From positions 1 to 64,000 of the forward strand of contig NZ_JAUXOD010000024.1 in NCBI RefSeq assembly GCF_030682515.1: a DNA stretch of 64,000 nt. Direction: 5' to 3'. A program made the translations under genes and the position numbers. Origin of the DNA: Hoeflea sp. (GTDB lineage Bacteria; Pseudomonadota; Alphaproteobacteria; Rhizobiales; Rhizobiaceae). The number at the start of each line of letters is the position of its first letter. Within the stretch, counting starts at the first letter, position 1. Under the pieces are notes generated by a model. The model was not told where the DNA came from, ran no database searches, and saw only the letters and a list, made by a program, of their open reading frames with translations. Of the stretch, positions 1 through 64,000 are shown piece after piece.

Positions 1-360
1 TCCGGCGGCATGCGCCAGCGCGTCGGGCTTGCCCGCGCCCTGGCGGTCGACTCCCAGGTGCTGCTGCTAGACGAGCCCTTCTCGGCAGTCGACGAGCAGA
101 ACCGTCGCAAATTCCAGGAGGATCTCCTGGAACTGGTCCGGCACGAGAACAAGACATTCATCTTCGTCACGCATTCGATCGAAGAAGCCGTCTATGTGTC
201 GGATCAGATCGCCATTCTGCTGCCGCGCCCCAGCCGGGTATCGGAGATCATCCGACCGACGAGTTTCCGCAACAAGGATGTCGAGAACATCCGCCGCGAC
301 CCCGAATATCTCGACATTGTCGACGAGATCTGGGCCTCGCTTCGAAGCTACGCCGAATAG
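1..360 (+). CDS. ABC transporter ATP-binding protein, NitT/TauT type (3' end only)
   Basis: The gene enters from outside the window; the first visible codons are the ABC signature (SGGMRQR, bases 1-21), so Walker A is missing from view. Walker B follows (LLLLDEPFSAVD), then the switch-histidine region (FVTHSIEEAV) and a short C-terminal tail ending at TAG 358-360. The length after the signature and the absence of a TOBE domain fit the SsuB/TauB/NrtD group that energises uptake of nitrate, sulfonates, or small aromatic or pyrimidine-like compounds. The permease gene starts 8 bases downstream, so the two are co-transcribed. The binding protein must lie upstream or elsewhere; the substrate cannot be read from these sequences. 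Confidence 0.9.
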   Translation, partial: SGGMRQRVGLARALAVDSQVLLLDEPFSAVDEQNRRKFQEDLLELVRHENKTFIFVTHSIEEAVYVSDQIAILLPRPSRVSEIIRPTSFRNKDVENIRRDPEYLDIVDEIWASLRSYAE

Positions 361-368
361 GGGATGAC

Positions 369-1121
369 ATGACTGCCTTTGGATACAAGCTGCCCGCCAT
401 GTCTTCGCTCCTGGTCTGGGGCTTGCTGTGGGAAGTCATCGGCCAGATGAAGCTGACGTTTTTCGTCCCGCCGCTGTCTACGGTGATCGCAACGCTGTTC
501 TCCGTGATCGGAACGCCGGCCTTCGTCAAGGCGATGACGGAGACAGCCTACGCCTTTGGCAGCGGGGTCTTCTTTGCCATCGCGATCGGCATACCGGTGG
601 GCATCATGATGGGGAAGAGCCGGTTGCTCGATGAACTGCTCCTGCCATGGGTGAATATTTTCCTCAGCGCTCCGCTGACCGCGCTGGTGCCAGTGCTCAT
701 GGTTCTTTTCGGCTTTGGAATGACGTCGATCATCATCACCACAACGCTGTTCGGAATCTGGATCATCATCCTGAACTCGCGTGCCGGCGTCATGCAAATC
801 AACCGGTCGCTCGTGGAAATGGCCCGCAGCTTCGGGGCTTCGCCGCTCGACGCGTTCTTCAAGATCTATTTCTGGGCCGCGCTGCCGGAGATCCTCGGCG
901 GCGTAAGGATCGGCGTCATCCGGGCCGTCAAGGGCGTGATCATCGGCCAGTTGCTGATTTCAATTGTCGGTTTCGGGGCGCTCTTCGAACTCTACTCATC
1001 GAACTTCCTGATGGGGCATTTCTGGGCGGTTCTGATTGTCCTGTTTGCCATGGCGTTCTCGATATCTGAGTTCCTCGCCTATCTCGAACGCCGCGTCGCC
1101 TATTATGCGGCCAAGAGGTGA
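369..1121 (+). CDS. ABC transporter permease, NitT/TauT type
   Basis: 250-residue inner-membrane permease of the binding-protein-dependent transport family, with about six hydrophobic segments and a cytoplasmic EAA-like coupling loop (GASPLDAFF followed by LPEI, about residues 158-177) that docks on the preceding ATPase. Length is normal for SsuC/TauC-like proteins. The start ATG lies 8 bases after the ATPase stop, with GGGGATGAC just before it. The next gene is a CoA ligase 115 bases away, beyond two hairpins, so the importer may feed an acid that is then activated with CoA. Substrate unknown. Confidence 0.9.
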   Translation: MTAFGYKLPAMSSLLVWGLLWEVIGQMKLTFFVPPLSTVIATLFSVIGTPAFVKAMTETAYAFGSGVFFAIAIGIPVGIMMGKSRLLDELLLPWVNIFLSAPLTALVPVLMVLFGFGMTSIIITTTLFGIWIIILNSRAGVMQINRSLVEMARSFGASPLDAFFKIYFWAALPEILGGVRIGVIRAVKGVIIGQLLISIVGFGALFELYSSNFLMGHFWAVLIVLFAMAFSISEFLAYLERRVAYYAAKR

Positions 1122-1132
1122 AAAGACCCAAC

Positions 1133-1201
1133 CGAGGCCGATTGCCGGCTCCGGCCTCGCCGTCCGACGACCGTCCACTTCCTTGCCGATTTCCGTGGAC
1201 G
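1133..1201. other. Two intergenic hairpins between permease and CoA ligase
   Basis: CGAGGCCG (1133-1140) pairs perfectly with CGGCCTCG (1152-1159). A second pair, CGTCCAC (1172-1178) and GTGGACG (1195-1201), lies just behind. Neither has a T-run, so they look like mRNA-stabilising or attenuating structures rather than full terminators. They sit 35 bases before the next start codon. Confidence 0.45.
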
Positions 1202-1236
1202 TTGCGTAGCCATCGTATTTCATAGGGTAGCAAGAC

Positions 1237-2766
1237 ATGACCACAACATTGAAATCGCTGTTGGCGCATCACGATGAAGATTCGCCCGCCATAGGCGCTC
1301 CGGGCCGGTCCTGGCTCACCTATGGCGGGTTGCGCGCGCTCGCCATCGACGTGTCGGCGCAACTGCGCGCAGCAGGGATCGGCAGCGCCGACCGCGTGGC
1401 CATCGTTTTGCCAAACGGACCGGAAATGGCCGCGGCCTTCGTCTGCATCGCGCAGGCTGCGATCACGGCGCCGCTCAATCCGGCCTATCGTCAGGAAGAA
1501 TTCGAATTCTATCTCGATGACCTCAAGGCCAAGGCGCTTGTCGTTCCCGAGGACTATGACGGACCCGCGCTCGCGGCCGCGGAAAAATTCGGCATGACGA
1601 TCCTGCGGCTTTCAAGCCCGCCAGATGCGCCGGCCGGGCTATTCCGTCTCGCCGGAGGCAGCGGCGCGCCGGCGCCGGCCTCGGACCCTTGTCCCGATGA
1701 CATTGCCCTTATCCTCCATACATCCGGGACAACATCACGACCCAAGATCGTGCCGTTGCTTCAGTCCAATGTCGCAGCCTCTGCTCAGAACATCAAAACA
1801 ACCCTTGCGCTCAGGCCGGAAGACCGGTGCTTGAACGTGATGCCGTTGTTTCACATCCATGGTTTGATTGCAGCCGTGAGTGCATCGCTGGCGGCGGGAG
1901 CTTCCATCTGCTGCGCGCCGGGTTTTGATGCGCTCAAGTTCTTCGGCTGGATGCGGGAAGCGGAGCCAACCTGGTATACGGCCGTTCCCACCATGCATCA
2001 GGCCATTCTGACCCGTGCCGAGCGCAACAGGGAAACAATCGAGGCGACACGGTTGCGCTTCCTGCGCTCGTCATCGGCGTCGCTGCCTGCGCAGGTCATG
2101 CTTGCCCTTGCAGACACCTTCGGCGCGCCGGTCATCGAAGCCTATGGCATGACAGAGGCTGCCCATCAGATGACCAGCAATCCGCTGCCGCCTCGAGCGC
2201 AAAAGCCGGGCTTTGTCGGCGTGGCGGCCGGTCCGCTCGTGCGGATCGCCGATGAAACCGAAGACAGACTGATAGACGGCATCGGCGAGGTGGTCATCTC
2301 TGGTGCGAATGTCACTCCGGGTTACGAAGGCAATCCGGAAGCCAATGCGAAAAGCTTCTTCATGGCCGAGGGCAGCCGCTGGTTCCGCACCGGCGACAAG
2401 GGGGGGCTTGATGAAGACGGCTATCTGCAACTGACCGGCCGGCTCAAGGAGATCATCAACCGGGGCGGCGAAAAGATCAGCCCGCTCGAAGTTGACGGCA
2501 TCCTGATGGATCATCCGGCAGTTGCCCAGGTGGTGACCTTTGCACTGCCGCACCCCAAGCTTGGCGAGGAAGTGGCCGCGGCGATTGTGCTCAGGGAGGG
2601 GCAGTCCGCGACAGAACGGGATATCCGCGACTTCGCGGCAACCCGGCTGGCCGATTTCAAGGTCCCCCGCAAGATCGTCATACTGGATGAAATCCCAAAG
2701 GGTGCGACCGGCAAGCTGCAGCGAATCGGCCTTGCGGAAAAGCTCGGCCTGACCAATCCGGCCTGA
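1237..2766 (+). CDS. AMP-forming acyl/aryl-CoA ligase
   Basis: 509-residue ANL-superfamily ligase that activates a carboxylic acid through an acyl-AMP to the acyl-CoA. Motifs in order: P-loop LHTSGTTSRPKIV (about residues 157-169), A5 EAYGMTEA (about 301), ATP-ribose-binding WFRTGDKG (about 381), hinge GRLKEIINRGGEKISP (about 402-417) and the A10 catalytic lysine in PKGATGKLQR (about 487-496). Overall it resembles the short oxalate-CoA or malonate-CoA ligase group more than long-chain FadD, but the substrate is not readable. The start ATG is preceded by a weak AGGGTAG ribosome site. It probably shares a transcript with the 2-dehydropantoate-reductase-like gene 40 bases downstream. Confidence 0.9.
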   Translation: MTTTLKSLLAHHDEDSPAIGAPGRSWLTYGGLRALAIDVSAQLRAAGIGSADRVAIVLPNGPEMAAAFVCIAQAAITAPLNPAYRQEEFEFYLDDLKAKALVVPEDYDGPALAAAEKFGMTILRLSSPPDAPAGLFRLAGGSGAPAPASDPCPDDIALILHTSGTTSRPKIVPLLQSNVAASAQNIKTTLALRPEDRCLNVMPLFHIHGLIAAVSASLAAGASICCAPGFDALKFFGWMREAEPTWYTAVPTMHQAILTRAERNRETIEATRLRFLRSSSASLPAQVMLALADTFGAPVIEAYGMTEAAHQMTSNPLPPRAQKPGFVGVAAGPLVRIADETEDRLIDGIGEVVISGANVTPGYEGNPEANAKSFFMAEGSRWFRTGDKGGLDEDGYLQLTGRLKEIINRGGEKISPLEVDGILMDHPAVAQVVTFALPHPKLGEEVAAAIVLREGQSATERDIRDFAATRLADFKVPRKIVILDEIPKGATGKLQRIGLAEKLGLTNPA

Positions 2767-2806
2767 CTGCGGGGCCCGGTTGGGGCAGGTTTGAAAGGAA
2801 CCGAGC

Positions 2807-3859
2807 ATGAGGATCTGCATTTTTGGCGCTGGCGCAATCGGCGGCTACATGGCCGCCAAGCTGGCCCAGGCCGGCGCCGAAGTGAGCCTGGTGGCGCGGG
2901 GCCCGCATCTCGCGGCCATGCGGGAAAACGGACTGACCCTCATCGAGCATGACCGCGATCCGGTTACCGTGCCGGTTCGCGCAAGCCATGATCCGGCGGA
3001 GTTCGGAGTGCAGGACTATCTCATCGTCACGCTCAAGGCCCACTCGGTCCCGCCGTTGGTCGACAGCATGCAGCCGCTCCTCGGGAAACACACCACCATT
3101 GTCAGCGGCGTCAACGGCATTCCGTGGTGGTATTTCCACAAGATCGGCGGACCGCTCGAGGGAACCCGGCTCGAAAGCGTCGACCCGGGCAACAAGCAGT
3201 GGGATGGTTTCGGCCCCGACCGGGTGCTTGGCTGCGTGGTCTACCCGGCCGCCGAGGTCAGCGCACCCGGCATCATCAAGCATGTCGAAGGCAACCGCTT
3301 TTCGCTGGGCGAGCCGGATGGTTCGAAGTCCGAACGCGCACTGGCGCTTTCAAATGTCCTGGGCGCGGCCGGTCTCAAGGCGCCGGTCCGTCCGCAGTTG
3401 CGGGACGAGATCTGGGTCAAGCTGTGGGGGAACCTGTCCTTCAATCCCATTTCCGCCCTTACACTTGCCACTCTTGATGTGCTGTGCACCGATACCGGCA
3501 CGCGCGAAGTGGCGCGTCGGATGATGGTCGAAGCGCAGGGGATCGCCGAGAAACTGGGCGTGAAGTTTCCAATCAGTGTCGAACGCCGGATTGACGCCGG
3601 CGCTGCGGTCGGAGCGCATCGCACGTCCATGCTTCAGGATCTTGATGCCGGTCGACCCATGGAAATAGATGCACTTGTCGGATCTGTACAGGAACTCGGC
3701 CGTGTGACCGGAACACCGACGCCTATAATCGATACCGTGCTGGCTCTGACCAAGCTGCGAGCGAAATCAGCGGGGCTTTACACCGGAGAGGCGGTTCTGC
3801 CCGTGTCGGGGAATGGCGATCGTGCCACCCTCTCCATGACGACCGACAGCTTGCCCTGA
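2807..3859 (+). CDS. Ketopantoate reductase (ApbA/PanE) family 2-oxoacid reductase
   Basis: 350-residue NADP-dependent reductase. It starts with the Rossmann dinucleotide loop GAGAIGG (residues 7-13) and has the family's helical C-terminal domain, with the catalytic lysine region IWVKLWGNLSFNPIS (about residues 201-215). Length is slightly above true PanE (about 300). PanE makes pantoate for CoA, but many relatives beside catabolic genes reduce other 2-oxo or 2-hydroxy acids. Here the neighbours are an importer and a CoA ligase, so a catabolic reductase is more likely than the housekeeping enzyme. The ribosome site GAAAGGAACC precedes the ATG. Ends at TGA 3857-3859. Confidence 0.85.
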   Translation: MRICIFGAGAIGGYMAAKLAQAGAEVSLVARGPHLAAMRENGLTLIEHDRDPVTVPVRASHDPAEFGVQDYLIVTLKAHSVPPLVDSMQPLLGKHTTIVSGVNGIPWWYFHKIGGPLEGTRLESVDPGNKQWDGFGPDRVLGCVVYPAAEVSAPGIIKHVEGNRFSLGEPDGSKSERALALSNVLGAAGLKAPVRPQLRDEIWVKLWGNLSFNPISALTLATLDVLCTDTGTREVARRMMVEAQGIAEKLGVKFPISVERRIDAGAAVGAHRTSMLQDLDAGRPMEIDALVGSVQELGRVTGTPTPIIDTVLALTKLRAKSAGLYTGEAVLPVSGNGDRATLSMTTDSLP

Positions 3860-3964
3860 ACTCTGACATCGATTCGTTCAAAGTTCTACAGCGACTTTTA
3901 CACCGCCGCGTGGCCGGTTTTTACTCCGCCGTTGACATCTGAAAGCCGCCGATCACCGCGATAT

Positions 3965-3993
3965 CCGCGCTGCCGCGCTGCCGCGCTGCCGCG
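3965..3993. repeat. Short tandem repeat, 8-base unit CCGCGCTG
   Basis: CCGCGCTG occurs three times in direct succession, followed by a partial copy (CCGCG). It lies in the decayed 3' part of the scpB-like remnant and could have arisen by replication slippage. Confidence 0.6.
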
Positions 3994-4316
3994 ATGGCGG
4001 TTTGGAGCGGAGTCGCTCCGTCGGCGGCCTTATGTGATGCCCGCCTCCGGCAACCGAACGAGTTCGTACGGTCGATCACGCAGTTCCTCGCGCAGATCAT
4101 CAATCAGCAGATCAATGCTGCGATCCTCGCCGATCACCCGCGCCAGTATCTCGCGTGACACTGGCTCGGCCGATGCAAAAATCACCGCCTCGACCCGCAT
4201 CATCCATTGCCGCCAGCGCAGATTCTGCGGTCCTGCAGCTCCCGGTCAAAGAGACGTTCATCTGCTTCAGTTGATCGCGTTCTTCGTCTGGACTTGGCGT
4301 GGCTCGTTCCGGCCAT
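3970..4316 (-). pseudogene. Decayed scpB-like (segregation/condensation protein B) gene
   Basis: Reading the minus strand, three frames in succession give one ScpB-like protein: a start with a basic N-terminus and the segment DERLFDRELQD (ending near base 4230), then a frame shift into NLRWRQWMMRVEAVIFASAE and a helical stretch ending LREELRDRPYELV (4030-4203). A stop at 4030-4032 follows, where another frame continues as AGGGHH. A winged-helix ScpB homologue without its ScpA partner is common on rhizobial plasmids and islands, from memory of that family. The two frameshifts and the missing rest of the second winged-helix domain make this a pseudogene. The 3860-4494 gap holds nothing else I can recognise. 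Confidence 0.55.
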
Positions 4317-4477
4317 CGTCACAATCCAGAAATCCGAAACGACGGGCGCCCTGACAATTCGCGCACAGCGCCAAAACTCTGAAGCCGTTCGAACAGGCGG
4401 CTTGCGTCCCGACGGGACCGGCTGCTGCCGGGTGCGGAGGCCTTTTATTCGCGAACGCCCAGAACATTCTCTCACAC

Positions 4478-4494
4478 AAAAAAACGCCCGCGTG
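4478..4494 (-). terminator. Possible terminator of the polyamine/SDR operon
   Basis: Just past the SDR stop, the minus strand reads a GC-rich segment (ACGCGGGCGT) running directly into seven T residues (complement of A-run 4478-4484). The stem is short, so this is a weak candidate for factor-independent termination. Confidence 0.3.
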
Positions 4495-5292
4495 TCAGAT
4501 GGATTCCCCTCCATCGATCACCAGAGCGTGTCCCGTCATGAATGAGGACATTTCCGAAGCAAGAAAGAGAACGGCGTCGGCGACTTCGTCAGTCGTTCCC
4601 CACCGGCCCATTGGAATATTGCGGGAGATGTAGCTTTCCAGTTCATCGCGCCCGCCCATCTGTTTTTCAAAGCCCGCATTGAATGGCGTATCGATGAAGC
4701 CGGGGCAAAGTGCATTGAAACGGACATTGTATTTCGCATAGTCGGCAGCCATCTGGCGCGTCATTGCCACCACAGCATGTTTGGTCGTGGCATAAGCGAT
4801 CATGTCCCGGTCAAATTGCACCCCTGAGTTCGACGAGGTGATGATGACGCTGCCACCACCTTGGGCCTTCATATGGCCGACCACTGCACGGGCAGCCATG
4901 AAATGTGAGCGCACGTTCAGTTTCCAGGAAAGGTCCATGCCTTCCAGAGACACGGACTCAAGTCCACCTTCGGTCTGATAGCCGGCATGGGAATGCAGGA
5001 TATCCAGGCGGCCAAGATCTCTGACGGCGTCGTTGATCGCAAATCCCAATGCGTCGTCGTCGCACACGTCGAGCATCCGAGACGTTGCGCTATATCCCTC
5101 CAGGACAATGTCATTGGCGACCTTTTTCGCCTTTTCGCCGATCAGGTCGGTGACGATAACATATGCGCCCTGCCGCGCCATGGCCATCGCACCTGCACGG
5201 CCTATGCCGGATCCCGCACCAGTGACAAAGGCGATCTTGCCTTGGAGCAAGGGACCGGAACTCACGGCCCAACTTCTTTTGATGGTGGTCAT
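4495..5292 (-). CDS. Short-chain dehydrogenase/reductase (SDR)
   Basis: 265-residue classical SDR using NAD(P)H. Cofactor loop TGAGSGIG (24-31), structural Asn126 (LNVRSH), catalytic Ser154, Tyr167 and Lys171 (YATTK), and the usual C-terminal GGESI. The normally conserved NNAG after strand 4 is HSHAG (100-104), an unusual substitution in the adenine-side wall of the pocket. The ATG overlaps the stop of the upstream permease gene (ATGA), so translation is coupled to the transporter. It presumably oxidises or reduces the imported compound or its first breakdown product; substrate unknown. The gene is last in the minus-strand operon. Confidence 0.88.
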   Translation of the reverse strand: MTTIKRSWAVSSGPLLQGKIAFVTGAGSGIGRAGAMAMARQGAYVIVTDLIGEKAKKVANDIVLEGYSATSRMLDVCDDDALGFAINDAVRDLGRLDILHSHAGYQTEGGLESVSLEGMDLSWKLNVRSHFMAARAVVGHMKAQGGGSVIITSSNSGVQFDRDMIAYATTKHAVVAMTRQMAADYAKYNVRFNALCPGFIDTPFNAGFEKQMGGRDELESYISRNIPMGRWGTTDEVADAVLFLASEMSSFMTGHALVIDGGESI

Positions 5293-6107
5293 CGGGTCGG
5301 CCTTGCTCCCCGCCTCAGCAGGATTTGCGCTGCAAAAAGCAGGATGAGCGAAACGGCGAGAACCATGGTGCCGATGGCATTGATTTCAGGGGTAACCCCT
5401 CGACGTATCGATGAGAACACATAGACAGGCAGTGTGGTTTCAGACCCCGCCACAAAAAAGGCGATGATGAAATCATCAAAGCTGAAGGTGAAGCTGAGCA
5501 GAAAACCTGCGAGCACCGCCGGGAAGATCAAGGGCAGCGTCACCTGCCGAAAAGTGCCGAAGGGCGTGGCGTAGAGGTCCGATGACGCCTCCGTCAGCGC
5601 GCGATCCATGCCGGCAAGCCGCGCCCGCACGATGATGATGACAAGCGCCATCAGGAACATTGTGTGCGCCGCGATCAACGACCCCATCCCCATCTGCAGT
5701 TTCGGTGGCGTGGCGCCGCCAGGCCAGATCGTGGCTAAGAGCGGGTTGAGCTGGTCGAACACGGTAACAAGACCGATCAATGTGGCAATGCCGATGACAA
5801 TGCCCGGGATCATCACGGCGACATAAATCAGCAGATCGAACGCCTTGCGCACCGGCCCGTGGATGCCTTGCAGGGCCACCGCAGCCATCGTGCCGAAAGC
5901 CGTTGCCAGAAACGCCGCCGTCAGGGCCACGGTGAGGCTGGTTTTGAGGGCGTCCATGACAAACGGATTGGACAAGGCAACGCCGTACCACTTCGTGGAC
6001 AAGCCCTGAAGCTGGCTGGCGTTGCGTCCGGCGTTGAAACTGAACAGGGCAATCACGCCGATGGGGATATAGAGAAAGAGATAGACCGACAGCGCGTAGA
6101 ATCTCAT
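5289..6107 (-). CDS. ABC permease, spermidine/putrescine type (PotC-like)
   Basis: 272-residue inner-membrane permease with about six membrane spans and the coupling-loop region LTEASSDLYATPFGTFRQV about two thirds along, typical of PotC/YdcV. I start it at ATG 6107 (MRFYALSVYL) because GAGGG lies 7 bases upstream and the preceding permease stops at 6118; an in-frame ATG at 6137 would overlap that gene. It pairs with the PotB-like permease to form the channel. The downstream SDR start overlaps its stop. Confidence 0.9.
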   Translation of the reverse strand: MRFYALSVYLFLYIPIGVIALFSFNAGRNASQLQGLSTKWYGVALSNPFVMDALKTSLTVALTAAFLATAFGTMAAVALQGIHGPVRKAFDLLIYVAVMIPGIVIGIATLIGLVTVFDQLNPLLATIWPGGATPPKLQMGMGSLIAAHTMFLMALVIIIVRARLAGMDRALTEASSDLYATPFGTFRQVTLPLIFPAVLAGFLLSFTFSFDDFIIAFFVAGSETTLPVYVFSSIRRGVTPEINAIGTMVLAVSLILLFAAQILLRRGARPTR

Positions 6108-6117
6108 GATCGGTCCC

Positions 6118-6969
6118 TCACATGATCGCAACATCATCGCGGCGTGCGCCGAGACGATTGAGAAGCCGCATGTAGATCGTCACGGTGATCAGCATGATGA
6201 CCACCAGCGCGACAGCGACCGCCGAGCCATATGCCCAGTTGCGCGACTGCAGGAACAGATCGACCAGGGCGTTGCCGACAAAGAACACCTTGCCTCCGCC
6301 CAGCATGGCCGGGATCAGGAATTCGCCCATCAGCAGAATGAAGACCAGCATGCAGCCTGTAGCGATGCCGGGGACCGACAAAGGCAATGTGACCTGCAGG
6401 AACGTCCGCCATGGTGGGGCGCCAAGATCGGACGATGCCTCCAGCAGGCGCTTGTCAAGCCGGTCAAGGCTGACGTAGATCGGAAAGACCATCAGCGGCA
6501 GGTATCCATAGATGATGCCGACAAGAACCGCGAAAGGGGTGTTGATCAGACGGACGCCGTCGATCCCGATCCATTCCAAGAGCGCCGGCAGGCCGCGTCC
6601 GCCCAACAGGAAAATCCAAGCGTAGCTCCGGATCAGGATCGACGTCCAGAACGGCACGATCACCAACACCAGCAGAATGGTCTTCCATTTCGGATCTGCC
6701 CTGACGGCCAGAAAATAGGCCAGAGGATAGGCAATCAGCAGCGCTGCCAGCGTCCCGATCGGGGCAAGCGTCAAGGTGTTCTTGAAAGCCGTCCACCGTG
6801 CCGGCAGGTTGGCATATTGCTCCAGGGTGAAAGCGGGCACGACGCCGCCGGCGGGTGCCCGCTCTCCGAAGCTGAAGACAAGAACAACCGTCAACGGCAC
6901 GATCAGCAGTGCCAGGAACAACGTTCCGGCTGGGGCCAGCAGCAACCAATTGCGGGTGCGGATCGACAT
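6118..6969 (-). CDS. ABC permease, spermidine/putrescine type (PotB-like)
   Basis: 283-residue permease with an N-terminal membrane anchor (LLLAPAGTLFLALLIV) and a coupling loop containing LLEASSDLGAPPWRTFLQVT, as in PotB and YdcU. It sits between the binding protein (stop at 6991, 21 bases away) and the PotC-like permease. The four transporter genes plus SDR run in the order ATPase, binding protein, PotB, PotC, SDR on the minus strand. The specific ligand (polyamine, amino-acid derivative or similar) is not readable. Confidence 0.9.
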   Translation of the reverse strand: MSIRTRNWLLLAPAGTLFLALLIVPLTVVLVFSFGERAPAGGVVPAFTLEQYANLPARWTAFKNTLTLAPIGTLAALLIAYPLAYFLAVRADPKWKTILLVLVIVPFWTSILIRSYAWIFLLGGRGLPALLEWIGIDGVRLINTPFAVLVGIIYGYLPLMVFPIYVSLDRLDKRLLEASSDLGAPPWRTFLQVTLPLSVPGIATGCMLVFILLMGEFLIPAMLGGGKVFFVGNALVDLFLQSRNWAYGSAVAVALVVIMLITVTIYMRLLNRLGARRDDVAIM

Positions 6970-6990
6970 GTTGTTCCAATCCGTTCCTGA

Positions 6991-8151
6991 TCAGGCCGAC
7001 TTGAAGCGCGCCATAAGCTCGGCACGGTTCGGGTCGGTCAGCGTGACGGCCGCGCCGAATTCCAGCGCGGTCAACAGCTCTTGTGCCGGATACAGGATCG
7101 GATCGTTCAGCAGCGACTCCGGCAGCAGCTTGTTGGTATGCGCATCGGCGGTCGGATAGCCGTGGGCCAGCACTTCCTTCGCGTTGACCTGGGGATCCAG
7201 AAGGAAGTTGATCAGTGCATAGGCAGCGTCACGGTGCGGCGCGCCTTTCGGAACCGCATAATAGTCGCTCCAGATCTCGCCGCCTTCGACACCCAGGACA
7301 TACTCGATTTCCGGCATATCGGTGTTGAGCTGCTTTCCATCGCCCGTCCAGGCCATGGACATCCATGCGTCACCATTGCGGATCGAAGGTTGATAATCCG
7401 ACGAGATCGCAAACAGGTGAGGCTTGGCGGCGATCAGCAGTTTTTCGGCCTCGGCGAGCTCCTTTTCGTCGATCGAATTGAACGAATAGCCAAAATACTT
7501 AAGTGCGTTGCCGATGGTTGTGAGCTGGTAATCGTGCACCATGGCCCGCCCCGAGAAGCTGTCCATGGTCATATCCCAGAACTCCTTCCACGACGTCATC
7601 TTGTGGCCGCCGGTATGGTTGTTGTTCACCACAAAGCCGGTGGTTCCCCAATTCTTCGGCACCGCGTACAGCTTGCCATCCACCGAACCAGCATCGGAAA
7701 AGCGCGGATCATAGGCAGCTGGGTCATAGTTGGGCAGCATCGACGTATCGAGCGGCTCGATCAGGTCCTCGCCGACATAGGTTGTAATCGTGTAATTGGT
7801 GGGCACGAACACGTCCCAGCCGGAGCCGCCGGCCTGCAGCTTGGCCAGCATTTCCTCGTTGGACCCGAACACATTCATCTGCACATGCGCGCCGGTAGCT
7901 TCGGTAAAGGCCTGGAAGCTGGCCGGATCGTGGTAATTGGGCCACGTCGCCAGGATCACACGGTCTCCGATGTCACCCGCGGCGAATGCCGGCCGGGCAA
8001 GAAGCCCTGGAAGGGCCGCGCCCATGACAGCGGTGGCAGCGCCAAGGCCGGTGACATTGAGAAAATGACGACGCGTGATCGAGCCCTTCCTGAAGCGATT
8101 GAGTTCCTCCATGAACTTCTGCTTTGAGATGTAGTCGGTGACTTTGGTCAT
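6991..8151 (-). CDS. Periplasmic binding protein, PotD-like, Tat-exported
   Basis: 386-residue extracellular solute-binding protein for the adjacent transporter. I start at ATG 8151 because AAAGGGA lies upstream; an in-frame start at 8223 would overlap the ATPase gene. The N-terminus holds a twin-arginine motif (SITRRHFLN, Arg27-Arg28), a hydrophobic stretch and a likely cleavage site around AFA-AGD (residue 57). The body has PotD/PotF-like signatures (VILATWPNYHDP, the first sugar-binding-type strand, and GYPTADAHTN near the C-terminus). Folded export by Tat is unusual for E. coli PotD but frequent in rhizobia. Confidence 0.88.
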   Translation of the reverse strand: MTKVTDYISKQKFMEELNRFRKGSITRRHFLNVTGLGAATAVMGAALPGLLARPAFAAGDIGDRVILATWPNYHDPASFQAFTEATGAHVQMNVFGSNEEMLAKLQAGGSGWDVFVPTNYTITTYVGEDLIEPLDTSMLPNYDPAAYDPRFSDAGSVDGKLYAVPKNWGTTGFVVNNNHTGGHKMTSWKEFWDMTMDSFSGRAMVHDYQLTTIGNALKYFGYSFNSIDEKELAEAEKLLIAAKPHLFAISSDYQPSIRNGDAWMSMAWTGDGKQLNTDMPEIEYVLGVEGGEIWSDYYAVPKGAPHRDAAYALINFLLDPQVNAKEVLAHGYPTADAHTNKLLPESLLNDPILYPAQELLTALEFGAAVTLTDPNRAELMARFKSA

Positions 8152-8183
8152 AGCTTTGTTCCCTTTGGTTGAATGCCACTCGG

Positions 8184-9305
8184 TTACTTGCTGTCCAGAA
8201 CGAGAGCGGCGCTGGCCTCCCATGAGGCGAACAGCACGTCGCCTGTATTGAACGGGCCATCGTTCAATTCCGATTGTCTGGGCGAGAGCACAAGAAACTC
8301 GCCCAGGGTGTCGTGTTTCACGAGATATTCCGTGTGTTCTCCCAGAAAGATCCTGTTCAGGACTCTCGCGGTCGCGCCGTCGCCAGAGCGGTGTAACTTG
8401 ATCTGCTCGGGCCGCACACTGATACTGACGCTTTGCCCGACGGACACCTGTGAAACGGGGGAGCCTTCGACCTCGTCCCCGTTTTCCAGGCGCACACTTG
8501 CCCGCGTCCCCGTGACCTTGGTCACTTTGCCGTCAAAGAAATTCGATGTACCGACAAATCCGGCCACATACCGGTTCCTGGGTCGGTCATAGAGTTCCTG
8601 GGGGCTGCCGACCTGAACGATCCTGCCGTCTTTCATGACGCAGATGCGGTCACTCATCGACAGTGCTTCTTCCTGATCGTGGGTCACCAGAACAAAGGTA
8701 ATGCCAAGCTGCCTCTGCAGGTTTTGCAGTTCAATCTGCATTTCCTTGCGCAGCTTGCGATCCAGCGCCGCCAACGGCTCATCGAGCAAAAGCAACTTGG
8801 GTTCGTTGATGATCGCGCGTGCCAAGGCAACCCGCTGCTGCTGTCCGCCTGACATTTCCCAGATCCGACGAGTTTCGAACCCACCCAACCGCACCACATC
8901 CAAAGCCTTGCTGACTTTCTCCGCAATCAGGTTTTTCGGCAGGCGAGGGCGCTGCTGCTTCAGTCCGTAGCCGATGTTCTGCGCCACGGTCATGTGAGGA
9001 AACAGCGCATAGTGCTGGAACACCATGTTGACCGGGCGGCGGTGGGCATCGAGGTTGTTGACCACCTCGCCATCCAACAGAACATCACCCTCGCTGGGGG
9101 CCTCGAACCCAGCCAGCATCCGCAGAGCCGTGGTCTTCCCGCAGCCTGAAGGACCAAGAAAGGAAAGAAACTCTCCTTTGGCAATCCTCAGGTTGAGATC
9201 GTTCGCTGCCAGAACGCTGCCGAACCGTTTCGAAACATTCCTGAATTCGGCAATGGTCTTCTGTCCGGCCGCAAGCGTCGATGCGTCATATCCCTCGTGT
9301 TTCAT
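8184..9305 (-). CDS. ABC ATPase, spermidine/putrescine type (PotA-like)
   Basis: 373-residue cytoplasmic ATPase, first gene of the operon. Walker A GPSGCGKTTA, Q-loop FQHYALFPH, signature MSGGQQQRVALARA, Walker B LLLLDEPLAALD, switch histidine VLVTHDQEEA, then a C-terminal TOBE regulatory domain (about residues 280-373). The chosen ATG at 9305 (MKHEGYD) gives normal PotA length; a longer in-frame start at 9386 would reach almost to the divergent LuxR gene. The binding-protein gene starts 32 bases beyond its stop. Confidence 0.9.
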   Translation of the reverse strand: MKHEGYDASTLAAGQKTIAEFRNVSKRFGSVLAANDLNLRIAKGEFLSFLGPSGCGKTTALRMLAGFEAPSEGDVLLDGEVVNNLDAHRRPVNMVFQHYALFPHMTVAQNIGYGLKQQRPRLPKNLIAEKVSKALDVVRLGGFETRRIWEMSGGQQQRVALARAIINEPKLLLLDEPLAALDRKLRKEMQIELQNLQRQLGITFVLVTHDQEEALSMSDRICVMKDGRIVQVGSPQELYDRPRNRYVAGFVGTSNFFDGKVTKVTGTRASVRLENGDEVEGSPVSQVSVGQSVSISVRPEQIKLHRSGDGATARVLNRIFLGEHTEYLVKHDTLGEFLVLSPRQSELNDGPFNTGDVLFASWEASAALVLDSK

Positions 9306-9422
9306 TTGTCGCAAACTTTTCCGTAGGGGAAATACCATTCCTATCGTCAAAAGCTTAGGAAAAGTCCATGGCGCTGTATATATCATAATCTTGGTAGATC
9401 GTTCTTCGGCGGAGATGGCGAA
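9306..9422. promoter_or_regulatory. Divergent promoter region, pot-type operon / LuxR regulator
   Basis: 117 bases between divergent start codons, clearly AT-richer than the flanks (for example TATATATCATAAT around 9376-9389). Both promoters and any LuxR-type operator must lie here. I cannot assign -35/-10 boxes with confidence. Confidence 0.5.
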
Positions 9423-10214
9423 ATGAGAAGCTGGATCGAGCTCACCGGCACAATGATTTCCGAAATCGGCGCCGGCAATTTTGCCAGAGAACTGTCTGGC
9501 GTCCTGAAAGCGGTCGTACCGTTCGACTATACGGTGGTGTTCGGATATCGCGGAGCTGCTCGCCCTTTGGATCTGTTCGATGATTTTCCTGATGAGAAGC
9601 GCAAGGTTTTTGTCGAGGATTATCAGGAAGGTCCCTACCTCCTGGATCCGTTCTTTCTGGCGTGCGTAAACAAAATAGAGTCCGGGCTGTACCGCATTCG
9701 CGATCTGGCGCCCGACCGGTTCTTTCAGGGCGAATATTACCGAAACTATTATGCGCGCACGGGATTGGCTGAGGAAATCGGATTTTTCATCGAGATCCCG
9801 AAGAATGTCTTCGTTGTCGTTTCATTGATGCGTGCGGAAAAGCCATTTTCGGCAAAGGAGTTTCGCCAGCTATCCGAACTCTGGCCAGTTGTCCGGGCCG
9901 CCTGTCAGAGGCACTGGTACGACCTTGCTGCCATAATAGACAATACCTATCCGGCTTCGTCGGGCTCTGATTTGCTCCAAAGCATAGAGCAGGCCTTCCA
10001 GAACTTTGGTGCGGGTTTGTTGACGCCAAGGGAGCGTCAGGTTGTCGAATTCACTCTCAAGGGCCATTCGGCAGACGCCGTCGGAAAGATACTTGGCATA
10101 TCATCCGGGACTGTCAGCATTCATCGGCGCAACATTTATTCGAAATTGCGAATCCGATCGCAAGGGGAACTGTTCTCTGTCTTTATCGAAACACTGGTCC
10201 GGAATCCCTGTTGA
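9423..10214 (+). CDS. LuxR-family transcriptional regulator
   Basis: 263 residues. The C-terminal 60 or so carry a GerE/LuxR helix-turn-helix: LTPREREVV-like start (LTPRERQVVEF), KGHSADAVGKILGISSGTV and HRRNIYSKLRI. The N-terminal two thirds is a GAF/autoinducer-like sensory domain with YLLDPFF at about residues 71-77, reminiscent of the DP motif of LuxR ligand domains, but the full set of acyl-homoserine-lactone contact residues is not evident. No LuxI gene is near. Being divergent from the PotA-like operon, it most likely regulates that operon in response to its substrate or a metabolite. Confidence 0.85.
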   Translation: MRSWIELTGTMISEIGAGNFARELSGVLKAVVPFDYTVVFGYRGAARPLDLFDDFPDEKRKVFVEDYQEGPYLLDPFFLACVNKIESGLYRIRDLAPDRFFQGEYYRNYYARTGLAEEIGFFIEIPKNVFVVVSLMRAEKPFSAKEFRQLSELWPVVRAACQRHWYDLAAIIDNTYPASSGSDLLQSIEQAFQNFGAGLLTPRERQVVEFTLKGHSADAVGKILGISSGTVSIHRRNIYSKLRIRSQGELFSVFIETLVRNPC

Positions 10215-10269
10215 CGGGCAGGTTTTGCAAGTGCTTTCCAGTGGCGCCGGCGTGTCGGAAACCAAGAGA

Positions 10270-10434
10270 ATTGCAGCAGTGCGTTGCTGCGTTTTTTGAC
10301 AGGCTTGCAGCATTTTCATCCGATTGCGGGCTGCCGCAGAGGCTGCGCGACATGAAGATCACGGAGGATTGGGTTCAAGACGGGCCGACGCGTGCGAAGA
10401 CGAACTTGCGGCTGAGATCGCGGCCTGCGCCTTG
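10270..10434 (+). pseudogene. Possible C-terminal remnant of an iron-dependent alcohol dehydrogenase / maleylacetate reductase
   Basis: The frame reading FDRLAAFSSDCGLPQRLRDM then KITEDWV resembles the C-terminal LGLPTRLRDVGI-type helix of Fe-ADH proteins. There is no start, the rest of the gene is missing and the match is short, so this could be chance. The 262-base gap between the LuxR and MarR genes holds nothing else I can name. Confidence 0.22.
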
Positions 10435-10476
10435 ACAGTCCGGATGTTCGACCGGAACCGGTAAGTGTGCCTGTCG

Positions 10477-10890
10477 CTAGACCAATCTGCCGAGGATGTC
10501 TGTCAGCTTTGCGACTTCCTTCTCGCCAAGCAAGGTGCAGATCGCATCATCCTCGCTCTGAACGACCTCCCGGATCTGCGACATACGCTTTCGCCCCAGA
10601 TCGGTCAGCATGAGATTGACCTGCCGCTGGTCGCTCTTGCCGATCTGGCGATGCACCAGGCCGTCCATCACCATGCGGTCGACCATTTTGGTCAATGTGG
10701 GCGGGTTCATCAGCACGATCCTGGCCAACTCACCCATGGTCAGTCCGGATTGTGAATCAAGCGTCTCAAGCACCCGCCACACCTCCACCTGTACGCCATA
10801 TTGCTTCAGCGCAACCGTCAGGGACTGGTGGACGGCCCTGTGCGCTGCCGCAAGAGTATAGGAAATATAGGATTCGATCGGGTTCTTCAT
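10477..10890 (-). CDS. MarR-family transcriptional repressor
   Basis: 137-residue winged-helix regulator. Recognition region TMGELARIVLMNPPTLTKMVD (about residues 51-71), wing with DQRQVNLMLTDLGRK, and dimer helices at both ends; length is normal for MarR. It is divergent from the amide-utilisation operon (AmiC-like gene at 10994), and a 12-base palindrome sits inside the probable promoter between them, so it most likely represses that operon and itself. Its inducer is unknown; members of the family commonly bind aromatic acids or acyl-CoA thioesters, which fits the operon's terminal CoA ligase. Confidence 0.88.
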   Translation of the reverse strand: MKNPIESYISYTLAAAHRAVHQSLTVALKQYGVQVEVWRVLETLDSQSGLTMGELARIVLMNPPTLTKMVDRMVMDGLVHRQIGKSDQRQVNLMLTDLGRKRMSQIREVVQSEDDAICTLLGEKEVAKLTDILGRLV

Positions 10891-10924
10891 GTCACTTCCA
10901 GCAGTCGTGGTCCACAGAAAGTAG

Positions 10925-10953
10925 TTGACTTGGAAATTAATTTCAATTGCTAT
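10925..10953 (+). promoter_or_regulatory. Probable sigma-70-type promoter with embedded MarR-type operator
   Basis: TTGACT (10925-10930) is followed after 17 bases by TGCTAT (10948-10953); a TATATC starts three bases later. The spacer contains the perfect palindrome GAAATTAATTTC (10933-10944). A palindrome between -35 and -10 next to a divergent marR gene is the classic arrangement for MarR repression. Assignment is from sequence alone. Confidence 0.55.
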
Positions 10954-10993
10954 ATCTCATTTCCTTCGGGTACGGCTGAAAAGTGAAGTTCGC

Positions 10994-12118
10994 ATGGAGT
11001 TTTCCAGAGCCCCGGTGGCTTTCCCGGCAGAACTGAATGACCTGCGGGACTGGGCTCTTGTGAGCTCTGCGCGCTTCTATCGCGTCGCCCTTTTGATCCC
11101 GATGTGCGGGTCTGCCGGCCTCTGGGCGCCGTCATGCATTTCATCGGCTCAGCTTGCTGTCGAAGAGATCAACCGCCGCAATGGGATCGGCGGCCGGCAG
11201 GTGCAACTGATCATGATCGACTCGGCGCTGGAGGCGAAGGTCCCGGTCGAGGAGATCGTCAATGACCTGATCCAGTGCCACGCCATTGATGCGATCGTCG
11301 GCATGCATATCAGCGCCATCCGCCAGCGGCTGAGCAAGGTGGTGCGCCAGCGCGTGCCCTATGTCTATACGCCGCTTTACGAAGGCGGCGAAAACACGCC
11401 CGGCATCTTCGCCATCGGCGAGACGCCGCATGAGCAACTGGGTCCGGCCATCGAGACGTTGCAGAAACAGTTCAGACCGAAGCGCTGGGCGCTGATCGGC
11501 AATGATTATGTCTGGCCCCACACCTCGCATTCCTACGCAAAGGCCAAGCTGAAGGAATTGTCCGTCGGTCTGAGCTATGAACGCTATCTGCCTTTCGGTG
11601 TGCGCAATATGGCGCATTACGTCGATGAAATCCGCCATTCGGGCGCCGATGCGCTGCTGATTTCTCTGGTGGGCCAGGATGCCGTGACATTCAACCGGGC
11701 CTTCGGGGCGGCAGGGCTCGACGACAAGATGATCCGCCTGTCATGCTGCATCGAGGAGAACGGTCTGCTGGCCTGCGGCGACCGGAACCTCAAGCGGTTC
11801 TTCACCTCGGCCAGCTATTTCGGTTCACTCAGAACCGAGACCAACTGCGCCTTCAAGGAATGCTATTACGGCCTGCATGGCGACAAGGCGCCGGTGCTCA
11901 ACGTCATCGGCCAGTCGACCTATGAAGGCATCCACTTCCTCTCGGCGCTGATGGAGGACAAATCTGGCGATTGGCGCGAGCGCAGTGCGTTGTCCGCAAT
12001 CGATGTCCGGTACAGGAGCGTGAAGCAGTCCTCCCGCCCCAGTCATCCTGCGGCGCGCGCTCCGATTTACCTGGCGCGAGCCGATGGGGTCATGTTTGAA
12101 GTGCTAAAACAGATATAA
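10994..12118 (+). CDS. AmiC-like cytosolic amide-sensing protein (periplasmic-binding-protein fold)
   Basis: 374 residues with the type-I periplasmic binding fold of the urea/short-chain-amide branch (YRVALLIPMCGSAGLWA; AQLAVEEINRRNGIGGRQV; VYTPLYEGGE). It lacks any signal peptide: the N-terminus MEFSRAPVAFPAEL is not hydrophobic, so the protein should stay in the cytoplasm, like AmiC of Pseudomonas, which binds amides and controls the amidase operon through the antiterminator AmiR. An AmiR gene is not visible nearby. A second, exported relative (13902-15122) serves the transporter. Start chosen at ATG 10994; an in-frame start at 10925 would place the promoter inside the gene. Confidence 0.75.
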   Translation: MEFSRAPVAFPAELNDLRDWALVSSARFYRVALLIPMCGSAGLWAPSCISSAQLAVEEINRRNGIGGRQVQLIMIDSALEAKVPVEEIVNDLIQCHAIDAIVGMHISAIRQRLSKVVRQRVPYVYTPLYEGGENTPGIFAIGETPHEQLGPAIETLQKQFRPKRWALIGNDYVWPHTSHSYAKAKLKELSVGLSYERYLPFGVRNMAHYVDEIRHSGADALLISLVGQDAVTFNRAFGAAGLDDKMIRLSCCIEENGLLACGDRNLKRFFTSASYFGSLRTETNCAFKECYYGLHGDKAPVLNVIGQSTYEGIHFLSALMEDKSGDWRERSALSAIDVRYRSVKQSSRPSHPAARAPIYLARADGVMFEVLKQI

Positions 12119-12192
12119 AACAGACGCTTAACGATTAATTTGAATTGGAAAACATTTTACTTGAAAAGGAAAATGAATTTCTCCATGGTGAG

Positions 12193-13848
12193 ATGAAGTC
12201 GGTACCTCCGGTCAAAAAAGGAGGGGCGCTCGTCAAGCCATTGGGAGATCTGGCCTTGGTCTGGTTTTTTTCACTGCTCGCTCTGTTCCTGCTGCTGATC
12301 CTCGCGATCTGGTTTCTGCAGCGCTACTACGCCAAGGCGACACTGGAAACGGCCCTTGTCCGCACCGGCCTGGGCGGCAGGCGCGTCATCATCGACGGCG
12401 GCTGTTTTGCGCTTCCGATCCTGCATCAGATCCAGCGTGTTTCGATGGGCTCCGTGACTTTTCCCGCCCAGCGCAAGGGGCGCGAATCGCTCCTGACCAA
12501 GGACCAGTTGCGCGCCGATATCGAAATGGAGTTCGAACTCCGGGTGCAGCCGACGCCGGAGGGCATTGCAACCGCAGCCCAGGTGCTGGGATCGCGCATC
12601 GCCCGCGGCGGTGATGCGGTCCGCGAGGTCGTTGGCGGTGCCTTGATCAACGCCATGCAGGACGCGGCGGCGCGGCGCAATCTTGCGGAGATCCATCTCG
12701 ACCGCTCGGGCTACACGTCGGAAGTGACCCATTCGGTGGCGGAGCATGCGGCGCGCCTCGGCCTGACGATGGTTTCGGTGTCGTTGGTGAGCGTCGACCA
12801 GAGCGATTTGAGCCAGTTGAACGAAGGCAACGCCTTCAATGCCCAGGGCATGCGGCGGCTGGCCGAAATGGTGGCCGAGCAGCGCAAGGCGCGCGTCCAG
12901 ATCGAAACCGAAACCGAGATCGCCATCCGCGAAAGCCGATTGGCCCAGCATCAGAGACAACTGGCGTTGCAGCGCGCCGAACGGGAAGCCGACATTGCCC
13001 AGCAGGAACATCTCGACCGCATGCAATCGGAGGCGCGCGCCCGCTCGGATCAGGCCGAAGCGCAGGCCGAATTCACCTCGGAAGCCGCCCGGATAGAGAA
13101 GGCCCAGCGGGTCAAGGCGGCCCAGGTCGCCAATGACGAAGCATTGCGGCGGGCTGAAATGGCGGCCGTGCTGGCCCTGGAAGAGACCAGGATCGACAAT
13201 GAGGTCCAGCTTGCGAAGCGGCGGATAGAGGAAGCCTCCACCAAGGCCGCGGAAGAGGACGCCCGGGCGCAGGTGCTGCTCGCGGCGGAACGGGTGCAGG
13301 TGCAGAAGGAGCGCGCCATCGCCGAGCGAGAAGAGGAAATATCCGCGCTGAGGCAACGCAAGGACATCGCGCTCGAGGACCAGCGGGTGCAGAGCGACGT
13401 CGCCACCATGCTGGCCAGGGCAAAGGCCGAGGCCGCCGTCGCCAGGACCGTCGCCGAGAGCCAGCAGCTCCGGATGGAAGCCGAGGCCGCGGGCCGCAAC
13501 GCGCTCAACCAGGCCGAAAACACGCTCAGCGACGCCGTCATCCGGATGCGTCTGGAAGAGCGCAAGCTCGACCGGATGCCCGAAATCATGACCCAGATGA
13601 TGAAGCCGGTCGAAAAGATCGGCTCGATCCGCATCAACCAGATCAGCGGCCTGGGCGGCGGCACCGGCGGCACGGGCGCCGGCGTCGACAGTGCCTTTGG
13701 CGCCGCGATGGACCAGATCCTTGGCATGGCCGTGCGGCTGCCCGCCATGAAGCAGATGGGTGAGGAAATCGGCCTGGATTTTGACGCCAACCTGGCCGGG
13801 CGCACCGCCGACTATGCCCACAGAACCAAGCAAAAAGACAAGGACTGA
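12193..13848 (+). CDS. Flotillin/band-7-like membrane protein (YqiK type)
   Basis: One membrane span near the N-terminus (FFSLLALFLLLILAIWFL), an SPFH/band-7 region (about residues 60-230, FELRVQPTPEG), then a long Ala/Glu/Arg-rich coiled coil (about 230-470) and a glycine-rich segment (GLGGGTGGTGAG) before the C-terminal tail. Flotillins form membrane scaffolds that cluster or stabilise membrane complexes. Finding one between an amide sensor and an amide importer is unusual. Start uncertain: ATG 12193 overlaps the TGA of a seven-codon frame beginning at 12173, whereas TTG 12145 in the same frame adds 16 residues but has no clear ribosome site. The gap to the next start is 53 bases. Confidence 0.82.
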   Translation: MKSVPPVKKGGALVKPLGDLALVWFFSLLALFLLLILAIWFLQRYYAKATLETALVRTGLGGRRVIIDGGCFALPILHQIQRVSMGSVTFPAQRKGRESLLTKDQLRADIEMEFELRVQPTPEGIATAAQVLGSRIARGGDAVREVVGGALINAMQDAAARRNLAEIHLDRSGYTSEVTHSVAEHAARLGLTMVSVSLVSVDQSDLSQLNEGNAFNAQGMRRLAEMVAEQRKARVQIETETEIAIRESRLAQHQRQLALQRAEREADIAQQEHLDRMQSEARARSDQAEAQAEFTSEAARIEKAQRVKAAQVANDEALRRAEMAAVLALEETRIDNEVQLAKRRIEEASTKAAEEDARAQVLLAAERVQVQKERAIAEREEEISALRQRKDIALEDQRVQSDVATMLARAKAEAAVARTVAESQQLRMEAEAAGRNALNQAENTLSDAVIRMRLEERKLDRMPEIMTQMMKPVEKIGSIRINQISGLGGGTGGTGAGVDSAFGAAMDQILGMAVRLPAMKQMGEEIGLDFDANLAGRTADYAHRTKQKDKD

Positions 13849-13901
13849 AACCCGCAATCCGAATTGCCCAACCGCAACCTGTTCAAAGGAAGGACCACGC
13901 C

Positions 13902-15122
13902 ATGTCGATCAACAGACGCCATTTCCTCGCCACTGCCGCCGCCGCATCCGGCGCCCTGATGCTGCCACGCGCCGTCATGGCAGCCGACACCATCAAGCTC
14001 GGTTCGATCCTCGATGTCTCGGGCATTTTCGATGCTTACGGCAAGTCGATGGACATGGCGATGCGTCTGGCTGTGGACCAGATAAACGCCGGGGGCGGGC
14101 TTCTCGGCAAGCAGGTCGAGGTCGTTGCCTATGACACCCAGTCCGACATGGCACTCTATTCCCAATATGGCCAGCAGCTGGTCAGGGAAGACAAGGTGGA
14201 CGTCGTCCACGGCGGCATCCTGTCCGCCTCGCGCGAGGCGATCCGCCAGATCATGCACAAGAACAAGACGCTCTATTTCTACAATGTGCTTTACGAAGGC
14301 GGCGTCTGCGACCGCAACATCTTCATCAACGGCGTCACGCCGGCGCAGCAGGCCGAGGCGCTGGTGCCCTATGCCATGGGGAAATCCGGCAAGAAGGTCT
14401 ATATCGTCGCCGCCGACTACAATTACGGCCAGATCACCGCCCGCTGGCTGCAGAAATTCGTCGCGGACAATGGCGGCGAGACCGTGGGCGTCGACTTCTT
14501 CCCGCTGGACGTCTCGGATTTCGGCTCGACCATCGCAAAGATCCAGACCGCCGGGCCCGATCTGGTGATCGCCCCGCTGGTCGGCGGCGCGCACCTGTCA
14601 TTCTTCCGGCAGTGGGCCGCGGCCGGCATGAAGGACCGCATCGCGCTCGCATCGACCACCCTGGGCGTCGGCAACGAACACAAGGTGCTGACCGCCGAGG
14701 AAGGCAACGGCATCATGGTGGCCTACAACTACAGCCAGGAACTCGACACGGCCGAAAACACCGCGTTCAAGGCGGCCTGGGCCGCAGCCTATGGTGATTC
14801 CAACAGCATTCACGAACTGGCCGTGTCCAACTATCACGGCGCGCTGACCTGGGCCGAAGGCGTGCGTCTTGCCGGGTCGCTGGAGCGCGACGCCGTCGTG
14901 GCAGCGTTGGAAACCGGCGTTTCCATTACCGGTCCCGGCGGCAAGGTCACGGTCGACCCGAAGACACACCATGCCGTCCTCGACGTTCATCTGATGGAGT
15001 TCGAGAACCAGGGCATGCGCGTCGTCGAAACGCTGCCGCAACGCCAGCCGATCGACACCCAGTCGGTTTGCGATCTCGGCGCCAATCCCGGCGACAACAC
15101 CCAGTACGAAATCCAGATCTGA
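13902..15122 (+). CDS. Urea/short-chain amide ABC binding protein, Tat-exported
   Basis: 406 residues. Twin-arginine signal (INRRHFLATAAAA, Arg5-Arg6) with cleavage near VMA-ADT, then a type-I periplasmic binding fold of the UrtA/FmdD group (IKLGSILDVSGIFDAYGKS, FYNVLYEGGVCDRN, AADYNYGQ). It captures the amide or urea-like ligand in the periplasm and delivers it to the two following permeases. A strong ribosome site AAAGGAAGGA precedes ATG 13902. It is a full-length paralogue of the cytosolic sensor at 10994-12118; the pair shares the VLYEGG/PLYEGG ligand-loop segment. Confidence 0.9.
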   Translation: MSINRRHFLATAAAASGALMLPRAVMAADTIKLGSILDVSGIFDAYGKSMDMAMRLAVDQINAGGGLLGKQVEVVAYDTQSDMALYSQYGQQLVREDKVDVVHGGILSASREAIRQIMHKNKTLYFYNVLYEGGVCDRNIFINGVTPAQQAEALVPYAMGKSGKKVYIVAADYNYGQITARWLQKFVADNGGETVGVDFFPLDVSDFGSTIAKIQTAGPDLVIAPLVGGAHLSFFRQWAAAGMKDRIALASTTLGVGNEHKVLTAEEGNGIMVAYNYSQELDTAENTAFKAAWAAAYGDSNSIHELAVSNYHGALTWAEGVRLAGSLERDAVVAALETGVSITGPGGKVTVDPKTHHAVLDVHLMEFENQGMRVVETLPQRQPIDTQSVCDLGANPGDNTQYEIQI

Positions 15123-15136
15123 CGCGTCTGCAAGAC

Positions 15137-15172
15137 GAGGGCGGGGCCGGCAGTCGCGCGGTCCCGCCCCTC
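15137..15172. other. Intercistronic hairpin after the amide-binding-protein gene
   Basis: GAGGGCGGGGCC (15137-15148) faces GGTCCCGCCCCTC (15160-15172), an imperfect GC-rich stem. It lies 15 bases past the binding-protein stop and is not followed by a T-run, so it probably protects the upstream message and dampens read-through into the permease genes. Confidence 0.55.
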
Positions 15173-15207
15173 ACTTCGCTTCCCGCATCCTCTCAAGGCC
15201 GCCATCC

Positions 15208-16074
15208 ATGGATCTGGTATTCGTCATCATCGTCGAAATGCTCTACGCAGTCGCATCGCTGGTGCTGATCAGCGCCGGGCTGGCAATCGTCTTCGGCATG
15301 ATGAAGATCATCAATCTGGCGCATGGCGAGTTCATGATGATGGGCGGCTATGCGACGATCACGGCGGTCAAGCTCGGCGTCAATATCTTTATTGCGATGC
15401 TGATCATAACGCCGCTGGTGGTCGGACTGATCGGGCTGGTGGTCGAGCGGCTGGTGATCCGCCATCTCTACGGCCGACTGGTCGCCACGATGCTGGCGAC
15501 ATGGGGACTGAGCCTGTTCTTCATTGGTCTCGCCACCATGATCTTCGGCAATACCACCACGGGCATCTCGACACCGATTTCGGGATTCACCGTCGGCAAT
15601 TATCAGGTCAATGGCTACAACTTCTTCATCATCCTGGTGGCGATCCTCCTGCTTGGTCTCATGTATGCGGTGCTCAAGGGAACCCGGCTGGGACTGATTG
15701 CGCGCGGCGCGATGCAGCGGCCGGACATGGCTGCAGCTCTCGGCTACAGTCCCGAGCGCATCTACATGGCGACGTTCTTCTGCGGCGCGGCCCTGTCGGG
15801 GCTGGCGGGCGCGATCCTGGCGCCGCTCGTTGGCCTGGTGCCCACATCCGGCGGGGCCTACATCGCCAAGGCCTTCATCACCGTCATTGCCGGCGGCCCG
15901 TCGCTGATCACCGGGCTGATGGTCAGTTCCGGCCTGTTCGGCTTCATCAGCCAGATCTTCACCTTCGCGGTCTCTCCGGTCATTGGCGAGGTGGCGCTGC
16001 TGCTCGCCGCCGTGGTGTTGCTGAGACTCCTGCCGCAGGGCGTGACCGGCAAATTCTTCCGGGGCAGGATGTAA
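15208..16074 (+). CDS. Urea/amide ABC permease 1 (UrtB/LivH-like)
   Basis: 288-residue hydrophobic permease of the branched-chain-amino-acid/urea family; signature GLAIVFGMMKIINLAHGEFM near the N-terminus and about eight membrane spans. The coupling segment ALGYSPERIYMATFFCGAAL is followed by GLAGAILAPL. It forms the channel with the LivM-like protein. Its stop TAA overlaps the next ATG (TAATG), coupling translation. Length is near normal for LivH/UrtB. Confidence 0.9.
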   Translation: MDLVFVIIVEMLYAVASLVLISAGLAIVFGMMKIINLAHGEFMMMGGYATITAVKLGVNIFIAMLIITPLVVGLIGLVVERLVIRHLYGRLVATMLATWGLSLFFIGLATMIFGNTTTGISTPISGFTVGNYQVNGYNFFIILVAILLLGLMYAVLKGTRLGLIARGAMQRPDMAAALGYSPERIYMATFFCGAALSGLAGAILAPLVGLVPTSGGAYIAKAFITVIAGGPSLITGLMVSSGLFGFISQIFTFAVSPVIGEVALLLAAVVLLRLLPQGVTGKFFRGRM

Positions 16075-17111
16075 TGGCTTCCTTCTGGGCAAAAGAGGTG
16101 CCGGCCACGCTCCTCGTCGCGGCGCTGCTGATCTGGGTCATGCCGATGCTGATCGGCACCTACACGCTGACCGTGTTGGTGATCTACGGAATGCTCGGCT
16201 TCAGCCTCGGCCTGATCTGGGGCTTCGGCGGAATCCTGTGCTTCGGGCAGGCGGCGTTCTTCGGTCTTGGCGCCTACACCTACGCCATCGCCGCCATCAA
16301 TATCGGCGACAGCACATTGCCGATGCTGCTGGCGGTTCTGGTCCCGGCAGGTTTTGCCGCGCTGCTCGGCGCCATGATGTTCTATGGACGGCTGACCGAC
16401 GTCTATCTCGGCGTGATCACGCTGGTGGTGACGCTGATCCTGTTCAAGTTCATCAACTCGACCGCGGGTCCCGGCTATGTGATCGGCAAGGCCCGGCTCG
16501 GCGGATTCAACGGCATCCCGGGTTTCCAGACGCTGAACGTGCCCGGGCGGCCGGATGTCTATATCTTCGGCGATCCGTTCTATTATTTTTGCGCCGTGTT
16601 GCTGCTCATCGTCTATCTGCTGGTGAGCTGGCTGCTGAAATCTTCCTTCGGCCGCGTGGCGATCGGCATTCGCGAGAACGAGACCCGGGTGGCGCTGATG
16701 GGCTATGATGTCCGCGCACGCAAGACGGTGCTGTTTTCCATTGGCGCCGCCATCGCCGGACTGGCGGGCGCGCTGTTTGCCAATTGGGGCGAGATCGTCA
16801 CCCCCAATCTCTTCAGCCTCGGCCAGTCGGCCGAAATCATCATCTGGTGCATCGTCGGCGGTCTTGGCACACGGGTGGGTCCCATCGTCGGGGCGGCCGG
16901 GCTCGCCTATCTCAAGTTCCTGCTCGGCCAGCAGAGCATGATCGACAACACACTGCTGACCGGCATCATTCTCGTTCTCTTCGTGCTGTTCCTGCCCAAG
17001 GGGCTGGTTCCGGCCGTCGTCTCGCTGTGGCGCATCAGCTTCGGCCAGCGCCGCAGCATCCGCAAGCATGGCGCGCGCCGGATCCGCAGCGGGAGCATGG
17101 GCAATGGCTGA
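16074..17111 (+). CDS. Urea/amide ABC permease 2 (UrtC/LivM-like)
   Basis: 345-residue permease with about ten membrane spans; hallmark FSLGLIWGFGGILCFGQAAF, a coupling loop IRENETRVALMGYDVRARK and the C-terminal IVGGLGTRVGPIVGAA segment of LivM/UrtC. The ATG overlaps the stop of permease 1. The C-terminus is basic (RRSIRKHGARRIR) and overlaps the start of the next ATPase gene by 8 bases. The longer upstream frame reaching back to 15501 is only an open shadow in permease 1. Confidence 0.9.
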   Translation: MASFWAKEVPATLLVAALLIWVMPMLIGTYTLTVLVIYGMLGFSLGLIWGFGGILCFGQAAFFGLGAYTYAIAAINIGDSTLPMLLAVLVPAGFAALLGAMMFYGRLTDVYLGVITLVVTLILFKFINSTAGPGYVIGKARLGGFNGIPGFQTLNVPGRPDVYIFGDPFYYFCAVLLLIVYLLVSWLLKSSFGRVAIGIRENETRVALMGYDVRARKTVLFSIGAAIAGLAGALFANWGEIVTPNLFSLGQSAEIIIWCIVGGLGTRVGPIVGAAGLAYLKFLLGQQSMIDNTLLTGIILVLFVLFLPKGLVPAVVSLWRISFGQRRSIRKHGARRIRSGSMGNG

Positions 17112-17820
17112 AATCGTGCTTGAAACGGTCGGCCTGACGATGCGCTTCGGCGGCGTGGTGGCTGCCGACAATGTCAATTTCAGACTGAAGGCCGGCGAGC
17201 TGCGCTGCCTGATCGGGCCCAACGGAGCGGGCAAATCGACCTTCTTCAAATGCGTGACCGGGCTTCTCTCCCCGACCGGCGGACAGGTGTTCATGCGCGG
17301 GCACGAAACCACCGGCTGGCACCCGCACCAGGTCGCAGCCCTTGGCGTCGGCATCAAGACGCAAGTGCCCAATCTGATGGACGGGCTGGATGTGCACGAG
17401 AACATCTGGATGGCGGCGCGGCGGTTTCTGCCGATGCAGGACGCGATGCGCAAGACCGCGGAGGTCATCGAGCGGCTGGCCCTCGGGCCGATCGCGCGGA
17501 CCGAACTCGGACGGCTGGCGCATGGCGAACGGCAGCGGGTGGAACTGGGGCTGGTCGTGGCCGGAGATCCCTGGCTGGTGCTGCTTGACGAACCCGCCGC
17601 CGGGATGAGTGCCGACGATGTGGAACGGATGAGCGCCATCATCCGCGACATGACCCGTACTGCGGCCGTGGTGATCGTCGAGCACGACATGCAGTTCATC
17701 CGGTCGATCGCCAGCACGGTGACCGTGTTCCATCAGGGCGCGGTGCTGATGGAGGATCACGTCGACCGCGTCATGGCCGATCCGACCGTGCGCAATGTCT
17801 ATCTGGGAAAGAAAGCCTGA
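17104..17820 (+). CDS. Urea/amide ABC ATPase 1 (UrtD/LivG-like)
   Basis: 238-residue cytoplasmic ATPase: Walker A GPNGAGKSTFF, signature region LAHGERQRVELGLVV (a LivG/UrtD-type variant in which LSGGE is LAHGE), Walker B LVLLDEPAAGMS, and switch HDMQF. The LivG-specific insert after Walker A (LSPTGGQVFMRGHETTGWHP) is present. Start chosen at ATG 17104 (MAEIVLE), giving an 8-base overlap with permease 2; the upstream in-frame ATG at 17068 lies deeper in that gene. It pairs with the ATPase domain of the next, fused protein. Confidence 0.88.
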   Translation: MAEIVLETVGLTMRFGGVVAADNVNFRLKAGELRCLIGPNGAGKSTFFKCVTGLLSPTGGQVFMRGHETTGWHPHQVAALGVGIKTQVPNLMDGLDVHENIWMAARRFLPMQDAMRKTAEVIERLALGPIARTELGRLAHGERQRVELGLVVAGDPWLVLLDEPAAGMSADDVERMSAIIRDMTRTAAVVIVEHDMQFIRSIASTVTVFHQGAVLMEDHVDRVMADPTVRNVYLGKKA

Positions 17821-17822
17821 TC

Positions 17823-20189
17823 ATGGTCCAGGACGCCAGCATCTGCCTGGATATCAAGAGCCTGTCCGGCGGCTACGGCAAGGTGCCGATCCTGCACGGG
17901 GTCGAGTTTTCGGTGGCCGACAAAGAGGTTGTCGGCATCCTCGGCCATAATGGCATGGGCAAGTCGACCTTGCTCAAGACCATCATGGGCTTCCTGCCGG
18001 CGAGTTCGGGCGCGGTCCGGTTTCACGGCATAGACATCACCCGGCAGTCGCCTTACGAGCGCGCCGGGCTTGGCATCGGTTACGTGCCGCAGGGGCGGGG
18101 GATCTTTCCGCAACTGAGCGTGCGCGACAATCTTCGTTTTGCCTGGCACGACTATTCCGGCGGCGGCGAGGATGAGGTGATTGATGCGGTCCTGGCCGAT
18201 TTCCCCCGCCTGGTGCGGCTGCTCGACCGGATGGGCGGCGCGCTTTCAGGTGGTGAACAGCAGCTTCTGGCGCTGGCGCGCAGCCTGATGGGCGATCCGG
18301 AGTTCCTGCTGCTCGACGAGCCGACCGAGGGCATCCAGCCCTCGATCATCGAGGAGATGTCGGAAACCCTGTTGCAGCTGCGCGAGCGGCGCGGCCTCTC
18401 GATCCTGCTGGTCGAGCAGAATTTCGATTTCATCGCCGACCTGTCGGACCGGGTCCTGGTGCTGGAACGCGGGCGGATCGCCGGAGAACTGAGCAAGGCC
18501 GATCTTGCCGACCAGGCCAAGGTCGATCAGTTCCTCGGATTTGGCGCCGCGCGCTCGACCCGCGGCACTGCAAGCGAGACAAAGGGTGTCGGTGCCAGGC
18601 CCGCGCCGCCATCGCCTCGTGGGGCGCAGCACAACACTGTGTCCGTCTCTGTTATCCCCCAGCCTTTGGTGACGAGCATGACAATCAAACGCCCCAGCCT
18701 TTCGCAGATGCGCGCCATGGCAAGCCGCTTCGGCATGAACCTGACGGACACGGAACTGGCACACTACAGCGAGATCATGGAGCCCTATATCCAGGCCTAT
18801 GACCGGCTCGACGCCATGCCCGACAACCTGCCGGAAGTGCGCTATCCGCGCGCGCCCGGCCGGTTTCCCGACCCTTCGGAAAACCCGCTCAACGCCTGGT
18901 ACGTCAAGACCGAGGTGCGCGGGGCCCCCGATGGACCCTTGCGCGGCAAGCGCATCGTGCTCAAGGACACGATCTGTCTCGCCGGCGTGCCGATGATGAA
19001 CGGGTCGTCGATCATGGAGGGCTACACCCCCGAAATCGACGCGACCATCGTCACAAGGATGCTGGACGCGGGCGCGGTGATTGTCGGCAAGGCCCATTGC
19101 GAGAACTTCTGCCTTTCCGGCGGCTCCCACACCAATGCCAAGGGGCCGGTGCATAATCCGTGGAAGCGCGGCTACATGGCGTACGGCTCCTCCAGCGGAT
19201 CGGCGGCCCTTGTCGCTGCGGGCGAGGTCGACATGGCCATCGCCGGCGATCAGGGCGGCTCGATCCGGCTGCCGTCCTCGGCCTGCGGTGTTTATGGCAT
19301 GAAGGCGACCCACGGGCTCGTGCCCTATACCGGCGTCATGCCGGTGGAAATGACCATCGATCACGTTGGTCCTGTCACTTCGACGGTCGCGGACAATGCG
19401 CTTCTGCTCGAAATCCTGGCGGGCGAGGACGGGCTCGATCCGCGCCAGTACAAGCCGAGGACCTACCGCTACACCGAAGCGCTGGGCCGGGGCGCGCAGG
19501 GGCTGCGGATCGGGGTGCTGAAAGAGGGATTTCGCCGGCCCGAGAGCGATGCCGATGTCGACGAGAAGGTTCTGGCTGCGGCCAACCGTTTCCGTCAGCT
19601 GGGCGCCATGGTCGAGGAAGTCTCGGTGCCCGAGCACACTCTGGCGGTGGATTGCTGGACAGCGATCACGGTGGAAGGCCTGCAGGACCAGATGATGCAT
19701 GGCAACACCGGCGGCACCAATTATCGCGGGCTGTTCCTGCCGTCGATGATCGACCAGATGGCGCAATGGCGCAACCGCGCCGACGAACTCAGCCATTCCC
19801 TCAAGGTCTGCATGTTTCTCGGCGAGCATTTCCAGACCCAGTACCGGGGCCGGTTCTACGGCAAGGCCCAGAATCTCATGCGCCGGGTCAACGAAAGATA
19901 TGCCGACGCGCTGAAGCGCTACGATGTGCTGCTGATGCCCACCATGCCTATGAAGCCGCAGCAGATCCCGCCTGCCGATTGTTCGATGAGCCTCTATGTC
20001 CAGCGCGCCTTCGAGATGATCGGCAACACCGCGCCCTTCAATGGCGGCTTGCCGGCCATGAGTGTACCATGCGGGTTGAGCGAAGGCCTGCCAATCGGCA
20101 TGATGCTGGTCGGTCCAAGCTATGGCGAGATGAAGATTTATCAGGCGGCGCACGCCTTTGAACAGAGCGAAGACTGGCGCGGCATGTAG
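17823..20189 (+). CDS. ABC ATPase (UrtE/LivF-like) fused to an amidase-signature amidase
   Basis: A single uninterrupted 788-residue frame. Residues 1-241 are a complete UrtE/LivF ATPase: GHNGMGKST, LSGGEQQLLALARS, LLLDEPTEGIQPS, ending with DQFLGF where LivF proteins normally stop. Residues 242-285 form a Pro/Ser/Arg-rich linker. Residues 286-788 are a full amidase-signature enzyme with Lys381 (VLKDT), the cis-Ser segment GSSSGSAA (455-462) and nucleophile Ser480 (DQGGSIRLP); the THGLVPYTGVMP segment resembles nitrile-pathway amidases that convert R-CONH2 to the acid and ammonia. Met286 (ATG 18678), weakly preceded by GGTGA, could give a separate amidase. No stop codon separates the domains. 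Starts 2 bases after the previous stop. Confidence 0.85.
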   Translation: MVQDASICLDIKSLSGGYGKVPILHGVEFSVADKEVVGILGHNGMGKSTLLKTIMGFLPASSGAVRFHGIDITRQSPYERAGLGIGYVPQGRGIFPQLSVRDNLRFAWHDYSGGGEDEVIDAVLADFPRLVRLLDRMGGALSGGEQQLLALARSLMGDPEFLLLDEPTEGIQPSIIEEMSETLLQLRERRGLSILLVEQNFDFIADLSDRVLVLERGRIAGELSKADLADQAKVDQFLGFGAARSTRGTASETKGVGARPAPPSPRGAQHNTVSVSVIPQPLVTSMTIKRPSLSQMRAMASRFGMNLTDTELAHYSEIMEPYIQAYDRLDAMPDNLPEVRYPRAPGRFPDPSENPLNAWYVKTEVRGAPDGPLRGKRIVLKDTICLAGVPMMNGSSIMEGYTPEIDATIVTRMLDAGAVIVGKAHCENFCLSGGSHTNAKGPVHNPWKRGYMAYGSSSGSAALVAAGEVDMAIAGDQGGSIRLPSSACGVYGMKATHGLVPYTGVMPVEMTIDHVGPVTSTVADNALLLEILAGEDGLDPRQYKPRTYRYTEALGRGAQGLRIGVLKEGFRRPESDADVDEKVLAAANRFRQLGAMVEEVSVPEHTLAVDCWTAITVEGLQDQMMHGNTGGTNYRGLFLPSMIDQMAQWRNRADELSHSLKVCMFLGEHFQTQYRGRFYGKAQNLMRRVNERYADALKRYDVLLMPTMPMKPQQIPPADCSMSLYVQRAFEMIGNTAPFNGGLPAMSVPCGLSEGLPIGMMLVGPSYGEMKIYQAAHAFEQSEDWRGM

Positions 20190-20199
20190 GGAGGAAGCG

Positions 20200-21969
20200 A
20201 TGTCCATTCTGAATGAAAGCCTCGCAGGACGGCTTTCCGATATCGGCCGTTCCGGCGCTGCGCATGCCTCGGACTCGACTGCGCCCGAAGACAATCTTTC
20301 CTATGTCCGCGGCGGCGTCCATCCGCCGTTGCGCTACAAGACCATCCCGCAATTGTTGCGCGACGCCGTCTCGCTGTTCGGCCCCCGCGAGGCGATCGTC
20401 TGCCCGCAACAGGGCATCCGACTGAGCTACTATGAGTTTGACCGCGCGGTCGACGAACTGGCGTCCGGCTTTCTGGCAATGGGGCTTACGAAGGGTGACC
20501 GCATCGGCATCTGGTCACCCAACCGTTATGAGTGGGTGCTCACCCAGTTCGCGACCGCGCGGATCGGGCTGGTGCTGGTCAACATCAATCCGGCCTACCG
20601 CCTGTCGGAACTTGAATATGCGCTCAACAAGGTCGCCTGCAAGGCGCTGGTCACCGCGCGGGCCTTCAAGACCTCCAACTATCTGGAGATGTTGCGGACG
20701 CTGGCGCCGGAGATCGAGTCCTGCGAGCCGGGACGTTTGCAGGCGGCGCGGCTGCCGCATCTCCGCGCCGTGATCGTGCTTGGCGGGGCCGAGGAACCTG
20801 GCCTGTTTGGCTTTGACCGGGTCAGGACCTTGGGCGGCCCGGCACAGCAGCTGCGGTTGCCGGCGATCGATGCCGAACTCGGGCCGGATGACGCCATCAA
20901 CATCCAGTTCACCTCCGGCACCACCGGCCACCCCAAGGGCGCCACGCTGTCGCACTACAACATCGTCAACAATGCCCGCTTCGTCACCGACCGCATCGCG
21001 CTGACCGAAAACGACCGGCTGTGCATTCCGGTTCCGCTCTACCATTGCTTCGGCATGGTGATGGGCGTGCTGGGCGCCGTCAGCAAGGGTGCTGCCATGG
21101 TGTTTCCCGGCGAGGCCTTCGATCCGTTGGCGACATTGGCCGCGCTGGAGGCGGAACGCTGCACCGCGGTCTATGGCGTGCCCACCATGTTTGTCGCCAT
21201 GCTCGAGGAGCTCGATCGATCGCCGCGGAATCTCACGCAACTTCGAACCGGAATCATGGCCGGCGCGCCATGTCCGGTGGAGGTGATGCATCGCGTCATG
21301 GACCGGATGCACATGCGCGAGGTGACGATCTGCTACGGCATGACCGAGACATCGCCGGTGTCGTTCCAGAGCTTTACCGACGATCCGGTCGACAAACGCT
21401 GCGAGACGGTCGGCCGCGTTCATCCGCATCTCGAGGTCAAGATCGTCGATGATGACGGGCGGATCGTGCCGGTCGGGGTTCGCGGCGAACTGTGCACCCG
21501 CGGCTATTCGGTGATGAAGGGCTACTGGGGGGAACCGGAACGAACCGCCGAGGCGATCCGGGACGGGTGGATGCACACCGGCGATCTGGCCGTATTCGAC
21601 GAGCAGGGGTTCTGCTCTATCGTCGGCCGGGTCAAGGACATGATCATTCGCGGCGGCGAGAATGTCTATCCACGCGAGGTCGAGGAGTTCCTCTTCACCC
21701 ACCCCAAGGTTTCCGAGGTGCAGGTGTTCGGCGTTCCCGACGACAGGTACGGCGAAGAGATCTGCGCCTGGGTGGTCGCCAAGCCGGGCGCCAGCCTTGA
21801 CGCGGACGAGCTCCGCGCCTTCTGCAACGGCCAGATTGCCCATTTCAAGATCCCCCGGCATTTCAAGCTCATTGATGCCCTGCCGATGACCATTACCGGC
21901 AAGCCGCAGAAATTCATCATGCGCGAGCGGATGGTGGAGATGTTGAAGTCGGCTGGCCAGGCGACCTGA
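20200..21969 (+). CDS. AMP-forming acyl-CoA synthetase, FadD/AcsA-like
   Basis: 589-residue ANL ligase: P-loop FTSGTTGHPKGA, A5 CYGMTETSPV, hinge GRVKDMIIRGGENVYP, and the catalytic lysine in PMTITGKPQKF near the C-terminus. Very strong ribosome site GGGAGGAAG before ATG 20200, 10 bases past the fused amidase stop. In this operon it would activate the carboxylic acid released by the amidase to its CoA thioester, completing amide to acid to acyl-CoA. Acid chain length is not readable, but proteins of this size usually take medium to long or branched fatty acids. The debris zone starts right after its stop. Confidence 0.9.
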   Translation: MSILNESLAGRLSDIGRSGAAHASDSTAPEDNLSYVRGGVHPPLRYKTIPQLLRDAVSLFGPREAIVCPQQGIRLSYYEFDRAVDELASGFLAMGLTKGDRIGIWSPNRYEWVLTQFATARIGLVLVNINPAYRLSELEYALNKVACKALVTARAFKTSNYLEMLRTLAPEIESCEPGRLQAARLPHLRAVIVLGGAEEPGLFGFDRVRTLGGPAQQLRLPAIDAELGPDDAINIQFTSGTTGHPKGATLSHYNIVNNARFVTDRIALTENDRLCIPVPLYHCFGMVMGVLGAVSKGAAMVFPGEAFDPLATLAALEAERCTAVYGVPTMFVAMLEELDRSPRNLTQLRTGIMAGAPCPVEVMHRVMDRMHMREVTICYGMTETSPVSFQSFTDDPVDKRCETVGRVHPHLEVKIVDDDGRIVPVGVRGELCTRGYSVMKGYWGEPERTAEAIRDGWMHTGDLAVFDEQGFCSIVGRVKDMIIRGGENVYPREVEEFLFTHPKVSEVQVFGVPDDRYGEEICAWVVAKPGASLDADELRAFCNGQIAHFKIPRHFKLIDALPMTITGKPQKFIMRERMVEMLKSAGQAT

Positions 21970-21979
21970 CTCGGTGTTG

Positions 21980-22190
21980 CTGGGGCAGACCTTTCAAGCG
22001 TCTGAACCACCTCCTCGCCACGGTAGCGGAACCGCGGATCCGTCGCCGCTGCAGAGCGCGAAGTGGGTCGACGATGGTCAGGATGTGCAGCTTCCGGCCG
22101 GTCGCCAGCTGTTCAGGGACCAGATCCATCGCCCAGACCTGGCAAAACGACCCGCGCTGCGCGACAGAAATGCTCGGAAATGATTTTTGC
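21980..22190 (-). pseudogene. Remnant of an IS3-family transposase (OrfB integrase core)
   Basis: Minus-strand frame around 22066-22150 reads WAMDLVPEQLATGRKLHILT followed by IVD, the first-aspartate block of the IS3-group rve integrase domain. A frameshift later the same strand reads RFRYRGEEVVQTLER (22000-22037). Only these pieces remain: no start, no later catalytic residues, no terminal repeats. It abuts the stop of the acyl-CoA synthetase, marking a past rearrangement point. Exact limits are approximate. Confidence 0.7.
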
Positions 22191-22235
22191 AGCGCCTTCC
22201 ACGTCGCGCGACATGGCTGCCTCGAACAGCGCCTC

Positions 22236-22280
22236 GTGGCCCCGGCGCTCGCCTGCGGCAACACCGTCGTCGTCAAGCCG
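22236..22280 (+). pseudogene. Aldehyde dehydrogenase fragment
   Basis: Bases 22236-22280 encode VAPALACGNTVVVKP, an almost ideal copy of the conserved ALDH cofactor-domain motif (normally KLAPALAAGNTVVLKP). Nothing before or after in this frame continues the protein. With the IS3 remnant it makes up the 21970-22471 debris; the remaining sequence (about 22281-22471) shows no recognisable gene. Confidence 0.5.
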
Positions 22281-22471
22281 CTTCGTTGCAGCCGCAGTCG
22301 ACGCGAGCCTTCTGAAGGGAGCGGCGCGAACTCCCCTGGGGACCCTTGCGGCTCCGCAAAAAGAAAACCTTCGCTGACATCACTTCGGGCAGTTCGCGGC
22401 CGTCTCGATGCGCGACAGATTGGCTGCCGTGCCGACGCCCGCGCGCTGCACCTGCCAGGCGGGAATCCGGA

Positions 22472-23272
22472 TCATGATTGCTCCTCGGAATTGGCGCCGA
22501 GCAGTTTCAGAAGATCGCCAAAGCGGGCGATCAGGGAATAGATGACGGCCGCCAGGACCACGAAGAGGACCGTGACGGAGGCCATGGTCGGGGTGTAGCC
22601 GTAGCGCAGCGCGTTGAAGATCTTGATCGGCAGGGTTTCCATGGTGAAGCCCACGGTCATGTAGGCGACGATGTATTCATTGAGCGACAGCACGAAGGCA
22701 AACGCATAGCCCGAGACCAGATAGGGCGTGATCAGCGGCAGCACGACGGTGCGGAAGATGGTGCGGTCGTTCGCGCCCATGGTCGCCGCCGCCTCCACCA
22801 GCGAACGGTCGATGGCGGTAAAGCCCAGGGACAGCGTGACCAGCGGCAGGGTGACGAAGAAGATCGCGTGGCTGATCACTGCGGTCCATGGCTGGCCGTA
22901 GAAGCCGGTGGTTGCCCAGAAGGTCAGGAGCCCCAGCGCGGTGATCACCGGCGGCAGCGTGAACGGCGCGATGCCCAGGATCTGAAACACATTCGCCCAA
23001 GGCGCGATCCGCCGCCACAGGAACCAGCTCAGCGGCAGCGCGATGGCCACGGCCAGCGCGGCTGACAGGATCGCCAGAATAAGCGAGGCGAACAGCGCGT
23101 TGCGCCAGCCGGCATCGATGAAGATATCGGCATACCAGGACAGCGAGAAGCCCTGCGGCGGGAAGGCCAGCGTCTGCTTGGCGTTGACCGACACCCCGGC
23201 GACGACAATCAGCGGCGCGGCCAGAAACAGGCCGACCAGCGCAAAGTAGAAACGGCGCAGGAAAGTGCTCAT
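22472..23272 (-). CDS. ABC permease, polyamine type (PotC/YdcV-like)
   Basis: 266-residue permease with about six membrane spans and the coupling segment LVEAAATMGANDRTIFRTVV. The ATG at 23272 overlaps the stop of the upstream permease (ATGA), so translation is coupled. Last gene of the polyamine-type operon headed by the agmatinase-family gene at 26571-27632. The end of the gene lies at the edge of the debris zone; the C-terminal residues (LLKLLGANSEEQS) look complete. Confidence 0.9.
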   Translation of the reverse strand: MSTFLRRFYFALVGLFLAAPLIVVAGVSVNAKQTLAFPPQGFSLSWYADIFIDAGWRNALFASLILAILSAALAVAIALPLSWFLWRRIAPWANVFQILGIAPFTLPPVITALGLLTFWATTGFYGQPWTAVISHAIFFVTLPLVTLSLGFTAIDRSLVEAAATMGANDRTIFRTVVLPLITPYLVSGYAFAFVLSLNEYIVAYMTVGFTMETLPIKIFNALRYGYTPTMASVTVLFVVLAAVIYSLIARFGDLLKLLGANSEEQS

Positions 23273-24126
23273 GCGGTTTCCTCCCTCTTGCGCCCTGCAA
23301 ACAGGGTGAGCGCCACCATGCCGAGCGTGACCAGCACCAGGAACACGGCCATGGCGGCTGCAAAGGGCATGTTGGACTGATAGATCGCCTGGTCGGTGAT
23401 CAGCACCGACAGCGTCCAGTGCTGCGGCCGGCCGAGAATCTGCGGCAGCAGGTAGGAGCCGAGCGCAAAGATGAACACCATGATCAGCGTCGCCAGGATG
23501 GTGGTCCTCAGCGCCGGCACCACGACGGTGAAGAAGGCTTTCAGCGGCGAGGCGCCCAGCGTGCGAGCGGCTTCAGTCAACGTCGGGTCGAGCCGCACCA
23601 GCGCCGGATAGAGCACCAGGATCGTGTAGGGCAGAGCCTGGTAGACCATGGCTGTCAGCACCGCCGGAAATCCGGGCGACAGCGCCACCGCCTTGTCCAT
23701 CAGTCCGAGCGTGACCATGAGATTGGTGATGCCGGCGGTGCGTGACAGAAGCGTCGACCAGGCAAAGCCGATGATCACTTCGGACAGCGACAGCACCGAC
23801 AGGAGCGCCACCATCCAGACGATCTGCGCCCGCCGCGACATCCTGGTCAGGAGATAGGTGAACGGCACCCCGATTGCGACGCAGCAGACGGCGACAAGCA
23901 CCGCCAGCATCAGCGAGAAGCCCAGCACATGGGCAAAGAACAGGCTCAAGAACCGTTCGTAATTGGAAAAAACAAAGGCCGGTGTGTAGAAGCCGCCCTG
24001 CTGGCGCTGGAAGAAGCTGACCGCAATCATGGTGCCGAACGGGATCACGAAAAACACCGTGAGCATGATCGCCGGAAACGCCAGCGGCCCGTAATCGCTC
24101 AGCCTCTGGGGCGTCTCGCGTCTCAT
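23269..24126 (-). CDS. ABC permease, polyamine type (PotB-like)
   Basis: 285-residue permease; start ATG 24126 (MRRETPQRLSDYG) overlaps the ATPase stop (24123-24125). A longer in-frame start at 24240 would lie well inside the ATPase gene and is not supported. About six membrane spans; coupling region LTEAARTLGASPLKAFFTVV. Forms the membrane channel with the following PotC-like permease. Confidence 0.9.
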   Translation of the reverse strand: MRRETPQRLSDYGPLAFPAIMLTVFFVIPFGTMIAVSFFQRQQGGFYTPAFVFSNYERFLSLFFAHVLGFSLMLAVLVAVCCVAIGVPFTYLLTRMSRRAQIVWMVALLSVLSLSEVIIGFAWSTLLSRTAGITNLMVTLGLMDKAVALSPGFPAVLTAMVYQALPYTILVLYPALVRLDPTLTEAARTLGASPLKAFFTVVVPALRTTILATLIMVFIFALGSYLLPQILGRPQHWTLSVLITDQAIYQSNMPFAAAMAVFLVLVTLGMVALTLFAGRKREETA

Positions 24127-25160
24127 TTGGCCAGCACCACGCAGACGCCGGGTTCGAGCACGACGCCGACCGGCTGACCGACGGAAACATCGGGCCGGGC
24201 CCGCGGCGTCGACACGGCGATGATCTGCTTGCCCGAGCAATCGATGAAGGTCTCGATGGTTCCGCCGAGATCGCGCACGAAGGTCACGGTGCCCGAAATG
24301 GCGCCGTCGCTGCCCGGCGCGGTCAGATGTACATCCTCCGGCCGGATCGAGATGATGGCCTTGCCGCCGCCAGATGCGGACAGGCCCGGGATGACCTGGC
24401 CCAGCGCAACAGCGCGGTCGGCGCTGTCGGTTTCCATGTCGATCAGATTGGTCGAGCCGATGAAATCGGCGACAAATGTGTCGGCGGGCCGGCGATAGAT
24501 TTCCATCGGGCTTGCCGCCTGGCGGATCTCGCCCTTGTTCATCACCACCACGGTGTCGGCCATGGTCATGGCCTCGCGCTGGTCGTGGGTGACGACGATG
24601 GTGGTGATGCCGAGCTGCTGCTGCAATTGCCTGAGCTCCACCTGCATGGCCTCGCGCAATTTGGCGTCGAGCGCCGACAGCGGTTCGTCAAGCAGGAACA
24701 ATCTGGGCGAACGGGTCAAGGCGCGAGCAATCGCCACCCGCTGGCGCTGGCCGCCCGACAATTTTGCCACCGGACGGTCGGCATAGCCGCTAAGATGGAT
24801 CATCCCGAGCAGTTCGTCGACACGCTTCTTCTGATCCTCCCGGGGCGCGCCGCGAATTCTCATCGGATAGGCGATGTTCTCGCCCACAGTGAGGTGCGGG
24901 AACAGCGCTAAGGACTGGAACACCATGCCGAGATTGCGCTTGTGGGTCGGCACTGCGGTAATATCCTCGCCGTCGAGCAGGATGGCGCCGCTGGTCGGCA
25001 GATCCAGGCCGGCGATCATTCTGAGCAGCGTGGTCTTGCCGCATCCGGACGGCCCCAGCATGCAGACGAAGGTGCCGTGCGGCACGCTCAGCTGCACGTC
25101 ATTGACCGCGGTGAAGCTGCCAAAGTCCTTGCGAACGGCATCGAGCGTCAATCCAGACAT
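24123..25160 (-). CDS. ABC ATPase, polyamine type (PotA-like)
   Basis: 345 residues: Walker A GPSGCGKTTLL, Q-loop FQSLALFPH, signature LSGGQRQRVAIARA, Walker B LFLLDEPLSALD, switch VVTHDQREA, and a TOBE domain with ISIRPEDVHL near residue 275. Start at ATG 25160 (MSGLTLDAV); the in-frame ATG 25235 would run across the intercistronic hairpin. The preceding binding-protein gene ends at 25266, leaving a 105-base gap that contains the hairpin. Confidence 0.9.
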   Translation of the reverse strand: MSGLTLDAVRKDFGSFTAVNDVQLSVPHGTFVCMLGPSGCGKTTLLRMIAGLDLPTSGAILLDGEDITAVPTHKRNLGMVFQSLALFPHLTVGENIAYPMRIRGAPREDQKKRVDELLGMIHLSGYADRPVAKLSGGQRQRVAIARALTRSPRLFLLDEPLSALDAKLREAMQVELRQLQQQLGITTIVVTHDQREAMTMADTVVVMNKGEIRQAASPMEIYRRPADTFVADFIGSTNLIDMETDSADRAVALGQVIPGLSASGGGKAIISIRPEDVHLTAPGSDGAISGTVTFVRDLGGTIETFIDCSGKQIIAVSTPRARPDVSVGQPVGVVLEPGVCVVLAK

Positions 25161-25197
25161 CGTGTTCCCACTCTCTGCCCCGGTTGGCCGGGGTCCG

Positions 25198-25222
25198 GGA
25201 GGGGCGGTGAACCTGCCCCTCC
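25198..25222. other. Intercistronic hairpin after the polyamine binding-protein gene
   Basis: GGAGGGGC (25198-25205) pairs perfectly with GCCCCTCC (25215-25222) around a 9-base loop. In the minus-strand transcript it lies between the binding-protein stop and the ATPase start. The T-run is on the plus-strand side, so it is not a terminator for the operon; stabilisation or attenuation of the binding-protein message is more likely. Confidence 0.6.
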
Positions 25223-25265
25223 GTTTTTCAGGCAATCACGTCCCGGTTCGGGACGCAACCGGGCC

Positions 25266-26354
25266 TCAGCCGACGATCAGTTCGGTCCACTTCTGGTTCA
25301 GCCAGTCCGACTTGGTCTGATAGAGGTCGTAGCGCGGGAGGATCGGCTCGATGTCCGACGACACGCTGGCGAACTCTTCCGGCGTCAGGTCGAGAAGATC
25401 GCGCTTCAGCGTCGGCGCGGTGCCGACCTTGCGCGACAGTGTCGCCTGAATTTCCGGCTGGCTCATATAGTCGATGAACACATGCGCCTCCTCGACCTTG
25501 TCGGAAGCGCGTGACAGCGCCCAGCAACCCGAATCCTGGATGCCACCCTCCTTGGGAAACGTGGAGCGGACGGGGTGGCCGTCGGCGGCGGCAAGCCCGG
25601 TGACGTCATGGTAATACTGGCCCATCGGGATTTCGCCGGATTTCAGCGCCTGCTCGAACTGCGCTTCGTCGCGGTACCAGAGACGGACATTGGGCTTGAC
25701 CTCGGCCAGCTTTTCGAAGGCCTTGTTGATGCCCTCTTCCGTGTCGAGCGCATCCGTGCCGCCCATGAAGGTCTTGGCGGTCACTTCCAGCAGGAACGAG
25801 TTGGACACCAGCGCCAAGAGGCCGAGCTTGTCGGCATTGGCCGGATCCCAGAGTGCGGCCCAGCTGTCGGGGGCTTCCGGATAGGAATCGGTGTTGGTGA
25901 CCAGCGTGATGTACCAGGCGACAGCGCCGATGCCGGCAACGCGGCCATCTGGGTACTTGTTGACGAACTGATCGAGCAGACCATCATAGTTCCTGATCTT
26001 CGACGCATCGATCGGCGCCCACAGATCGGTCGACTGCCCCTTGAGCATGGCGACTTGCGACATCATCGAGACATCGGCGGGCGCGACCCCGGCCTTGGCG
26101 GCCTGTTCGAGTTGCACCAGCCAGGCTTCGCCGGTGGGCTCGGCCACCGATTCCACTGCAATGCCGCTGGCTGCGGTGAAGTCCGGGAAGATGTTCTTGT
26201 CGAACGAATCCTTGAAGTAGCCGCCATAGACGCCGACCTTGATCGAACGATCCTGTGCCCTGAGGATCGTCGGCATCGAGAGTGCGCCGATGGCTGCCGC
26301 CGCGCCGCCGAGGACTGCCCGGCGGCTTATGGATGAAGTGAGTAACTTTCTCAT
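25266..26354 (-). CDS. Periplasmic binding protein, spermidine/putrescine-like, Tat signal
   Basis: 362 residues. N-terminus MRKLLTSSISRRAVLGGAAA has a twin-arginine motif (Arg11-Arg12) and a hydrophobic segment ending at LRA-QDR (about residue 33). The body (IKVGVYGGYFKDSFDKNIFP, QYYHDVTGLAAADG, GCWALSRASDK) is of the PotD/iron-type extracellular solute-binding group. The upstream neighbour is an agmatinase-family ureohydrolase, so a guanidino compound or polyamine is the likely ligand (inference). Start at 26354 follows AAAGGAGACGAC; a 68-base-longer leader precedes it with a small hairpin. Confidence 0.88.
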   Translation of the reverse strand: MRKLLTSSISRRAVLGGAAAAIGALSMPTILRAQDRSIKVGVYGGYFKDSFDKNIFPDFTAASGIAVESVAEPTGEAWLVQLEQAAKAGVAPADVSMMSQVAMLKGQSTDLWAPIDASKIRNYDGLLDQFVNKYPDGRVAGIGAVAWYITLVTNTDSYPEAPDSWAALWDPANADKLGLLALVSNSFLLEVTAKTFMGGTDALDTEEGINKAFEKLAEVKPNVRLWYRDEAQFEQALKSGEIPMGQYYHDVTGLAAADGHPVRSTFPKEGGIQDSGCWALSRASDKVEEAHVFIDYMSQPEIQATLSRKVGTAPTLKRDLLDLTPEEFASVSSDIEPILPRYDLYQTKSDWLNQKWTELIVG

Positions 26355-26371
26355 TGTCGTCTCCTTTGTTT

Positions 26372-26388
26372 GCCGGTCTTTGACCGGC
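26372..26388 (-). promoter_or_regulatory. Leader hairpin just upstream of the binding-protein ribosome site
   Basis: GCCGGTC (26372-26378), loop TTT, GACCGGC (26382-26388): a perfect 7-base-pair stem 17 bases before ATG 26354 in the minus-strand transcript, next to the AAAGGAG ribosome site. A related ACCGGTCAAACCGG repeat occurs near 26466. It may tune translation or mark an mRNA processing site. The rest of the 216-base gap (26355-26570) shows nothing else recognisable. Confidence 0.4.
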
Positions 26389-26570
26389 GTTCCCTTGCTG
26401 TCGTGATTGAGTTTCGCCGACTCAATGGATGGTCCGGCCCCGCCGCTGTCTGCCGGCAAACCGTACCGGTCAAACCGGCGGATGCCGTCCCCTTTCGCAT
26501 TGGTACGCCACCCCTGAAATAGGTCGCGCTCCGAGGGTTTCATCGCCTGATCCCCGGTTCCGACATGATC

Positions 26571-27632
26571 TCAGATCTGTTTGCCGGTGATGGCCGGACT
26601 GAAGACCATCAGGCTGAGGATTTCGAACAGCACCTGCGCGCCGGCGTGTGCCGTATTCGTGGTGGAATCATACTGTGGCGCCACCTCGACCACGTCGCCG
26701 CCGACGATGTTCATGCCCTTGAGTCCGCGGATGAGTTCCAGCACCTCGCGCGTCGTCAGACCGCCGATTTCCGGCGTGCCGGTTCCCGGCGCGAAGGCCG
26801 GGTCGAGACTGTCGATGTCGAAGGAGAGATAGGTCGGGCCATCGCCGATGATCGCTCTGGCGCGTTCGATGATCGCAGGAATGCCCATGCCGGTCACTTC
26901 CTCGGCATGGATCACCGTCATGCCGGATTCATAGGAGAACTCCCAGAGATATTCCGCCGCGCCCCTTATGCCGATCTGGATGGTCCGCGTCGGATCGAGC
27001 ACGCCATCAAGCACCGCGTTGCGGAAGGGGCCGCCATGATGGAACTTGCTCATGTCGAAGGCACCGCTGGTATCGCAATGGGCGTCGATATGGATCATGC
27101 CGACCGGTCGCGTCTTGCCAACAGCTTTCAGGATCGGGTGGGTGATCGAATGATCGCCGCCGACGGAGAGGGGCAGCACGCCGGCGTCGACAATCTGGTG
27201 CATGCGGCGCTCGATGTCCTCGTGGCTCATCTCCAGCCGGTAGCGGCTGCGGAAGCTGACATCGCCGATATCGGCGACCCGCAGTTCGTGTACCGGCGCG
27301 CAGTCAAGCACGTGATTGTAGGGGCCGATGCGTTCTATGGTGCGCAGAGCGCGCGGACCGAAGCGGGAGCCGTTGCGGTTGGTGACGCCCAGATCCATCG
27401 GCATGCCGATGATGGCCACCTGCAGGTCGCCGAAATCCGGCTCGTCATTGTCGATCTCGACATAGGGTGCGGTGAGGAAGGTCGGGATGCCGGAATAGGG
27501 CGCCAGCCGCGTGCCGCTCTTCGTGAAGATCTTGTCGGCAACGCGGCGGAACTTCGGATTGAACACCTCGCCGCCATGGCTCTCGCCATACTTGTCCTTG
27601 AGCTCGTCGAGCCTTGTCTTGTCCCAGGCCAT
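26571..27632 (-). CDS. Agmatinase-family ureohydrolase
   Basis: 353-residue arginase/agmatinase-fold enzyme that removes urea from a guanidino substrate using a binuclear Mn (sometimes Ni) centre. Metal motifs: GGDHSITHP, HIDAHCD and SFDIDSLDP; the HHGGPFRNAV segment is shared with guanidinobutyrase, guanidinopropionase and guanidine hydrolase branches, so plain agmatinase is not certain. ATG 27632 (MAWDKTRLDE) gives a normal length; the longer frame to 27881 would overlap the divergent LysR gene. It heads the minus-strand polyamine importer operon and is probably controlled by that LysR protein. Confidence 0.88.
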   Translation of the reverse strand: MAWDKTRLDELKDKYGESHGGEVFNPKFRRVADKIFTKSGTRLAPYSGIPTFLTAPYVEIDNDEPDFGDLQVAIIGMPMDLGVTNRNGSRFGPRALRTIERIGPYNHVLDCAPVHELRVADIGDVSFRSRYRLEMSHEDIERRMHQIVDAGVLPLSVGGDHSITHPILKAVGKTRPVGMIHIDAHCDTSGAFDMSKFHHGGPFRNAVLDGVLDPTRTIQIGIRGAAEYLWEFSYESGMTVIHAEEVTGMGIPAIIERARAIIGDGPTYLSFDIDSLDPAFAPGTGTPEIGGLTTREVLELIRGLKGMNIVGGDVVEVAPQYDSTTNTAHAGAQVLFEILSLMVFSPAITGKQI

Positions 27633-27739
27633 ATGATCGCCATCCCTCGAAATTCGCGATTCCGCTTCTTGCCGCGGCTGATCAATAAAACGTTGCAAAG
27701 CGGCGAAAGGAAAGCAATTGATATTGTTAGCGTCAATTG

Positions 27740-27756
27740 TGTGAAAAAAACTCACA
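27740..27756. promoter_or_regulatory. Candidate LysR operator (inverted repeat)
   Basis: TGTGA (27740-27744) and TCACA (27752-27756) form a perfect inverted repeat with a 7-base A-rich centre, within the 139-base divergent region between the ureohydrolase and LysR genes and 15 bases before the LysR GTG start. A position overlapping its own promoter would fit autoregulation. A Crp-type site is an alternative, but the 7-base spacer is one more than usual. Confidence 0.4.
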
Positions 27757-27771
27757 TCAGGATTCCGCCTC

Positions 27772-28767
27772 GTGACCCAGCGTCTACCCCCGCTCAACCC
27801 TTTGCGCGCCTTCGAGGCGACCGCGCGAAACCGGTCCCTGACCAAGGCTGCACAAGAGCTTTGCGTCACCCATGGCGCCATCAGCCATCAGATCAAGGCG
27901 CTGGAAGCCTCGCTGAAGGTCAAGCTTTTCAACCGCACCGGCCAGCGCCTGGTATTGACCGAGCATGGCGCCGACCTGTTACCTTCGGTGACATCGGCCT
28001 TCGAGGAAATCGCCGCCGCCACCGCCCGCATGACCCGGCCGGCGAAATCCGGATCGCTCTCGATCACCTGCGTGTCGGCCTTGTTGTCGCTGTGGCTGAT
28101 GCCCCGGCTTGCAAGCTTCACTGCGCGCTATCCGGAAATCCGCCTGACGCTCGCCGCCGCCAATGATCCGGCGCTGATCCATTCGCCCGATGTCGATATC
28201 GCCATTCTCTATGGCGACGGCAGCTGGACCGACTGCTGGCTCAAGCTCTGGTCGCATCTCGACCTGTTCCCGATCGCCAGCCCGTCGCTGATCAACAACC
28301 GGCCGATCCGAACCGCCCGCGATCTGGCCGAACACACCATCCTGCATGGCGACGACGGCCATGAATGGCATATCTGGCTGACGGCGGCCGATGTGTACGG
28401 CCTTTCGGGCGTGCGGCAGCATCACTTCTCCGATGCGCGTCTGGCGATCGAAGCAGCACTCCTCGGCCACGGCATCGCTCTCGGCGACACCTTGACTGCG
28501 GCGAGCCTGCTGACAAGGGGACAGGTGATCGTGCCTTTCAAGCTTGCCGTTCCCGCCGTCGACGCCTTCTATGTCGCCTGCAGCAACGATCTGCGCGCGA
28601 CGCCGGTCGTTGACGCCTTCATCGACTGGCTGTTTTCGAGTATCGAGGAAGAGGATGCCAGGGCCGAGCCGCTGATTGCCGCACGCCGGACCATCCGCCG
28701 GGCGCAACAGGCCCAGCTGCCCCGATCCGGGGACACCGATCCAGCCGGGGCCGAAGACGCCCGGTGA
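27772..28767 (+). CDS. LysR-family transcriptional regulator (GcvA-like)
   Basis: 331 residues starting at GTG 27772. N-terminal winged helix (LPPLNPLRAFEATARNRSLT, then KAAQELCVTHGAISHQIKAL) is the GcvA/AmpR subtype, followed by a type-2 periplasmic-binding-like effector domain. Divergent from the ureohydrolase and importer operon and 43 bases ahead of an aminotransferase, so it likely controls both sides. The C-terminal tail after residue 295 (RAEPLIAARRTIRRAQ) is longer than usual for the family and low in structure. Confidence 0.88.
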   Translation: MTQRLPPLNPLRAFEATARNRSLTKAAQELCVTHGAISHQIKALEASLKVKLFNRTGQRLVLTEHGADLLPSVTSAFEEIAAATARMTRPAKSGSLSITCVSALLSLWLMPRLASFTARYPEIRLTLAAANDPALIHSPDVDIAILYGDGSWTDCWLKLWSHLDLFPIASPSLINNRPIRTARDLAEHTILHGDDGHEWHIWLTAADVYGLSGVRQHHFSDARLAIEAALLGHGIALGDTLTAASLLTRGQVIVPFKLAVPAVDAFYVACSNDLRATPVVDAFIDWLFSSIEEEDARAEPLIAARRTIRRAQQAQLPRSGDTDPAGAEDAR

Positions 28768-28810
28768 CCGCCGCCCGACTGATTTTGACCACAGACCGAG
28801 AAAGTGCCCC

Positions 28811-29986
28811 ATGCCGACCGCCCGATTCAATCCGCTTGTCCAGACCCTCGCCGCACCGCCGATTCCCGAAGTGCAGGCCTGGAAACGCGAATATGACGGG
28901 CGTCTCGGCCCGCTGATCGACCTGTCGCAAGCCGTCCCCGGCTATCCGCCCCACCCCGACATGCTCACCTGGCTCGGTCAGGCGGCGAGTTCGCCCGCGA
29001 TGGCCGGCTATGGCGATATCGAGGGCGAACCGGACTTGCGGGCCGCCTATGCCCATTGGGTCAGCGCGCTTTATGCCGCGGACATCAAGGCGGCCAACAT
29101 CCACGTTACCTCGGGTTGCAACCAGGCCTTCATGGCGACGATGATGACGGTCGCCGGCCCCGGCGACACGGTGCTGCTCACCAATCCGTGCTATTTCAAC
29201 CATGAGACCACGCTGGCGATGTCAGGCGTCAAGGTCGGCTATGTCGACTGCCAGGCGGAGGACGGTTTCCTGCCGATGCCTGACGCGGTCGAGGCGATGA
29301 TCGGTGACGGTGTCCGCGCTCTGGCGATTGTCACCCCCAACAATCCCACCGGCGCCACTTACCCGACGGGCCTGTTGCGGACGCTGTTCGACCTCTGTCG
29401 CAAGCATGGGGTGTGGCTGATCGTCGACGAAACCTATCGCGACTTCCTGCCGCTCGACACCGGCTCGCCGCACGGCCTGTTTTCCGTTCCGGGCTGGCAG
29501 GACACGCTGATCGGGCTTTACAGCTTCTCCAAATCCTTCTGCATTCCGGGCCATCGCGTCGGCGCGGTCACCGCCGGCGAGGCGGTCGTCGCCCAGATCG
29601 CCAAGGTGATGGACAATCTTCAGATCTGCGCCCCGCGACCGCCGCAGTCAGCCCTTGCCCGGGCCATTCCGGCGCTCGACGGCTGGCGCCGCGGCAATGC
29701 GCTGGAAATCGCCGCCCGCACCAGGGCACTGACCGAAGTGATGCGCGGCGTCCCGGATTGGCAGATATCGGCATATGGCGCCTATTTCGCCTTTGTCCGG
29801 CACCCTTTTGCCGAGCTCGGCGCCCATGACGCCGCCCACAGGCTGGCGCGGGAAGCGGGCGTCATCACCATTCCCGGCTCGTTCTTCGGCAACGGGCTCG
29901 AACGCTATCTGCGCATTGCCTTCGCCAATGCCGATGTGGCTACCATTGGCCAGCTCGACAGTCGGTTCGCGTCTTGCTCCGGATGA
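28811..29986 (+). CDS. PLP-dependent aminotransferase, class I/II
   Basis: 391-residue fold-type-I aminotransferase. PLP-lysine motif SFSKSFCIPGHRVGA (about residues 239-253), the NNPTG motif (TPNNPTGATYP), DETYRDF with the PLP-ring Asp, and C-terminal YLRIAFANAD with the substrate-carboxylate Arg. ATG 28811 has AGAAAGTG upstream; the in-frame ATG at 28676 lies within the LysR gene. Probably co-transcribed with LysR. Next to a guanidino-hydrolase and importer it would remove the amino group of the resulting amine or amino acid, but the donor is unknown. Confidence 0.88.
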   Translation: MPTARFNPLVQTLAAPPIPEVQAWKREYDGRLGPLIDLSQAVPGYPPHPDMLTWLGQAASSPAMAGYGDIEGEPDLRAAYAHWVSALYAADIKAANIHVTSGCNQAFMATMMTVAGPGDTVLLTNPCYFNHETTLAMSGVKVGYVDCQAEDGFLPMPDAVEAMIGDGVRALAIVTPNNPTGATYPTGLLRTLFDLCRKHGVWLIVDETYRDFLPLDTGSPHGLFSVPGWQDTLIGLYSFSKSFCIPGHRVGAVTAGEAVVAQIAKVMDNLQICAPRPPQSALARAIPALDGWRRGNALEIAARTRALTEVMRGVPDWQISAYGAYFAFVRHPFAELGAHDAAHRLAREAGVITIPGSFFGNGLERYLRIAFANADVATIGQLDSRFASCSG

Positions 29987-30021
29987 TCCGGGCTCTTTTA
30001 AAGCCTTGAAAGCGATCGCCC

Positions 30022-30807
30022 TCAATAGTGCACCGGTTGCTTCAACTTGAAGGCGGAGAGGCCGCGGGCGAGGTCACGCCCATCCACATGCAGCGCGAAC
30101 CGTGCGATTTCGGCCGCGATCCGGCTTTGGCGCTCTGGTGTCCGGGCTCCCTTTCCGGTCAGGAACTTGATGTGGCCGACCGCCTCCGGGCTCAGGCGGC
30201 TGATGTCCCGGGCAATCTCCATCGCCCGGGACATCAGGTGTCCGGGAGGAACAACTTCGTTGATCAGGCCCCAGTCCCTGAGCGTTTCCGCCTCGACCAG
30301 CCTGGCGGTGTAGAACAGTTCCGAGGCCCGGGAGGGCGATATCCGCTCGCCCAGCCGGACGGTGGCGCCGGCTGCGGGAACGATGCCGTAGCGGACATGA
30401 CCGTCCCCGATCCGGACCCCTGCCGCCGCAATGAGAATATCGCAGCAGAGCAGCGTCTCCAGACCGCCGGCGATGGCGGTGCCGTTGACCGCGCCGATCA
30501 CCGGAACCGGAAGGTCCTCAAGCAACTGCAGGACGCCCATGTTGTAGCCCAGATACGCGAGCAGAGTCTGCTTGCTGGCATTGAGCGCCTGTTCGAACTC
30601 GACCAGGTCGCCCCCGGCCGAAAAAGCACGCCCGGCGCCGGTCAGGATCAGAACGCGAAGGCCCGGCAGCGTTGCCAGGTGGAGGAGCCGGCTTTCCAGA
30701 GACTTCATCATCGCCTGCGACATGGCGTTGAGGCTGTCGGGGCGGTTGAGCGTCAGCACGGCAATGCCGTCCTCGACAGTGAGCGTGACCGAGTCCATCC
30801 TACTCAT
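30022..30807 (-). CDS. Enoyl-CoA hydratase/isomerase (crotonase family)
   Basis: 261 residues, last gene of module A. Oxyanion-hole segments LTGAGRAFSAGGDL and NGTAIAGGLETLLCCD (CoA-binding crotonase signature). The usual second catalytic Glu of hydratases falls in the stretch IVPAAGATVRLGERI, where it is not obvious, so an isomerase or hydrolase activity is possible. Start ATG 30807 overlaps the stop of the preceding CoA ligase (ATGAGTAG); an in-frame ATG three codons later is an alternative. It would act on an acyl-CoA made by that ligase. Confidence 0.85.
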   Translation of the reverse strand: MSRMDSVTLTVEDGIAVLTLNRPDSLNAMSQAMMKSLESRLLHLATLPGLRVLILTGAGRAFSAGGDLVEFEQALNASKQTLLAYLGYNMGVLQLLEDLPVPVIGAVNGTAIAGGLETLLCCDILIAAAGVRIGDGHVRYGIVPAAGATVRLGERISPSRASELFYTARLVEAETLRDWGLINEVVPPGHLMSRAMEIARDISRLSPEAVGHIKFLTGKGARTPERQSRIAAEIARFALHVDGRDLARGLSAFKLKQPVHY

Positions 30808-32692
30808 CCTTTGGTGCGCGGCGTATCGCATAGGATTGCGGCAATGGCTTGAGCGCCGCGTCCAGTTCGGTAAGCTGCCGGGCGCTCGCGCCGCTGACTG
30901 TTACGTCAACGACCGTGTGCTTCCGCTCGTCCAGACGCACATCGACCTGGACCTGAACTTCGGGTCCGCAGATTCGCACGGCCTCCAAGCGAACCTTCTC
31001 GCTGATCGCCATGTCGCGCAACGTCGGCTTGAACAGCTTGCCCACGGCGGTGACCGGCAGCGCATCGATCCGCAGGATGCTCTTCGGCCGCGCGGGCGGC
31101 TCGTGGACATGGGAGTCCAGATGCTGACGGAGTTGGACCATGTCCAAATCGGCTCCGGCGGTGGCTACGACGAACAGCGCCGGGACCTCGCCGGCATACT
31201 GGTCCGGCATGCCGACGGCGGCGCTGATCTCGACGCCGGCGAACTGGTTGGCGACGTCCTCGATGGCGGCCGGGTCGATGTTGTGGCCGCTTCGGACGAT
31301 CAGGTCCTTCTCGCGTCCGGTGAGAAACAGCCGTTCGTCCGGCGTGAGATATCCGACATCGCCCGTGGTCAACCATCCATCCGGGTCGAGCGTTCCCACA
31401 TTGTGGGCGGGATCGAGATAGCCCGGGAAGACCTGCGGTCCCCGCACCTGGACAAGGCCGCTCTCGTTCGGGTCGCATATCTCGGGCGTGGCCGAATGAA
31501 GGCGAAGGATGCGTGTCTCGGAGAAGGGCGCGCGAAACCCGACGCTGCCGCTGATCGGCGTGCCGTGGCCGGGATTGAAGGCAATCGCCGCCGCCGTCTC
31601 GGTCATACCGTAGGTCTCATAGAGCGTGATGCCGGTCGCTGCGGAGAAGCGGCTGCCGACCGCCTTGGGCAGCACCGCTCCGCCGGTGACGGCCATGCGC
31701 ACGCTGGACACATCCGCTCCCGGTTTCCAGCTGTTGGTCACGGCGCCGATCGAGGTGGGAACGCCGCCCACGACGGTCGCCTTGTAATGGGCGACGATGT
31801 CCCAGTAGCGCTCGACGACCGGCGCAAGCCGCATTCCGTAGGGCGAGGGCACGATGACATGCCCGCCGGCGGCGATCACCGACAGGCCCACAGTCATGGT
31901 TCCGCCGACATGGAAGAAGGGAAATCCGTTCAGGACCACATCCCCCTGGTCATAGCCGAAGACCTGGGCGAAGCCGAACGCGGCATGGATGTGGTTTCCG
32001 TGGGTCAGCCGCACCAGTTTCGGTCGTCCGGTGGTGCCGCCGGTGTGAAACAACGCGCAAATGTCGTCGCGATCGGCGGTCGGCTCGAACCCGAGCCCAT
32101 CCCCTCCGCAGCCGGCCAGGGCGTCGTCGAGGCGCATGTAGCCGCTGAGACCCTCGGTGTCGCCGCCGATGACGATGACGTGGCGCAGCGACGGCACCGC
32201 TTCCAGCGCGCCAAGCGCCTTGGACCAGCACATCTCGTCGATCTGCCGGGCCGGGACGACGAGCAGCATCGCTCCTTCGGCCGTGAGCAGATCGAAGATC
32301 GCCTGCCGGCTCAGCAGGTAATTGATCGAGCTCGCCGCGCCCGCGACCTGGGCGCCCCAGAGCAGGGAGGGCAGATCGGCAAGGGTCGGCGCCAGGAATG
32401 CGGCGACGCCCTGGCTGGGGGCCAGTCCCAGCTGGTGAAACATGTTCGCGGCCCGCGTGATCTCCGAAAGCATCTCGTGGTGGGTGAGGGTGACGGCGAT
32501 ATCTGTCGGGTCTTCCGATCGCAGGACCGTCAGCGCCTTCGCGTCGCCCGCATGGTGCGCGGTGGCCCGAAACAGATCGTAGATGTTCCGCGCGGTTACG
32601 AGTTCGTCATAGGGGCGGCTCTCGATCGCGACGATGTCTTCGATGGTCCCGACCCGTGCCACGGGCCGTGTGGTGTTCAGGCGCCGTTCCAT
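30800..32692 (-). CDS. AMP-forming acyl-CoA synthetase (module A)
   Basis: 630-residue ANL ligase, longer than usual. P-loop FHTGGTTGRPKLV, A5 YETYGMTETAA, WLTTGDVGYL, hinge GREKDLIVRSGHNIDP, and the A10 lysine in PVTAVGKLFKP, followed by an extra 70-residue C-terminal extension. The hinge SGHNIDP replaces the common SGGENIYP. The start ATG 32692 (MERRLNTTRP) overlaps the ATPase stop (ATGA). It would load an acid produced from the imported compound onto CoA, next to the crotonase-family enzyme. Confidence 0.88.
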   Translation of the reverse strand: MERRLNTTRPVARVGTIEDIVAIESRPYDELVTARNIYDLFRATAHHAGDAKALTVLRSEDPTDIAVTLTHHEMLSEITRAANMFHQLGLAPSQGVAAFLAPTLADLPSLLWGAQVAGAASSINYLLSRQAIFDLLTAEGAMLLVVPARQIDEMCWSKALGALEAVPSLRHVIVIGGDTEGLSGYMRLDDALAGCGGDGLGFEPTADRDDICALFHTGGTTGRPKLVRLTHGNHIHAAFGFAQVFGYDQGDVVLNGFPFFHVGGTMTVGLSVIAAGGHVIVPSPYGMRLAPVVERYWDIVAHYKATVVGGVPTSIGAVTNSWKPGADVSSVRMAVTGGAVLPKAVGSRFSAATGITLYETYGMTETAAAIAFNPGHGTPISGSVGFRAPFSETRILRLHSATPEICDPNESGLVQVRGPQVFPGYLDPAHNVGTLDPDGWLTTGDVGYLTPDERLFLTGREKDLIVRSGHNIDPAAIEDVANQFAGVEISAAVGMPDQYAGEVPALFVVATAGADLDMVQLRQHLDSHVHEPPARPKSILRIDALPVTAVGKLFKPTLRDMAISEKVRLEAVRICGPEVQVQVDVRLDERKHTVVDVTVSGASARQLTELDAALKPLPQSYAIRRAPKDE

Positions 32693-34188
32693 CAGTGCAC
32701 CGCCGCATACATGATGGTTTCCTCGTCCGCCTTGCGGCCTTCGAACTCCTCGACAATGCGGCCCTGGCGGCAAACCAGGATGCGGTCGGAAATCTGCAGG
32801 ATTTCCGGGAGGTAAGAGGAGATGACCATGACTGCAACGCCTTCGTCTGCAAGCCGGTTGATGAGCTGGTGGATCTCGGCAATGGCGCCGACATCGACGC
32901 CGCGTGTCGGCTCGTCAAAGATGATGAGCCTGGGTTTCTGGACCAGTGCCTTGGCGACGACGACCTTTTGCTGGTTGCCGCCGGACAGCTCGATGACGCG
33001 CATGTCGTTGTCGAGCGCGCGCACTTTCAAGGCCTCGCTCCAGTGCCTGGCGATCGCCTTCATCTCGCGGATGCTGACCGTCCAGGAGCGCGTCTGGCCG
33101 CCCGCCAGGGCGCCCAGATGGATGTTCTCGGCAATCGACATGGTCTCGAAGAAGCCTTCAAGCTTGCGATCCTCTGTGACATAGATGATCCCGTCTCGCA
33201 CGGCCGGACGCGGCACCCGGTAGCGCACCGGGTTCCCGTACAGCCGCACCTCCCCGCCATGGAAGAAGTCGCGCTTCATCACGCCGGCGATCACCTTGGC
33301 GGCTTCCGTCCGCCCCGATCCGATCAGCCCGAAGACGCCGGTGATCTGGCCGGCGAAGATCGAGAAGGAGGTGTTGCGCACGACATTGTTCATCGACAGG
33401 TTCTGCACGCTCAGCACCTTGTGGCCCGGACGGCGCACCTTGCGTTCGGCATGCGCTCCATACAACTCGTCCGAGAGCGTGCGCCCAACCATGGCGCGGA
33501 CGATCTTCTCCCGGTCGAAGGCCGCGGTCTCGTCGGTGACCACATGCCCGCCATCCCGCATGACGGTGATCCGGTCGGAGATCTGCAGCGCCTCTTCCAG
33601 CGCGTGGCTGATGAAGATGATCGAAACGCCCCGTGTGCGCAGCCGCTCCACCAGCGAGAAGAACTGGTGTTTTTCCTCGGGCGTCAGCGTCGCGGTCGGT
33701 TCGTCGAAAATGATGACGCGGGCGTTGTGATGCACGGCGCGGGCGATCTCGACCATCTGCTTCTGGCCGGCGCCGAGACTGGAGACGAGCGCCGTCGGAT
33801 CGACATGAAAGTTCAGCGACTGCAGGAACTGCTGGCCGGCGATGTAGATGCCGCGGAGGCGGTGGAAGTGCTTGTCGTCGGTGAGGTAGATGTTCTGCGC
33901 CACCGTCAGCGACGGCACCAGGCTGGTCTCCTGGTAGACCATGGCGATGCCGCGCTTGAGCGCCTCGGACGGCGTGGGCAGGTCGATGATCTGGCCGTCG
34001 AGCAGGATCTCGCCGGAGCTCGGCTGGACCACGCCCGCCAGCATCTTGGTAAGCGTCGACTTGCCGGCGCCGTTTTCGCCCAAGAGCGCATGCACCTCGC
34101 CCTCCTCGAGCGTGAAGTTGACATTTTGCACGGCTGGAACGCCGCGATAGGTCTTGGTGCCGTTTCTGAGTTCGAGCAGCACGGTCAT
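32692..34188 (-). CDS. CUT2 sugar-type ABC ATPase, two-domain (module A)
   Basis: 498 residues with two tandem ATPase domains as in RbsA/MglA. Domain 1: Walker [11 protein letters not shown], signature [15 protein letters not shown], Walker B VIIFDEPTATLTPEE. Domain 2: degenerate P-loop GLIGSGRTEAAK, signature [15 protein letters not shown], Walker [16 protein letters not shown]. Energises import through the two module-A permeases. Its ATG overlaps the upstream propeller gene stop and its stop overlaps the next ATG, so the genes are translationally coupled. Paralogue of 49090-50586. Confidence 0.92.
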   Translation of the reverse strand: MTVLLELRNGTKTYRGVPAVQNVNFTLEEGEVHALLGENGAGKSTLTKMLAGVVQPSSGEILLDGQIIDLPTPSEALKRGIAMVYQETSLVPSLTVAQNIYLTDDKHFHRLRGIYIAGQQFLQSLNFHVDPTALVSSLGAGQKQMVEIARAVHHNARVIIFDEPTATLTPEEKHQFFSLVERLRTRGVSIIFISHALEEALQISDRITVMRDGGHVVTDETAAFDREKIVRAMVGRTLSDELYGAHAERKVRRPGHKVLSVQNLSMNNVVRNTSFSIFAGQITGVFGLIGSGRTEAAKVIAGVMKRDFFHGGEVRLYGNPVRYRVPRPAVRDGIIYVTEDRKLEGFFETMSIAENIHLGALAGGQTRSWTVSIREMKAIARHWSEALKVRALDNDMRVIELSGGNQQKVVVAKALVQKPRLIIFDEPTRGVDVGAIAEIHQLINRLADEGVAVMVISSYLPEILQISDRILVCRQGRIVEEFEGRKADEETIMYAAVH

Positions 34189-35276
34189 GGCAACGATCCT
34201 TCTTCACCGGTTCCGGCATGGCTCGCGACCACGACGCCGTCGCCGCTGGCCGCGATGAAAACCCGGCCCTGGTGCTCGCCCATGTCGGTCACGCCATGGG
34301 TTGCGCCGTCGGCGCGGCTGTGCAGGCTCTCCACGGGCTGGAACGCACGGTCAAGCCGCACGCACAGACCGGACGACAGGGTCGGCGCCCAGGGCTTGAG
34401 CAGGCCCAACTGCTTGACGCTGCCGCCCTGCAGGGGTTCGTAGAAGCTGCGCCCCGTGCGCAGGGACGGCGCGATCCAGAACGGTCTCGGCACCTCGGCG
34501 ATCATGCGGGTCTTGTAGGCACGCTCGCGCAGCACGAATTCGACGAGCTGGCTGCGCGGCGCGAAGATCGCCAGCCAGGCGCCGTCCGCCGCTGGCGCGA
34601 GCCTGCCCGGATAGCCAGGCAGGTCGGCATGGACCACGACCGGTTCGCCGCCGGTGAGCGGCAGCCGCGCCAGCCGGTGCTTCCAGGCCTCGCTGAATAC
34701 GATCGAGTCCCCGTCGAGCGCCAGGCCGGCAGGCCAGGCAAGCCTGTCGGCGAGGCGCAGGCTTGCGCCGCTGTTGCGGTCGATGCGCCAGATGCTGCCC
34801 GAGGCGTTGCGCTGCAACAGGTCGAGCTGCCAGTCTTCAGCAGGATTGGTCGCCGAACCGTTGGCGAGAAAGATCGCGGACGGCGAAACGGCGATGGCGG
34901 TGATTGAGCGCAGGCCTTCGGGAACGCGGTAGCCTTGGCCTTCGGTGGAGCCGCCCTCGATCAGGATCTCGCCGGTGTCGAGGACGACGGCCAGGCCCTC
35001 GTTTCCGATCGCGGCGATGCAGGCAATGCGGCCGTCGAATTTGCGCCAGGGCTGCCAGTCCGTGCCGTCGGCAAGCCGGTAGAGCGTGTTGCCGGCTGAG
35101 GCAACGTGCGCGCCGAAGAGAAAGGCAAGCGAATCGACACCCGCAAGCGGCAGGCGCGTTTCGGCCTCGTCGAGCCGACGGTTCGGCCGCAGCGCGCCGT
35201 CGAGCGCCGGCACGGTGACCGCCGCGTCGCCGCGTCCGGTCAGATTGTCGATGGTCCTCAGAAGTGCGCCGATCAT
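34185..35276 (-). CDS. Free-standing SMP-30-like propeller, catalytic ligands lost (module A)
   Basis: 363 residues, no signal peptide, so cytoplasmic. It aligns through most of its length with the propeller half of the adjacent fused permease: WPAGLALDGDSIVFSEAW matches FPNGICMTHDGQSFLFAETW and LPGYPGRLA matches LPGYPDNIN. At the three metal-ligand positions it has Asp (GVDS in place of GPED), Ala183 in place of Asn, and Gly224-Arg225 in place of Asp-Asn. It therefore probably binds or regulates rather than hydrolyses. It shares KPWAPT..S.GL and the SLHSRADGATHGVTD segment with its module-B counterpart, defining a subfamily. Start overlaps the fused gene's stop. Confidence 0.8.
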   Translation of the reverse strand: MIGALLRTIDNLTGRGDAAVTVPALDGALRPNRRLDEAETRLPLAGVDSLAFLFGAHVASAGNTLYRLADGTDWQPWRKFDGRIACIAAIGNEGLAVVLDTGEILIEGGSTEGQGYRVPEGLRSITAIAVSPSAIFLANGSATNPAEDWQLDLLQRNASGSIWRIDRNSGASLRLADRLAWPAGLALDGDSIVFSEAWKHRLARLPLTGGEPVVVHADLPGYPGRLAPAADGAWLAIFAPRSQLVEFVLRERAYKTRMIAEVPRPFWIAPSLRTGRSFYEPLQGGSVKQLGLLKPWAPTLSSGLCVRLDRAFQPVESLHSRADGATHGVTDMGEHQGRVFIAASGDGVVVASHAGTGEEGSLP

Positions 35277-37387
35277 GTCCGCCCCCAGTAGGATTCAGGT
35301 CCGGTCCAGCCGGTATCCGCACCCTCGAGCTTCAGCCGGCCGATGCGATTGTTGGAAATGCCGCCGATGTAGAGATGCCCCTTGTGCTCGCGCATGGACG
35401 TGATCATTGGGTGGTTCTCCCCGCCCAGATCCCACATCACATCGAGAATTTGGCCGGTCTCGTCGAAACGGACGACGCAGCCGGTGTTGATGTTGGGGTA
35501 GAGCCACTCGTCGGGGGCTATGCGCCGGGCCATGCGCTTGCGGAAGCCGGGCATGCGCATGGAAAGATCCACCGAGGGCGTGCGCATGCCGACCAGCGCC
35601 AGCCAGAAGGTGCCGTCGGAAGCCCGGTTGATGTTGTCGGGATAGCCCGGCAGGTTGGGGATCACCGGCTCGACCCTTCCCTTCCTGGGGCCGTCGAAAT
35701 AATAGCGGCTGACGCGGCAGGCCCAGGTCTCGGCGAAAAGGAACGACTGGCCGTCATGGGTCATGCAGATGCCGTTGGGGAACACAAGGTTCTTCAGGAT
35801 CGTCTGCGTGGAATTGGTTTTCGGATCGTAGCAGATGATGCGTCCGTTGCCGCGCGCTTCCAGGCTGTCGACCGGCCATTCGTGCATGTCGTAGCGCACG
35901 GTCGCCTCGCTGAAGAAGATGCGTCCGTCGGGCGCCACGTCGAGGTCATCGGCGAGCCGCAGGCGGGAATCGTCGATGATCGTGAACAGCGACCGGTTGG
36001 TCTCGTCCGTCAGCTTCTCGACGACGCGTTGCTTCGTCACCCGATAAAGCCCCATGCCGCCGACACAGACCAGCAGCGCGCCATCGGGCGCGAACGCCAT
36101 GCCGAGCGGACGGCCGCCGATATGGGCATAGAGCTCCTGCTCTTTGTAGTCCGGTGCCAGGAAGCGGACGATGTCGCCGGTGCGGTTGCCGGCGTAGATG
36201 TGGTCATCCTCGTCGAGGATCACATCCTCCGGACCGTCGATGGCGCCCAGCCCGATCAGGTCGACCGGCCGCAGCTTGTCGTTGAGCGCGTACGGCGAAT
36301 CCGCCTCGGTTGTGGGCGCCGGCGGCAAGGGTGCGAAGGTCGGCGAGACATAGACATTGGACAACAGCTTGTGACGGTTCTTGAGCCAGCGCACGTCGAT
36401 CGCCACCGCCGCCAGAAGCACCAGTCCGAGCAGCAGCGAATTGGCGCCGCTGGTCACGCCGAGCCGCACCATGGAGTTGACCATGATCATCACCGTGATG
36501 GAGCCGATGAGCGCCTTGATGGCGGAGCCGCGGCCGCCGCCCAGGCTGTTGCCGCCGAGAACTGCAGCCGTCAGCGCGGTGATCTCGAGGCCGATACCGG
36601 TGTCCGCACCGGCGCCGCCGAGGCGGGAGGCAAACAGCAGGCCCGACAGGGCGCACAATGCTCCTGAGATGACATAGGTCATGCAGACCACGCGGCGAAC
36701 AGGGATGCCGACATTGTGGGCCGACCGGCGCGAGCCGCCGGTCGCCAGGACATGCCATCCGATCCGGGTGCGGCTGAGAAGCAGATGCAGGATGGCGGCG
36801 ATGACCACCGTCATGAACACGCTGAACGGCATGCCCAGAAGGAAGCCTTCACCCAGATAATACCATGCGTCGGACTCGATGAAGCCGCCGGCGATCGCGA
36901 CGGAATATTTGAGCAGCAGGATGTCGACGATGGCGCGCACGATGATCAGCGTCACCAGGGTCGTCAGGAAGGCGCGCAACCGCAGATATCCCACGAGGAC
37001 GCCGTTGACGAGGCCGACCGCGGCGCCGCAGGCAATGGTCGCGGCGATGGTTGCGGGCATCGACCACTCCGCCACCGAGAGAAGCGTCAGGGCCACGATG
37101 TTGCCAAGGGCAAAGGTCGAGCCGACACTCAGGTCGATGCCGCCGGCCACCATGACGATCATCAGCGCCAGCACCAGCAGGCTGAACTCGCCCCACTGCC
37201 TGAGCAAGTTGGCAAGGCTCGAAGCCCCGAAGAAATCGGGAATCGCGGATCCGAAGACCGTCACGACCGTCATCAGGATGAGGATCGGAATGGCGTTGTC
37301 GATCCAGCGCTTGGTCAGGATCTCGCCGAGGAGGTGATCTGGCACTGCGCGATAACGCCAGCGCATGAGCGTGTCGGATACGGACAT
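35273..37387 (-). CDS. CUT2 permease fused to a strictosidine-synthase/SMP-30-like propeller (module A)
   Basis: 704 residues in one frame. Residues 1-335 are a RbsC-type permease (MIVMVAGGIDLSVGSTFALG; VLGGNSLGGGRGS) with about ten spans. A short basic turn (KNRHKLL) and a Pro-rich linker (about 340-372) lead into a six-bladed propeller (about 373-704) of the strictosidine-synthase/APMAP/SMP-30 clan. Metal-ligand positions are kept: Glu387 (GPED), Asn538 (FPNG), Asp584 (GYPDN). RbsC-type permeases end in the cytoplasm, so the propeller should face the cytosol and could hydrolyse a lactone or ester as it is imported. The same fusion occurs at 45917-48046. Confidence 0.88.
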   Translation of the reverse strand: MSVSDTLMRWRYRAVPDHLLGEILTKRWIDNAIPILILMTVVTVFGSAIPDFFGASSLANLLRQWGEFSLLVLALMIVMVAGGIDLSVGSTFALGNIVALTLLSVAEWSMPATIAATIACGAAVGLVNGVLVGYLRLRAFLTTLVTLIIVRAIVDILLLKYSVAIAGGFIESDAWYYLGEGFLLGMPFSVFMTVVIAAILHLLLSRTRIGWHVLATGGSRRSAHNVGIPVRRVVCMTYVISGALCALSGLLFASRLGGAGADTGIGLEITALTAAVLGGNSLGGGRGSAIKALIGSITVMIMVNSMVRLGVTSGANSLLLGLVLLAAVAIDVRWLKNRHKLLSNVYVSPTFAPLPPAPTTEADSPYALNDKLRPVDLIGLGAIDGPEDVILDEDDHIYAGNRTGDIVRFLAPDYKEQELYAHIGGRPLGMAFAPDGALLVCVGGMGLYRVTKQRVVEKLTDETNRSLFTIIDDSRLRLADDLDVAPDGRIFFSEATVRYDMHEWPVDSLEARGNGRIICYDPKTNSTQTILKNLVFPNGICMTHDGQSFLFAETWACRVSRYYFDGPRKGRVEPVIPNLPGYPDNINRASDGTFWLALVGMRTPSVDLSMRMPGFRKRMARRIAPDEWLYPNINTGCVVRFDETGQILDVMWDLGGENHPMITSMREHKGHLYIGGISNNRIGRLKLEGADTGWTGPESYWGRT

Positions 37388-37411
37388 GGTCGAAAGGTCT
37401 TTCGCGAGTGG

Positions 37412-37446
37412 GCGCCGGAACGGGAGCAGTATTCCCGTTCCGGCGC
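37412..37446. other. Strong intercistronic hairpin after module-A binding protein
   Basis: GCGCCGGAACGGGA (37412-37425) and TCCCGTTCCGGCGC (37433-37446) form a perfect 14-base-pair stem with a 7-base loop, 7 bases past the binding-protein stop in the minus-strand transcript. No T-run follows. It should stabilise the upstream binding-protein mRNA and reduce expression of the fused permease. Confidence 0.7.
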
Positions 37447-37453
37447 GGGCGAC

Positions 37454-38449
37454 TTAGTTCTGCGACGGCAGGCTCCAGCAGGAGCCGGGCTTCATGGTGT
37501 CCTTGGTCAGGAACTCGAGCTGGGTGAAGAGGGTGGTCTTCATCGACCCCGGCTCGGCCTTGAGCTGCAGCATCTGCTTGATCATGCTGGCCATGTCGCG
37601 GGCCTGGCCGGGGACATTGTAGACGACGACCTCCGAATAGGTGCCGTTCTCAAGCCCGTCGCAGGCCGACTGGTTGCCGCCGCCCTGGGTGATCAGATAG
37701 ACGTCCTTGCCCGATTCCTTGATCGCGGCACCGGTGCCGACATCCATGACGTCCCAGAAGCCGGCAATGGCACAGAGGTCAGGATGCTGCTGGATCACGG
37801 TCGCTGCGATGTTGCGCGCCTTGGTGGCGTCCCAGTCGGCGGCCTGGTTTGACACCAGTTCGATCTCGGGATGCTCGGCCAGGACGTCCATGATGCCCTT
37901 CATCTGGTAGGCGCTGGCCGCGGCCGTCAACACGCCCTGGGTGATGGCGATCTTGCCGCTGCCGCCATTGGCGGGCGAGCATTTCTCGACCAGCCGCTCG
38001 GCGATCTGGCCGCCCATGCCGACATAGTCGGCGCCGATGAAGGCATCGGTCGAATAGCTCGAGCGCATGTTGACCTGGACGACGTAGATGCCGGCCTTCT
38101 CGGCCTTCTGCAGCAGGCGCGCATAGGACTGGACATCAGGATTGTGGACCACCAGCACATCGGGTTTCTCGGAGATCAGCGAGGTGATCGCCTGGGCGCC
38201 TGCGTCCGTGTTCCAGTTGGGATCGCGGATCTCGAACTTGACGCCGAGCGGTTCGAGCGCCTGCTTGAGTCCTGCCGCCCAGCCCTCGGTCAGGTCGAAG
38301 CCCATGGCGACAGGCACATAGGCGACGGTCTTGCCCTTGAAGGCTTCGAAATATTCCGCACGTGTTGGATCGTCGATCCCCTGCGCGAAGGCTGTGCCGG
38401 CGGTCAGCGCCAAGCTGGCCGCGATCATGCTTGTCTTGATAGGTCTCAT
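37454..38449 (-). CDS. CUT2 periplasmic binding protein (module A)
   Basis: 331 residues. Sec-type signal peptide (MRPIKTSMIAASLALTAGT, cleavage near AFA-QGI). Type-I periplasmic binding fold with VAYVPVAMGFDLTEGW, ISEKPDVLVVHNPDVQ and ITQGGGNQSACDG. Four cysteines (EKCSP, DLCAI, SACDG, GSCWS) recur at matching places in the module-B paralogue, suggesting two disulfides. The shared C-terminus PGSCW/PGLCW is also distinctive. Presumed receptor for the substrate delivered to the permease pair. Gene order permease, binding protein, fused permease is kept in both modules. Confidence 0.88.
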   Translation of the reverse strand: MRPIKTSMIAASLALTAGTAFAQGIDDPTRAEYFEAFKGKTVAYVPVAMGFDLTEGWAAGLKQALEPLGVKFEIRDPNWNTDAGAQAITSLISEKPDVLVVHNPDVQSYARLLQKAEKAGIYVVQVNMRSSYSTDAFIGADYVGMGGQIAERLVEKCSPANGGSGKIAITQGVLTAAASAYQMKGIMDVLAEHPEIELVSNQAADWDATKARNIAATVIQQHPDLCAIAGFWDVMDVGTGAAIKESGKDVYLITQGGGNQSACDGLENGTYSEVVVYNVPGQARDMASMIKQMLQLKAEPGSMKTTLFTQLEFLTKDTMKPGSCWSLPSQN

Positions 38450-38472
38450 GTTTTCCTCCCATTGAGACTTCG

Positions 38473-39447
38473 TCAGATATCCCCTTGCTGAGCGGTCTGC
38501 TCGTCGCGGGGGTTGAGAACCGTGTCGATCACGATTGCAGTGAGAAGGATCACGCCCTTGATGACGTTCTGGAGCGTGTACTGGATGTTCATGATCGTCA
38601 TGCCGTTGAGCAGCACGCCGATGAGCAGCGTTCCGACGACGACATTGCGGATGTTGCCGCGCCCGCCCGACAGGCCGATGCCGCCCAGGACCACCACCAG
38701 GATCACGTCGTAGACCATGGTCGAATTGGCCACGCGCGTGTTCATGCTGGCAATCGATCCGGCGGTCACCAGTCCCGCGGCAAATCCGATCAGCGATGAG
38801 ATCATGTATTGAAGCGTAATGATCGGCCGCGCGGGAATACCGGTGATGCGGGCCGCGGGAAGGTTGTCACCCACCGCACGCAGATAGCGTCCATAGGTGG
38901 TCCATCGCAGGAACAGCGTGGCGACCAGGCAGACGGCGGCGAAGGCGAAGATCGGCACCGGAATCCCCAGAAGCGAGCCCTGGCCGATCCACTGCAGGGC
39001 CTGCGCGCTTTCGGGCATGTAGATGACGTCGAGGGTGAACAGGAAGTAGCGGCCGAAACCGTAGATCGCGATTCCCATGGCGAGTGTCGCGAAGATCGCG
39101 GGGATCTCGACATAGGCGATGAGGATGCCGTTGATCATGCCTGCGACCAGGCTGAAGGCGAGGCCCAGCGCGACCGCCTGCGGCAGGCTCATGCCGCTGG
39201 CAACCAGCTGCAGCGTCCAGGCAACGGAGATCGCCATCAAGGCCACCAGCGACAGGTCGATGCCCCGGCCGATGACGACCAGGCCCATCGCCACGCCGAG
39301 GATGCCGAGGATCGACACGCTGCGCACCAGATTGAGAAGATTGCTGGTGGTCAGGAAGCCGGGCAGCATCACGGCAAAGCCTATGCACAGCAATACCGCG
39401 AGACCGAAGACGATCTTTTCCTGGCTCAGGCGCCCTAAACCTTGCAT
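38473..39447 (-). CDS. CUT2 permease without extra domain (module A)
   Basis: 324 residues, about ten membrane spans; motifs VVIGRGIDLSLVALMAISV, AVGDNLPAARITGIP and VVVLGGIGLSGGRGNIRN are standard RbsC/XylH type. Start ATG 39447 (MQGLGRLSQE) has GGAGGAG just upstream; the longer frame to 39498 would read through that ribosome site. First gene of module A, divergent from the AraC regulator. It presumably forms a heterodimer with the fused permease, one bare and one carrying the propeller. Confidence 0.9.
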   Translation of the reverse strand: MQGLGRLSQEKIVFGLAVLLCIGFAVMLPGFLTTSNLLNLVRSVSILGILGVAMGLVVIGRGIDLSLVALMAISVAWTLQLVASGMSLPQAVALGLAFSLVAGMINGILIAYVEIPAIFATLAMGIAIYGFGRYFLFTLDVIYMPESAQALQWIGQGSLLGIPVPIFAFAAVCLVATLFLRWTTYGRYLRAVGDNLPAARITGIPARPIITLQYMISSLIGFAAGLVTAGSIASMNTRVANSTMVYDVILVVVLGGIGLSGGRGNIRNVVVGTLLIGVLLNGMTIMNIQYTLQNVIKGVILLTAIVIDTVLNPRDEQTAQQGDI

Positions 39448-39709
39448 GTTTCTCCTCCCACAGAGCATGTCCGGCAGACTTCGGAACCGAAGGGCCATGG
39501 CGGGAAGTTAAATCCGTTCAGGGGGAAGGTCTTTTCCCAGAATGCATGACACTTGCTTGAGCGCGCAGTCGCGGTGGTGCTTGCGGACGGGCATCGGCGG
39601 CGCTACTCTCCCGCGATTAAAAATAGCTGTGCGATCAGGAAAAAGGGTGAGAACGGTCGACGGGGGGTCGAACCCTTACCCTCTGAGCGCTTGGGAATGG
39701 GAGGGGGCC
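39448..39709. promoter_or_regulatory. Divergent control region, module A / AraC regulator, with a palindrome
   Basis: 262 non-coding bases between divergent genes. It contains the palindrome CTTCGG-AA-CCGAAG (39479-39492), 32 bases upstream of the module-A start codon, and a GGGAGGGGG ribosome site before the AraC start. AraC-type proteins usually bind direct repeats, so the palindrome may belong to another factor. The promoter boxes are not clear. Confidence 0.45.
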
Positions 39710-40654
39710 ATGGAACTTGTCTTTACGACGGACAATCTTGCGCGCGCCAAGCGCTATGCCGCCTGGCAGGCGGCGATCTGCGATTTCTACGTTCATGTCG
39801 ATGTCAGGGCGACGCAGCCCGAAGACTATCGGGGCTTCATCCGCGAGGCCTGTTTCGGCGACGTTGTGCTCACCGACATCCTGCTGTCGGAGCAGAGCAT
39901 CCGCCGCAACGGCCAGCACATCTCGCGGCTCGACAAGGACTGCTACTACCTGCAACTGATCCATCACGGGCATCTCAACGTGCTGCAGCGCGGGGAAACC
40001 CATTCCTCCAACGCCGCGCGCGGGGCGATCTTCTACGCCACCGAGCAGTATGAGCTGCAGTGCATCGGCCAGGCCCGTTCCTTCTATGTCGAGGTTCCAA
40101 GGCTCGCTTTCGCCCGCCGGTTCCCCAATGGTGAGGTTCCCATCACCGGCACGCTGAACACGACGCAGGGACTTGGGCGGATCGCCGCCGAGTTCTGCTC
40201 CATGCTCGCTGCCGAGGCCTCCCGGCTTGACGCTGCCGTGCGCAGGCAGCTGGGCGAGCAACTGGTGGATCTGCTCGCTGCCGCCTTGATGGTGCCTGAT
40301 GGAGACATACCGCTGCTGGACGGATCGGTGCAGAAGGCGCGCCTTCGATCCGTGCAGCAATGGATAGAGAACCATATCGGCGACCCCGACCTTTCCCTCG
40401 AGCGGGTTGCGGCAGCCAACGGCATGTCGCTCCGTTACCTGCACCAGATCTTCCGGCACTGCGACACGTCGGTGTCCGAGTGGATCTGGAGCCGGCGGCT
40501 ACAGCTTTGCTATGACCGGATCGCCAAGGGGGAGGGTCCGTCGATCACATCGATCGCCTTCAACCACGGCTTCAACAGTTCCGCCCACTTCTCCACGGCC
40601 TTCCGGCGCAAATACGGATTCTCGCCGCGGGAGATCGCGCGCAAGCCTCAGTAG
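39710..40654 (+). CDS. AraC-family transcriptional regulator
   Basis: 314 residues from ATG 39710 (MELVFTTDNLARAKR), preceded by GGAGGGGG. N-terminal AraC-binding-like (cupin-type) domain, FYVHVDVRATQPEDYRGF, and two C-terminal helix-turn-helices (LSLERVAAANGMSLRYLHQI; GFNSSAHFSTAFRRKYGFSP). Divergent from module A, so likely its activator. The longer frame from 39542 covers the probable promoter and is not favoured. Its last 7 bases overlap the 3' end of the convergent GAF-PucR gene. Confidence 0.88.
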   Translation: MELVFTTDNLARAKRYAAWQAAICDFYVHVDVRATQPEDYRGFIREACFGDVVLTDILLSEQSIRRNGQHISRLDKDCYYLQLIHHGHLNVLQRGETHSSNAARGAIFYATEQYELQCIGQARSFYVEVPRLAFARRFPNGEVPITGTLNTTQGLGRIAAEFCSMLAAEASRLDAAVRRQLGEQLVDLLAAALMVPDGDIPLLDGSVQKARLRSVQQWIENHIGDPDLSLERVAAANGMSLRYLHQIFRHCDTSVSEWIWSRRLQLCYDRIAKGEGPSITSIAFNHGFNSSAHFSTAFRRKYGFSPREIARKPQ

Positions 40655-42612
40655 CCCGGTTCGGCGGTTTCCTTCGGGCCGGTCTCAAGGATCTGAGCCA
40701 GCCGCAGCGCGATGTGGAGTTCGAGCGCCCGGACCGGATCATCCCAGCCTCCGGTGATCTGGCGCAGCGTGTCGAGCCGTTGGCGGACCGTATTGATGTG
40801 GACGCCGAGGATGTCCGCGGCCCGCTTGATGTTGTACTGGCCCTCCAGGTAGCAAAGCAGGGTCTTCTTGAGCTCCGCAGCCTGCCTTGGCGCCCTGGCG
40901 TCGATCGGGTGGAGCATCTGCTCCATGTATCTCGCCAGGCTAGCGGGATCGCCGGTTTCAAATATCCTTGCAAAGAAATCGATCTCGGACTGGGCGATGA
41001 AGTGATCAAGCGGCTTCATTTTCATCATGACCTGCAGCGCCTTGCCCAATTGCCCATAGCGGGAGGATGCTAGCGTCAGGTCGGTGAAAGGATCTGACAG
41101 GATTCCGCCCGGGCTCCAGCCTTTGCCGATCTTCATGAGCTTTTGCAGGAAGGCGCGCAGCGCGCCCTCTGAGCCAAGTCCCACGTAGGCATCATCGAGC
41201 AGATCGACCAGCACGTTGGTTCTCGACGCGCAGTCCTGAATGACGGCCGATTGCGAGACCCCGTCAAGCCGGGGGACGGCGATCAGGACCAGCATGACGG
41301 GTTCGTCGGAAGACAGACCCAGTCGGTCTCGGACAGCTGAAACCGTCGACGGATCGGCGGGGGTGACGCGGACCAGATGGCGCAGCAGCGTCGAAGACGC
41401 GATCAGTTTCTCGGTTTCCCGTTTCTCGTTCCATAATTTGGCGATCGACAGGGCGACGGCGCTTCGCTCCAGGTTGCGGATCTCGATCGCGTCGAGTTCT
41501 CCCTGGTGGCAGACGACCAGGCACTCGCCGCTGCCGATCCAGCCGTGAAGCGCGATCACGCGGCACTGCTCCTCGGCCGCGATGTGCATGACCACCGACC
41601 GGCCGGTGTGCCTGGACTGCGAGGTGGAGCTGATCAGGGGCGTGGTCTCGAACGCGCCGGATTTGAGGTCTGAGGCGAACCGGCCGCGATAGGCGCTCGC
41701 GACATATTCGTCGCGGATCCTGAGCTCGTCGTCGAACAGGAAGATCGCGCCGCCGATCTGGTTGGCCATCCGTTGCAGGAATTTCTGCATCTCGCCGCCG
41801 GCGGCCAGCAGAGACGTCATCTCGTCGTGGACCGCGGCGGATGCTTCGACACGCTGGATGTGTTCGATCAGCGCGTTGCGGTTGTGCTGCGCCTCGGCGA
41901 GCGCTTCCGAAAGCAGCCTGAAGGCGTTGGCGTTGCGCATGGCCACGCCGGCATGGAGCGCGAAGGACCCGAGCACCGACATGTTTCGGCCGCTCAGCTT
42001 GCGGGCGTAACGGTCGGCCACGAACAGGAAGCCGTGAACCTCGCCGTCCGCCATGATCGGAAAGCCCGCCAGCGACACAATGTTCTCGATCCGGAAGGCG
42101 CGGTCGAGTTCGGGCAGATGCTTGAAGCGCGTGTCGTTGAGATAATCCTGCGTGTCGAAGAAGCTCTTCGTCTGCATGATCAGGCTGACTGCACCATATT
42201 CGAAGTTGCTGGTCATCACCGCGGCCGAGGGCGAGAGATATCCTTCCGAGGCGACGGAGCGGAACAGCCCGCTGTCTTCATCGAGAATCGTCACCCAGGC
42301 GAGGTTGGCGCCGACGAGACTCCGGGCCCTCGAGACGATGGTTCTAAACAGGCTCGGCAGCTCCAGGGTCTTGGAGAGGTCGTGGGTCGTTTCGATCAGA
42401 AGGCTGAGCCCGTTTTCGGAAAGGGCCGTCTCTCGACGCGACTGGCTGATCTGCTTGATCGTCGATTGCAGCAGACTGACCTCATCGGACGGCATGGCGG
42501 GCGGTGCCAGGGCCGCGAGCCGATCCACCGCCGACGCGATCTCCATCTCGTCAGCATCGCGGTTGATCTTCTGGAGGATATCCAGCACCGCCGTCAGCGG
42601 GTCCATTTCCAT
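40648..42612 (-). CDS. GAF-domain, PucR/CdaR-type helix-turn-helix regulator
   Basis: 654 residues. The N-terminal helical part is followed by a GAF sensory domain (about residues 80-230: VGANLAWVTILDEDSG, GFPIMADGEVHGFLFV), a middle domain with possible second GAF-like features, and a C-terminal PucR HTH_30-type motif (YNIKRAADILGVHINTVRQRL, about residues 592-612). Proteins of this plan activate catabolic genes in response to small aromatic or purine ligands. Start ATG 42612 follows GGGGAGAAAA. Divergent from the BKACE gene that opens module B, so it probably regulates that module. Confidence 0.85.
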   Translation of the reverse strand: MEMDPLTAVLDILQKINRDADEMEIASAVDRLAALAPPAMPSDEVSLLQSTIKQISQSRRETALSENGLSLLIETTHDLSKTLELPSLFRTIVSRARSLVGANLAWVTILDEDSGLFRSVASEGYLSPSAAVMTSNFEYGAVSLIMQTKSFFDTQDYLNDTRFKHLPELDRAFRIENIVSLAGFPIMADGEVHGFLFVADRYARKLSGRNMSVLGSFALHAGVAMRNANAFRLLSEALAEAQHNRNALIEHIQRVEASAAVHDEMTSLLAAGGEMQKFLQRMANQIGGAIFLFDDELRIRDEYVASAYRGRFASDLKSGAFETTPLISSTSQSRHTGRSVVMHIAAEEQCRVIALHGWIGSGECLVVCHQGELDAIEIRNLERSAVALSIAKLWNEKRETEKLIASSTLLRHLVRVTPADPSTVSAVRDRLGLSSDEPVMLVLIAVPRLDGVSQSAVIQDCASRTNVLVDLLDDAYVGLGSEGALRAFLQKLMKIGKGWSPGGILSDPFTDLTLASSRYGQLGKALQVMMKMKPLDHFIAQSEIDFFARIFETGDPASLARYMEQMLHPIDARAPRQAAELKKTLLCYLEGQYNIKRAADILGVHINTVRQRLDTLRQITGGWDDPVRALELHIALRLAQILETGPKETAEPGY

Positions 42613-42881
42613 TTTTCTCCCCAGAGACTGACCAAGTTGCCGGATCCCGTGTTTGAGTTTCGCACCATGGTCACCCATTCAATGTATTCGGTCGACATAA
42701 AATAACAATCTGACTGTATGAACAGCACATATACGGCTTTGATGGTCAGGACTAGTGTCTGCCCCATCCGCGCAGGGAGAGTGCGGTGGGGGAGGACGAT
42801 GCGAAATTCCGGGCAAAGCGGTCTGTTTGCGGCCGCGCAATCACATCACTGCGGATTTCCCGGTGCGTCGGAGCGTGTCCG
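42613..42881. promoter_or_regulatory. Divergent control region, GAF-PucR regulator / module B
   Basis: 269 non-coding bases. The segment 42680-42745 is strongly AT-rich compared with its surroundings (for example CATAAAATAACAATC and CACATATACGG) and is the likely promoter zone for both directions. No convincing operator repeat was found by eye. Confidence 0.45.
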
Positions 42882-43826
42882 ATGAAGCCGGTCAGGCGCA
42901 AGGTCATCATTTCCTGCGCGGTGACCGGTCGGGTCCACACGCCTTCGATGTCCGACAGCCTGCCATTCACGCCCGACCAGATCACCCAGCAGGCCATCGA
43001 AGCGGCCCGCGCCGGTGCATCGATCCTGCACCTTCATGCACGCAATCCGTCCGATGGCAGTCCGACCAATGATCCTGCGGTCTTTGACCTGTTCCTGCCC
43101 GGGATCGCCGCGCAGACTGACGCCATCCTAGAGATCCCGGTGCCCCGCGATGGCATGGATTGGCCACGCGCCGTGAATCCGGAGTTCTGCTCGATCGAGA
43201 TGGGATCGACCAATTACAGCTTCAGCAGGGCTGCGCGCGGCATCTCCGACTGGAGGTTCGCCTGGGAAAAGCCCTATCTCGAGGCGTCCGAGGACGGGGT
43301 CCTGCGGATGAGCTTCCGCGACATCAAGGGCGCCCTTTCCCGGTTCGGCGAAGGATCCGATCCCCGCTATGCCTTTGCCTGTCACGATCTCGGTCACCTC
43401 CACAATCTCGCGCAATTTCTAGATGAGGGGCTGATCAAGGGACCGCTGTTCCTGCAATGCCATCTCGGGATTGCAGGGGGCCTGAACGCGGATCCCGAAA
43501 ACCTATTCCTGATCCGGAGCACGGCGGACCGGCTGTTCGGGCGCGAGAATTACGAATTCTCGGTGCAGGCCACCGGCCGTCATCAGATCCCGCTTGCGAC
43601 AATGGGCGCCATCATGGGCGGCCATGTGCGTGTCGGCCTCGGCGACAGCCTGGTTCTGGGCAAGGGGCTGCTCGCCGCCTCAAGCGCCGCGCAGGTGCTC
43701 AAGATCCGCAGGATCCTGGAGGAGCTGTCCTTCGAAATCGCAAGCCCGGATGAAGCGCGGGACATTCTCCACATCAACAGCGCCGGGCTTGGCGAGGCCA
43801 GAAGGGAAGTCGGGCTCAATGGTTGA
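42882..43826 (+). CDS. Beta-keto acid cleavage enzyme (BKACE, DUF849)
   Basis: 314 residues from ATG 42882 (MKPVRRKVIISCAVTG). Zn-dependent TIM-barrel enzyme of the Kce family that condenses a beta-keto acid with acetyl-CoA to give acetoacetate and a new acyl-CoA. Metal ligands His50 and His52 in LHLHARNP, and the family segments SDSLPFTPDQI and TGRHQIPLATMGAIMGGHVR are present. Its substrate side chain is unknown; BKACE members act on many beta-keto acids. First gene of module B; its last 8 bases overlap the permease start. An in-frame start at 42786 is possible but gives a non-conserved extension. Confidence 0.88.
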   Translation: MKPVRRKVIISCAVTGRVHTPSMSDSLPFTPDQITQQAIEAARAGASILHLHARNPSDGSPTNDPAVFDLFLPGIAAQTDAILEIPVPRDGMDWPRAVNPEFCSIEMGSTNYSFSRAARGISDWRFAWEKPYLEASEDGVLRMSFRDIKGALSRFGEGSDPRYAFACHDLGHLHNLAQFLDEGLIKGPLFLQCHLGIAGGLNADPENLFLIRSTADRLFGRENYEFSVQATGRHQIPLATMGAIMGGHVRVGLGDSLVLGKGLLAASSAAQVLKIRRILEELSFEIASPDEARDILHINSAGLGEARREVGLNG

Positions 43827-44826
43827 GGTCCTCTCCATGCCCAGGGCGGGCAAGCGCAAGGGCAGGCTGCTCGAGTTCGTGGTGATGGCGGTCACCGTGG
43901 CGCTTGTGGCGGCATTTTCCATCGCTGTCGATGGCTTCGCCACGCTTGGCAATCTGCAGGTCATCCTGTCGAACTCCGCCTCGCTGGTGATCCTGAGCTG
44001 CGGCATGGCCGTGGTCATCATTTCGCGCGGTCTGGACCTGTCGCTGATCGCCGTGATGGTCGCCGGCGCGACCACCTTCAGCATCTTCATCAACGCCGAC
44101 ATCCCCGTCCTGACGGCGCTCGCGCTGACCGTGGCGGCGATGGCGATGGTGGGCCTGGTGAATGCCTGGCTGATTGCCTATGTCGAAATTCCGGCGATGC
44201 TGGCCACGCTCGCCTCGGCCATGTTCGTCACCGGACTGTTCCGCTTCGCGATCCTGCGCGGCGAGTTCCTGCTGCTGCTGTCGAAATCCAATCCGGCGGT
44301 GATCTTCCTGTCGGGCGAGGTGGCGCCGGGCATCTCGACACCCGTGGCCCTGATGGTCGCGGCGCTCATCATCACCTGGTTCCTGCTGCGCGGGTCGGCC
44401 GCGGGCCGGACGATCTACGCGATGGGCGACAATTTCCAGGCGGCGCGGCTCACCGGACTGCCCGTGCGCACCACCACCATCGTCGTCTATGTCTTCGCCG
44501 CAATGGCCGCGCTGTGCGCGGGGCTGGTGACGTCGGCGGCAAGCGGCGTGGTCGATTTTCGCACGGTCACCAACGGAACGCTTCTGTTCGAGGTCATCCT
44601 GGTGGTCGTGCTCGGCGGCATTCCGCTGCGCGGAGGCCGCGGGGGCGTGTGGAACATCATCATCGGCGTGGCGCTGATCGCGGTGCTCCGCAACGGCATG
44701 ACGCTCTTGAACTTCACTTCGCAGACGCAGGACGTGCTCAAGGGGCTCGTGCTGATGGTTGCGATTGTCGCAGACAATTACCTCAACCCCAGGGACACGG
44801 AAACCGACGCCGTCGGCGATCTCTGA
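43819..44826 (+). CDS. CUT2 permease without extra domain (module B)
   Basis: 335 residues, about ten membrane spans: VVIISRGLDLSLIAVMVAG, YAMGDNFQAARLTGLPVR, VVVLGGIPLRGGRGGVWN. Counterpart of the module-A permease 38473-39447. ATG 43819 overlaps the BKACE stop, so translation is coupled; the longer frame upstream reads through BKACE out of frame. Expected partner of the fused permease in the importer. Confidence 0.9.
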   Translation: MVEVLSMPRAGKRKGRLLEFVVMAVTVALVAAFSIAVDGFATLGNLQVILSNSASLVILSCGMAVVIISRGLDLSLIAVMVAGATTFSIFINADIPVLTALALTVAAMAMVGLVNAWLIAYVEIPAMLATLASAMFVTGLFRFAILRGEFLLLLSKSNPAVIFLSGEVAPGISTPVALMVAALIITWFLLRGSAAGRTIYAMGDNFQAARLTGLPVRTTTIVVYVFAAMAALCAGLVTSAASGVVDFRTVTNGTLLFEVILVVVLGGIPLRGGRGGVWNIIIGVALIAVLRNGMTLLNFTSQTQDVLKGLVLMVAIVADNYLNPRDTETDAVGDL

Positions 44827-44854
44827 CACGACTGCACCACCAATGGAGGAGACT

Positions 44855-45844
44855 ATGGTGACTAATTTGGGAAACAAGATCCGCAGTGCCGCGCATGGCA
44901 TCATGATCGGGGCCAGCGTGCTGCTTGCAGCAGGCACGCAGGCGTCCGCCGACACCAATATCGCGGGGAAGAAGGTCGTCTTCGTGCCGATCGCGATGGG
45001 AATATCGTTGACGGAGGGATGGGCGCGCCGGATGCGGGAACATGCCGACATGCATGGCTACACGCTCGACGTTCGCGACGCCGCCTTCAACACCGGCTCG
45101 ATGGCCGAGCTTCTGGCCAAGGCGATCAGCGAGAAACCCGATGTGCTGGTGGTGCATAATCCCACCGTCCAGCTGCTGGCACGCCAGATCAAGCAGGCCG
45201 AGTCCGAAGGCATCAAGGTGCTGCAGATCAATTTGCAATCGAACCAGCCGTCCGCGGCCTTCGTCGGCGCCAACTGGGAGCGCATCGGCCGGGAGATCGC
45301 CGAGGACATCGTCAAGGAATGCGGCGCGGGAAGCGGCAAGTCGGGCAAGGTGTCGATCGTGCCGGGCCAGTTGACCGCCGCCGACAGCGTCATCATGAAC
45401 GAGGCCGCCTTCAAGGTGTTTGAAGCCCATTCTGAAATCGAGGTCGTTTCCAACCAGGCGTCCGACTGGGAGCCGGAGAAGGCGCGCCAGATCACCGCGA
45501 CGGTGCTGCAGCAGCACCCGGACCTGTGCGCAGTCTTCGGCCACTGGGACGTCCACACCATGGGCGCGGGCAATGCCGTGAAGGACGCAGGCCTTGCCGA
45601 CGATGTCCTCGTCTATGCCACCGGCGGCGGCGACAACGTGGCCTGCGATGCGGTCGAGGACAATGTACTTGACCGGGTCTGGAGCTACGACGCCGATGGC
45701 CAGGGCCGGGATGCCGGCACGATGGTCGATCTCCTGCTGCAGGGCGCAGCGGGCGCCGATGGGGCGATGATGTCGGTCGAATCGCCGATGAAGATCATCA
45801 AGAGCGGCGAGTCCTACGATCCGGGCCTCTGCTGGAAAATGTAG
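44855..45844 (+). CDS. CUT2 periplasmic binding protein (module B)
   Basis: 329 residues from ATG 44855, which follows GGAGGAGACT. Sec-type signal ending near ASA-DTN. Type-I binding fold with KVVFVPIAMGISLTEGW, ISEKPDVLVVHNPTVQ and YATGGGDNVACDA, closely parallel to the module-A protein. Cysteines in ECGAG, DLCAV, ACDA and LCWKM match those of module A. The two proteins differ at several predicted pocket positions (for example GFWDVMD versus GHWDVHT), so the ligands are probably related but not identical. Confidence 0.88.
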   Translation: MVTNLGNKIRSAAHGIMIGASVLLAAGTQASADTNIAGKKVVFVPIAMGISLTEGWARRMREHADMHGYTLDVRDAAFNTGSMAELLAKAISEKPDVLVVHNPTVQLLARQIKQAESEGIKVLQINLQSNQPSAAFVGANWERIGREIAEDIVKECGAGSGKSGKVSIVPGQLTAADSVIMNEAAFKVFEAHSEIEVVSNQASDWEPEKARQITATVLQQHPDLCAVFGHWDVHTMGAGNAVKDAGLADDVLVYATGGGDNVACDAVEDNVLDRVWSYDADGQGRDAGTMVDLLLQGAAGADGAMMSVESPMKIIKSGESYDPGLCWKM

Positions 45845-45866
45845 CCGGGACTCTGAGGCCTTCGTT

Positions 45867-45894
45867 CCCGCAGGGCTGCAACCGGCCCTGCGGG
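45867..45894. other. Intercistronic hairpin after module-B binding protein
   Basis: CCCGCAGGGC (45867-45876) pairs perfectly with GCCCTGCGGG (45885-45894) around an 8-base loop. It lies in the same place as the module-A hairpin (between binding protein and fused permease) but has an unrelated sequence, so position rather than sequence is conserved. Confidence 0.7.
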
Positions 45895-45916
45895 TCCTCC
45901 TTGATGGGACGTATCC

Positions 45917-48046
45917 ATGTCAGTCGACTTCAAATTCGCCAGCCTGCGGAAGCAGCCGGTCCCGCGTTTCATGCTGTCCCCGCGGCGCATCCTTGCCGAT
46001 GTCCTGTCGAGCGGCTGGGTCGAGAGCATGATCCCCTTCCTGGCATTCATCTGCGTGGTCGTGGGCGTGGCGGTGACGACGCAGGATTATTTCGTCGCCT
46101 CCAATCTGAGGAACCTCGCGCAGTACTCGGCAGATGGCGGGCTGATCGTGCTCGCCATGCTGATCGTCGTCGCCGTCGGCGGAATTGATCTTTCGGTGGG
46201 CTCGAACTTCGCCATGTCGGCCTTCGTGGCGCTCTTCTGCTTTCACATCCTGCAGCTTCCGGTGCCCGTGGTCCTGGTCGCAAGCCTCGGCTGCGGCGCC
46301 GTGATCGGGGCGACGAACGGCCTGCTGGCCGGCCTGATCGGCTGCGGCGCGCTTTTGACCACGCTTGCCACCATGATCACCGTGCGCGGCATCTTCACGC
46401 TGTCGTCGCAGGCGCAGATGGTGGAAATCTCCACCAGTGCCCGGATCGACGATCTGTGGGACTGGATCGGGTTCGAGAAGATCCTCACCATGCCGATCGG
46501 CTTCTGGGTGCTGCTCGCCGTGGCGATCCTGATCTTCGTCATGTTCCGTCAGTCGGCCTTCGGCTGGCATGTGCTGGCGGTGGGCGGCAATCGGAAGGCT
46601 GCGCGCCACGGCGGCATCAGGGTCAAGGTCACGGTCTTCCTGTCCTATGTGCTGACCGGCCTCATTGTCGGCCTGTCCGGCTTCCTGTTTGCCGCCCGCC
46701 AGAACAGCATCAGCGCCGATACCGGCATCGGCATGGAGTTCTTCGTGCTCACCGCGCTGGTCGTGGGACTGGGCGGTTTCGTGCCGGGCCGCGGCGCCGT
46801 GGTGCCGGTGCTGATCGGGTTTGCGACCATCTACATCTTCAACAATGCGATGATCAATTCGGGCTTTCGCGGCGATTTCGTCCAACTCTGCATGGGCGCG
46901 ATCATCATCCTGATCCTGGCGATCGACGTGAAATTCCGGAAGAACCGGCACCGCCTGCTGGCCTCGACCTATCTCGATCCCGTCAAGGTCACGCTTGCGC
47001 CCACCCGGGGCATGGCTGGCCTGATGCCGCACGAGATAGCCCCGAAACTCGCCCTGGCGCGGATCCTGGGCGCAGGACAACTCGACGGTCCCGAGGATGT
47101 CATTCTTGACCGCGACGGCAATCTTTACTGCGGCAACCGCGATGGACGGATTCTCAAGCTGTCCGGACCGGACCATTCCGACATCAGCGTTGTCGCCAAG
47201 ATCGGCGGCCGGCCGCTGGGCCTCGCGTTTGACCCCGAAGGCCGGATGGTGGCCTGCGTGGCGGGCATGGGGCTCTTGCGCGTGACGCTTGACGGAGCGG
47301 TGGAACTCTTGACCGACCAGACCGGGCGCAGCCTGCTCAGCGTCCAGGACGACACCTCGATCCGGATGGCCGACGATCTCGATATCGCACCGGACGGCAC
47401 GATCTATTTCACCGATGCGACCAAGCGGTACGACATCGACAATTGGGGCCTCGACCTGCTCGAGGGGCGGCCCAACGGCCGGCTGTTGAGCTACGATCCG
47501 AGAACGCGCAAGACCCGGACGGTCTGCGACAATCTCGTCTTTCCGAACGGCGTCTGCATCACCCATGACGGCAAGTATCTTCTCGTGGCGAGCACCTGGT
47601 CCTGCTCGATCCTGATCTTCGACCTGGCCGACCTTGCCGCCGGACCGCGGATCTTTCTCGACGGCCTGCCGGGCTATCCCGACAACATCAACCGGTCGTC
47701 GGATGGCGGATACTGGATTGCTCTGGCGGGCATGCGCAACGCCATCCTCGACCAGGCGATGAAGTATCCAGGCCTCAGGCAGCGCATGACGAAGCGGGTG
47801 CCGCCGACCAACTGGCTGTTCGGCAATCTCAACATTGGCGGCGTGCTGAAGATCGATGGCAGCGGCAGGATCGTCGACGCGCTGTGGGATGCGCCGGACG
47901 GGCCACTCTACATGATCACCTCGATGCGCGAACACGAGGGCGCGCTATATCTGGGGGGCGTGACCAACGACAAGATCGGGCGGCTGCAGCTCGCCTACGC
48001 CGATCGCCAGTGGACCAGCCAGCAGAGCTACTGGGGGAAAGGCTAG
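45917..48046 (+). CDS. CUT2 permease fused to a strictosidine-synthase/SMP-30-like propeller (module B)
   Basis: 709 residues. RbsC-type permease half (about 1-345: VVAVGGIDLSVGSNFAMSAF, VVGLGGFVPGRGAVVPV), a basic KNRHRLL turn and linker, then a six-bladed propeller (about 378-709). Metal-ligand positions Glu393 (GPED), Asn544 (FPNG) and Asp589 (GYPDN) are intact. Same architecture as 35273-37387 and the same junction motif. The propeller lacks its own signal or extra membrane span, so it should face the cytoplasm. Ligand chemistry is inferred: lactone or ester opening or an analogous hydrolysis on entry. Confidence 0.88.
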   Translation: MSVDFKFASLRKQPVPRFMLSPRRILADVLSSGWVESMIPFLAFICVVVGVAVTTQDYFVASNLRNLAQYSADGGLIVLAMLIVVAVGGIDLSVGSNFAMSAFVALFCFHILQLPVPVVLVASLGCGAVIGATNGLLAGLIGCGALLTTLATMITVRGIFTLSSQAQMVEISTSARIDDLWDWIGFEKILTMPIGFWVLLAVAILIFVMFRQSAFGWHVLAVGGNRKAARHGGIRVKVTVFLSYVLTGLIVGLSGFLFAARQNSISADTGIGMEFFVLTALVVGLGGFVPGRGAVVPVLIGFATIYIFNNAMINSGFRGDFVQLCMGAIIILILAIDVKFRKNRHRLLASTYLDPVKVTLAPTRGMAGLMPHEIAPKLALARILGAGQLDGPEDVILDRDGNLYCGNRDGRILKLSGPDHSDISVVAKIGGRPLGLAFDPEGRMVACVAGMGLLRVTLDGAVELLTDQTGRSLLSVQDDTSIRMADDLDIAPDGTIYFTDATKRYDIDNWGLDLLEGRPNGRLLSYDPRTRKTRTVCDNLVFPNGVCITHDGKYLLVASTWSCSILIFDLADLAAGPRIFLDGLPGYPDNINRSSDGGYWIALAGMRNAILDQAMKYPGLRQRMTKRVPPTNWLFGNLNIGGVLKIDGSGRIVDALWDAPDGPLYMITSMREHEGALYLGGVTNDKIGRLQLAYADRQWTSQQSYWGKG

Positions 48047-48049
48047 GCC

Positions 48050-49093
48050 ATGTTTTTCAGATCCAGACGTGAGGCACCGCCGGCGATGACGCTGGAAGGC
48101 GTTCTCGGCCCCAACACGGTCATCGACGATGCAGAAGGCTTGAAGGTCGAAGCTCCGCAGGCGCTGTGCGTGGTGGATGGCTCCCGGTTGCTCATCAGCT
48201 CGGGCAATGCGGTCCTCGCCATCTCCCGATGGGGCGACCAGCCCCAGCCCTGGTGCGTGTTCGACCAGCCGGTGACTGCGCTCTCCGCCAGCCCGGCAGG
48301 CACCGTCGGCATCGGCCTCGCCGACGGCAGCTTCTCAGTCCGCGACCGGGCGGGATCGGTTCTGGCGGGCTGGGGGCGGCCGGAGAGTCTTGCCTCGGTG
48401 ACCGACTGCCTGTTCGTCTCCGAAGACGAGATCGCCCTTGTTGACAGCGGCTACCGGGCCGGCGAGGACATCCTGTCGCGGGCGCCCTGGGACGAGACCG
48501 GACGCGGGCAGGTCGTTATGATCAACCGCAACGGCGCCATGCGCCGCCTGGCGGCGGGCCTGCATTGCCCGATGGGACTGGCCCGCGACGCGGATGGCGA
48601 GCTGATCGTCAGCCTGCTCGAGCGGGCAGCAATCGTCGATCTCGCGGGCAAGGTCAGGCAGCCGGGGTTCCCGGCCTATCTCGGCCGGGTCCGCGCCACG
48701 GAGAGCGGCTATCTTCTCTCCTGCCTGTCGCGGCGCGACCCGCTCATCGAGTTTTTGAAGACCGAGGCGGAGTTCGTGGCCGAAATGAAGGCCACGATCG
48801 ATCCCCGGCACTGGATCTCGCCCCGCGCCCATCCCGAATTCAGCCATGACTTCCCCATCGAGCTCGGCGCCACGCGCCTGTTCGGAGAGATCAAGCCCTG
48901 GGCCCCGTCCTTTTCCTACGGCCTCGTGATTGCGACCGACACAGCTTTCATCCCCACCGGTTCGGCGCATTCGCGCGCCAATGGCGCCCGCCATGCGATC
49001 AGCGACACTGTCGAGTGGAACGGGGACGTGATCGCGGTCAGCCGGGCCAGCGGCGAAGTTCTCCGCTTTTCGTTTGCGAGGGAGGCCGCATGA
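48050..49093 (+). CDS. Free-standing SMP-30-like propeller, catalytic ligands lost (module B)
   Basis: 347 residues, no signal peptide, starting 3 bases after the fused gene. Aligned with the fused propeller, CPMGLARDADGELIVS replaces FPNGVCITHDGKYLLV (Met175 for the ligand Asn), and FPAYLGRVRA replaces PGYPDNINRS (Gly212-Arg213 for Asp-Asn); GPED is APQA. The same Asp-Asn to Gly-Arg change occurs in the module-A protein. Also shares KPWAPSFSYGL and the SAHSRANGARHAISD segment with it. Most likely a non-catalytic partner or sensor. Its last 4 bases overlap the ATPase start. Confidence 0.8.
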   Translation: MFFRSRREAPPAMTLEGVLGPNTVIDDAEGLKVEAPQALCVVDGSRLLISSGNAVLAISRWGDQPQPWCVFDQPVTALSASPAGTVGIGLADGSFSVRDRAGSVLAGWGRPESLASVTDCLFVSEDEIALVDSGYRAGEDILSRAPWDETGRGQVVMINRNGAMRRLAAGLHCPMGLARDADGELIVSLLERAAIVDLAGKVRQPGFPAYLGRVRATESGYLLSCLSRRDPLIEFLKTEAEFVAEMKATIDPRHWISPRAHPEFSHDFPIELGATRLFGEIKPWAPSFSYGLVIATDTAFIPTGSAHSRANGARHAISDTVEWNGDVIAVSRASGEVLRFSFAREAA

Positions 49094-50586
49094 CCCGCCA
49101 GCCGATCATCAGCCTGGAAAATGTCACCAAGAGCTACGGCGGCATCAACGCGCTCGAGAACGCCAATTTCGAGCTCTATCCCGGCGAGATCCATGCGCTT
49201 GCCGGCGAGAACGGCGCCGGCAAGTCGACCCTGTGCAAGCTGATCGCGGGCGTCATCGCGCCGAGCGAAGGAACCTTGCGCATCAATGGCGAGGTGGTGA
49301 AGTTCTCCGCGCCCAAGGACGCGAGCAGGCACGGCATCTCAATGGTCTATCAGGAGACGAGCCTCGTGCCGCAGCTCACCGTCGCGCAAAACATGGTGCT
49401 GGGCCGCGAGAGCGCCTTCAACTCGGTGCGCAACGTGCGCAATTCGGCACGGCAGGTGCTGCAGAGGCTCAATTTCAAGGTTGAGCCGTCGCAGCTTGCC
49501 GGCACGCTGTCGACCGCCAAGCGGCAGATGGTGGAAATCGCCCGGGCGGTCTTGAACCAGGCCCGGGTGATCATCCTCGACGAGCCGACGGCGGCGCTGA
49601 CGCCCGAGGAGACCGATCACCTGTTCGACCTGATGCGGACTTTGCAGGCCGATGGCGTCGCCATGATCTTCATCTCGCACGCGCTCGAGGAGGCGCTCAA
49701 CCATTCGGACCGGATCTCGGTGCTGCGCAATGGCCGGCTGATGGTCACCGGCGAGGCGAGCGACTTCGACCGCAAGCGCCTCATCCACCACATGATCGGC
49801 GAGGAGCTGAACGAGCGGTTGCATGTGCCAAGGGCTCCGCATGCGGAGCGCTCGGCGCTGCCGGTGCTGCGGGTCGAGAACATCCGCATGGGAGCGATGG
49901 TCAACAACATGTCGTTCTCGGTCTTTCCCGGCCAGATCACCGGCATCGCCGGCCTGATCGGCTCGGGGCGAAGCGAGGTCGCCAAGGTGATCATGGGCCA
50001 CACCAAGCGCAATTTCGGCGGCGGCAGGATCTGGCTCGATGGCCGCGAGGTGCGCTACAGTCTCCCCGCGCAGGCGGTCGCCGACGGCATTGCCTATGTC
50101 AGCGAAGACCGCAAGCTCGACGGCTTCTTCGACACGCTGAATGTCGCCGAGAACATCGGGCTGGGCTGGCTTGCCAAGTTCGGCCGGCGGCGTCTGCTCG
50201 CGCCACTTCAGACGATGCGCGCGCTGTCGCGGGAGTGGGAGGGACGGCTGTCGATCCGCTCCATCGGCACGGATCAGTCGGTGTTGCATCTGTCGGGCGG
50301 CAACCAGCAGAAGGTGGTGATCGCCAAATCCCTGGTGCAGCAGCCCAGGCTGGTGATTTTCGACGAACCCACCCGCGGCGTCGATGTCGGCGCCATCGCC
50401 GAGATCCGTCAGATCGTCCGGCAATTCGCCGAAAGCGGGGCCGGCGTGATCCTGATCTCCTCCTACCTGCCTGAGATCCTCGACCTGTCGGACCGGATCC
50501 TGGTCGCCAAGAGCGGCACCATCGTGGCCGAATTCGCACGGTCGGATGCAACAGCGGAGAAGATCCTGCATGCCGCGATTCACTGA
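49090..50586 (+). CDS. CUT2 sugar-type ABC ATPase, two-domain (module B)
   Basis: 498 residues, the same length as the module-A ATPase. Domain 1: [10 protein letters not shown], signature [15 protein letters not shown] (degenerate LSGGQ), [15 protein letters not shown]. Domain 2: [45 protein letters not shown] 49090 overlaps the propeller stop (ATGA); an in-frame ATG 49015 would lie inside the propeller gene. Followed by a hairpin and then the thiolase gene 74 bases on. Confidence 0.92.
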
Positions 50587-50614
50587 GTTCGCGAGCGGCG
50601 TGACCGTGTAAAAG

Positions 50615-50637
50615 GGTCCGGTCAATCCAACCGGACC
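50615..50637. other. Hairpin between ATPase and thiolase genes
   Basis: GGTCCGGT (50615-50622) pairs perfectly with ACCGGACC (50630-50637) around CAATCCA. No T-run. It separates the transporter part of module B from its CoA enzymes and may adjust their relative expression. Confidence 0.5.
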
Positions 50638-50660
50638 GACCAAAACACAGGAGAAGAACA

Positions 50661-51848
50661 TTGAGAGAAGCAGTCATCGTCAGCACCGCCCGCACCGGGA
50701 TGGGCAAGGCCTACCGCGGCAGCCTGAACGCCATCAAGTCGCCAACGCTCACCGGCCATGTGCTCAAGCACGCAATCGAACGGGCGGGCGTCGAGCCGGG
50801 CGAGATCGAGGATTTCGTTCTGGGAACCGTGCTGGGCGCGGGCACCGCGGGGATGAATCTCGCGCGCAACGCCGTCTTCGCCGCAGGTGCGCCGGTGACC
50901 ATCTCCGGGCAGACGATGGACCGCCAGTGCGCCTCGGGTCTGATGGCGGTGGCGACCGCCGCCAAGCAGATCATGGTCGACGGCATGGATGTCGTCGCCG
51001 CCGGCGGCCAGGAGAACATCTCGGCCTTGCAGGATCAGTATTTCCGTTGGGTCCAGGCCGACGCCGATCCGAACGTGACCGGCCATGTGCCGCACGCCTA
51101 CATGCCGATGCTGCAGACGGCCGAATACGTTGCGAAGAAATTCGGCGTGAGCCGGGAGGTGCAGGACGAGTACGCGCTGCAATCCCAGCTGCGCACGGCA
51201 AAGGCCCAGGCCGCCGGCCTGCTCGATGACGAGATCGTGCCGATTACCACGACGATGATGGTCAAGGACAAGATGACCGGCGAGGTGACCGGCCAGGAGG
51301 TGACGCTCGAGCGGGACGAAGGCAACCGGCCGCAGACGACGCTCGAGTCGCTCGCCCAACTGAACCCGGTCATCGACGGCGGCGTGATCACGGCGGGCAA
51401 TGCCAGCCAGCTCTCCGACGGCGCCTCGGCCTGCGTCCTGATGGATTCCAAGCTGGCCGAACGGCGCGGCCTTAAGCCCCTGGGCATCTATCGCGGCATG
51501 GCGGTCGCCGGCTGCCCGCCCGAGGAGATGGGCATCGGCCCTGTCCATGCGGTTCCGAAGCTGCTCGAGCGGCATGGGCTGAAGGTCGGTGACATAGGCC
51601 TTTGGGAGCTCAACGAGGCCTTCGCGGTGCAGGCGCTCTATTGCCGCGATCATCTCGGGATCGATCCCGAGATCTACAACGTCAATGGCGGCGGGATCTC
51701 GATCGGTCATCCCTATGGCATGACCGGTGCGCGCCTGGTGGGCCATGCGTTGATCGAGGGCCGGCGCCGCGGGGTGAAGTTCGTGGTCGTCACCATGTGC
51801 ATCGGCGGCGGCATGGGCGCGGCGGGACTGTTCGAAGTCAACCATTGA
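50661..51848 (+). CDS. Thiolase (acetyl-CoA C-acyltransferase)
   Basis: 395 residues from TTG 50661, preceded by AGGAGAAGAAC. Nucleophile Cys90 (MDRQCASG), the HP-containing [14 protein letters not shown] segment and the second catalytic cysteine in MCIGGGMG are all present, with a length typical of homotetrameric biosynthetic/degradative thiolases. It would cleave a beta-ketoacyl-CoA with CoA (or the reverse), consistent with a beta-oxidation-like route for the imported compound. No matching thiolase exists in module A, which has a crotonase-family enzyme instead. Confidence 0.9.
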
Positions 51849-51899
51849 GATATCTCCGCGCCTCATGCGGCAGGCGGGTTCCGGAGACCAGGAAAGAGT

Positions 51900-53573
51900 G
51901 TGGGAAGAAGCCAAGTGACACCTCAAGACATGACCTCAGCGGCGGCCTCGGCCGCCGCGACCCTGCCGGGTGCCGACGTGGCGATCGACGGGGCGATGCA
52001 GTCCTTCGGCCTGACGCTCGACAGGTTCCTCACCCATGCCGCCAAGTGGCACCGGGACGCCGAGGTGGTGACTGCCGGAGCGGGCGGGGCTGTCGAGCGC
52101 GTCTCCTACGCCGGTTTGAAACAGAGGGCGCTGGGTGTCTCGCGGATCCTCGCTGATCTCGGTGTCACGCCCGGGGCCCGGGTGGCGACCCTTGCCTGGA
52201 ACACGCAGGCGCATCTCGAAGCCTGGTATGCGATCATGGGCATGGGGGCTGCCTGCCACACGCTCAACCCGCGCCTGACCGCCGAGCAGACCAGCGCCAT
52301 GCTGCGCCAGTCCGGCGCCCGGATCCTCATCGTTGCCGGCGACCTGATGCCGCTTGCCGCCCGGATCGCGGCGCATGCGCCGGCCGTGACCCGGATCCTG
52401 GTCATTGACGACACGGCAGGCGAAGGGCCGGCTAGCGGCCATCCCGTTCAGGTGTCCGCGCTCGATCCGGCCGCGGGCGCGGCAGGAGAGCCGGTGGCCT
52501 GGGGCGGGTTCGACGAGACTGTGTCATCCGGGCTCTGTTTCACCTCCGGCACCACCGGCGCGCCCAAGGGCGTCACCTACACCCATCGCTCGAGCTATCT
52601 TCACACCCTGCGCATGCTGCAGGCCGATGTGCTTGGCATCACCCGGCTGGATGCGGTGCTGGCCGCGGTGCCGATGTTCCACGCCAATGCCTGGGGTCTG
52701 CCCTTCGCCGCCCCCGCCGTCGGCGCCAGGCTGGTGCTGCCGGGGCGGATGACCGACGGCGCGAGCCTGGCAAGGCTGATCGTTTCCGAAGCGGTGACGG
52801 TCGCGGCGGGCGTCCCGACTGTCTGGCTCGGTCTGGTCGAGCATCTCGAGGCGAGCGGCGGCGAGGTGCCGAGCCTGAAGCGCATCCTCGTCGGCGGATC
52901 GCCGCTTGCGCCGGCCCTGATGGAGCGCATCGAGCGCCGGCTTGGCGTGACGGTTCAGACCAGCTGGGGCATGACGGAGCTGTCGCCATTGGGGACCATG
53001 TCGCTGCCCGGTGATCCCGGCAGGAAAGCCTCGGTGTCGGGTCAGCCGTCGGTGGGCCTCGATCTGCTCTTGACCGACGCCGGGGGGCGCGCGCTCGCCG
53101 AGCAGCGAAACACGGAAGGGCATTTGCGGGTCAAGGGTGCTGCCGTCGTCGAGCGCTATCTGGGAGACAGCAATCCCGCCATCGACGCGGACGGCTGGTT
53201 CGCCACCGGCGATCTGGCGCGGATCGACGACCGGGGAAATCTGATGATCACCGGCCGCGCCAAGGATCTCATCAAGTCGGGCGGCGAATGGATCAACCCC
53301 GCCGAAATCGAGGCCGTTGTCGGAGCGCTTCCCGAGATCTCGCTGGCCGCGGTCATCGGCCGGGTCGACCCGAAATGGGGCGAGCGGCCGGTGCTGCTGG
53401 TGACCGTCCGCAAAGAGCAGGTGATCAGCGACGAGGCGCTGCTCGCCGCGCTCAGCGGCAAGGTCGCATCCTGGTGGGTGCCCGACACGATCGTCCGGCT
53501 CGAGAACATGCCGATGGCGGCGACGGGGAAAATCGACAAGCTGCGCCTCAAGAAGGAGCATGGCGGCAACTGA
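51900..53573 (+). CDS. AMP-forming acyl-CoA synthetase (module B)
   Basis: About 557 residues of the ANL superfamily, similar to medium-chain or methylthiopropionate-type ligases: P-loop FTSGTTGAPKGVTYTHRSS, A5 TSWGMTELSP, WFATGDLA, hinge GRAKDLIKSGGEWINP and A10 PMAATGKIDKL. GTG 51900 is preceded by GGAAAGA; GTG 51915 (after GGAAG at 51903) is a good alternative start, and ATG 51930 a third. Functional counterpart of the module-A ligase, though from a different subfamily (hinge SGGEWINP versus SGHNIDP). Confidence 0.88.
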   Translation: MGRSQVTPQDMTSAAASAAATLPGADVAIDGAMQSFGLTLDRFLTHAAKWHRDAEVVTAGAGGAVERVSYAGLKQRALGVSRILADLGVTPGARVATLAWNTQAHLEAWYAIMGMGAACHTLNPRLTAEQTSAMLRQSGARILIVAGDLMPLAARIAAHAPAVTRILVIDDTAGEGPASGHPVQVSALDPAAGAAGEPVAWGGFDETVSSGLCFTSGTTGAPKGVTYTHRSSYLHTLRMLQADVLGITRLDAVLAAVPMFHANAWGLPFAAPAVGARLVLPGRMTDGASLARLIVSEAVTVAAGVPTVWLGLVEHLEASGGEVPSLKRILVGGSPLAPALMERIERRLGVTVQTSWGMTELSPLGTMSLPGDPGRKASVSGQPSVGLDLLLTDAGGRALAEQRNTEGHLRVKGAAVVERYLGDSNPAIDADGWFATGDLARIDDRGNLMITGRAKDLIKSGGEWINPAEIEAVVGALPEISLAAVIGRVDPKWGERPVLLVTVRKEQVISDEALLAALSGKVASWWVPDTIVRLENMPMAATGKIDKLRLKKEHGGN

Positions 53574-53710
53574 CCCGACTTCTCCCGGGAGGGGGTCGGT
53601 TGCGGCCGCGGATTGGCGCGCTCGTGAGACCACCATGCCCGATCATCTTGAAGGAATTCACCCGTGAGTGAGTGTACCAACGAGCGGAACCGCTCAACCA
53701 GGAGAAAAGC

Positions 53711-54604
53711 ATGAAACTGAAGGATCGCACCGCCATCGTCACCGGAGCCGGCGGAGGGCTGGGCCGATGCCATGCGCTGCTGCTCGCCCGCCAGGGCGCC
53801 CGCGTCGTCGTCAACGACATGAACGCCGAGAGTGCCGAGCGCGTTGCCGGGGAAATCAAGGCCGGGGGCGGAGAGGCGATCGGGGTTGCGGCTTCCGTCA
53901 CCGACGAGGCCGGAGTTGCGGCGATGGTCGAGCAGGCGATGGGCGCCTGGGGGCGCATCGACATTCTCATCAACAATGCGGGGATCCTGCGCGACAAGAG
54001 CTTCGCCAAGATGGAGATCGCCGATTTTCGCGCGGTGGTCGATGTCCACCTGATGGGGGCGGTGATCTGCTCGAAGTCGGTCTGGGAGATCATGCGCAAG
54101 CAGAATCATGGCCGCATCGTCATGACCACGTCCTCCTCCGGGCTCTACGGCAATTTCGGCCAGTCCAATTACGGCGCCGCCAAGATGGCGCTGGTGGGCC
54201 TGATGCAGACCCTGTCGCTCGAAGGCGAGAAATACGGCATCCGCGTCAATTGCCTGGCGCCCACGGCGGCGACGCAGATGACCGACGGCGTGTTGTCGCC
54301 CGACGCGCTCTCGCAGCTTGCACCGGAGCTCGTCAGCCCCGGGCTCCTGGCGCTGGTGGGTGACGCGGCGCCGACACGGGCGATCCTGTGCGCGGGCGCC
54401 GGCCATTTCGCCCGCGCCCATGTCACGCTGACCCAAGGGATATACATCGGCGGGACTGGCGAGGCCGCTGATCGCGTGGTCGCGCGGTGGAACGAGATCG
54501 GCGACCGCGCGGGCGAGATCGTCCCGGGCTACGGATTTGCCCAGGCCGAACGGGAAATGGCGAGTTCGGGCGCCAGCCCCGCCTCGATCGCCGCACGGAC
54601 ATAG
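53711..54604 (+). CDS. SDR, 3-hydroxyacyl-CoA dehydrogenase-like (module B)
   Basis: 297 residues from ATG 53711 after AGGAGAAAAGC. TGAGGGLG cofactor loop, NNAG (INNAGILRD), Ser in TTSSSGLYG and YGAAK (YxxxK). The long C-terminal extension (about residues 200-297, including TPAATQ-like regions) resembles the dehydrogenase half of multifunctional peroxisomal beta-oxidation protein 2 and its bacterial relatives. It probably oxidises a 3-hydroxyacyl-CoA in the module-B pathway; direction inferred. Last gene before a strong hairpin. Confidence 0.86.
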   Translation: MKLKDRTAIVTGAGGGLGRCHALLLARQGARVVVNDMNAESAERVAGEIKAGGGEAIGVAASVTDEAGVAAMVEQAMGAWGRIDILINNAGILRDKSFAKMEIADFRAVVDVHLMGAVICSKSVWEIMRKQNHGRIVMTTSSSGLYGNFGQSNYGAAKMALVGLMQTLSLEGEKYGIRVNCLAPTAATQMTDGVLSPDALSQLAPELVSPGLLALVGDAAPTRAILCAGAGHFARAHVTLTQGIYIGGTGEAADRVVARWNEIGDRAGEIVPGYGFAQAEREMASSGASPASIAART

Positions 54605-54618
54605 CGCGGCCCGGCAAC

Positions 54619-54668
54619 GGCCGGCAAAGGCACTCAACCCCGACTTCGGGTCAGGGCCTTTGCCGGCC
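54619..54668. terminator. Long hairpin ending module B
   Basis: GGCCGGCAAAGGC (54619-54631) and GCCTTTGCCGGCC (54656-54668) form a perfect 13-base-pair stem enclosing a smaller CCCGA-CTTCGGG hairpin. It starts 15 bases past the SDR stop. Lack of a T-run means termination may be Rho-assisted, but the position strongly suggests an operon end. Confidence 0.6.
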
Positions 54669-54699
54669 TTCCACAGTGTAGCCGCCGTGCTCACATCAA

Positions 54700-55030
54700 T
54701 GAGGGCAGGAAGAGGCAGATCTGCGGAAACACCACGATCAGGATGATCAGGTCGGTCAGCTGCTGGGGTGAGCCCGCTGACGGCGATGAACCGGCTGAAG
54801 ACGGTAGCAAACATGAAGATCACGATGATGCCGGCCGACAGCAGCAACGCCCGCTCGATCGACTGCCAGAGCGCGGTCCATGCCAGACGCCGGTCAGGAC
54901 GGAAATAGCCAGCGCCCCGAACGCGCCCATCCCGAAAGCTTCGTTGGGGGTGACCGCGCCCGAACAGATGCCCCCGAGCAGCATCAGCACCGGGATGGGC
55001 CAGACCCGTCCGCTCGACTGGATCCACTCG
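54700..55030 (-). pseudogene. Decayed TRAP transporter large permease (DctM-like)
   Basis: On the minus strand one frame reads WPIPVLMLLGGICSGAVTPNE and FGALAISVL, the DctM block before its penultimate spans. A second frame continues with ALLLSAGIIVIFMFATVFSR and FIAVSGLTP, and a third with LIILIVVFPQICLF before a stop near 54697. The reading frame changes twice and the N-terminal two thirds is absent, so this is a relic. Confidence 0.7.
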
Positions 55031-55119
55031 CTGCAGCTGCTGACCAACCGCTCGACCCTGCGGCCCAGCGGCGACGGCGCGCGGCACGAAAGTCGGCTCC
55101 GGCCATGGACGCGCCGCGG

Positions 55120-55250
55120 CTTTCGGCGTTGGGCTGCCCCTACCAGAACCGCTGTCCCCGTGTCATGCTGCGCTGCAGGGCGGAGATGCCGCCTGCCTCT
55201 CTGATCGACGGCGGCGGGACCGCCGCCTGCTTCCTTCACGCTCAAGACAC
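55120..55250 (+). pseudogene. C-terminal remnant of a peptide ABC ATPase (Dpp/OppF type)
   Basis: The plus strand reads LSALGCPYQNRCPRVMLRCR followed by AEMPPASLIDGGGTAACFL. The spaced cysteines (GCP, NRCP, LRCR, ACF) are the hallmark C-terminal iron-sulfur-type cysteine cluster of DppD/OppD-family ATPases. No ATPase core remains upstream. Confidence 0.65.
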
Positions 55251-55309
55251 CGCATCCGCAGCGCCCAGGGTCGCGAATAGCAGGGCCTGCGCGAGGGATC
55301 CTGGGACCG

Positions 55310-55605
55310 GGGGCCCATGCTCAACGTCACCGGCACGCTCGACGGTGGCGCCAAGGGCTAGGACTGGCGCTGGAAGGTCGAGCCCTATGATTTTGCGCCG
55401 CCGGGCGGCGAGTATCTTGCCTTGCTCACCGGCGCCGATCACTATCTCGGGCGTCGCCCGTCCCGACCAGTCGCCGGTTCCCGCCCGAACAGATCACGCT
55501 CGACTTTTTCGACGCTTATCTCAGGAAGGACATGGGCGCCAAGGCCTGGCTCGCAGGCCTGTCCGACCGGATTGGCGAATGTGGCGGTCTGTTCAAGCGC
55601 AAATA
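55310..55605 (+). pseudogene. C-terminal remnant of an alpha/beta hydrolase
   Basis: Reading frame MLNVTGTLDGGAKG, TAG stop (55359-55361), then DWRWKVEPYDFAPPGGEY and LTGADHYLG, and after a frameshift EQITLDFFDAYLRKDMGA ending at TAA near 55605. The GADH-type histidine region and the C-terminal helix are typical of dienelactone-hydrolase-like proteins. The in-frame stop and shift mark it as dead. 55606-55740 shows nothing recognisable. Confidence 0.65.
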
Positions 55606-55740
55606 AAACACGACGAATCGCAGCTGTCTTTCGGCGGGCTTGTCGGTCTGCCAGGGTAAGGATGCTCAAAGGCGCCGGAAAACTCTGGTCCTGCGAAGAT
55701 GCGCTGTCGTCAGCATTGCTCCATTCGAGCAAGGTAAGGC

Positions 55741-56748
55741 TTAGAATGTGGGAATGTTCTCGCGGAAGATGACCTGCAGTCGTGGCAAATATTCCGGTTC
55801 CTTGGATCCGCGCACCGCTGACACCAGAAGCTTGACCGCTTCGCGCGCCTCGACCCGAGGGTTCTGGTCGATGACCGCGTCCATGGTCCTGTCGAGCAGC
55901 ATCATGCGGGTCGCATCGGTCAGGTCATGGCCAATGAATACCACGTCGCGCCCACGCTGCGCCTCGCGCAGGGCCCGGCCGATGCCCTGGTTGCCTGAGC
56001 CGATATTGTAGATCCCCTTGATCGACTTGGAGCTCAGGAGGCTTCGCGCTGCATCATAGGCCCGATCCCGGTCTTCGCTCACCGGTATGATCTCGACGAT
56101 CTTGTGCAGCGGAAAATCCTGCGCGAGGATCGAGCGGTAGCCCATTTCCCGTTCCTCGTGACCGCGATAGGCGGAAGAGCCGATGAAGATGGCGGTGTTG
56201 TGCTTTTGCCCATCGCCAAGGAAACGGCCCATCAAGAGACCGGCAAGCCGGCCGGCGGCGCGGTTGTCGATCCCGACATAGCCGATCTTGTTGACCGACG
56301 AGATGTCTGAAACCAGCGTCGCGACGCGTATTCCCGTCGACGCCAGATGGTTGATCGCCTCGCGCACGATCGGGTGATCAAGCGCTACCAGCGCGACGGC
56401 GTCGGTCTTGCCTTCAAGTTCGCGCAGTTTGAGAGCCAGGGTTTCCGGGTCAAACGCCTCGATGAGATGAAGGCTCGCATTGATCCCGCCATAGGAAGCG
56501 GCTTCCTCGAACAGGAATTTGCGCAGCATCAGCATGAAGGTGTTGTTGCCCGCCGGCAGCAGGAACTCCATGCGGATCTCCTGCCTGGCCTGGCTTGCCA
56601 CCGGTCCGAAATACCCGAGCCGGGTCGCCACCTCCATGACGATGTCGCGCGTGCGCGCCCGCACGCCGTCGCGCCCGTTGAGAACGCGGTCTACGGTTGC
56701 TGGCGAAACGCCCGCTTCCTTGGCGATGTGGGAGACTGTTGATCGCAT
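55741..56748 (-). CDS. LacI-family transcriptional regulator
   Basis: 335 residues. N-terminal LacI headpiece (TVSHIAKEAGVSPATVDRVL, then NGRDGV) and a type-I periplasmic-binding-like ligand domain (residues about 60-335), length typical. ATG 56748 faces the binding-protein gene of the CUT1 operon across a 216-base region containing an inverted repeat, so it most likely represses that operon until the sugar or polyol binds. The 3' end lies against the debris field, but the protein ends normally (RVIFRE.IPTF). Confidence 0.9.
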   Translation of the reverse strand: MRSTVSHIAKEAGVSPATVDRVLNGRDGVRARTRDIVMEVATRLGYFGPVASQARQEIRMEFLLPAGNNTFMLMLRKFLFEEAASYGGINASLHLIEAFDPETLALKLRELEGKTDAVALVALDHPIVREAINHLASTGIRVATLVSDISSVNKIGYVGIDNRAAGRLAGLLMGRFLGDGQKHNTAIFIGSSAYRGHEEREMGYRSILAQDFPLHKIVEIIPVSEDRDRAYDAARSLLSSKSIKGIYNIGSGNQGIGRALREAQRGRDVVFIGHDLTDATRMMLLDRTMDAVIDQNPRVEAREAVKLLVSAVRGSKEPEYLPRLQVIFRENIPTF

Positions 56749-56802
56749 GTCGAATCCAATTTTGTTGCCAGATGATGACTTTCAATCACATCAGAAACAA
56801 TC

Positions 56803-56827
56803 ATTTTGTGGGAACTGTCCCCAAAAT
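56803..56827. promoter_or_regulatory. Candidate LacI-family operator
   Basis: ATTTTGTGGGA (56803-56813) and TCCCCAAAAT (56818-56827) form an imperfect inverted repeat in the divergent region between the LacI gene and the CUT1 operon. A second, weaker dyad (TGATG...CATCA, about 56773-56792) is nearby. The remaining bases to 56964 include an AT-rich stretch around 56865-56890 likely to hold the promoter. Confidence 0.4.
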
Positions 56828-56964
56828 ATCCATGAACCGCGAGTGGAGCCAGCTACATGAGGTAAAATGATGTATTATGATGGATAATGCGGATTGCGAG
56901 ATGCTGATAAAACATCAATTCTCCCGCTCGAAGGCGCTGAGGAACGTCGTTTTGGGAGGAAATC

Positions 56965-58572
56965 ATGAGCATGACAACCGCAATTTCGCGGCGGCGATTT
57001 TTATCGACCGCAGCCAACGCAGGGCTGGTGACAGCCGTTTCTGCGCCATTCTATATTCGTCCGGGCCGTGCCCGGGCCGCCGCCGGCCTCGCCGACGGCA
57101 TGGTGGGCGGCCCCACCGGATTTGATGGCGCCGAGCGCTATCAGTACGGTCCCGACACCCCGGAAGCCCGCGCCATCGAGGCCGTCAATGCGCTCAAGGG
57201 CGCCGGCAAGGCGCCTGACCGGATCGTGCTCGGGCTGTCCGATGGATCGATCGGTCAGCTGACGCAGCCGTTCCCCGCCGGCGCACCTTCGATCAAGGAA
57301 CTCTGGGAAGCCGAGACCGGCATCACGCTCGATATTGTCGGTGTCCCCAACGGCCAGGAATTCACCAAGGTGATGCAGGACGTCTCCACCAAGGGCGGCG
57401 CGTTCGACATCTACGCGGTGGAATGGAACCGCCTGGGCGATCTGGCGGAAACCGGCGGCATCGTCAATCTCGACGACTATGTCGCAGCGCACCGTCCCGA
57501 ATGGGACAATGCCGAGCGCGGATATGTCGGCGGCGCGCAGGGTGTCTCGCTGCTCAACAATTACCGCGGCTCGACCTATGGCGTCTCTCTCGACGGCGAT
57601 TTCCAGATCTGGAACCACCGCACCGACCTGTTCTCCGATCCGGCCGAACAAAAGGCCTTCGCCGACAAGCATGGATACGAGCTGGCGCCGCCAAGGACCT
57701 GGAAGCAGCATGATGAAATCGCCGCCTTCTTCCACCGTCCCGACAAGGGTCTGTTCGGATCGACGGATCTGCGGAACCAGGGCTGGGGCTATACCAACTG
57801 GTACCAGCGTTTTGTCTCGATGGCGTCGCCAAACCAGTTCCTGTTCGCCGATGACGGCAGCGCGCTGATCAATTCCGAGGCCGGCATTTCCGCCACCCAG
57901 GAATATGTGGATTCGCTGGCGCATCATTCGCCGGACGCGATCTCCTGGGGCTGGCCCGAGCAATATGGCAACTTCGCTTCCGGCGGCGCCGCCATGACCT
58001 GCGCCTTTTCCAACCTGCCGAAGTTCCTCGACAACGCCGGCAATGAAGGCAGCAAGGTCACCGGTCTGGTGGGCTCGCATCTGCCGCCCGGCCGCGAGAT
58101 CGACGGCAGCCTGATCCGGCGGACCGTGCTCTGGCTCAACCTGTCGGCCTCGGTTTCGTCGCAGAGCAAACATCCGGAAGCCAGCTATCTGCTGCTGCAA
58201 TGGCTGGGGTCGAGCCGGATCTATTCCTGGATGACGGCGAACCCGGGCGGATATTTCGATCCGTTCCAGCTCTCGAACTTCGCCGATCCGCTGGTGCGCC
58301 AGACCTATCATGATTACCACATGGACGTGGTCCGCGAGAGTGTCGCCCGCACCGTTCCGACGATCAATTATCCCGGCGCCACCGCCTTCCACAACGCACT
58401 TGATGAAAACCTCGTCGCCGCGTTGACGGGCTCCAAGACTGCGGCGGAAGCCATGGCCGACACCGAGAAGCAATGGGCGCGCGTTGCCCGCCGCATCGGC
58501 GAGGACAAGCTGGTCGAGGCGATCAAGGCCAACAAGGCGGCCTGGCCGACGATCACCGACCCGATCGGATAA
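56965..58572 (+). CDS. CUT1 ABC sugar-binding protein, Tat-exported, large
   Basis: 535 residues, larger than most CUT1 receptors and close in size to the binding protein of rhizobial glycerol-type (GlpV) importers, from memory. Twin-arginine signal (AISRRRFLSTAANAG, Arg9-Arg10) with cleavage near ARA-AAG. The body has type-II binding-fold features (ITLDIVGVPNGQEF, FDIYAVEWNRLGDLA). GGAGG precedes ATG 56965. The operon follows the order binding protein, permease, permease, ATPase, ATPase, oxidoreductase, isomerase. Confidence 0.88.
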   Translation: MSMTTAISRRRFLSTAANAGLVTAVSAPFYIRPGRARAAAGLADGMVGGPTGFDGAERYQYGPDTPEARAIEAVNALKGAGKAPDRIVLGLSDGSIGQLTQPFPAGAPSIKELWEAETGITLDIVGVPNGQEFTKVMQDVSTKGGAFDIYAVEWNRLGDLAETGGIVNLDDYVAAHRPEWDNAERGYVGGAQGVSLLNNYRGSTYGVSLDGDFQIWNHRTDLFSDPAEQKAFADKHGYELAPPRTWKQHDEIAAFFHRPDKGLFGSTDLRNQGWGYTNWYQRFVSMASPNQFLFADDGSALINSEAGISATQEYVDSLAHHSPDAISWGWPEQYGNFASGGAAMTCAFSNLPKFLDNAGNEGSKVTGLVGSHLPPGREIDGSLIRRTVLWLNLSASVSSQSKHPEASYLLLQWLGSSRIYSWMTANPGGYFDPFQLSNFADPLVRQTYHDYHMDVVRESVARTVPTINYPGATAFHNALDENLVAALTGSKTAAEAMADTEKQWARVARRIGEDKLVEAIKANKAAWPTITDPIG

Positions 58573-58594
58573 TTTTACCCGTCCCCGGCAAACC

Positions 58595-58621
58595 CATGCG
58601 AGGCGGTCTCCGCCTCGCATG
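58595..58621. other. Intercistronic hairpin after the CUT1 binding-protein gene
   Basis: CATGCGAGGCGG (58595-58606), loop TCT, CCGCCTCGCATG (58610-58621): a perfect 12-base-pair stem between the binding-protein stop and the first permease. Same position class as the other hairpins in the window, different sequence. Confidence 0.7.
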
Positions 58622-58646
58622 CCCCGACGATTGACCTGGACTTACC

Positions 58647-59507
58647 ATGAACCGCTCCCTGCCATTCGAGATCTTCCGCTATGCGGCGATCCTGTCCCTT
58701 GTGGCGCTGTCGCTTGTGCCGACGCTGTGGATGGCGTCGATGGCCTTCAAGCCGATCGCCGAATGGTCCGCCACGGGCGCCGACCTCACCTGGTGGCCGA
58801 AGAGCCCGACGCTCGACAATTTCCGCTTTCTGTTCGGCGAGAGCAGCTCCGAACTGATCGTGGCGCTCGACCGCACTGCTGGCCAGCCGATCCTGTCGTC
58901 GCTTCTGTCGGCCGTGTTCGGAACCCTGATTGCGATGATCTCCGGAACTTCGGCCGCCTATGGCCTGTCCCGTTTCGGCTCCGGCGGCAACCTGCCGCTG
59001 GCGCTGATACAGCTGCGCATCTTCCCGCCCATGGCGGTGATGATCCCGGTGATGATCATGTGGGCCTTCCTGGGCCTCATCGACACCTGGTATGGCCTGG
59101 CGCTGGTCTACGGCATCGTCACCATGCCCTTCGCCTTCTGGCTGATGAAGACCTTCTTTGACGACATGCCGCGGGAAATCGAGGATGCGGCGCTGGTCGA
59201 GGGCTGCTCGCGGCTGCGCGTGTTCTGGAAGATCACCCTGCCGATGATGCGCCCGGCGCTCGCCAGTTCCGCGTTGTTCGTCTTCATTCTCAACTGGTCG
59301 GATTACCTGATCGCGCTCTTGCTGACGACCCGCGACTGGGTGACGATCCCCGTCTACATGGCCTCGCTGTCCTCCTCCATGACCGGCCAGCTCTATGGCG
59401 CGAAAGCTGCCCTCGGCCTGATCGCGGCCATTCCGCCGGTCATCCTCGGCATCGCCATCCAGAAGCACCTGGTGCGCGGCCTGACATTCGGAGCGCTCAA
59501 GCAATGA
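58647..59507 (+). CDS. CUT1 ABC permease (MalG-like)
   Basis: 286 residues, about six spans; N-terminal anchor [20 protein letters not shown] and coupling loop [20 protein letters not shown], the EAA motif of MalG/UgpE. Stop overlaps the next ATG (59504). Having the MalG-type permease before the MalF-type is the reverse of the common order, as in some rhizobial CUT1 operons. Confidence 0.9.
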
Positions 59508-60448
59508 CCGTCGCAGCACTCGACACCCGGACCGAAGCGATGGAGCATGAGGACGCGCGCGACAGCCGCAAGCTCGGCTTCTGGCTGACCCTGCCGGCCC
59601 AGCTTCTGGTTCTGTTCATCGCCGTGTTTCCGATCCTGATGCAGGTCTATATCAGCCTCACCGACTGGTCGCCGCTGGACGGCATCGACTGGTGGCAGGC
59701 GCACCAGCTGTGGAACACCTTCGCCAACTATACCGACCTGCTGGAGGACAACCGCTTCTGGTCGGCCCTCGGGCGCACCGCGCTGGTCATGGCAATCTGC
59801 GTTCCGTGCGAATTCCTGCTCGGCCTTGGCCTGGCGATCCTGTTCGTCGACAATTTCCCCGGGCGGCGATTCCTCTACTCGGTCCTGCTGGTTCCGATGA
59901 TGGTTGTCCCCGCCGTCGCCGGCTACATGTTCTTCATGCTGTTCCAGTCCGGCGGGCCGGTCAATGACATCCTCTCCTTCTTCACCGGATCGCCGGTGAG
60001 GATTGCCTGGCTGTCCGATCCCGATCTTGCGCTGTTCGCGGTCATCGTCTCCGACATCTGGCAGTGGACGCCGCTGATGTTCCTGATCCTGCTCGCTGGC
60101 CTCGTCGGGGTTCCGGAAGATCAGCTGCGCGCCGCGACCCTGCTCGGCGCTTCCTGGACTACCCGTTTCATCACCATTGTGCTGCCGCGCATGAAGACGA
60201 TCATCATCATCGCGCTTGCCATCCGGGTGATCGAGAACTTCAAGGTGTTCGACAATTTCTACATCATGACCGGCGGCGGTCCCGGCGTCGCCACCGAAAC
60301 CATCTCGATCTACATCTACAAGGTCACCCAGCAGGAGTTGATCTGGGGCTATGTCGCCGCCGTGGCGCTGGTCATCCTGATCACATTGTCGGTGGTGTCG
60401 GCCTATGCCATCAAGCGCATGTCGCGGAGCCGGGAGCTGAGCCGATGA
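59504..60448 (+). CDS. CUT1 ABC permease (MalF/UgpA-like)
   Basis: 314 residues; one extra N-terminal span before the core ([20 protein letters not shown]) and the coupling segment [20 protein letters not shown]. It overlaps the previous gene by 4 bases and the following ATPase by 4 (ATGA), so the whole membrane and ATPase set is translationally coupled. With the MalG-like protein it forms the channel. Confidence 0.9.
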
Positions 60449-61533
60449 CGGCGATCCATCTTGAAAACCTGAGCAAGTCGTTCGGCGCCTTCACCGCCCT
60501 CAAAGGCATGAATCTGGATATTGCCGATGGAGAGTTCGTGGCCCTGCTCGGGCCGTCGGGCTGCGGCAAGTCGACCACCATGAACATGATTTCGGGCCTG
60601 CTGGAGCCCAGCGAAGGCAGCATCCGCTTCGGTGAGCGCGACATGCGCGGCGTGCCGATGGGCCGGCGCGGCGTCGGCTTCGTGTTCCAGAACTATGCCA
60701 TCTTCACCCATATGAGCGTCTACGACAATCTTGCCTATGGATTGAAGGCCACCGGGGTCGCCAAGGCCGAGCGCGACCGGCGGGTCAAGGACATGGCTGA
60801 ATTCCTGCATCTCACGCCGATGCTGAACAAGCCGTCGGCCGGCCTGTCGGTCAACATCCTGCAGCGCCTGGCCATCGGCCGCTCGGCGATCATGGAGCCT
60901 GCCATTTTCCTGCTTGATGAGCCGCTGTCGAATGTCGATGCTGCTTTCCGCGCGGTGATGCGCACGGAGCTCAAGCACCTGCAGCGCCAATTCCGCCAGA
61001 CCATGGTTTATGTCACCCATGATCAGCTCGAGGCCATGACCATGGCCGACCGCATCGCGGTGATGGACCATGGAAAACTGCTGCAGGTCGGAACACCCAT
61101 TGATGTCTACAACAATCCGTCCAACGTCTTTGTCGCCGGCTTTCTCGGCTCGCCCGGCATGAACCTGCTCAAAGGCATGATCGTCAGAACGGATCTGGGC
61201 ATGCGTGCCGATCTCGGCGACGCCGGACTTTCCGCGCCGCTCTCTTCCGCGCAAGAAAAATCCGTGTCCGACGGCCAGGCCATTGTCTACGGGTTCCGCC
61301 CCGAGCACTGCCAATTGACCGGTGACGACGGGATCCGGCTGCCGGTGACCTTTGTCGAACGCATCGGCGCGCGGACAATTCTGCACCTGGGCAACAAGGG
61401 CGCATCGATCAAAGGCGTCTTCGACAATGATGTCGTCGCCCGCTCCGGGGAGATCGTCACGCTTTCCATCGACCATGCCAATATTCGTCTGTTTGATGCC
61501 GGTTCCGGCGACGCAATCGTGGAGGCGCGCTGA
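60445..61533 (+). CDS. CUT1 ABC ATPase 1 with degenerate signature motif
   Basis: 362 residues, MalK/UgpC type. Walker A GPSGCGKS (36-43), Q-loop FQNYAIFTH, Walker B IFLLDEPLS with catalytic Glu159, switch VTHDQLEA, and a C-terminal TOBE domain. The ABC signature at residues 134-140 is LSVNILQ in place of LSGGQRQ, while the rest of the domain is normal. In a heterodimer with ATPase 2 this breaks only the site formed with ATPase 2's Walker motifs. ATG 60445 overlaps the permease stop. A longer frame upstream (to 60064) is just a shadow of the permease gene. Confidence 0.9.
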   Translation: MTAIHLENLSKSFGAFTALKGMNLDIADGEFVALLGPSGCGKSTTMNMISGLLEPSEGSIRFGERDMRGVPMGRRGVGFVFQNYAIFTHMSVYDNLAYGLKATGVAKAERDRRVKDMAEFLHLTPMLNKPSAGLSVNILQRLAIGRSAIMEPAIFLLDEPLSNVDAAFRAVMRTELKHLQRQFRQTMVYVTHDQLEAMTMADRIAVMDHGKLLQVGTPIDVYNNPSNVFVAGFLGSPGMNLLKGMIVRTDLGMRADLGDAGLSAPLSSAQEKSVSDGQAIVYGFRPEHCQLTGDDGIRLPVTFVERIGARTILHLGNKGASIKGVFDNDVVARSGEIVTLSIDHANIRLFDAGSGDAIVEAR

Positions 61534-62585
61534 TGGCCTCTATCGCATTCAACAACGTCACCAAGCGTTTCGGCGACACCATCGCCGTCAACAATTTGAG
61601 CTTCGAAATCGCCGACAGCGAGTTCTTCTGTCTGTTCGGGCCGCCGCTGTCGGGCAAGACCACCATCCTCAAGCTGATCCTGGGACTGGAAAAGCCCGAC
61701 GATGGTGAAATCCTGATTGACGGCAGGCCGGTCAATCATGTTTCGCCGGCGCGGCGAAATGTGGCGATGGTGTTCCAGAACCTGGCGTTGTTTCCGCACA
61801 TGAGCGCCGAGCAGAATGTGCGCTTCCCGCTGGCCGAACGGCGGATGGACGAAAGCCATATCGCCAGTCGGGTCGCCGATGTCGCGGCGAAACTGCATAT
61901 CGGGCACATTCTTCACAAATCCCCGGCGCAGCTTTCCGGCGGCGAGCGGCAGCGTGTCGCCATCGCCCGTGCGCTGGTGCGCGATCCGGTCGCCTATCTG
62001 ATGGACGATCCGATTTCGGCGCTTGACGCGCGGCTGCGCGAGGAGACGCGTGTCGAACTCAAGCGCATCCAGAACGAGCTTGGCCGCACCATGGTCTATG
62101 TCACCCACGACCAGGAAGAGGCGATGTCGGTCGCCGACCGGATTGCCGTGCTGGAGGCGGGCAGCATCCGCCAGATCGGCGCGCCTTCGGAGATCTACGA
62201 CAACCCGCATTCGTCCTATGTGGCGCGCATGCTCGGTGCGCCGGCAATGAACCTGCTGGAGCTGGATAAGGGTCGCGCGAGCGCGCTGGAAGGCGCCCTG
62301 CCGCTGTCAGGTCTCGCCGTTCCTGACGGTGCGGCGCAGATCGGCATCAGGCCTGAAGACCTGCTCGTCGGGCCTGCCCTGGCGGCTGGGCAAGGGCTGG
62401 TGCGCGTCTATGAAGTCGAGCCGCTTGGTGGCGTCACCGTGGTGACGCTTCAGGCCGGCGAAACATCGCTGCGCGCCATGGTGCGCGGTCAACCGAAAAT
62501 CGATCCCGACAGTCAGGTCTCGCTTTCCGTCGCGGCGGGGCAGGCCTGCTTCTTCGCCGGCGACGGGCAGGCTGTGAGGATTTGA
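61533..62585 (+). CDS. CUT1 ABC ATPase 2 with altered Walker B glutamate
   Basis: 350 residues, same family and same spacing as ATPase 1. Walker A GPPLSGKT (36-43), normal signature LSGGERQRVAIARAL (134-148), but Walker B is AYLMDDPIS, with Asp159 replacing the catalytic Glu. Switch histidine VTHDQEEA and TOBE domain are intact. The ATG overlaps the stop of ATPase 1. The two ATPases align residue for residue through position 160, so they are clearly ancient duplicates of one another that have specialised. Confidence 0.9.
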   Translation: MASIAFNNVTKRFGDTIAVNNLSFEIADSEFFCLFGPPLSGKTTILKLILGLEKPDDGEILIDGRPVNHVSPARRNVAMVFQNLALFPHMSAEQNVRFPLAERRMDESHIASRVADVAAKLHIGHILHKSPAQLSGGERQRVAIARALVRDPVAYLMDDPISALDARLREETRVELKRIQNELGRTMVYVTHDQEEAMSVADRIAVLEAGSIRQIGAPSEIYDNPHSSYVARMLGAPAMNLLELDKGRASALEGALPLSGLAVPDGAAQIGIRPEDLLVGPALAAGQGLVRVYEVEPLGGVTVVTLQAGETSLRAMVRGQPKIDPDSQVSLSVAAGQACFFAGDGQAVRI

Positions 62586-62619
62586 TGATGGATCGAAGAC
62601 GTCTGGGAGGATGGACACA

Positions 62620-63699
62620 ATGAGCTTTACGCCCGACCCGCAGGTGCGTTGCAGGGACTACGCCATCGGCTGCATCGGCGCCGGCATGATCATGGCCGAA
62701 TGCCATCTGGCCGCCTATGCCGAAGCAGGGTTTCCTGTCGTCGCGATCGCCTCGCGAACCAGAAGCAAGGCGCAAGCCGTCGCGGACCGGTGGAACATCG
62801 GGACCGTGCACGCCACGCCCGAGGATCTGATTGCCGATCCCGCGATCGAGATCGTCGACATTGCCTATCCGCCGGATCTGCAGCCGGCGCTGATACGCAT
62901 GGCGCTTGCGTCACCCAACGTGAAGGCGATCCTGGCGCAGAAGCCGCTGGCTCTGTCGCTGGACGAGGCGAGGGCCTTGCGCGACGAGGCAGCGGCTGCG
63001 GGCAAGATTCTCTCGGTCAACCAGAACATGCGCTACGACCAGTCGATGCGGGTGCTCAAGCAGCTTATCGACGCGGGCGATCTCGGCGAGATCGTCTTCG
63101 CCCAGATCGACATGCACGCCATCCCGCACTGGCAGGGCTTTCTCGAAGGCTATGACCGACTGACGCTCTCCAACATGAGCGTCCATCACCTCGATGTCCT
63201 GCGCTTCCTGTTCGGCGACCCGGACGAAGTGACCTCGCTCACCCGGCCCGATCCGCGCACGAAGTTCGCCCATCGCGACGGCATCGTGGTGTCGACGCTC
63301 AGGTTTCCATCGGGCGCCGTCGCCGTGTCGCTGGAAGATGTCTGGTCCGGTCCCAGGGCCGAAGGCTACGAGGACGACCAGCATATCGGCTGGCGCGTCG
63401 AAGGGACCGAAGGCGTAGCCAAGGGAACCATCGGCTGGCCGACCGGCGCGCCGTCGACGCTGAGCTACGCGTCGCAGAAGAGCACGGATGGCAAATGGGT
63501 CACCCCTGAATGGGAGACCATGTGGTTCCCGCATGCCTTCATCGGTGTGATGGAACAGCTCCAGTACGCGGTCAAGACCGGCACGTCCCCCGCGCTTTCG
63601 GTCGCCGACAACGTCCGCACCATGGCGCTCGTTGAAGCCGCCTACCGCTCAATTGAAGAACGCCGGACCGTCCGGCTTTCCGAAATCAAAATCGACTGA
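62620..63699 (+). CDS. Gfo/Idh/MocA-family NAD(P)-dependent oxidoreductase
   Basis: 359 residues. N-terminal Rossmann fold with GCIGAGMIMAECHLAAYA, the family EKP-type motif as AQKPLALSLDEA, and the catalytic-domain HHLDVLRFLFG histidine segment. Such enzymes oxidise or reduce sugars, inositols or polyols at one hydroxyl. Start ATG 62620 has GGGAGG eight bases upstream; the ATG at 62611 abuts that ribosome site and is less likely. It would carry out the first step on the substrate brought in by the CUT1 importer. Confidence 0.88.
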   Translation: MSFTPDPQVRCRDYAIGCIGAGMIMAECHLAAYAEAGFPVVAIASRTRSKAQAVADRWNIGTVHATPEDLIADPAIEIVDIAYPPDLQPALIRMALASPNVKAILAQKPLALSLDEARALRDEAAAAGKILSVNQNMRYDQSMRVLKQLIDAGDLGEIVFAQIDMHAIPHWQGFLEGYDRLTLSNMSVHHLDVLRFLFGDPDEVTSLTRPDPRTKFAHRDGIVVSTLRFPSGAVAVSLEDVWSGPRAEGYEDDQHIGWRVEGTEGVAKGTIGWPTGAPSTLSYASQKSTDGKWVTPEWETMWFPHAFIGVMEQLQYAVKTGTSPALSVADNVRTMALVEAAYRSIEERRTVRLSEIKID

Positions 63700-63720
63700 T
63701 CTCAAAGGGAGGATTCAATC

Positions 63721-64000
63721 ATGATGCAGACCGGAATTTTCACGGCCTATTTTCCATATACGCTGGAGGAATCGGCCAAGGTAATCCGCAGCCACGGCTT
63801 CAACACCGTCCAGCTCGACATGCACTTCAAGGGCATGGATCTGAGCGCCGGCAACATCACCAGGGACAAGTGCATCCGCATCCGCGAGACCTTCCGCGAC
63901 CACAATCTGCCGATCAGCTGCATCTCCGGCTACACCAACATCGTCCATCCGGACAAGGCCGAGCGCGCCAAGCGCAACGGCCTGCTCAAGGAGATCATCG
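63721..64000 (+). CDS. Sugar phosphate isomerase/epimerase-like TIM barrel (5' part, cut by window)
   Basis: First 93 codons only. MMQTGIFTAYFPYTLEESAK followed by IRSHGFNTVQLDMHF is the AP-endonuclease-2/xylose-isomerase-like barrel start, with the next strand ISCISGYTNIVHPD. Ribosome site AAAGGGAGG precedes ATG 63721 (an ATG three bases later is equally possible). It follows the oxidoreductase by 21 bases in the CUT1 catabolic operon, as is common in polyol and inositol pathways. Confidence 0.8.
   Translation, partial: MMQTGIFTAYFPYTLEESAKVIRSHGFNTVQLDMHFKGMDLSAGNITRDKCIRIRETFRDHNLPISCISGYTNIVHPDKAERAKRNGLLKEII

Follow-up and report, generated by a model that had tools for sequence, protein, structure and literature searches.

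Paired CUT2-type importer modules with a permease-propeller fusion in Hoeflea sp. belong to a conserved gene unit that may import and open lactones

The window analysed here is a 64,000-nucleotide stretch of Hoeflea sp. DNA (contig NZ_JAUXOD010000024.1, positions 1 to 64,000). An earlier note had placed in it two diverged gene clusters, here termed modules A and B, with two regulators between them, and open reading frames, Pfam and NCBIfam agreed with this placement. The features are as follows, with the evidence for each in brackets.

30022-30798, minus strand: crotonase, enoyl-CoA hydratase/isomerase family (Pfam, scanned from 30831; NCBIfam)
30800-32692, minus strand: AMP-forming acyl-CoA ligase, module A side (Pfam, scanned from 32698; NCBIfam PRK07529, below cut-off)
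32692-34188, minus strand: module A ATPase with two nucleotide-binding domains, RbsA type (Pfam, two ABC_tran stretches)
34185-35276, minus strand: free propeller of module A, with most of its metal site lost (predicted structure, Foldseek, profile alignment)
35273-37387, minus strand: module A fusion, 704 aa, CUT2 permease (~1-345) and strictosidine-synthase-like propeller (~360-704) (Pfam, predicted structure, Foldseek)
37454-38449, minus strand: module A periplasmic binding protein, Peripla_BP_4 (Pfam; solved relatives include sugar-binding proteins)
38473-39447, minus strand: module A permease without propeller, BPD_transp_2, CUT2/RbsC type (Pfam, scanned from 39498)
39542-40654, plus strand: AraC-type regulator, between the modules (Pfam)
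40648-42678, minus strand: GAF/PucR-type regulator, between the modules (Pfam)
42882-43826, plus strand: BKACE, beta-keto acid cleavage enzyme (Pfam, scanned from 42786; NCBIfam)
43819-44826, plus strand: module B permease without propeller (Pfam, scanned from 43822)
44855-45844, plus strand: module B periplasmic binding protein (Pfam, scanned from 44852)
45917-48046, plus strand: module B fusion, 709 aa, CUT2 permease and propeller (Pfam)
48050-49093, plus strand: free propeller of module B, with most of its metal site lost (alignment)
49090-50586, plus strand: module B ATPase with two nucleotide-binding domains (Pfam)
50661-51848, plus strand: thiolase, acetyl-CoA C-acyltransferase (Pfam, NCBIfam)
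51930-53573, plus strand: AMP-forming acyl-CoA ligase of another subfamily, module B side (Pfam, scanned from 51900; NCBIfam)
53711-54604, plus strand: SDR, 3-hydroxyacyl-CoA-dehydrogenase-like by context (Pfam, scanned from 53672; NCBIfam)

By Pfam, both modules have the components of a CUT2 importer, namely BPD_transp_2 permeases, a Peripla_BP_4 binding protein and an ATPase carrying both nucleotide-binding domains in a single polypeptide. The module A fusion matched BPD_transp_2 at residues 58-327 and SSL_N, SGL and Str_synth between 365 and 600, and the pieces recognised earlier, a CUT2 importer and an SMP-30/strictosidine-synthase propeller, were borne out by Pfam and structure comparison. 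The best NCBIfam models of the fusion were ribose and arabinose permeases, all below cut-off, and the binding proteins are only distantly similar to sugar binders. The start codon of the module A permease is preceded by GGAG, and the two fusions share 44% identity. The gene order said to be common to both clusters held for the five transport genes but not for the CoA enzymes, which differ between modules; the two ligases, previously called unrelated, both fall in the AMP-binding superfamily (PF00501) and are therefore distinct subfamilies. The head-to-head arrangement is likewise real in the window but not a general layout, as two modules lie in tandem in L018 and L060, and on different contigs (L011, L068) in Hoeflea sp. 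BAL378.

Both clusters are one conserved, co-inherited module. A contig scan with the patterns ADTGIG[LM]E and [IL]DGPEDVI gave 78 loci, and the search of genomes for the five-gene order that the earlier note had proposed found this order in 95 of 95 uncut copies (two being duplicates), with 11 cut copies in agreement; L086, L087 and L088 (ordinary permeases, 27-30% identity) and L081 (which ends before the propeller) were left out of the count. Another draw yielded 11 copies that were complete and 3 that were cut by contig ends, part of them at places counted before. This recurrence is far beyond chance and rules out an assembly artefact or a single local accident, as had been argued. Synteny counts rest on tblastn with identity floors of 40% (permease), 33% (binding protein) and 50-52% (ATPase), neighbouring pieces of one role being joined by coordinates; the gene caller overlooked some genes. 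Among 15 free-standing propeller homologues, no such permease was detected in stretches of ~9.5-13.5 kb at these floors, which would miss more distant transporter genes. Most of the 15 start with an apparent membrane anchor, as judged by eye.

From 97 modules (95 fetched and the two in the window), 94 were retained for trees and residue counts after removal of L066 (fusion split into two frames) and of L138 and L139 (fusions identical to L030 and L084); of these rows, the profile draw supplied 18 and the plasmid search 5. Four rows contained internal stops after joining (SBP of L041 and L049, PROP of L091, ATP of L152), which adds noise, mostly to SBP values. In the component trees (FastTree), also proposed earlier, five subfamilies each formed a single clade in all six. 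Simple corrected p-distances of the permease and propeller parts of the fusion correlated at 0.935, and those of the free permease and free propeller at 0.90, both values being calculated without species-tree control on copies that are related rather than independent events. Shuffling of permease and propeller without co-inheritance of the free propeller, named beforehand as the pattern that speaks against a module, was not seen in the material examined. Four-base overlaps joined fusion and free propeller in 37/69 modules, and free propeller and ATPase in 57/69. By mean distance the fused propeller (0.56) was better conserved than the permeases (0.84 and 0.86) and on a par with the ATPase (0.54). 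Gene order and trees together show one inherited unit made up of two permeases, one of which carries a propeller at its C terminus, a binding protein of the sugar type, an ATPase with two domains and a free propeller. Clade B was defined on the fusion tree, and the remaining trees served to test it. Clades A and C were set by neighbour (a ligase and a reductase, respectively); L018_1, L032 and L148 in the one case and L145 in the other, which carry those neighbours and sit elsewhere in the tree, were set aside.

The fused domain of module A was modelled as a propeller (pLDDT 83.9; best Foldseek match E 1e-15), and its nearest folds by Foldseek include that of strictosidine synthase, an enzyme other than a hydrolase. 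Strictosidine synthase condenses secologanin with tryptamine by means of a catalytic glutamate; the likeness to it is at the level of fold and domain. Residues E387, D481, N538 and N585 were invariant in 94/94 fused propellers, the invariance of E387 being partly selected in the scanned set because [IL]DGPEDVI spans it, while the other three lie outside both scan patterns. Putative metal ligands are thus in place, at least two of them acidic. The best PDB sequence match was TGW6, an IAA-glucose ester hydrolase (PMC10958001), and the four residues align with its Ca-site positions Glu59/Asn167/Asn226/Asn272; TGW6 itself showed no calcium peak, so that a conserved site is no proof of metal. On this evidence the fused propeller looks catalytic, appearing to keep a hydrolase-type metal site. 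Its predicted location is cytoplasmic: loop charges mostly fit an N-in/C-in topology, and the linker that follows the last helix carries +4.5; loops 81-87 (mean -1, predicted inside) and 309-312 (+0.31, predicted outside) are exceptions. A periplasmic fused propeller is disfavoured by the same charges, although the free-standing relatives, with their apparent anchors, could be periplasmic themselves.

The free propeller was assigned through predicted structure (pLDDT 90.2, module A), Foldseek and profile alignment; by Pfam the module A copy gave a sub-threshold Str_synth match and the module B copy alone gave none. Of the four site positions, none was kept in 4/94 copies, one in 70/94, two in 20/94 and more in 0/94, so that the set of metal ligands is incomplete throughout. 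The N585 position holds Arg in 92/94, the D481 position Ala in 74/94 and Asp in 17/94, N538 is kept in 13/94 and the E387 position is acidic in 80/94. Because every copy lacks at least two of the four, the free propeller looks like a pseudoenzyme, though one not fully stripped of its site, and the reading that both propellers are catalytic is rejected.

Around modules A, B and C, the genes that were annotated code mostly for acid/CoA enzymes and regulators. Relatives of the AraC-type regulator adjoined 22/24 clade A modules (the script did not label the window), and relatives of the GAF/PucR-type regulator adjoined 10/15 other clade B modules. Clade B neighbours include two sets, SDR with BKACE, and ligase with SDR and thiolase. 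There was no strict alternation between them in the stretch seen around 16 clade B modules (BKACE without the ligase set in 5, the ligase set without BKACE in 2, both in 4, neither in 5). The best NCBIfam model of the window BKACE was 3,5-dioxohexanoate:acetyl-CoA transferase, at 363 bits against a cut-off of 430, which weakens 3,5-dioxohexanoate as the exact intermediate in the window. Eight other BKACEs were seen in clade B, and 4/4 of those scored exceeded the NF053538 (3,5-dioxohexanoate) cut-off, the unscored four including three in the layout nearest that of the window. The deoxyribonate routes of P. simiae and K. michiganensis are reported to use these two enzyme sets, both with a lactonase (PMC6365646). 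Deoxyribonate as the single clade B cargo is weakened, as no conserved glycerate kinase was noticed, albeit without a dedicated search.

Clade C comprises 14 modules, selected by a degradative HMG-CoA reductase, which tblastn found in 14/14; HMG-CoA lyase was found at 11/14 loci (missing in L045, L051 and L089), and one representative each of reductase and lyase scored above NCBIfam cut-off. This pairing marks the clade C loci as mevalonate catabolic; the genome of the window gave no match to the reductase. Among genomes from unselected draws, 26 have this reductase, and beside it 15 of them have TRAP genes (12 strong matches, including the Pfam-confirmed query source L167, and 3 weak ones at 28-40% identity, L188, L189 and L190), 3 have the module, 4 have a Liv-type binding protein and 4 have no recognised transporter. 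No propeller match was found in the stretches of TRAP loci, of up to ~17 kb, so a lactonase may lie elsewhere in those genomes. Genomes with both reductase and fusion had them within 5 kb in 3/4 cases, the fourth being G657, in which the reductase adjoins a Liv-type binding protein and the fusion lies elsewhere. According to PMC12405511, several species of bacteria have systems for the import of mevalonate. Staphylococcus aureus Drp35 is described in PMC6052127 as preferring mevalonolactone (478 umol/min/mg, at least 100-fold over other tested lactones).

The reading we favour, with somewhat better than even confidence, is that of an ABC importer of CUT2 type for a neutral lactone, which the fused propeller would open inside the cell. 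The binding protein would pass this ring-shaped ester to the permease pair, and the fused propeller, on the cytoplasmic side, would open it to the acid using a bound divalent metal; opening would trap the cargo in the cell, for use by the enzymes encoded nearby. A structural or sensing role is probable for the free propeller, which may be docked under the propeller-less permease. Mevalonolactone is the most likely cargo of clade C. For module B it is the lactone of a short acid with a 3-hydroxy group (perhaps 3,5-dioxygenated); the SDR would oxidise this acid, and BKACE, or thiolase after linkage to CoA, would cleave it. The module A acid would be CoA-activated and then handled by crotonase. 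The earlier idea that a lactone or ester is opened and passed to CoA metabolism gains from the invariant metal site, the mevalonate-type subfamily and the choice of TRAP genes or module beside the reductase. Its further point, opening during import, has to be revised, as a propeller in the predicted cytoplasmic position would hydrolyse after translocation, and only the fused one looks catalytic.

Two other accounts seem improbable to us to a similar degree. The fused propeller might hydrolyse open esters such as an acyl-sugar, the importer reading the sugar, the propeller splitting the ester and the acid being CoA-activated. The match to TGW6, the resemblance of the binding proteins to sugar binders, the CoA ligases adjoining modules A and B in the window and a carboxylesterase (PF00135) immediately after the ATPase gene of the clade B locus L072 would all suit such a cargo, but the clade C enzymes need free mevalonate, a poor fit unless the cargo is mevalonyl esters, and no sugar-kinase family recurred among annotated neighbour families (most single-locus neighbours being unannotated). 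The argument from the missing kinase is itself qualified by a PF07005/PF17042 kinase a few kb off the clade C loci L043 and L052. Alternatively, neither propeller would be catalytic; both would be regulatory domains of the importer, sensing its cargo in the cytoplasm and gating uptake. Their predicted cytoplasmic position next to the transporter, the loss of most of the metal site in the free propeller and the recurrence of one architecture across many different neighbourhoods are in keeping with this, whereas the retention of metal-site residues in every fused propeller while the permeases diverge more, and the TRAP stretches that accompany the reductase without a propeller, argue against it. 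Least probable, and in our view very unlikely, is import of the open acid, the lactonase serving only to repair lactone that arises spontaneously in the cell. In its favour, deoxyribonate in solution interconverts with its lactone, and mutants lacking the lactonase had only mild phenotypes on the acid (PMC6365646), but a repair enzyme would be expected with TRAP importers too, none of this type was seen in those stretches, and the fusion to a permease would be left unexplained.

The lactone-importer reading can be extended to uptake and hydrolysis as one machine, in which a permease-borne metal-dependent lactonase sits at the cytoplasmic exit and a paired dead propeller senses or gates, rendering import irreversible much like PTS phosphorylation, with mevalonolactone as the first cargo and subfamilies for several other lactones; we put this forward tentatively, as a little less probable than not. 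Chemical alteration of a cargo by its importer is known mainly from the PTS, and a conserved hydrolase domain joined covalently to an ABC importer would, if true, extend that idea to a very large superfamily. In the literature searched (titles and abstract openings), no description was found of the permease-propeller fusion or of a mevalonate importer of this kind, and the passages considered from PMC12292504 had no bearing on transport. Annotation of plasmid records mostly names the fusion "SMP-30/gluconolactonase" and the free propeller "strictosidine synthase" or hypothetical; public annotation hides the module. Clade C offers a named candidate cargo and a natural comparison, TRAP genes or module beside one enzyme, and a dedicated importer of mevalonate or mevalonolactone would be useful in isoprenoid engineering.

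PADLOC, run on two proteins, gave no match. CUT2 importers of RbsABC type share with the module the Peripla_BP_4 binding protein, BPD_transp_2 permeases and two-domain ATPase, but the module has two permeases, one of them propeller-bearing, and a free propeller in every uncut copy. Strictosidine-synthase-like, SMP-30 and DFPase propellers (TGW6, Drp35, RPA3624, PON1) share the fold and, as aligned to TGW6, the metal-site positions, whereas the propeller of the module is permease-fused and predicted to be cytoplasmic. Drp35 is a propeller lactonase whose preferred substrate is the cargo proposed for clade C; it is, however, a separate protein (2dg0, 333 residues) rather than a permease fusion. 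The oxidative deoxyribonate pathway resembles the surroundings of clade B in its lactonase/SDR/BKACE or CoA-synthetase/dehydrogenase/thiolase sets, but the portion of PMC6365646 considered here attributes uptake to MFS transporters and describes no ABC importer or fusion. TRAP loci with a degradative HMG-CoA reductase share with clade C the reductase and often a MocR-type regulator and lyase, as in L184 (regulator, reductase, TRAP, lyase). In 8/12 strong cases the TRAP genes come after the reductase, which is also where the module lies, and in 4/12 before it; these loci differ in having a TRAP rather than a CUT2 transporter and no propeller in the stretch.

Open reading frames and Pfam assignments confirmed the two five-gene importer clusters described in an earlier note, one on each strand of the window (modules A and B). 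In each, genes for a permease of the CUT2 type and a binding protein (Peripla_BP_4) accompany a permease::propeller fusion, a propeller encoded on its own and a two-ABC-domain ATPase. In the fusion proteins (704 and 709 residues, respectively), a strictosidine-synthase-like/SGL propeller lies C-terminal to the BPD_transp_2 domain.

35273-37387, minus strand: permease::propeller fusion of module A
45917-48046, plus strand: permease::propeller fusion of module B
55741-56748: LacI-type regulator carrying a Peripla_BP_4 ligand domain
56965-58572: separate apparent solute-binding-protein gene, recognised by eye, adjoining this regulator

The two fusions share 44% identity and were the only full-length fusion matches in the genome of origin; that of module A was 95% identical to its counterpart in Hoeflea sp. 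BAL378.

A scan of genome contigs returned 78 loci, mostly alphaproteobacterial by record titles, three of which were distant permeases only; plasmid records extended the range of the module to Paraburkholderia and Pantoea. Gene order was counted using tblastn with each part at 106 places carrying the fused propeller (window excluded). The exact order and strand of permease, binding protein, permease::propeller, free propeller and ATPase was found at 95 of these, and at the remaining 11 the contig or the stretch ends within the module, yet what is present agrees with this order. The 95 complete modules include two duplicates and one with a frame break (L066, positions 10001-12111, Pseudophaeobacter leonis 306), where the module A fusion is split over two frames, open for 469 and 411 codons, reflecting either decay or a sequencing error. 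A later draw produced 11 complete and three contig-cut copies, some of them counted before. In two unselected draws, both including the window's genome, the fusion was present in 21 of 199 genomes of the order and 10 of 385 genomes of the class, frequencies which may be lower bounds as few candidates were scored per genome.

When the propeller by itself was used as query on a draw from the phylum, it was found in 25 of 299 genomes. The 15 best matches (at least 51% identity) all lay within open frames longer than 700 residues; a further 17 places matched at 30-40% identity and represented more distant homologues. Among the 17 stretches fetched around the latter, 15 showed the propeller by tblastn, and permease, binding protein and ATPase were detected in none at the identity floors used. 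Since gene order is kept in fused copies and distant homologues showed no module transporter genes at those floors, independent shuffling of separate permease and propeller genes, with the free propeller not co-inherited, was not seen in the places examined, and the module concept put forward earlier survives.

Co-inheritance was assessed in 94 modules (97 minus L066 with its broken fusion, and L138 and L139, whose fusions are identical to those of L030 and L084). Distance correlation reached 0.935 between the permease and propeller parts of the fusion and 0.90 between free permease and free propeller, with the lowest values (0.63-0.78) obtained for the binding protein. Among the 24 modules that have the clade A ligase, correlations with the fused permease part dropped to 0.64-0.82. 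Five subfamilies, A (24 modules), B (16), C (14), D (5) and E (3), each corresponded exactly to a single clade in every one of the six component trees (support 0.91-1.0); clades A, C, D and E were picked by neighbour genes, with L018_1, L032, L148 and L145 set aside, and clade B was read off the whole-fusion tree, so that B is truly tested only by the trees built from the remaining four genes. These component trees, proposed in the earlier note as a check of co-divergence, place the window modules in clades A and B in all six cases, which indicates that they diverged as units. Among the 69 modules in which all three genes were called, 37 had a 4-base overlap at the junction of fusion and free propeller, and 57 had one at that of free propeller and ATPase.

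Several loci carried more than one module. Three in succession share a contig at L034 (uncultured Dongia sp.), and at L035 (a Mesorhizobium MAG) there are two; each of these loci includes one cut module. Modules A and B were in tandem at L018 and L060, and modules C and B followed each other at L059, suggesting that the systems can be used together. A tandem pair of binding-protein genes inside a single module (L041, L049) perhaps widens the ligand range.

Sequence matches of the fused propeller in PDB were best for TGW6 (8kg3), followed by strictosidine synthases and, more weakly, DFPase and Drp35, while fold matches were strictosidine synthases, TGW6, the lactonase RPA3624, PON1 and SMP-30. 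The putative metal site of the fused propeller (E387, D481, N538 and N585 in the module A fusion) was invariant in 94/94 modules and aligned with TGW6 Glu59, Asn167, Asn226 and Asn272 (numbering offset worked out here). Passages of PMC10958001 describe the latter as a partly conserved calcium site, and state that calcium was not seen in TGW6. The TGW6 site has one acidic residue, whereas the fusions have two.

Profile alignment shows the free propeller to be homologous to the fused one (20% identity), but with most of this site lost. The N585 position is Arg in 92 of 94 modules, the D481 position is Ala in 74 and Asp in 17 (15 of these in clade B), Asn is found at the N538 position in 13, and the E387 position is still acidic in 80. 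Counting acidic or amide residues as kept, four free propellers keep no position, 70 keep one, 20 keep two and none keeps more (n = 94). It is also the fastest-changing part of the module: mean distances are 1.25 (free propeller), 0.56 (fused propeller) and 0.54 (ATPase). As the site is invariant in one propeller and mostly lost in the other, a hydrolase-like propeller is paired with an apparent pseudoenzyme.

The structural model of the fusion (pLDDT 83.9) contains, by our own count, ten membrane helices ahead of the propeller, one of them short. Loop charges in most places fit a topology with both termini inside: mean net charges were +2.4 (N-terminus), +1.3 (135-138), +3.9 (coupling loop), +1 (278-288) and +4.5 (propeller linker) for inside loops and -0.5, -0.35, -2.2 and -0.9 for outside loops. 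Two loops misfit this arrangement, 81-87 (-1, inside) and 309-312 (+0.31, outside). In ribose permeases, the N- and C-termini are both cytoplasmic. Because loop charges mostly put the C-terminus inside, the fused propeller should be cytoplasmic. Most of the 15 free-standing homologues (L119-L133) begin with an apparent N-terminal membrane anchor, as recognised by eye, and for this reason may lie on the periplasmic side, the reverse of what is predicted for the fused form. They retain E387 in 15/15, D481 in 13/15, N538 in 15/15 and N585 in 14/15.

In the 16 clade B modules, a beta-keto acid cleavage enzyme (BKACE) without the ligase/thiolase set was found in five, the set without BKACE in two, both in four (window included) and neither in five, within the stretch seen. 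At L070, L073, L077 and L078, short-chain dehydrogenase (SDR) genes lie near the BKACE, but they belong to a different sequence cluster from the SDR of the window. The neighbour sets match both routes reported in passages of PMC6365646 for deoxyribonate, a 3-hydroxy acid: SDR, BKACE and lactonase in P. simiae, and CoA-synthetase, dehydrogenase, thiolase and lactonase in K. michiganensis; according to the same passages, two Burkholderia-type strains had no close homologue of the lactonase. The window BKACE was closest to the NCBI model for 3,5-dioxohexanoate:acetyl-CoA transferase, yet scored 363 against a cut-off of 430, which was exceeded by 4/4 others scored out of eight seen (L068, L069, L072 and L080 were left out). 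One enzyme of this type was shown to yield acetoacetate and acetoacetyl-CoA (PMC10470551), which could be used by a ligase and a thiolase. Given the deoxyribonate-like gene sets and BKACE scores, we place first, as candidate clade B cargo, a lactone of a 3-hydroxy or 3,5-dioxygenated short acid, leaving the exact compound unfixed.

Clade A modules neighbour a ligase and a crotonase, which form one protein in 10 of the 22 ligase genes called; of the other 12, at least L016 and L020 seem truncated at the end of a contig. The single protein (860-900 residues) was seen at L012, L014, L017, L021, L022, L025, L026, L029, L053 and L066; the two are separate in the window.

The clade C module adjoins a degradative HMG-CoA reductase (TIGR00532, 437 bits, cut-off 260, one representative scored), and HMG-CoA lyase accompanies 11 of the 14 modules. 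Together, these enzymes convert mevalonate to acetyl-CoA and acetoacetate. The reductase was present in 14/199 and 12/385 genomes of two unselected draws. Its surroundings in these 26 genomes contained TRAP genes in 15 (12 strong matches and three at 28-40% identity, Pfam-confirmed for the one locus used as query), the module in three (one of them, L145, outside clade C) and a Liv-type binding protein in four; no transporter of these kinds was recognised in four, one being a 5.6-kb contig. In the 12 strong TRAP loci, TRAP genes came after the reductase, which is also the position of the module, in eight and before it in four, and not all of these loci showed HMG-CoA lyase. Four genomes had both reductase and fusion, at most 5 kb apart in three but not in the fourth (G657).

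No propeller was found in the stretches with TRAP genes beside the reductase, a result referring to those stretches rather than to whole genomes. TRAP systems typically bind carboxylates, and such importers would need no lactonase; a sugar-type importer plus propeller in TRAP's place is as expected if the clade C module takes up the lactone. Drp35 is described in part of PMC6052127 as a propeller lactonase preferring mevalonolactone. At L145, reductase and lyase lie beside a non-clade-C module, hence the reductase link may have arisen twice. At reductase loci L166, L177 and L192, a family III CoA-transferase, a crotonase and a Liv-type binding protein replace recognised HMG-CoA lyase and TRAP genes, possibly representing another mevalonate route.

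Clade D (L038, L039, L062, L063) comes after a CoA ligase and an acyl-CoA dehydrogenase, with an APH-type phosphotransferase and a TRAP large permease additionally present at L038. Clade E (L056, L061, L064) adjoins fused E1 (alpha-beta) and E2 of a pyruvate-dehydrogenase-like complex, assigned by scoring one representative and by similarity in the others, which hints at a quite different cargo.

Sequence analysis thus establishes the architecture, conservation and co-inheritance of the module, the retention and loss of the metal-site residues and the links to neighbouring genes, from which the cytoplasmic side, hydrolysis, the cargo and the role of the free propeller are inferred. Among the open-access papers listed by searches, none was seen to describe a permease::propeller fusion or a mevalonate importer of the module type. 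Each part of the module belongs to a known family; neither their combination nor the pairing of an apparent enzyme with an apparent pseudoenzyme turned up in the literature searched.
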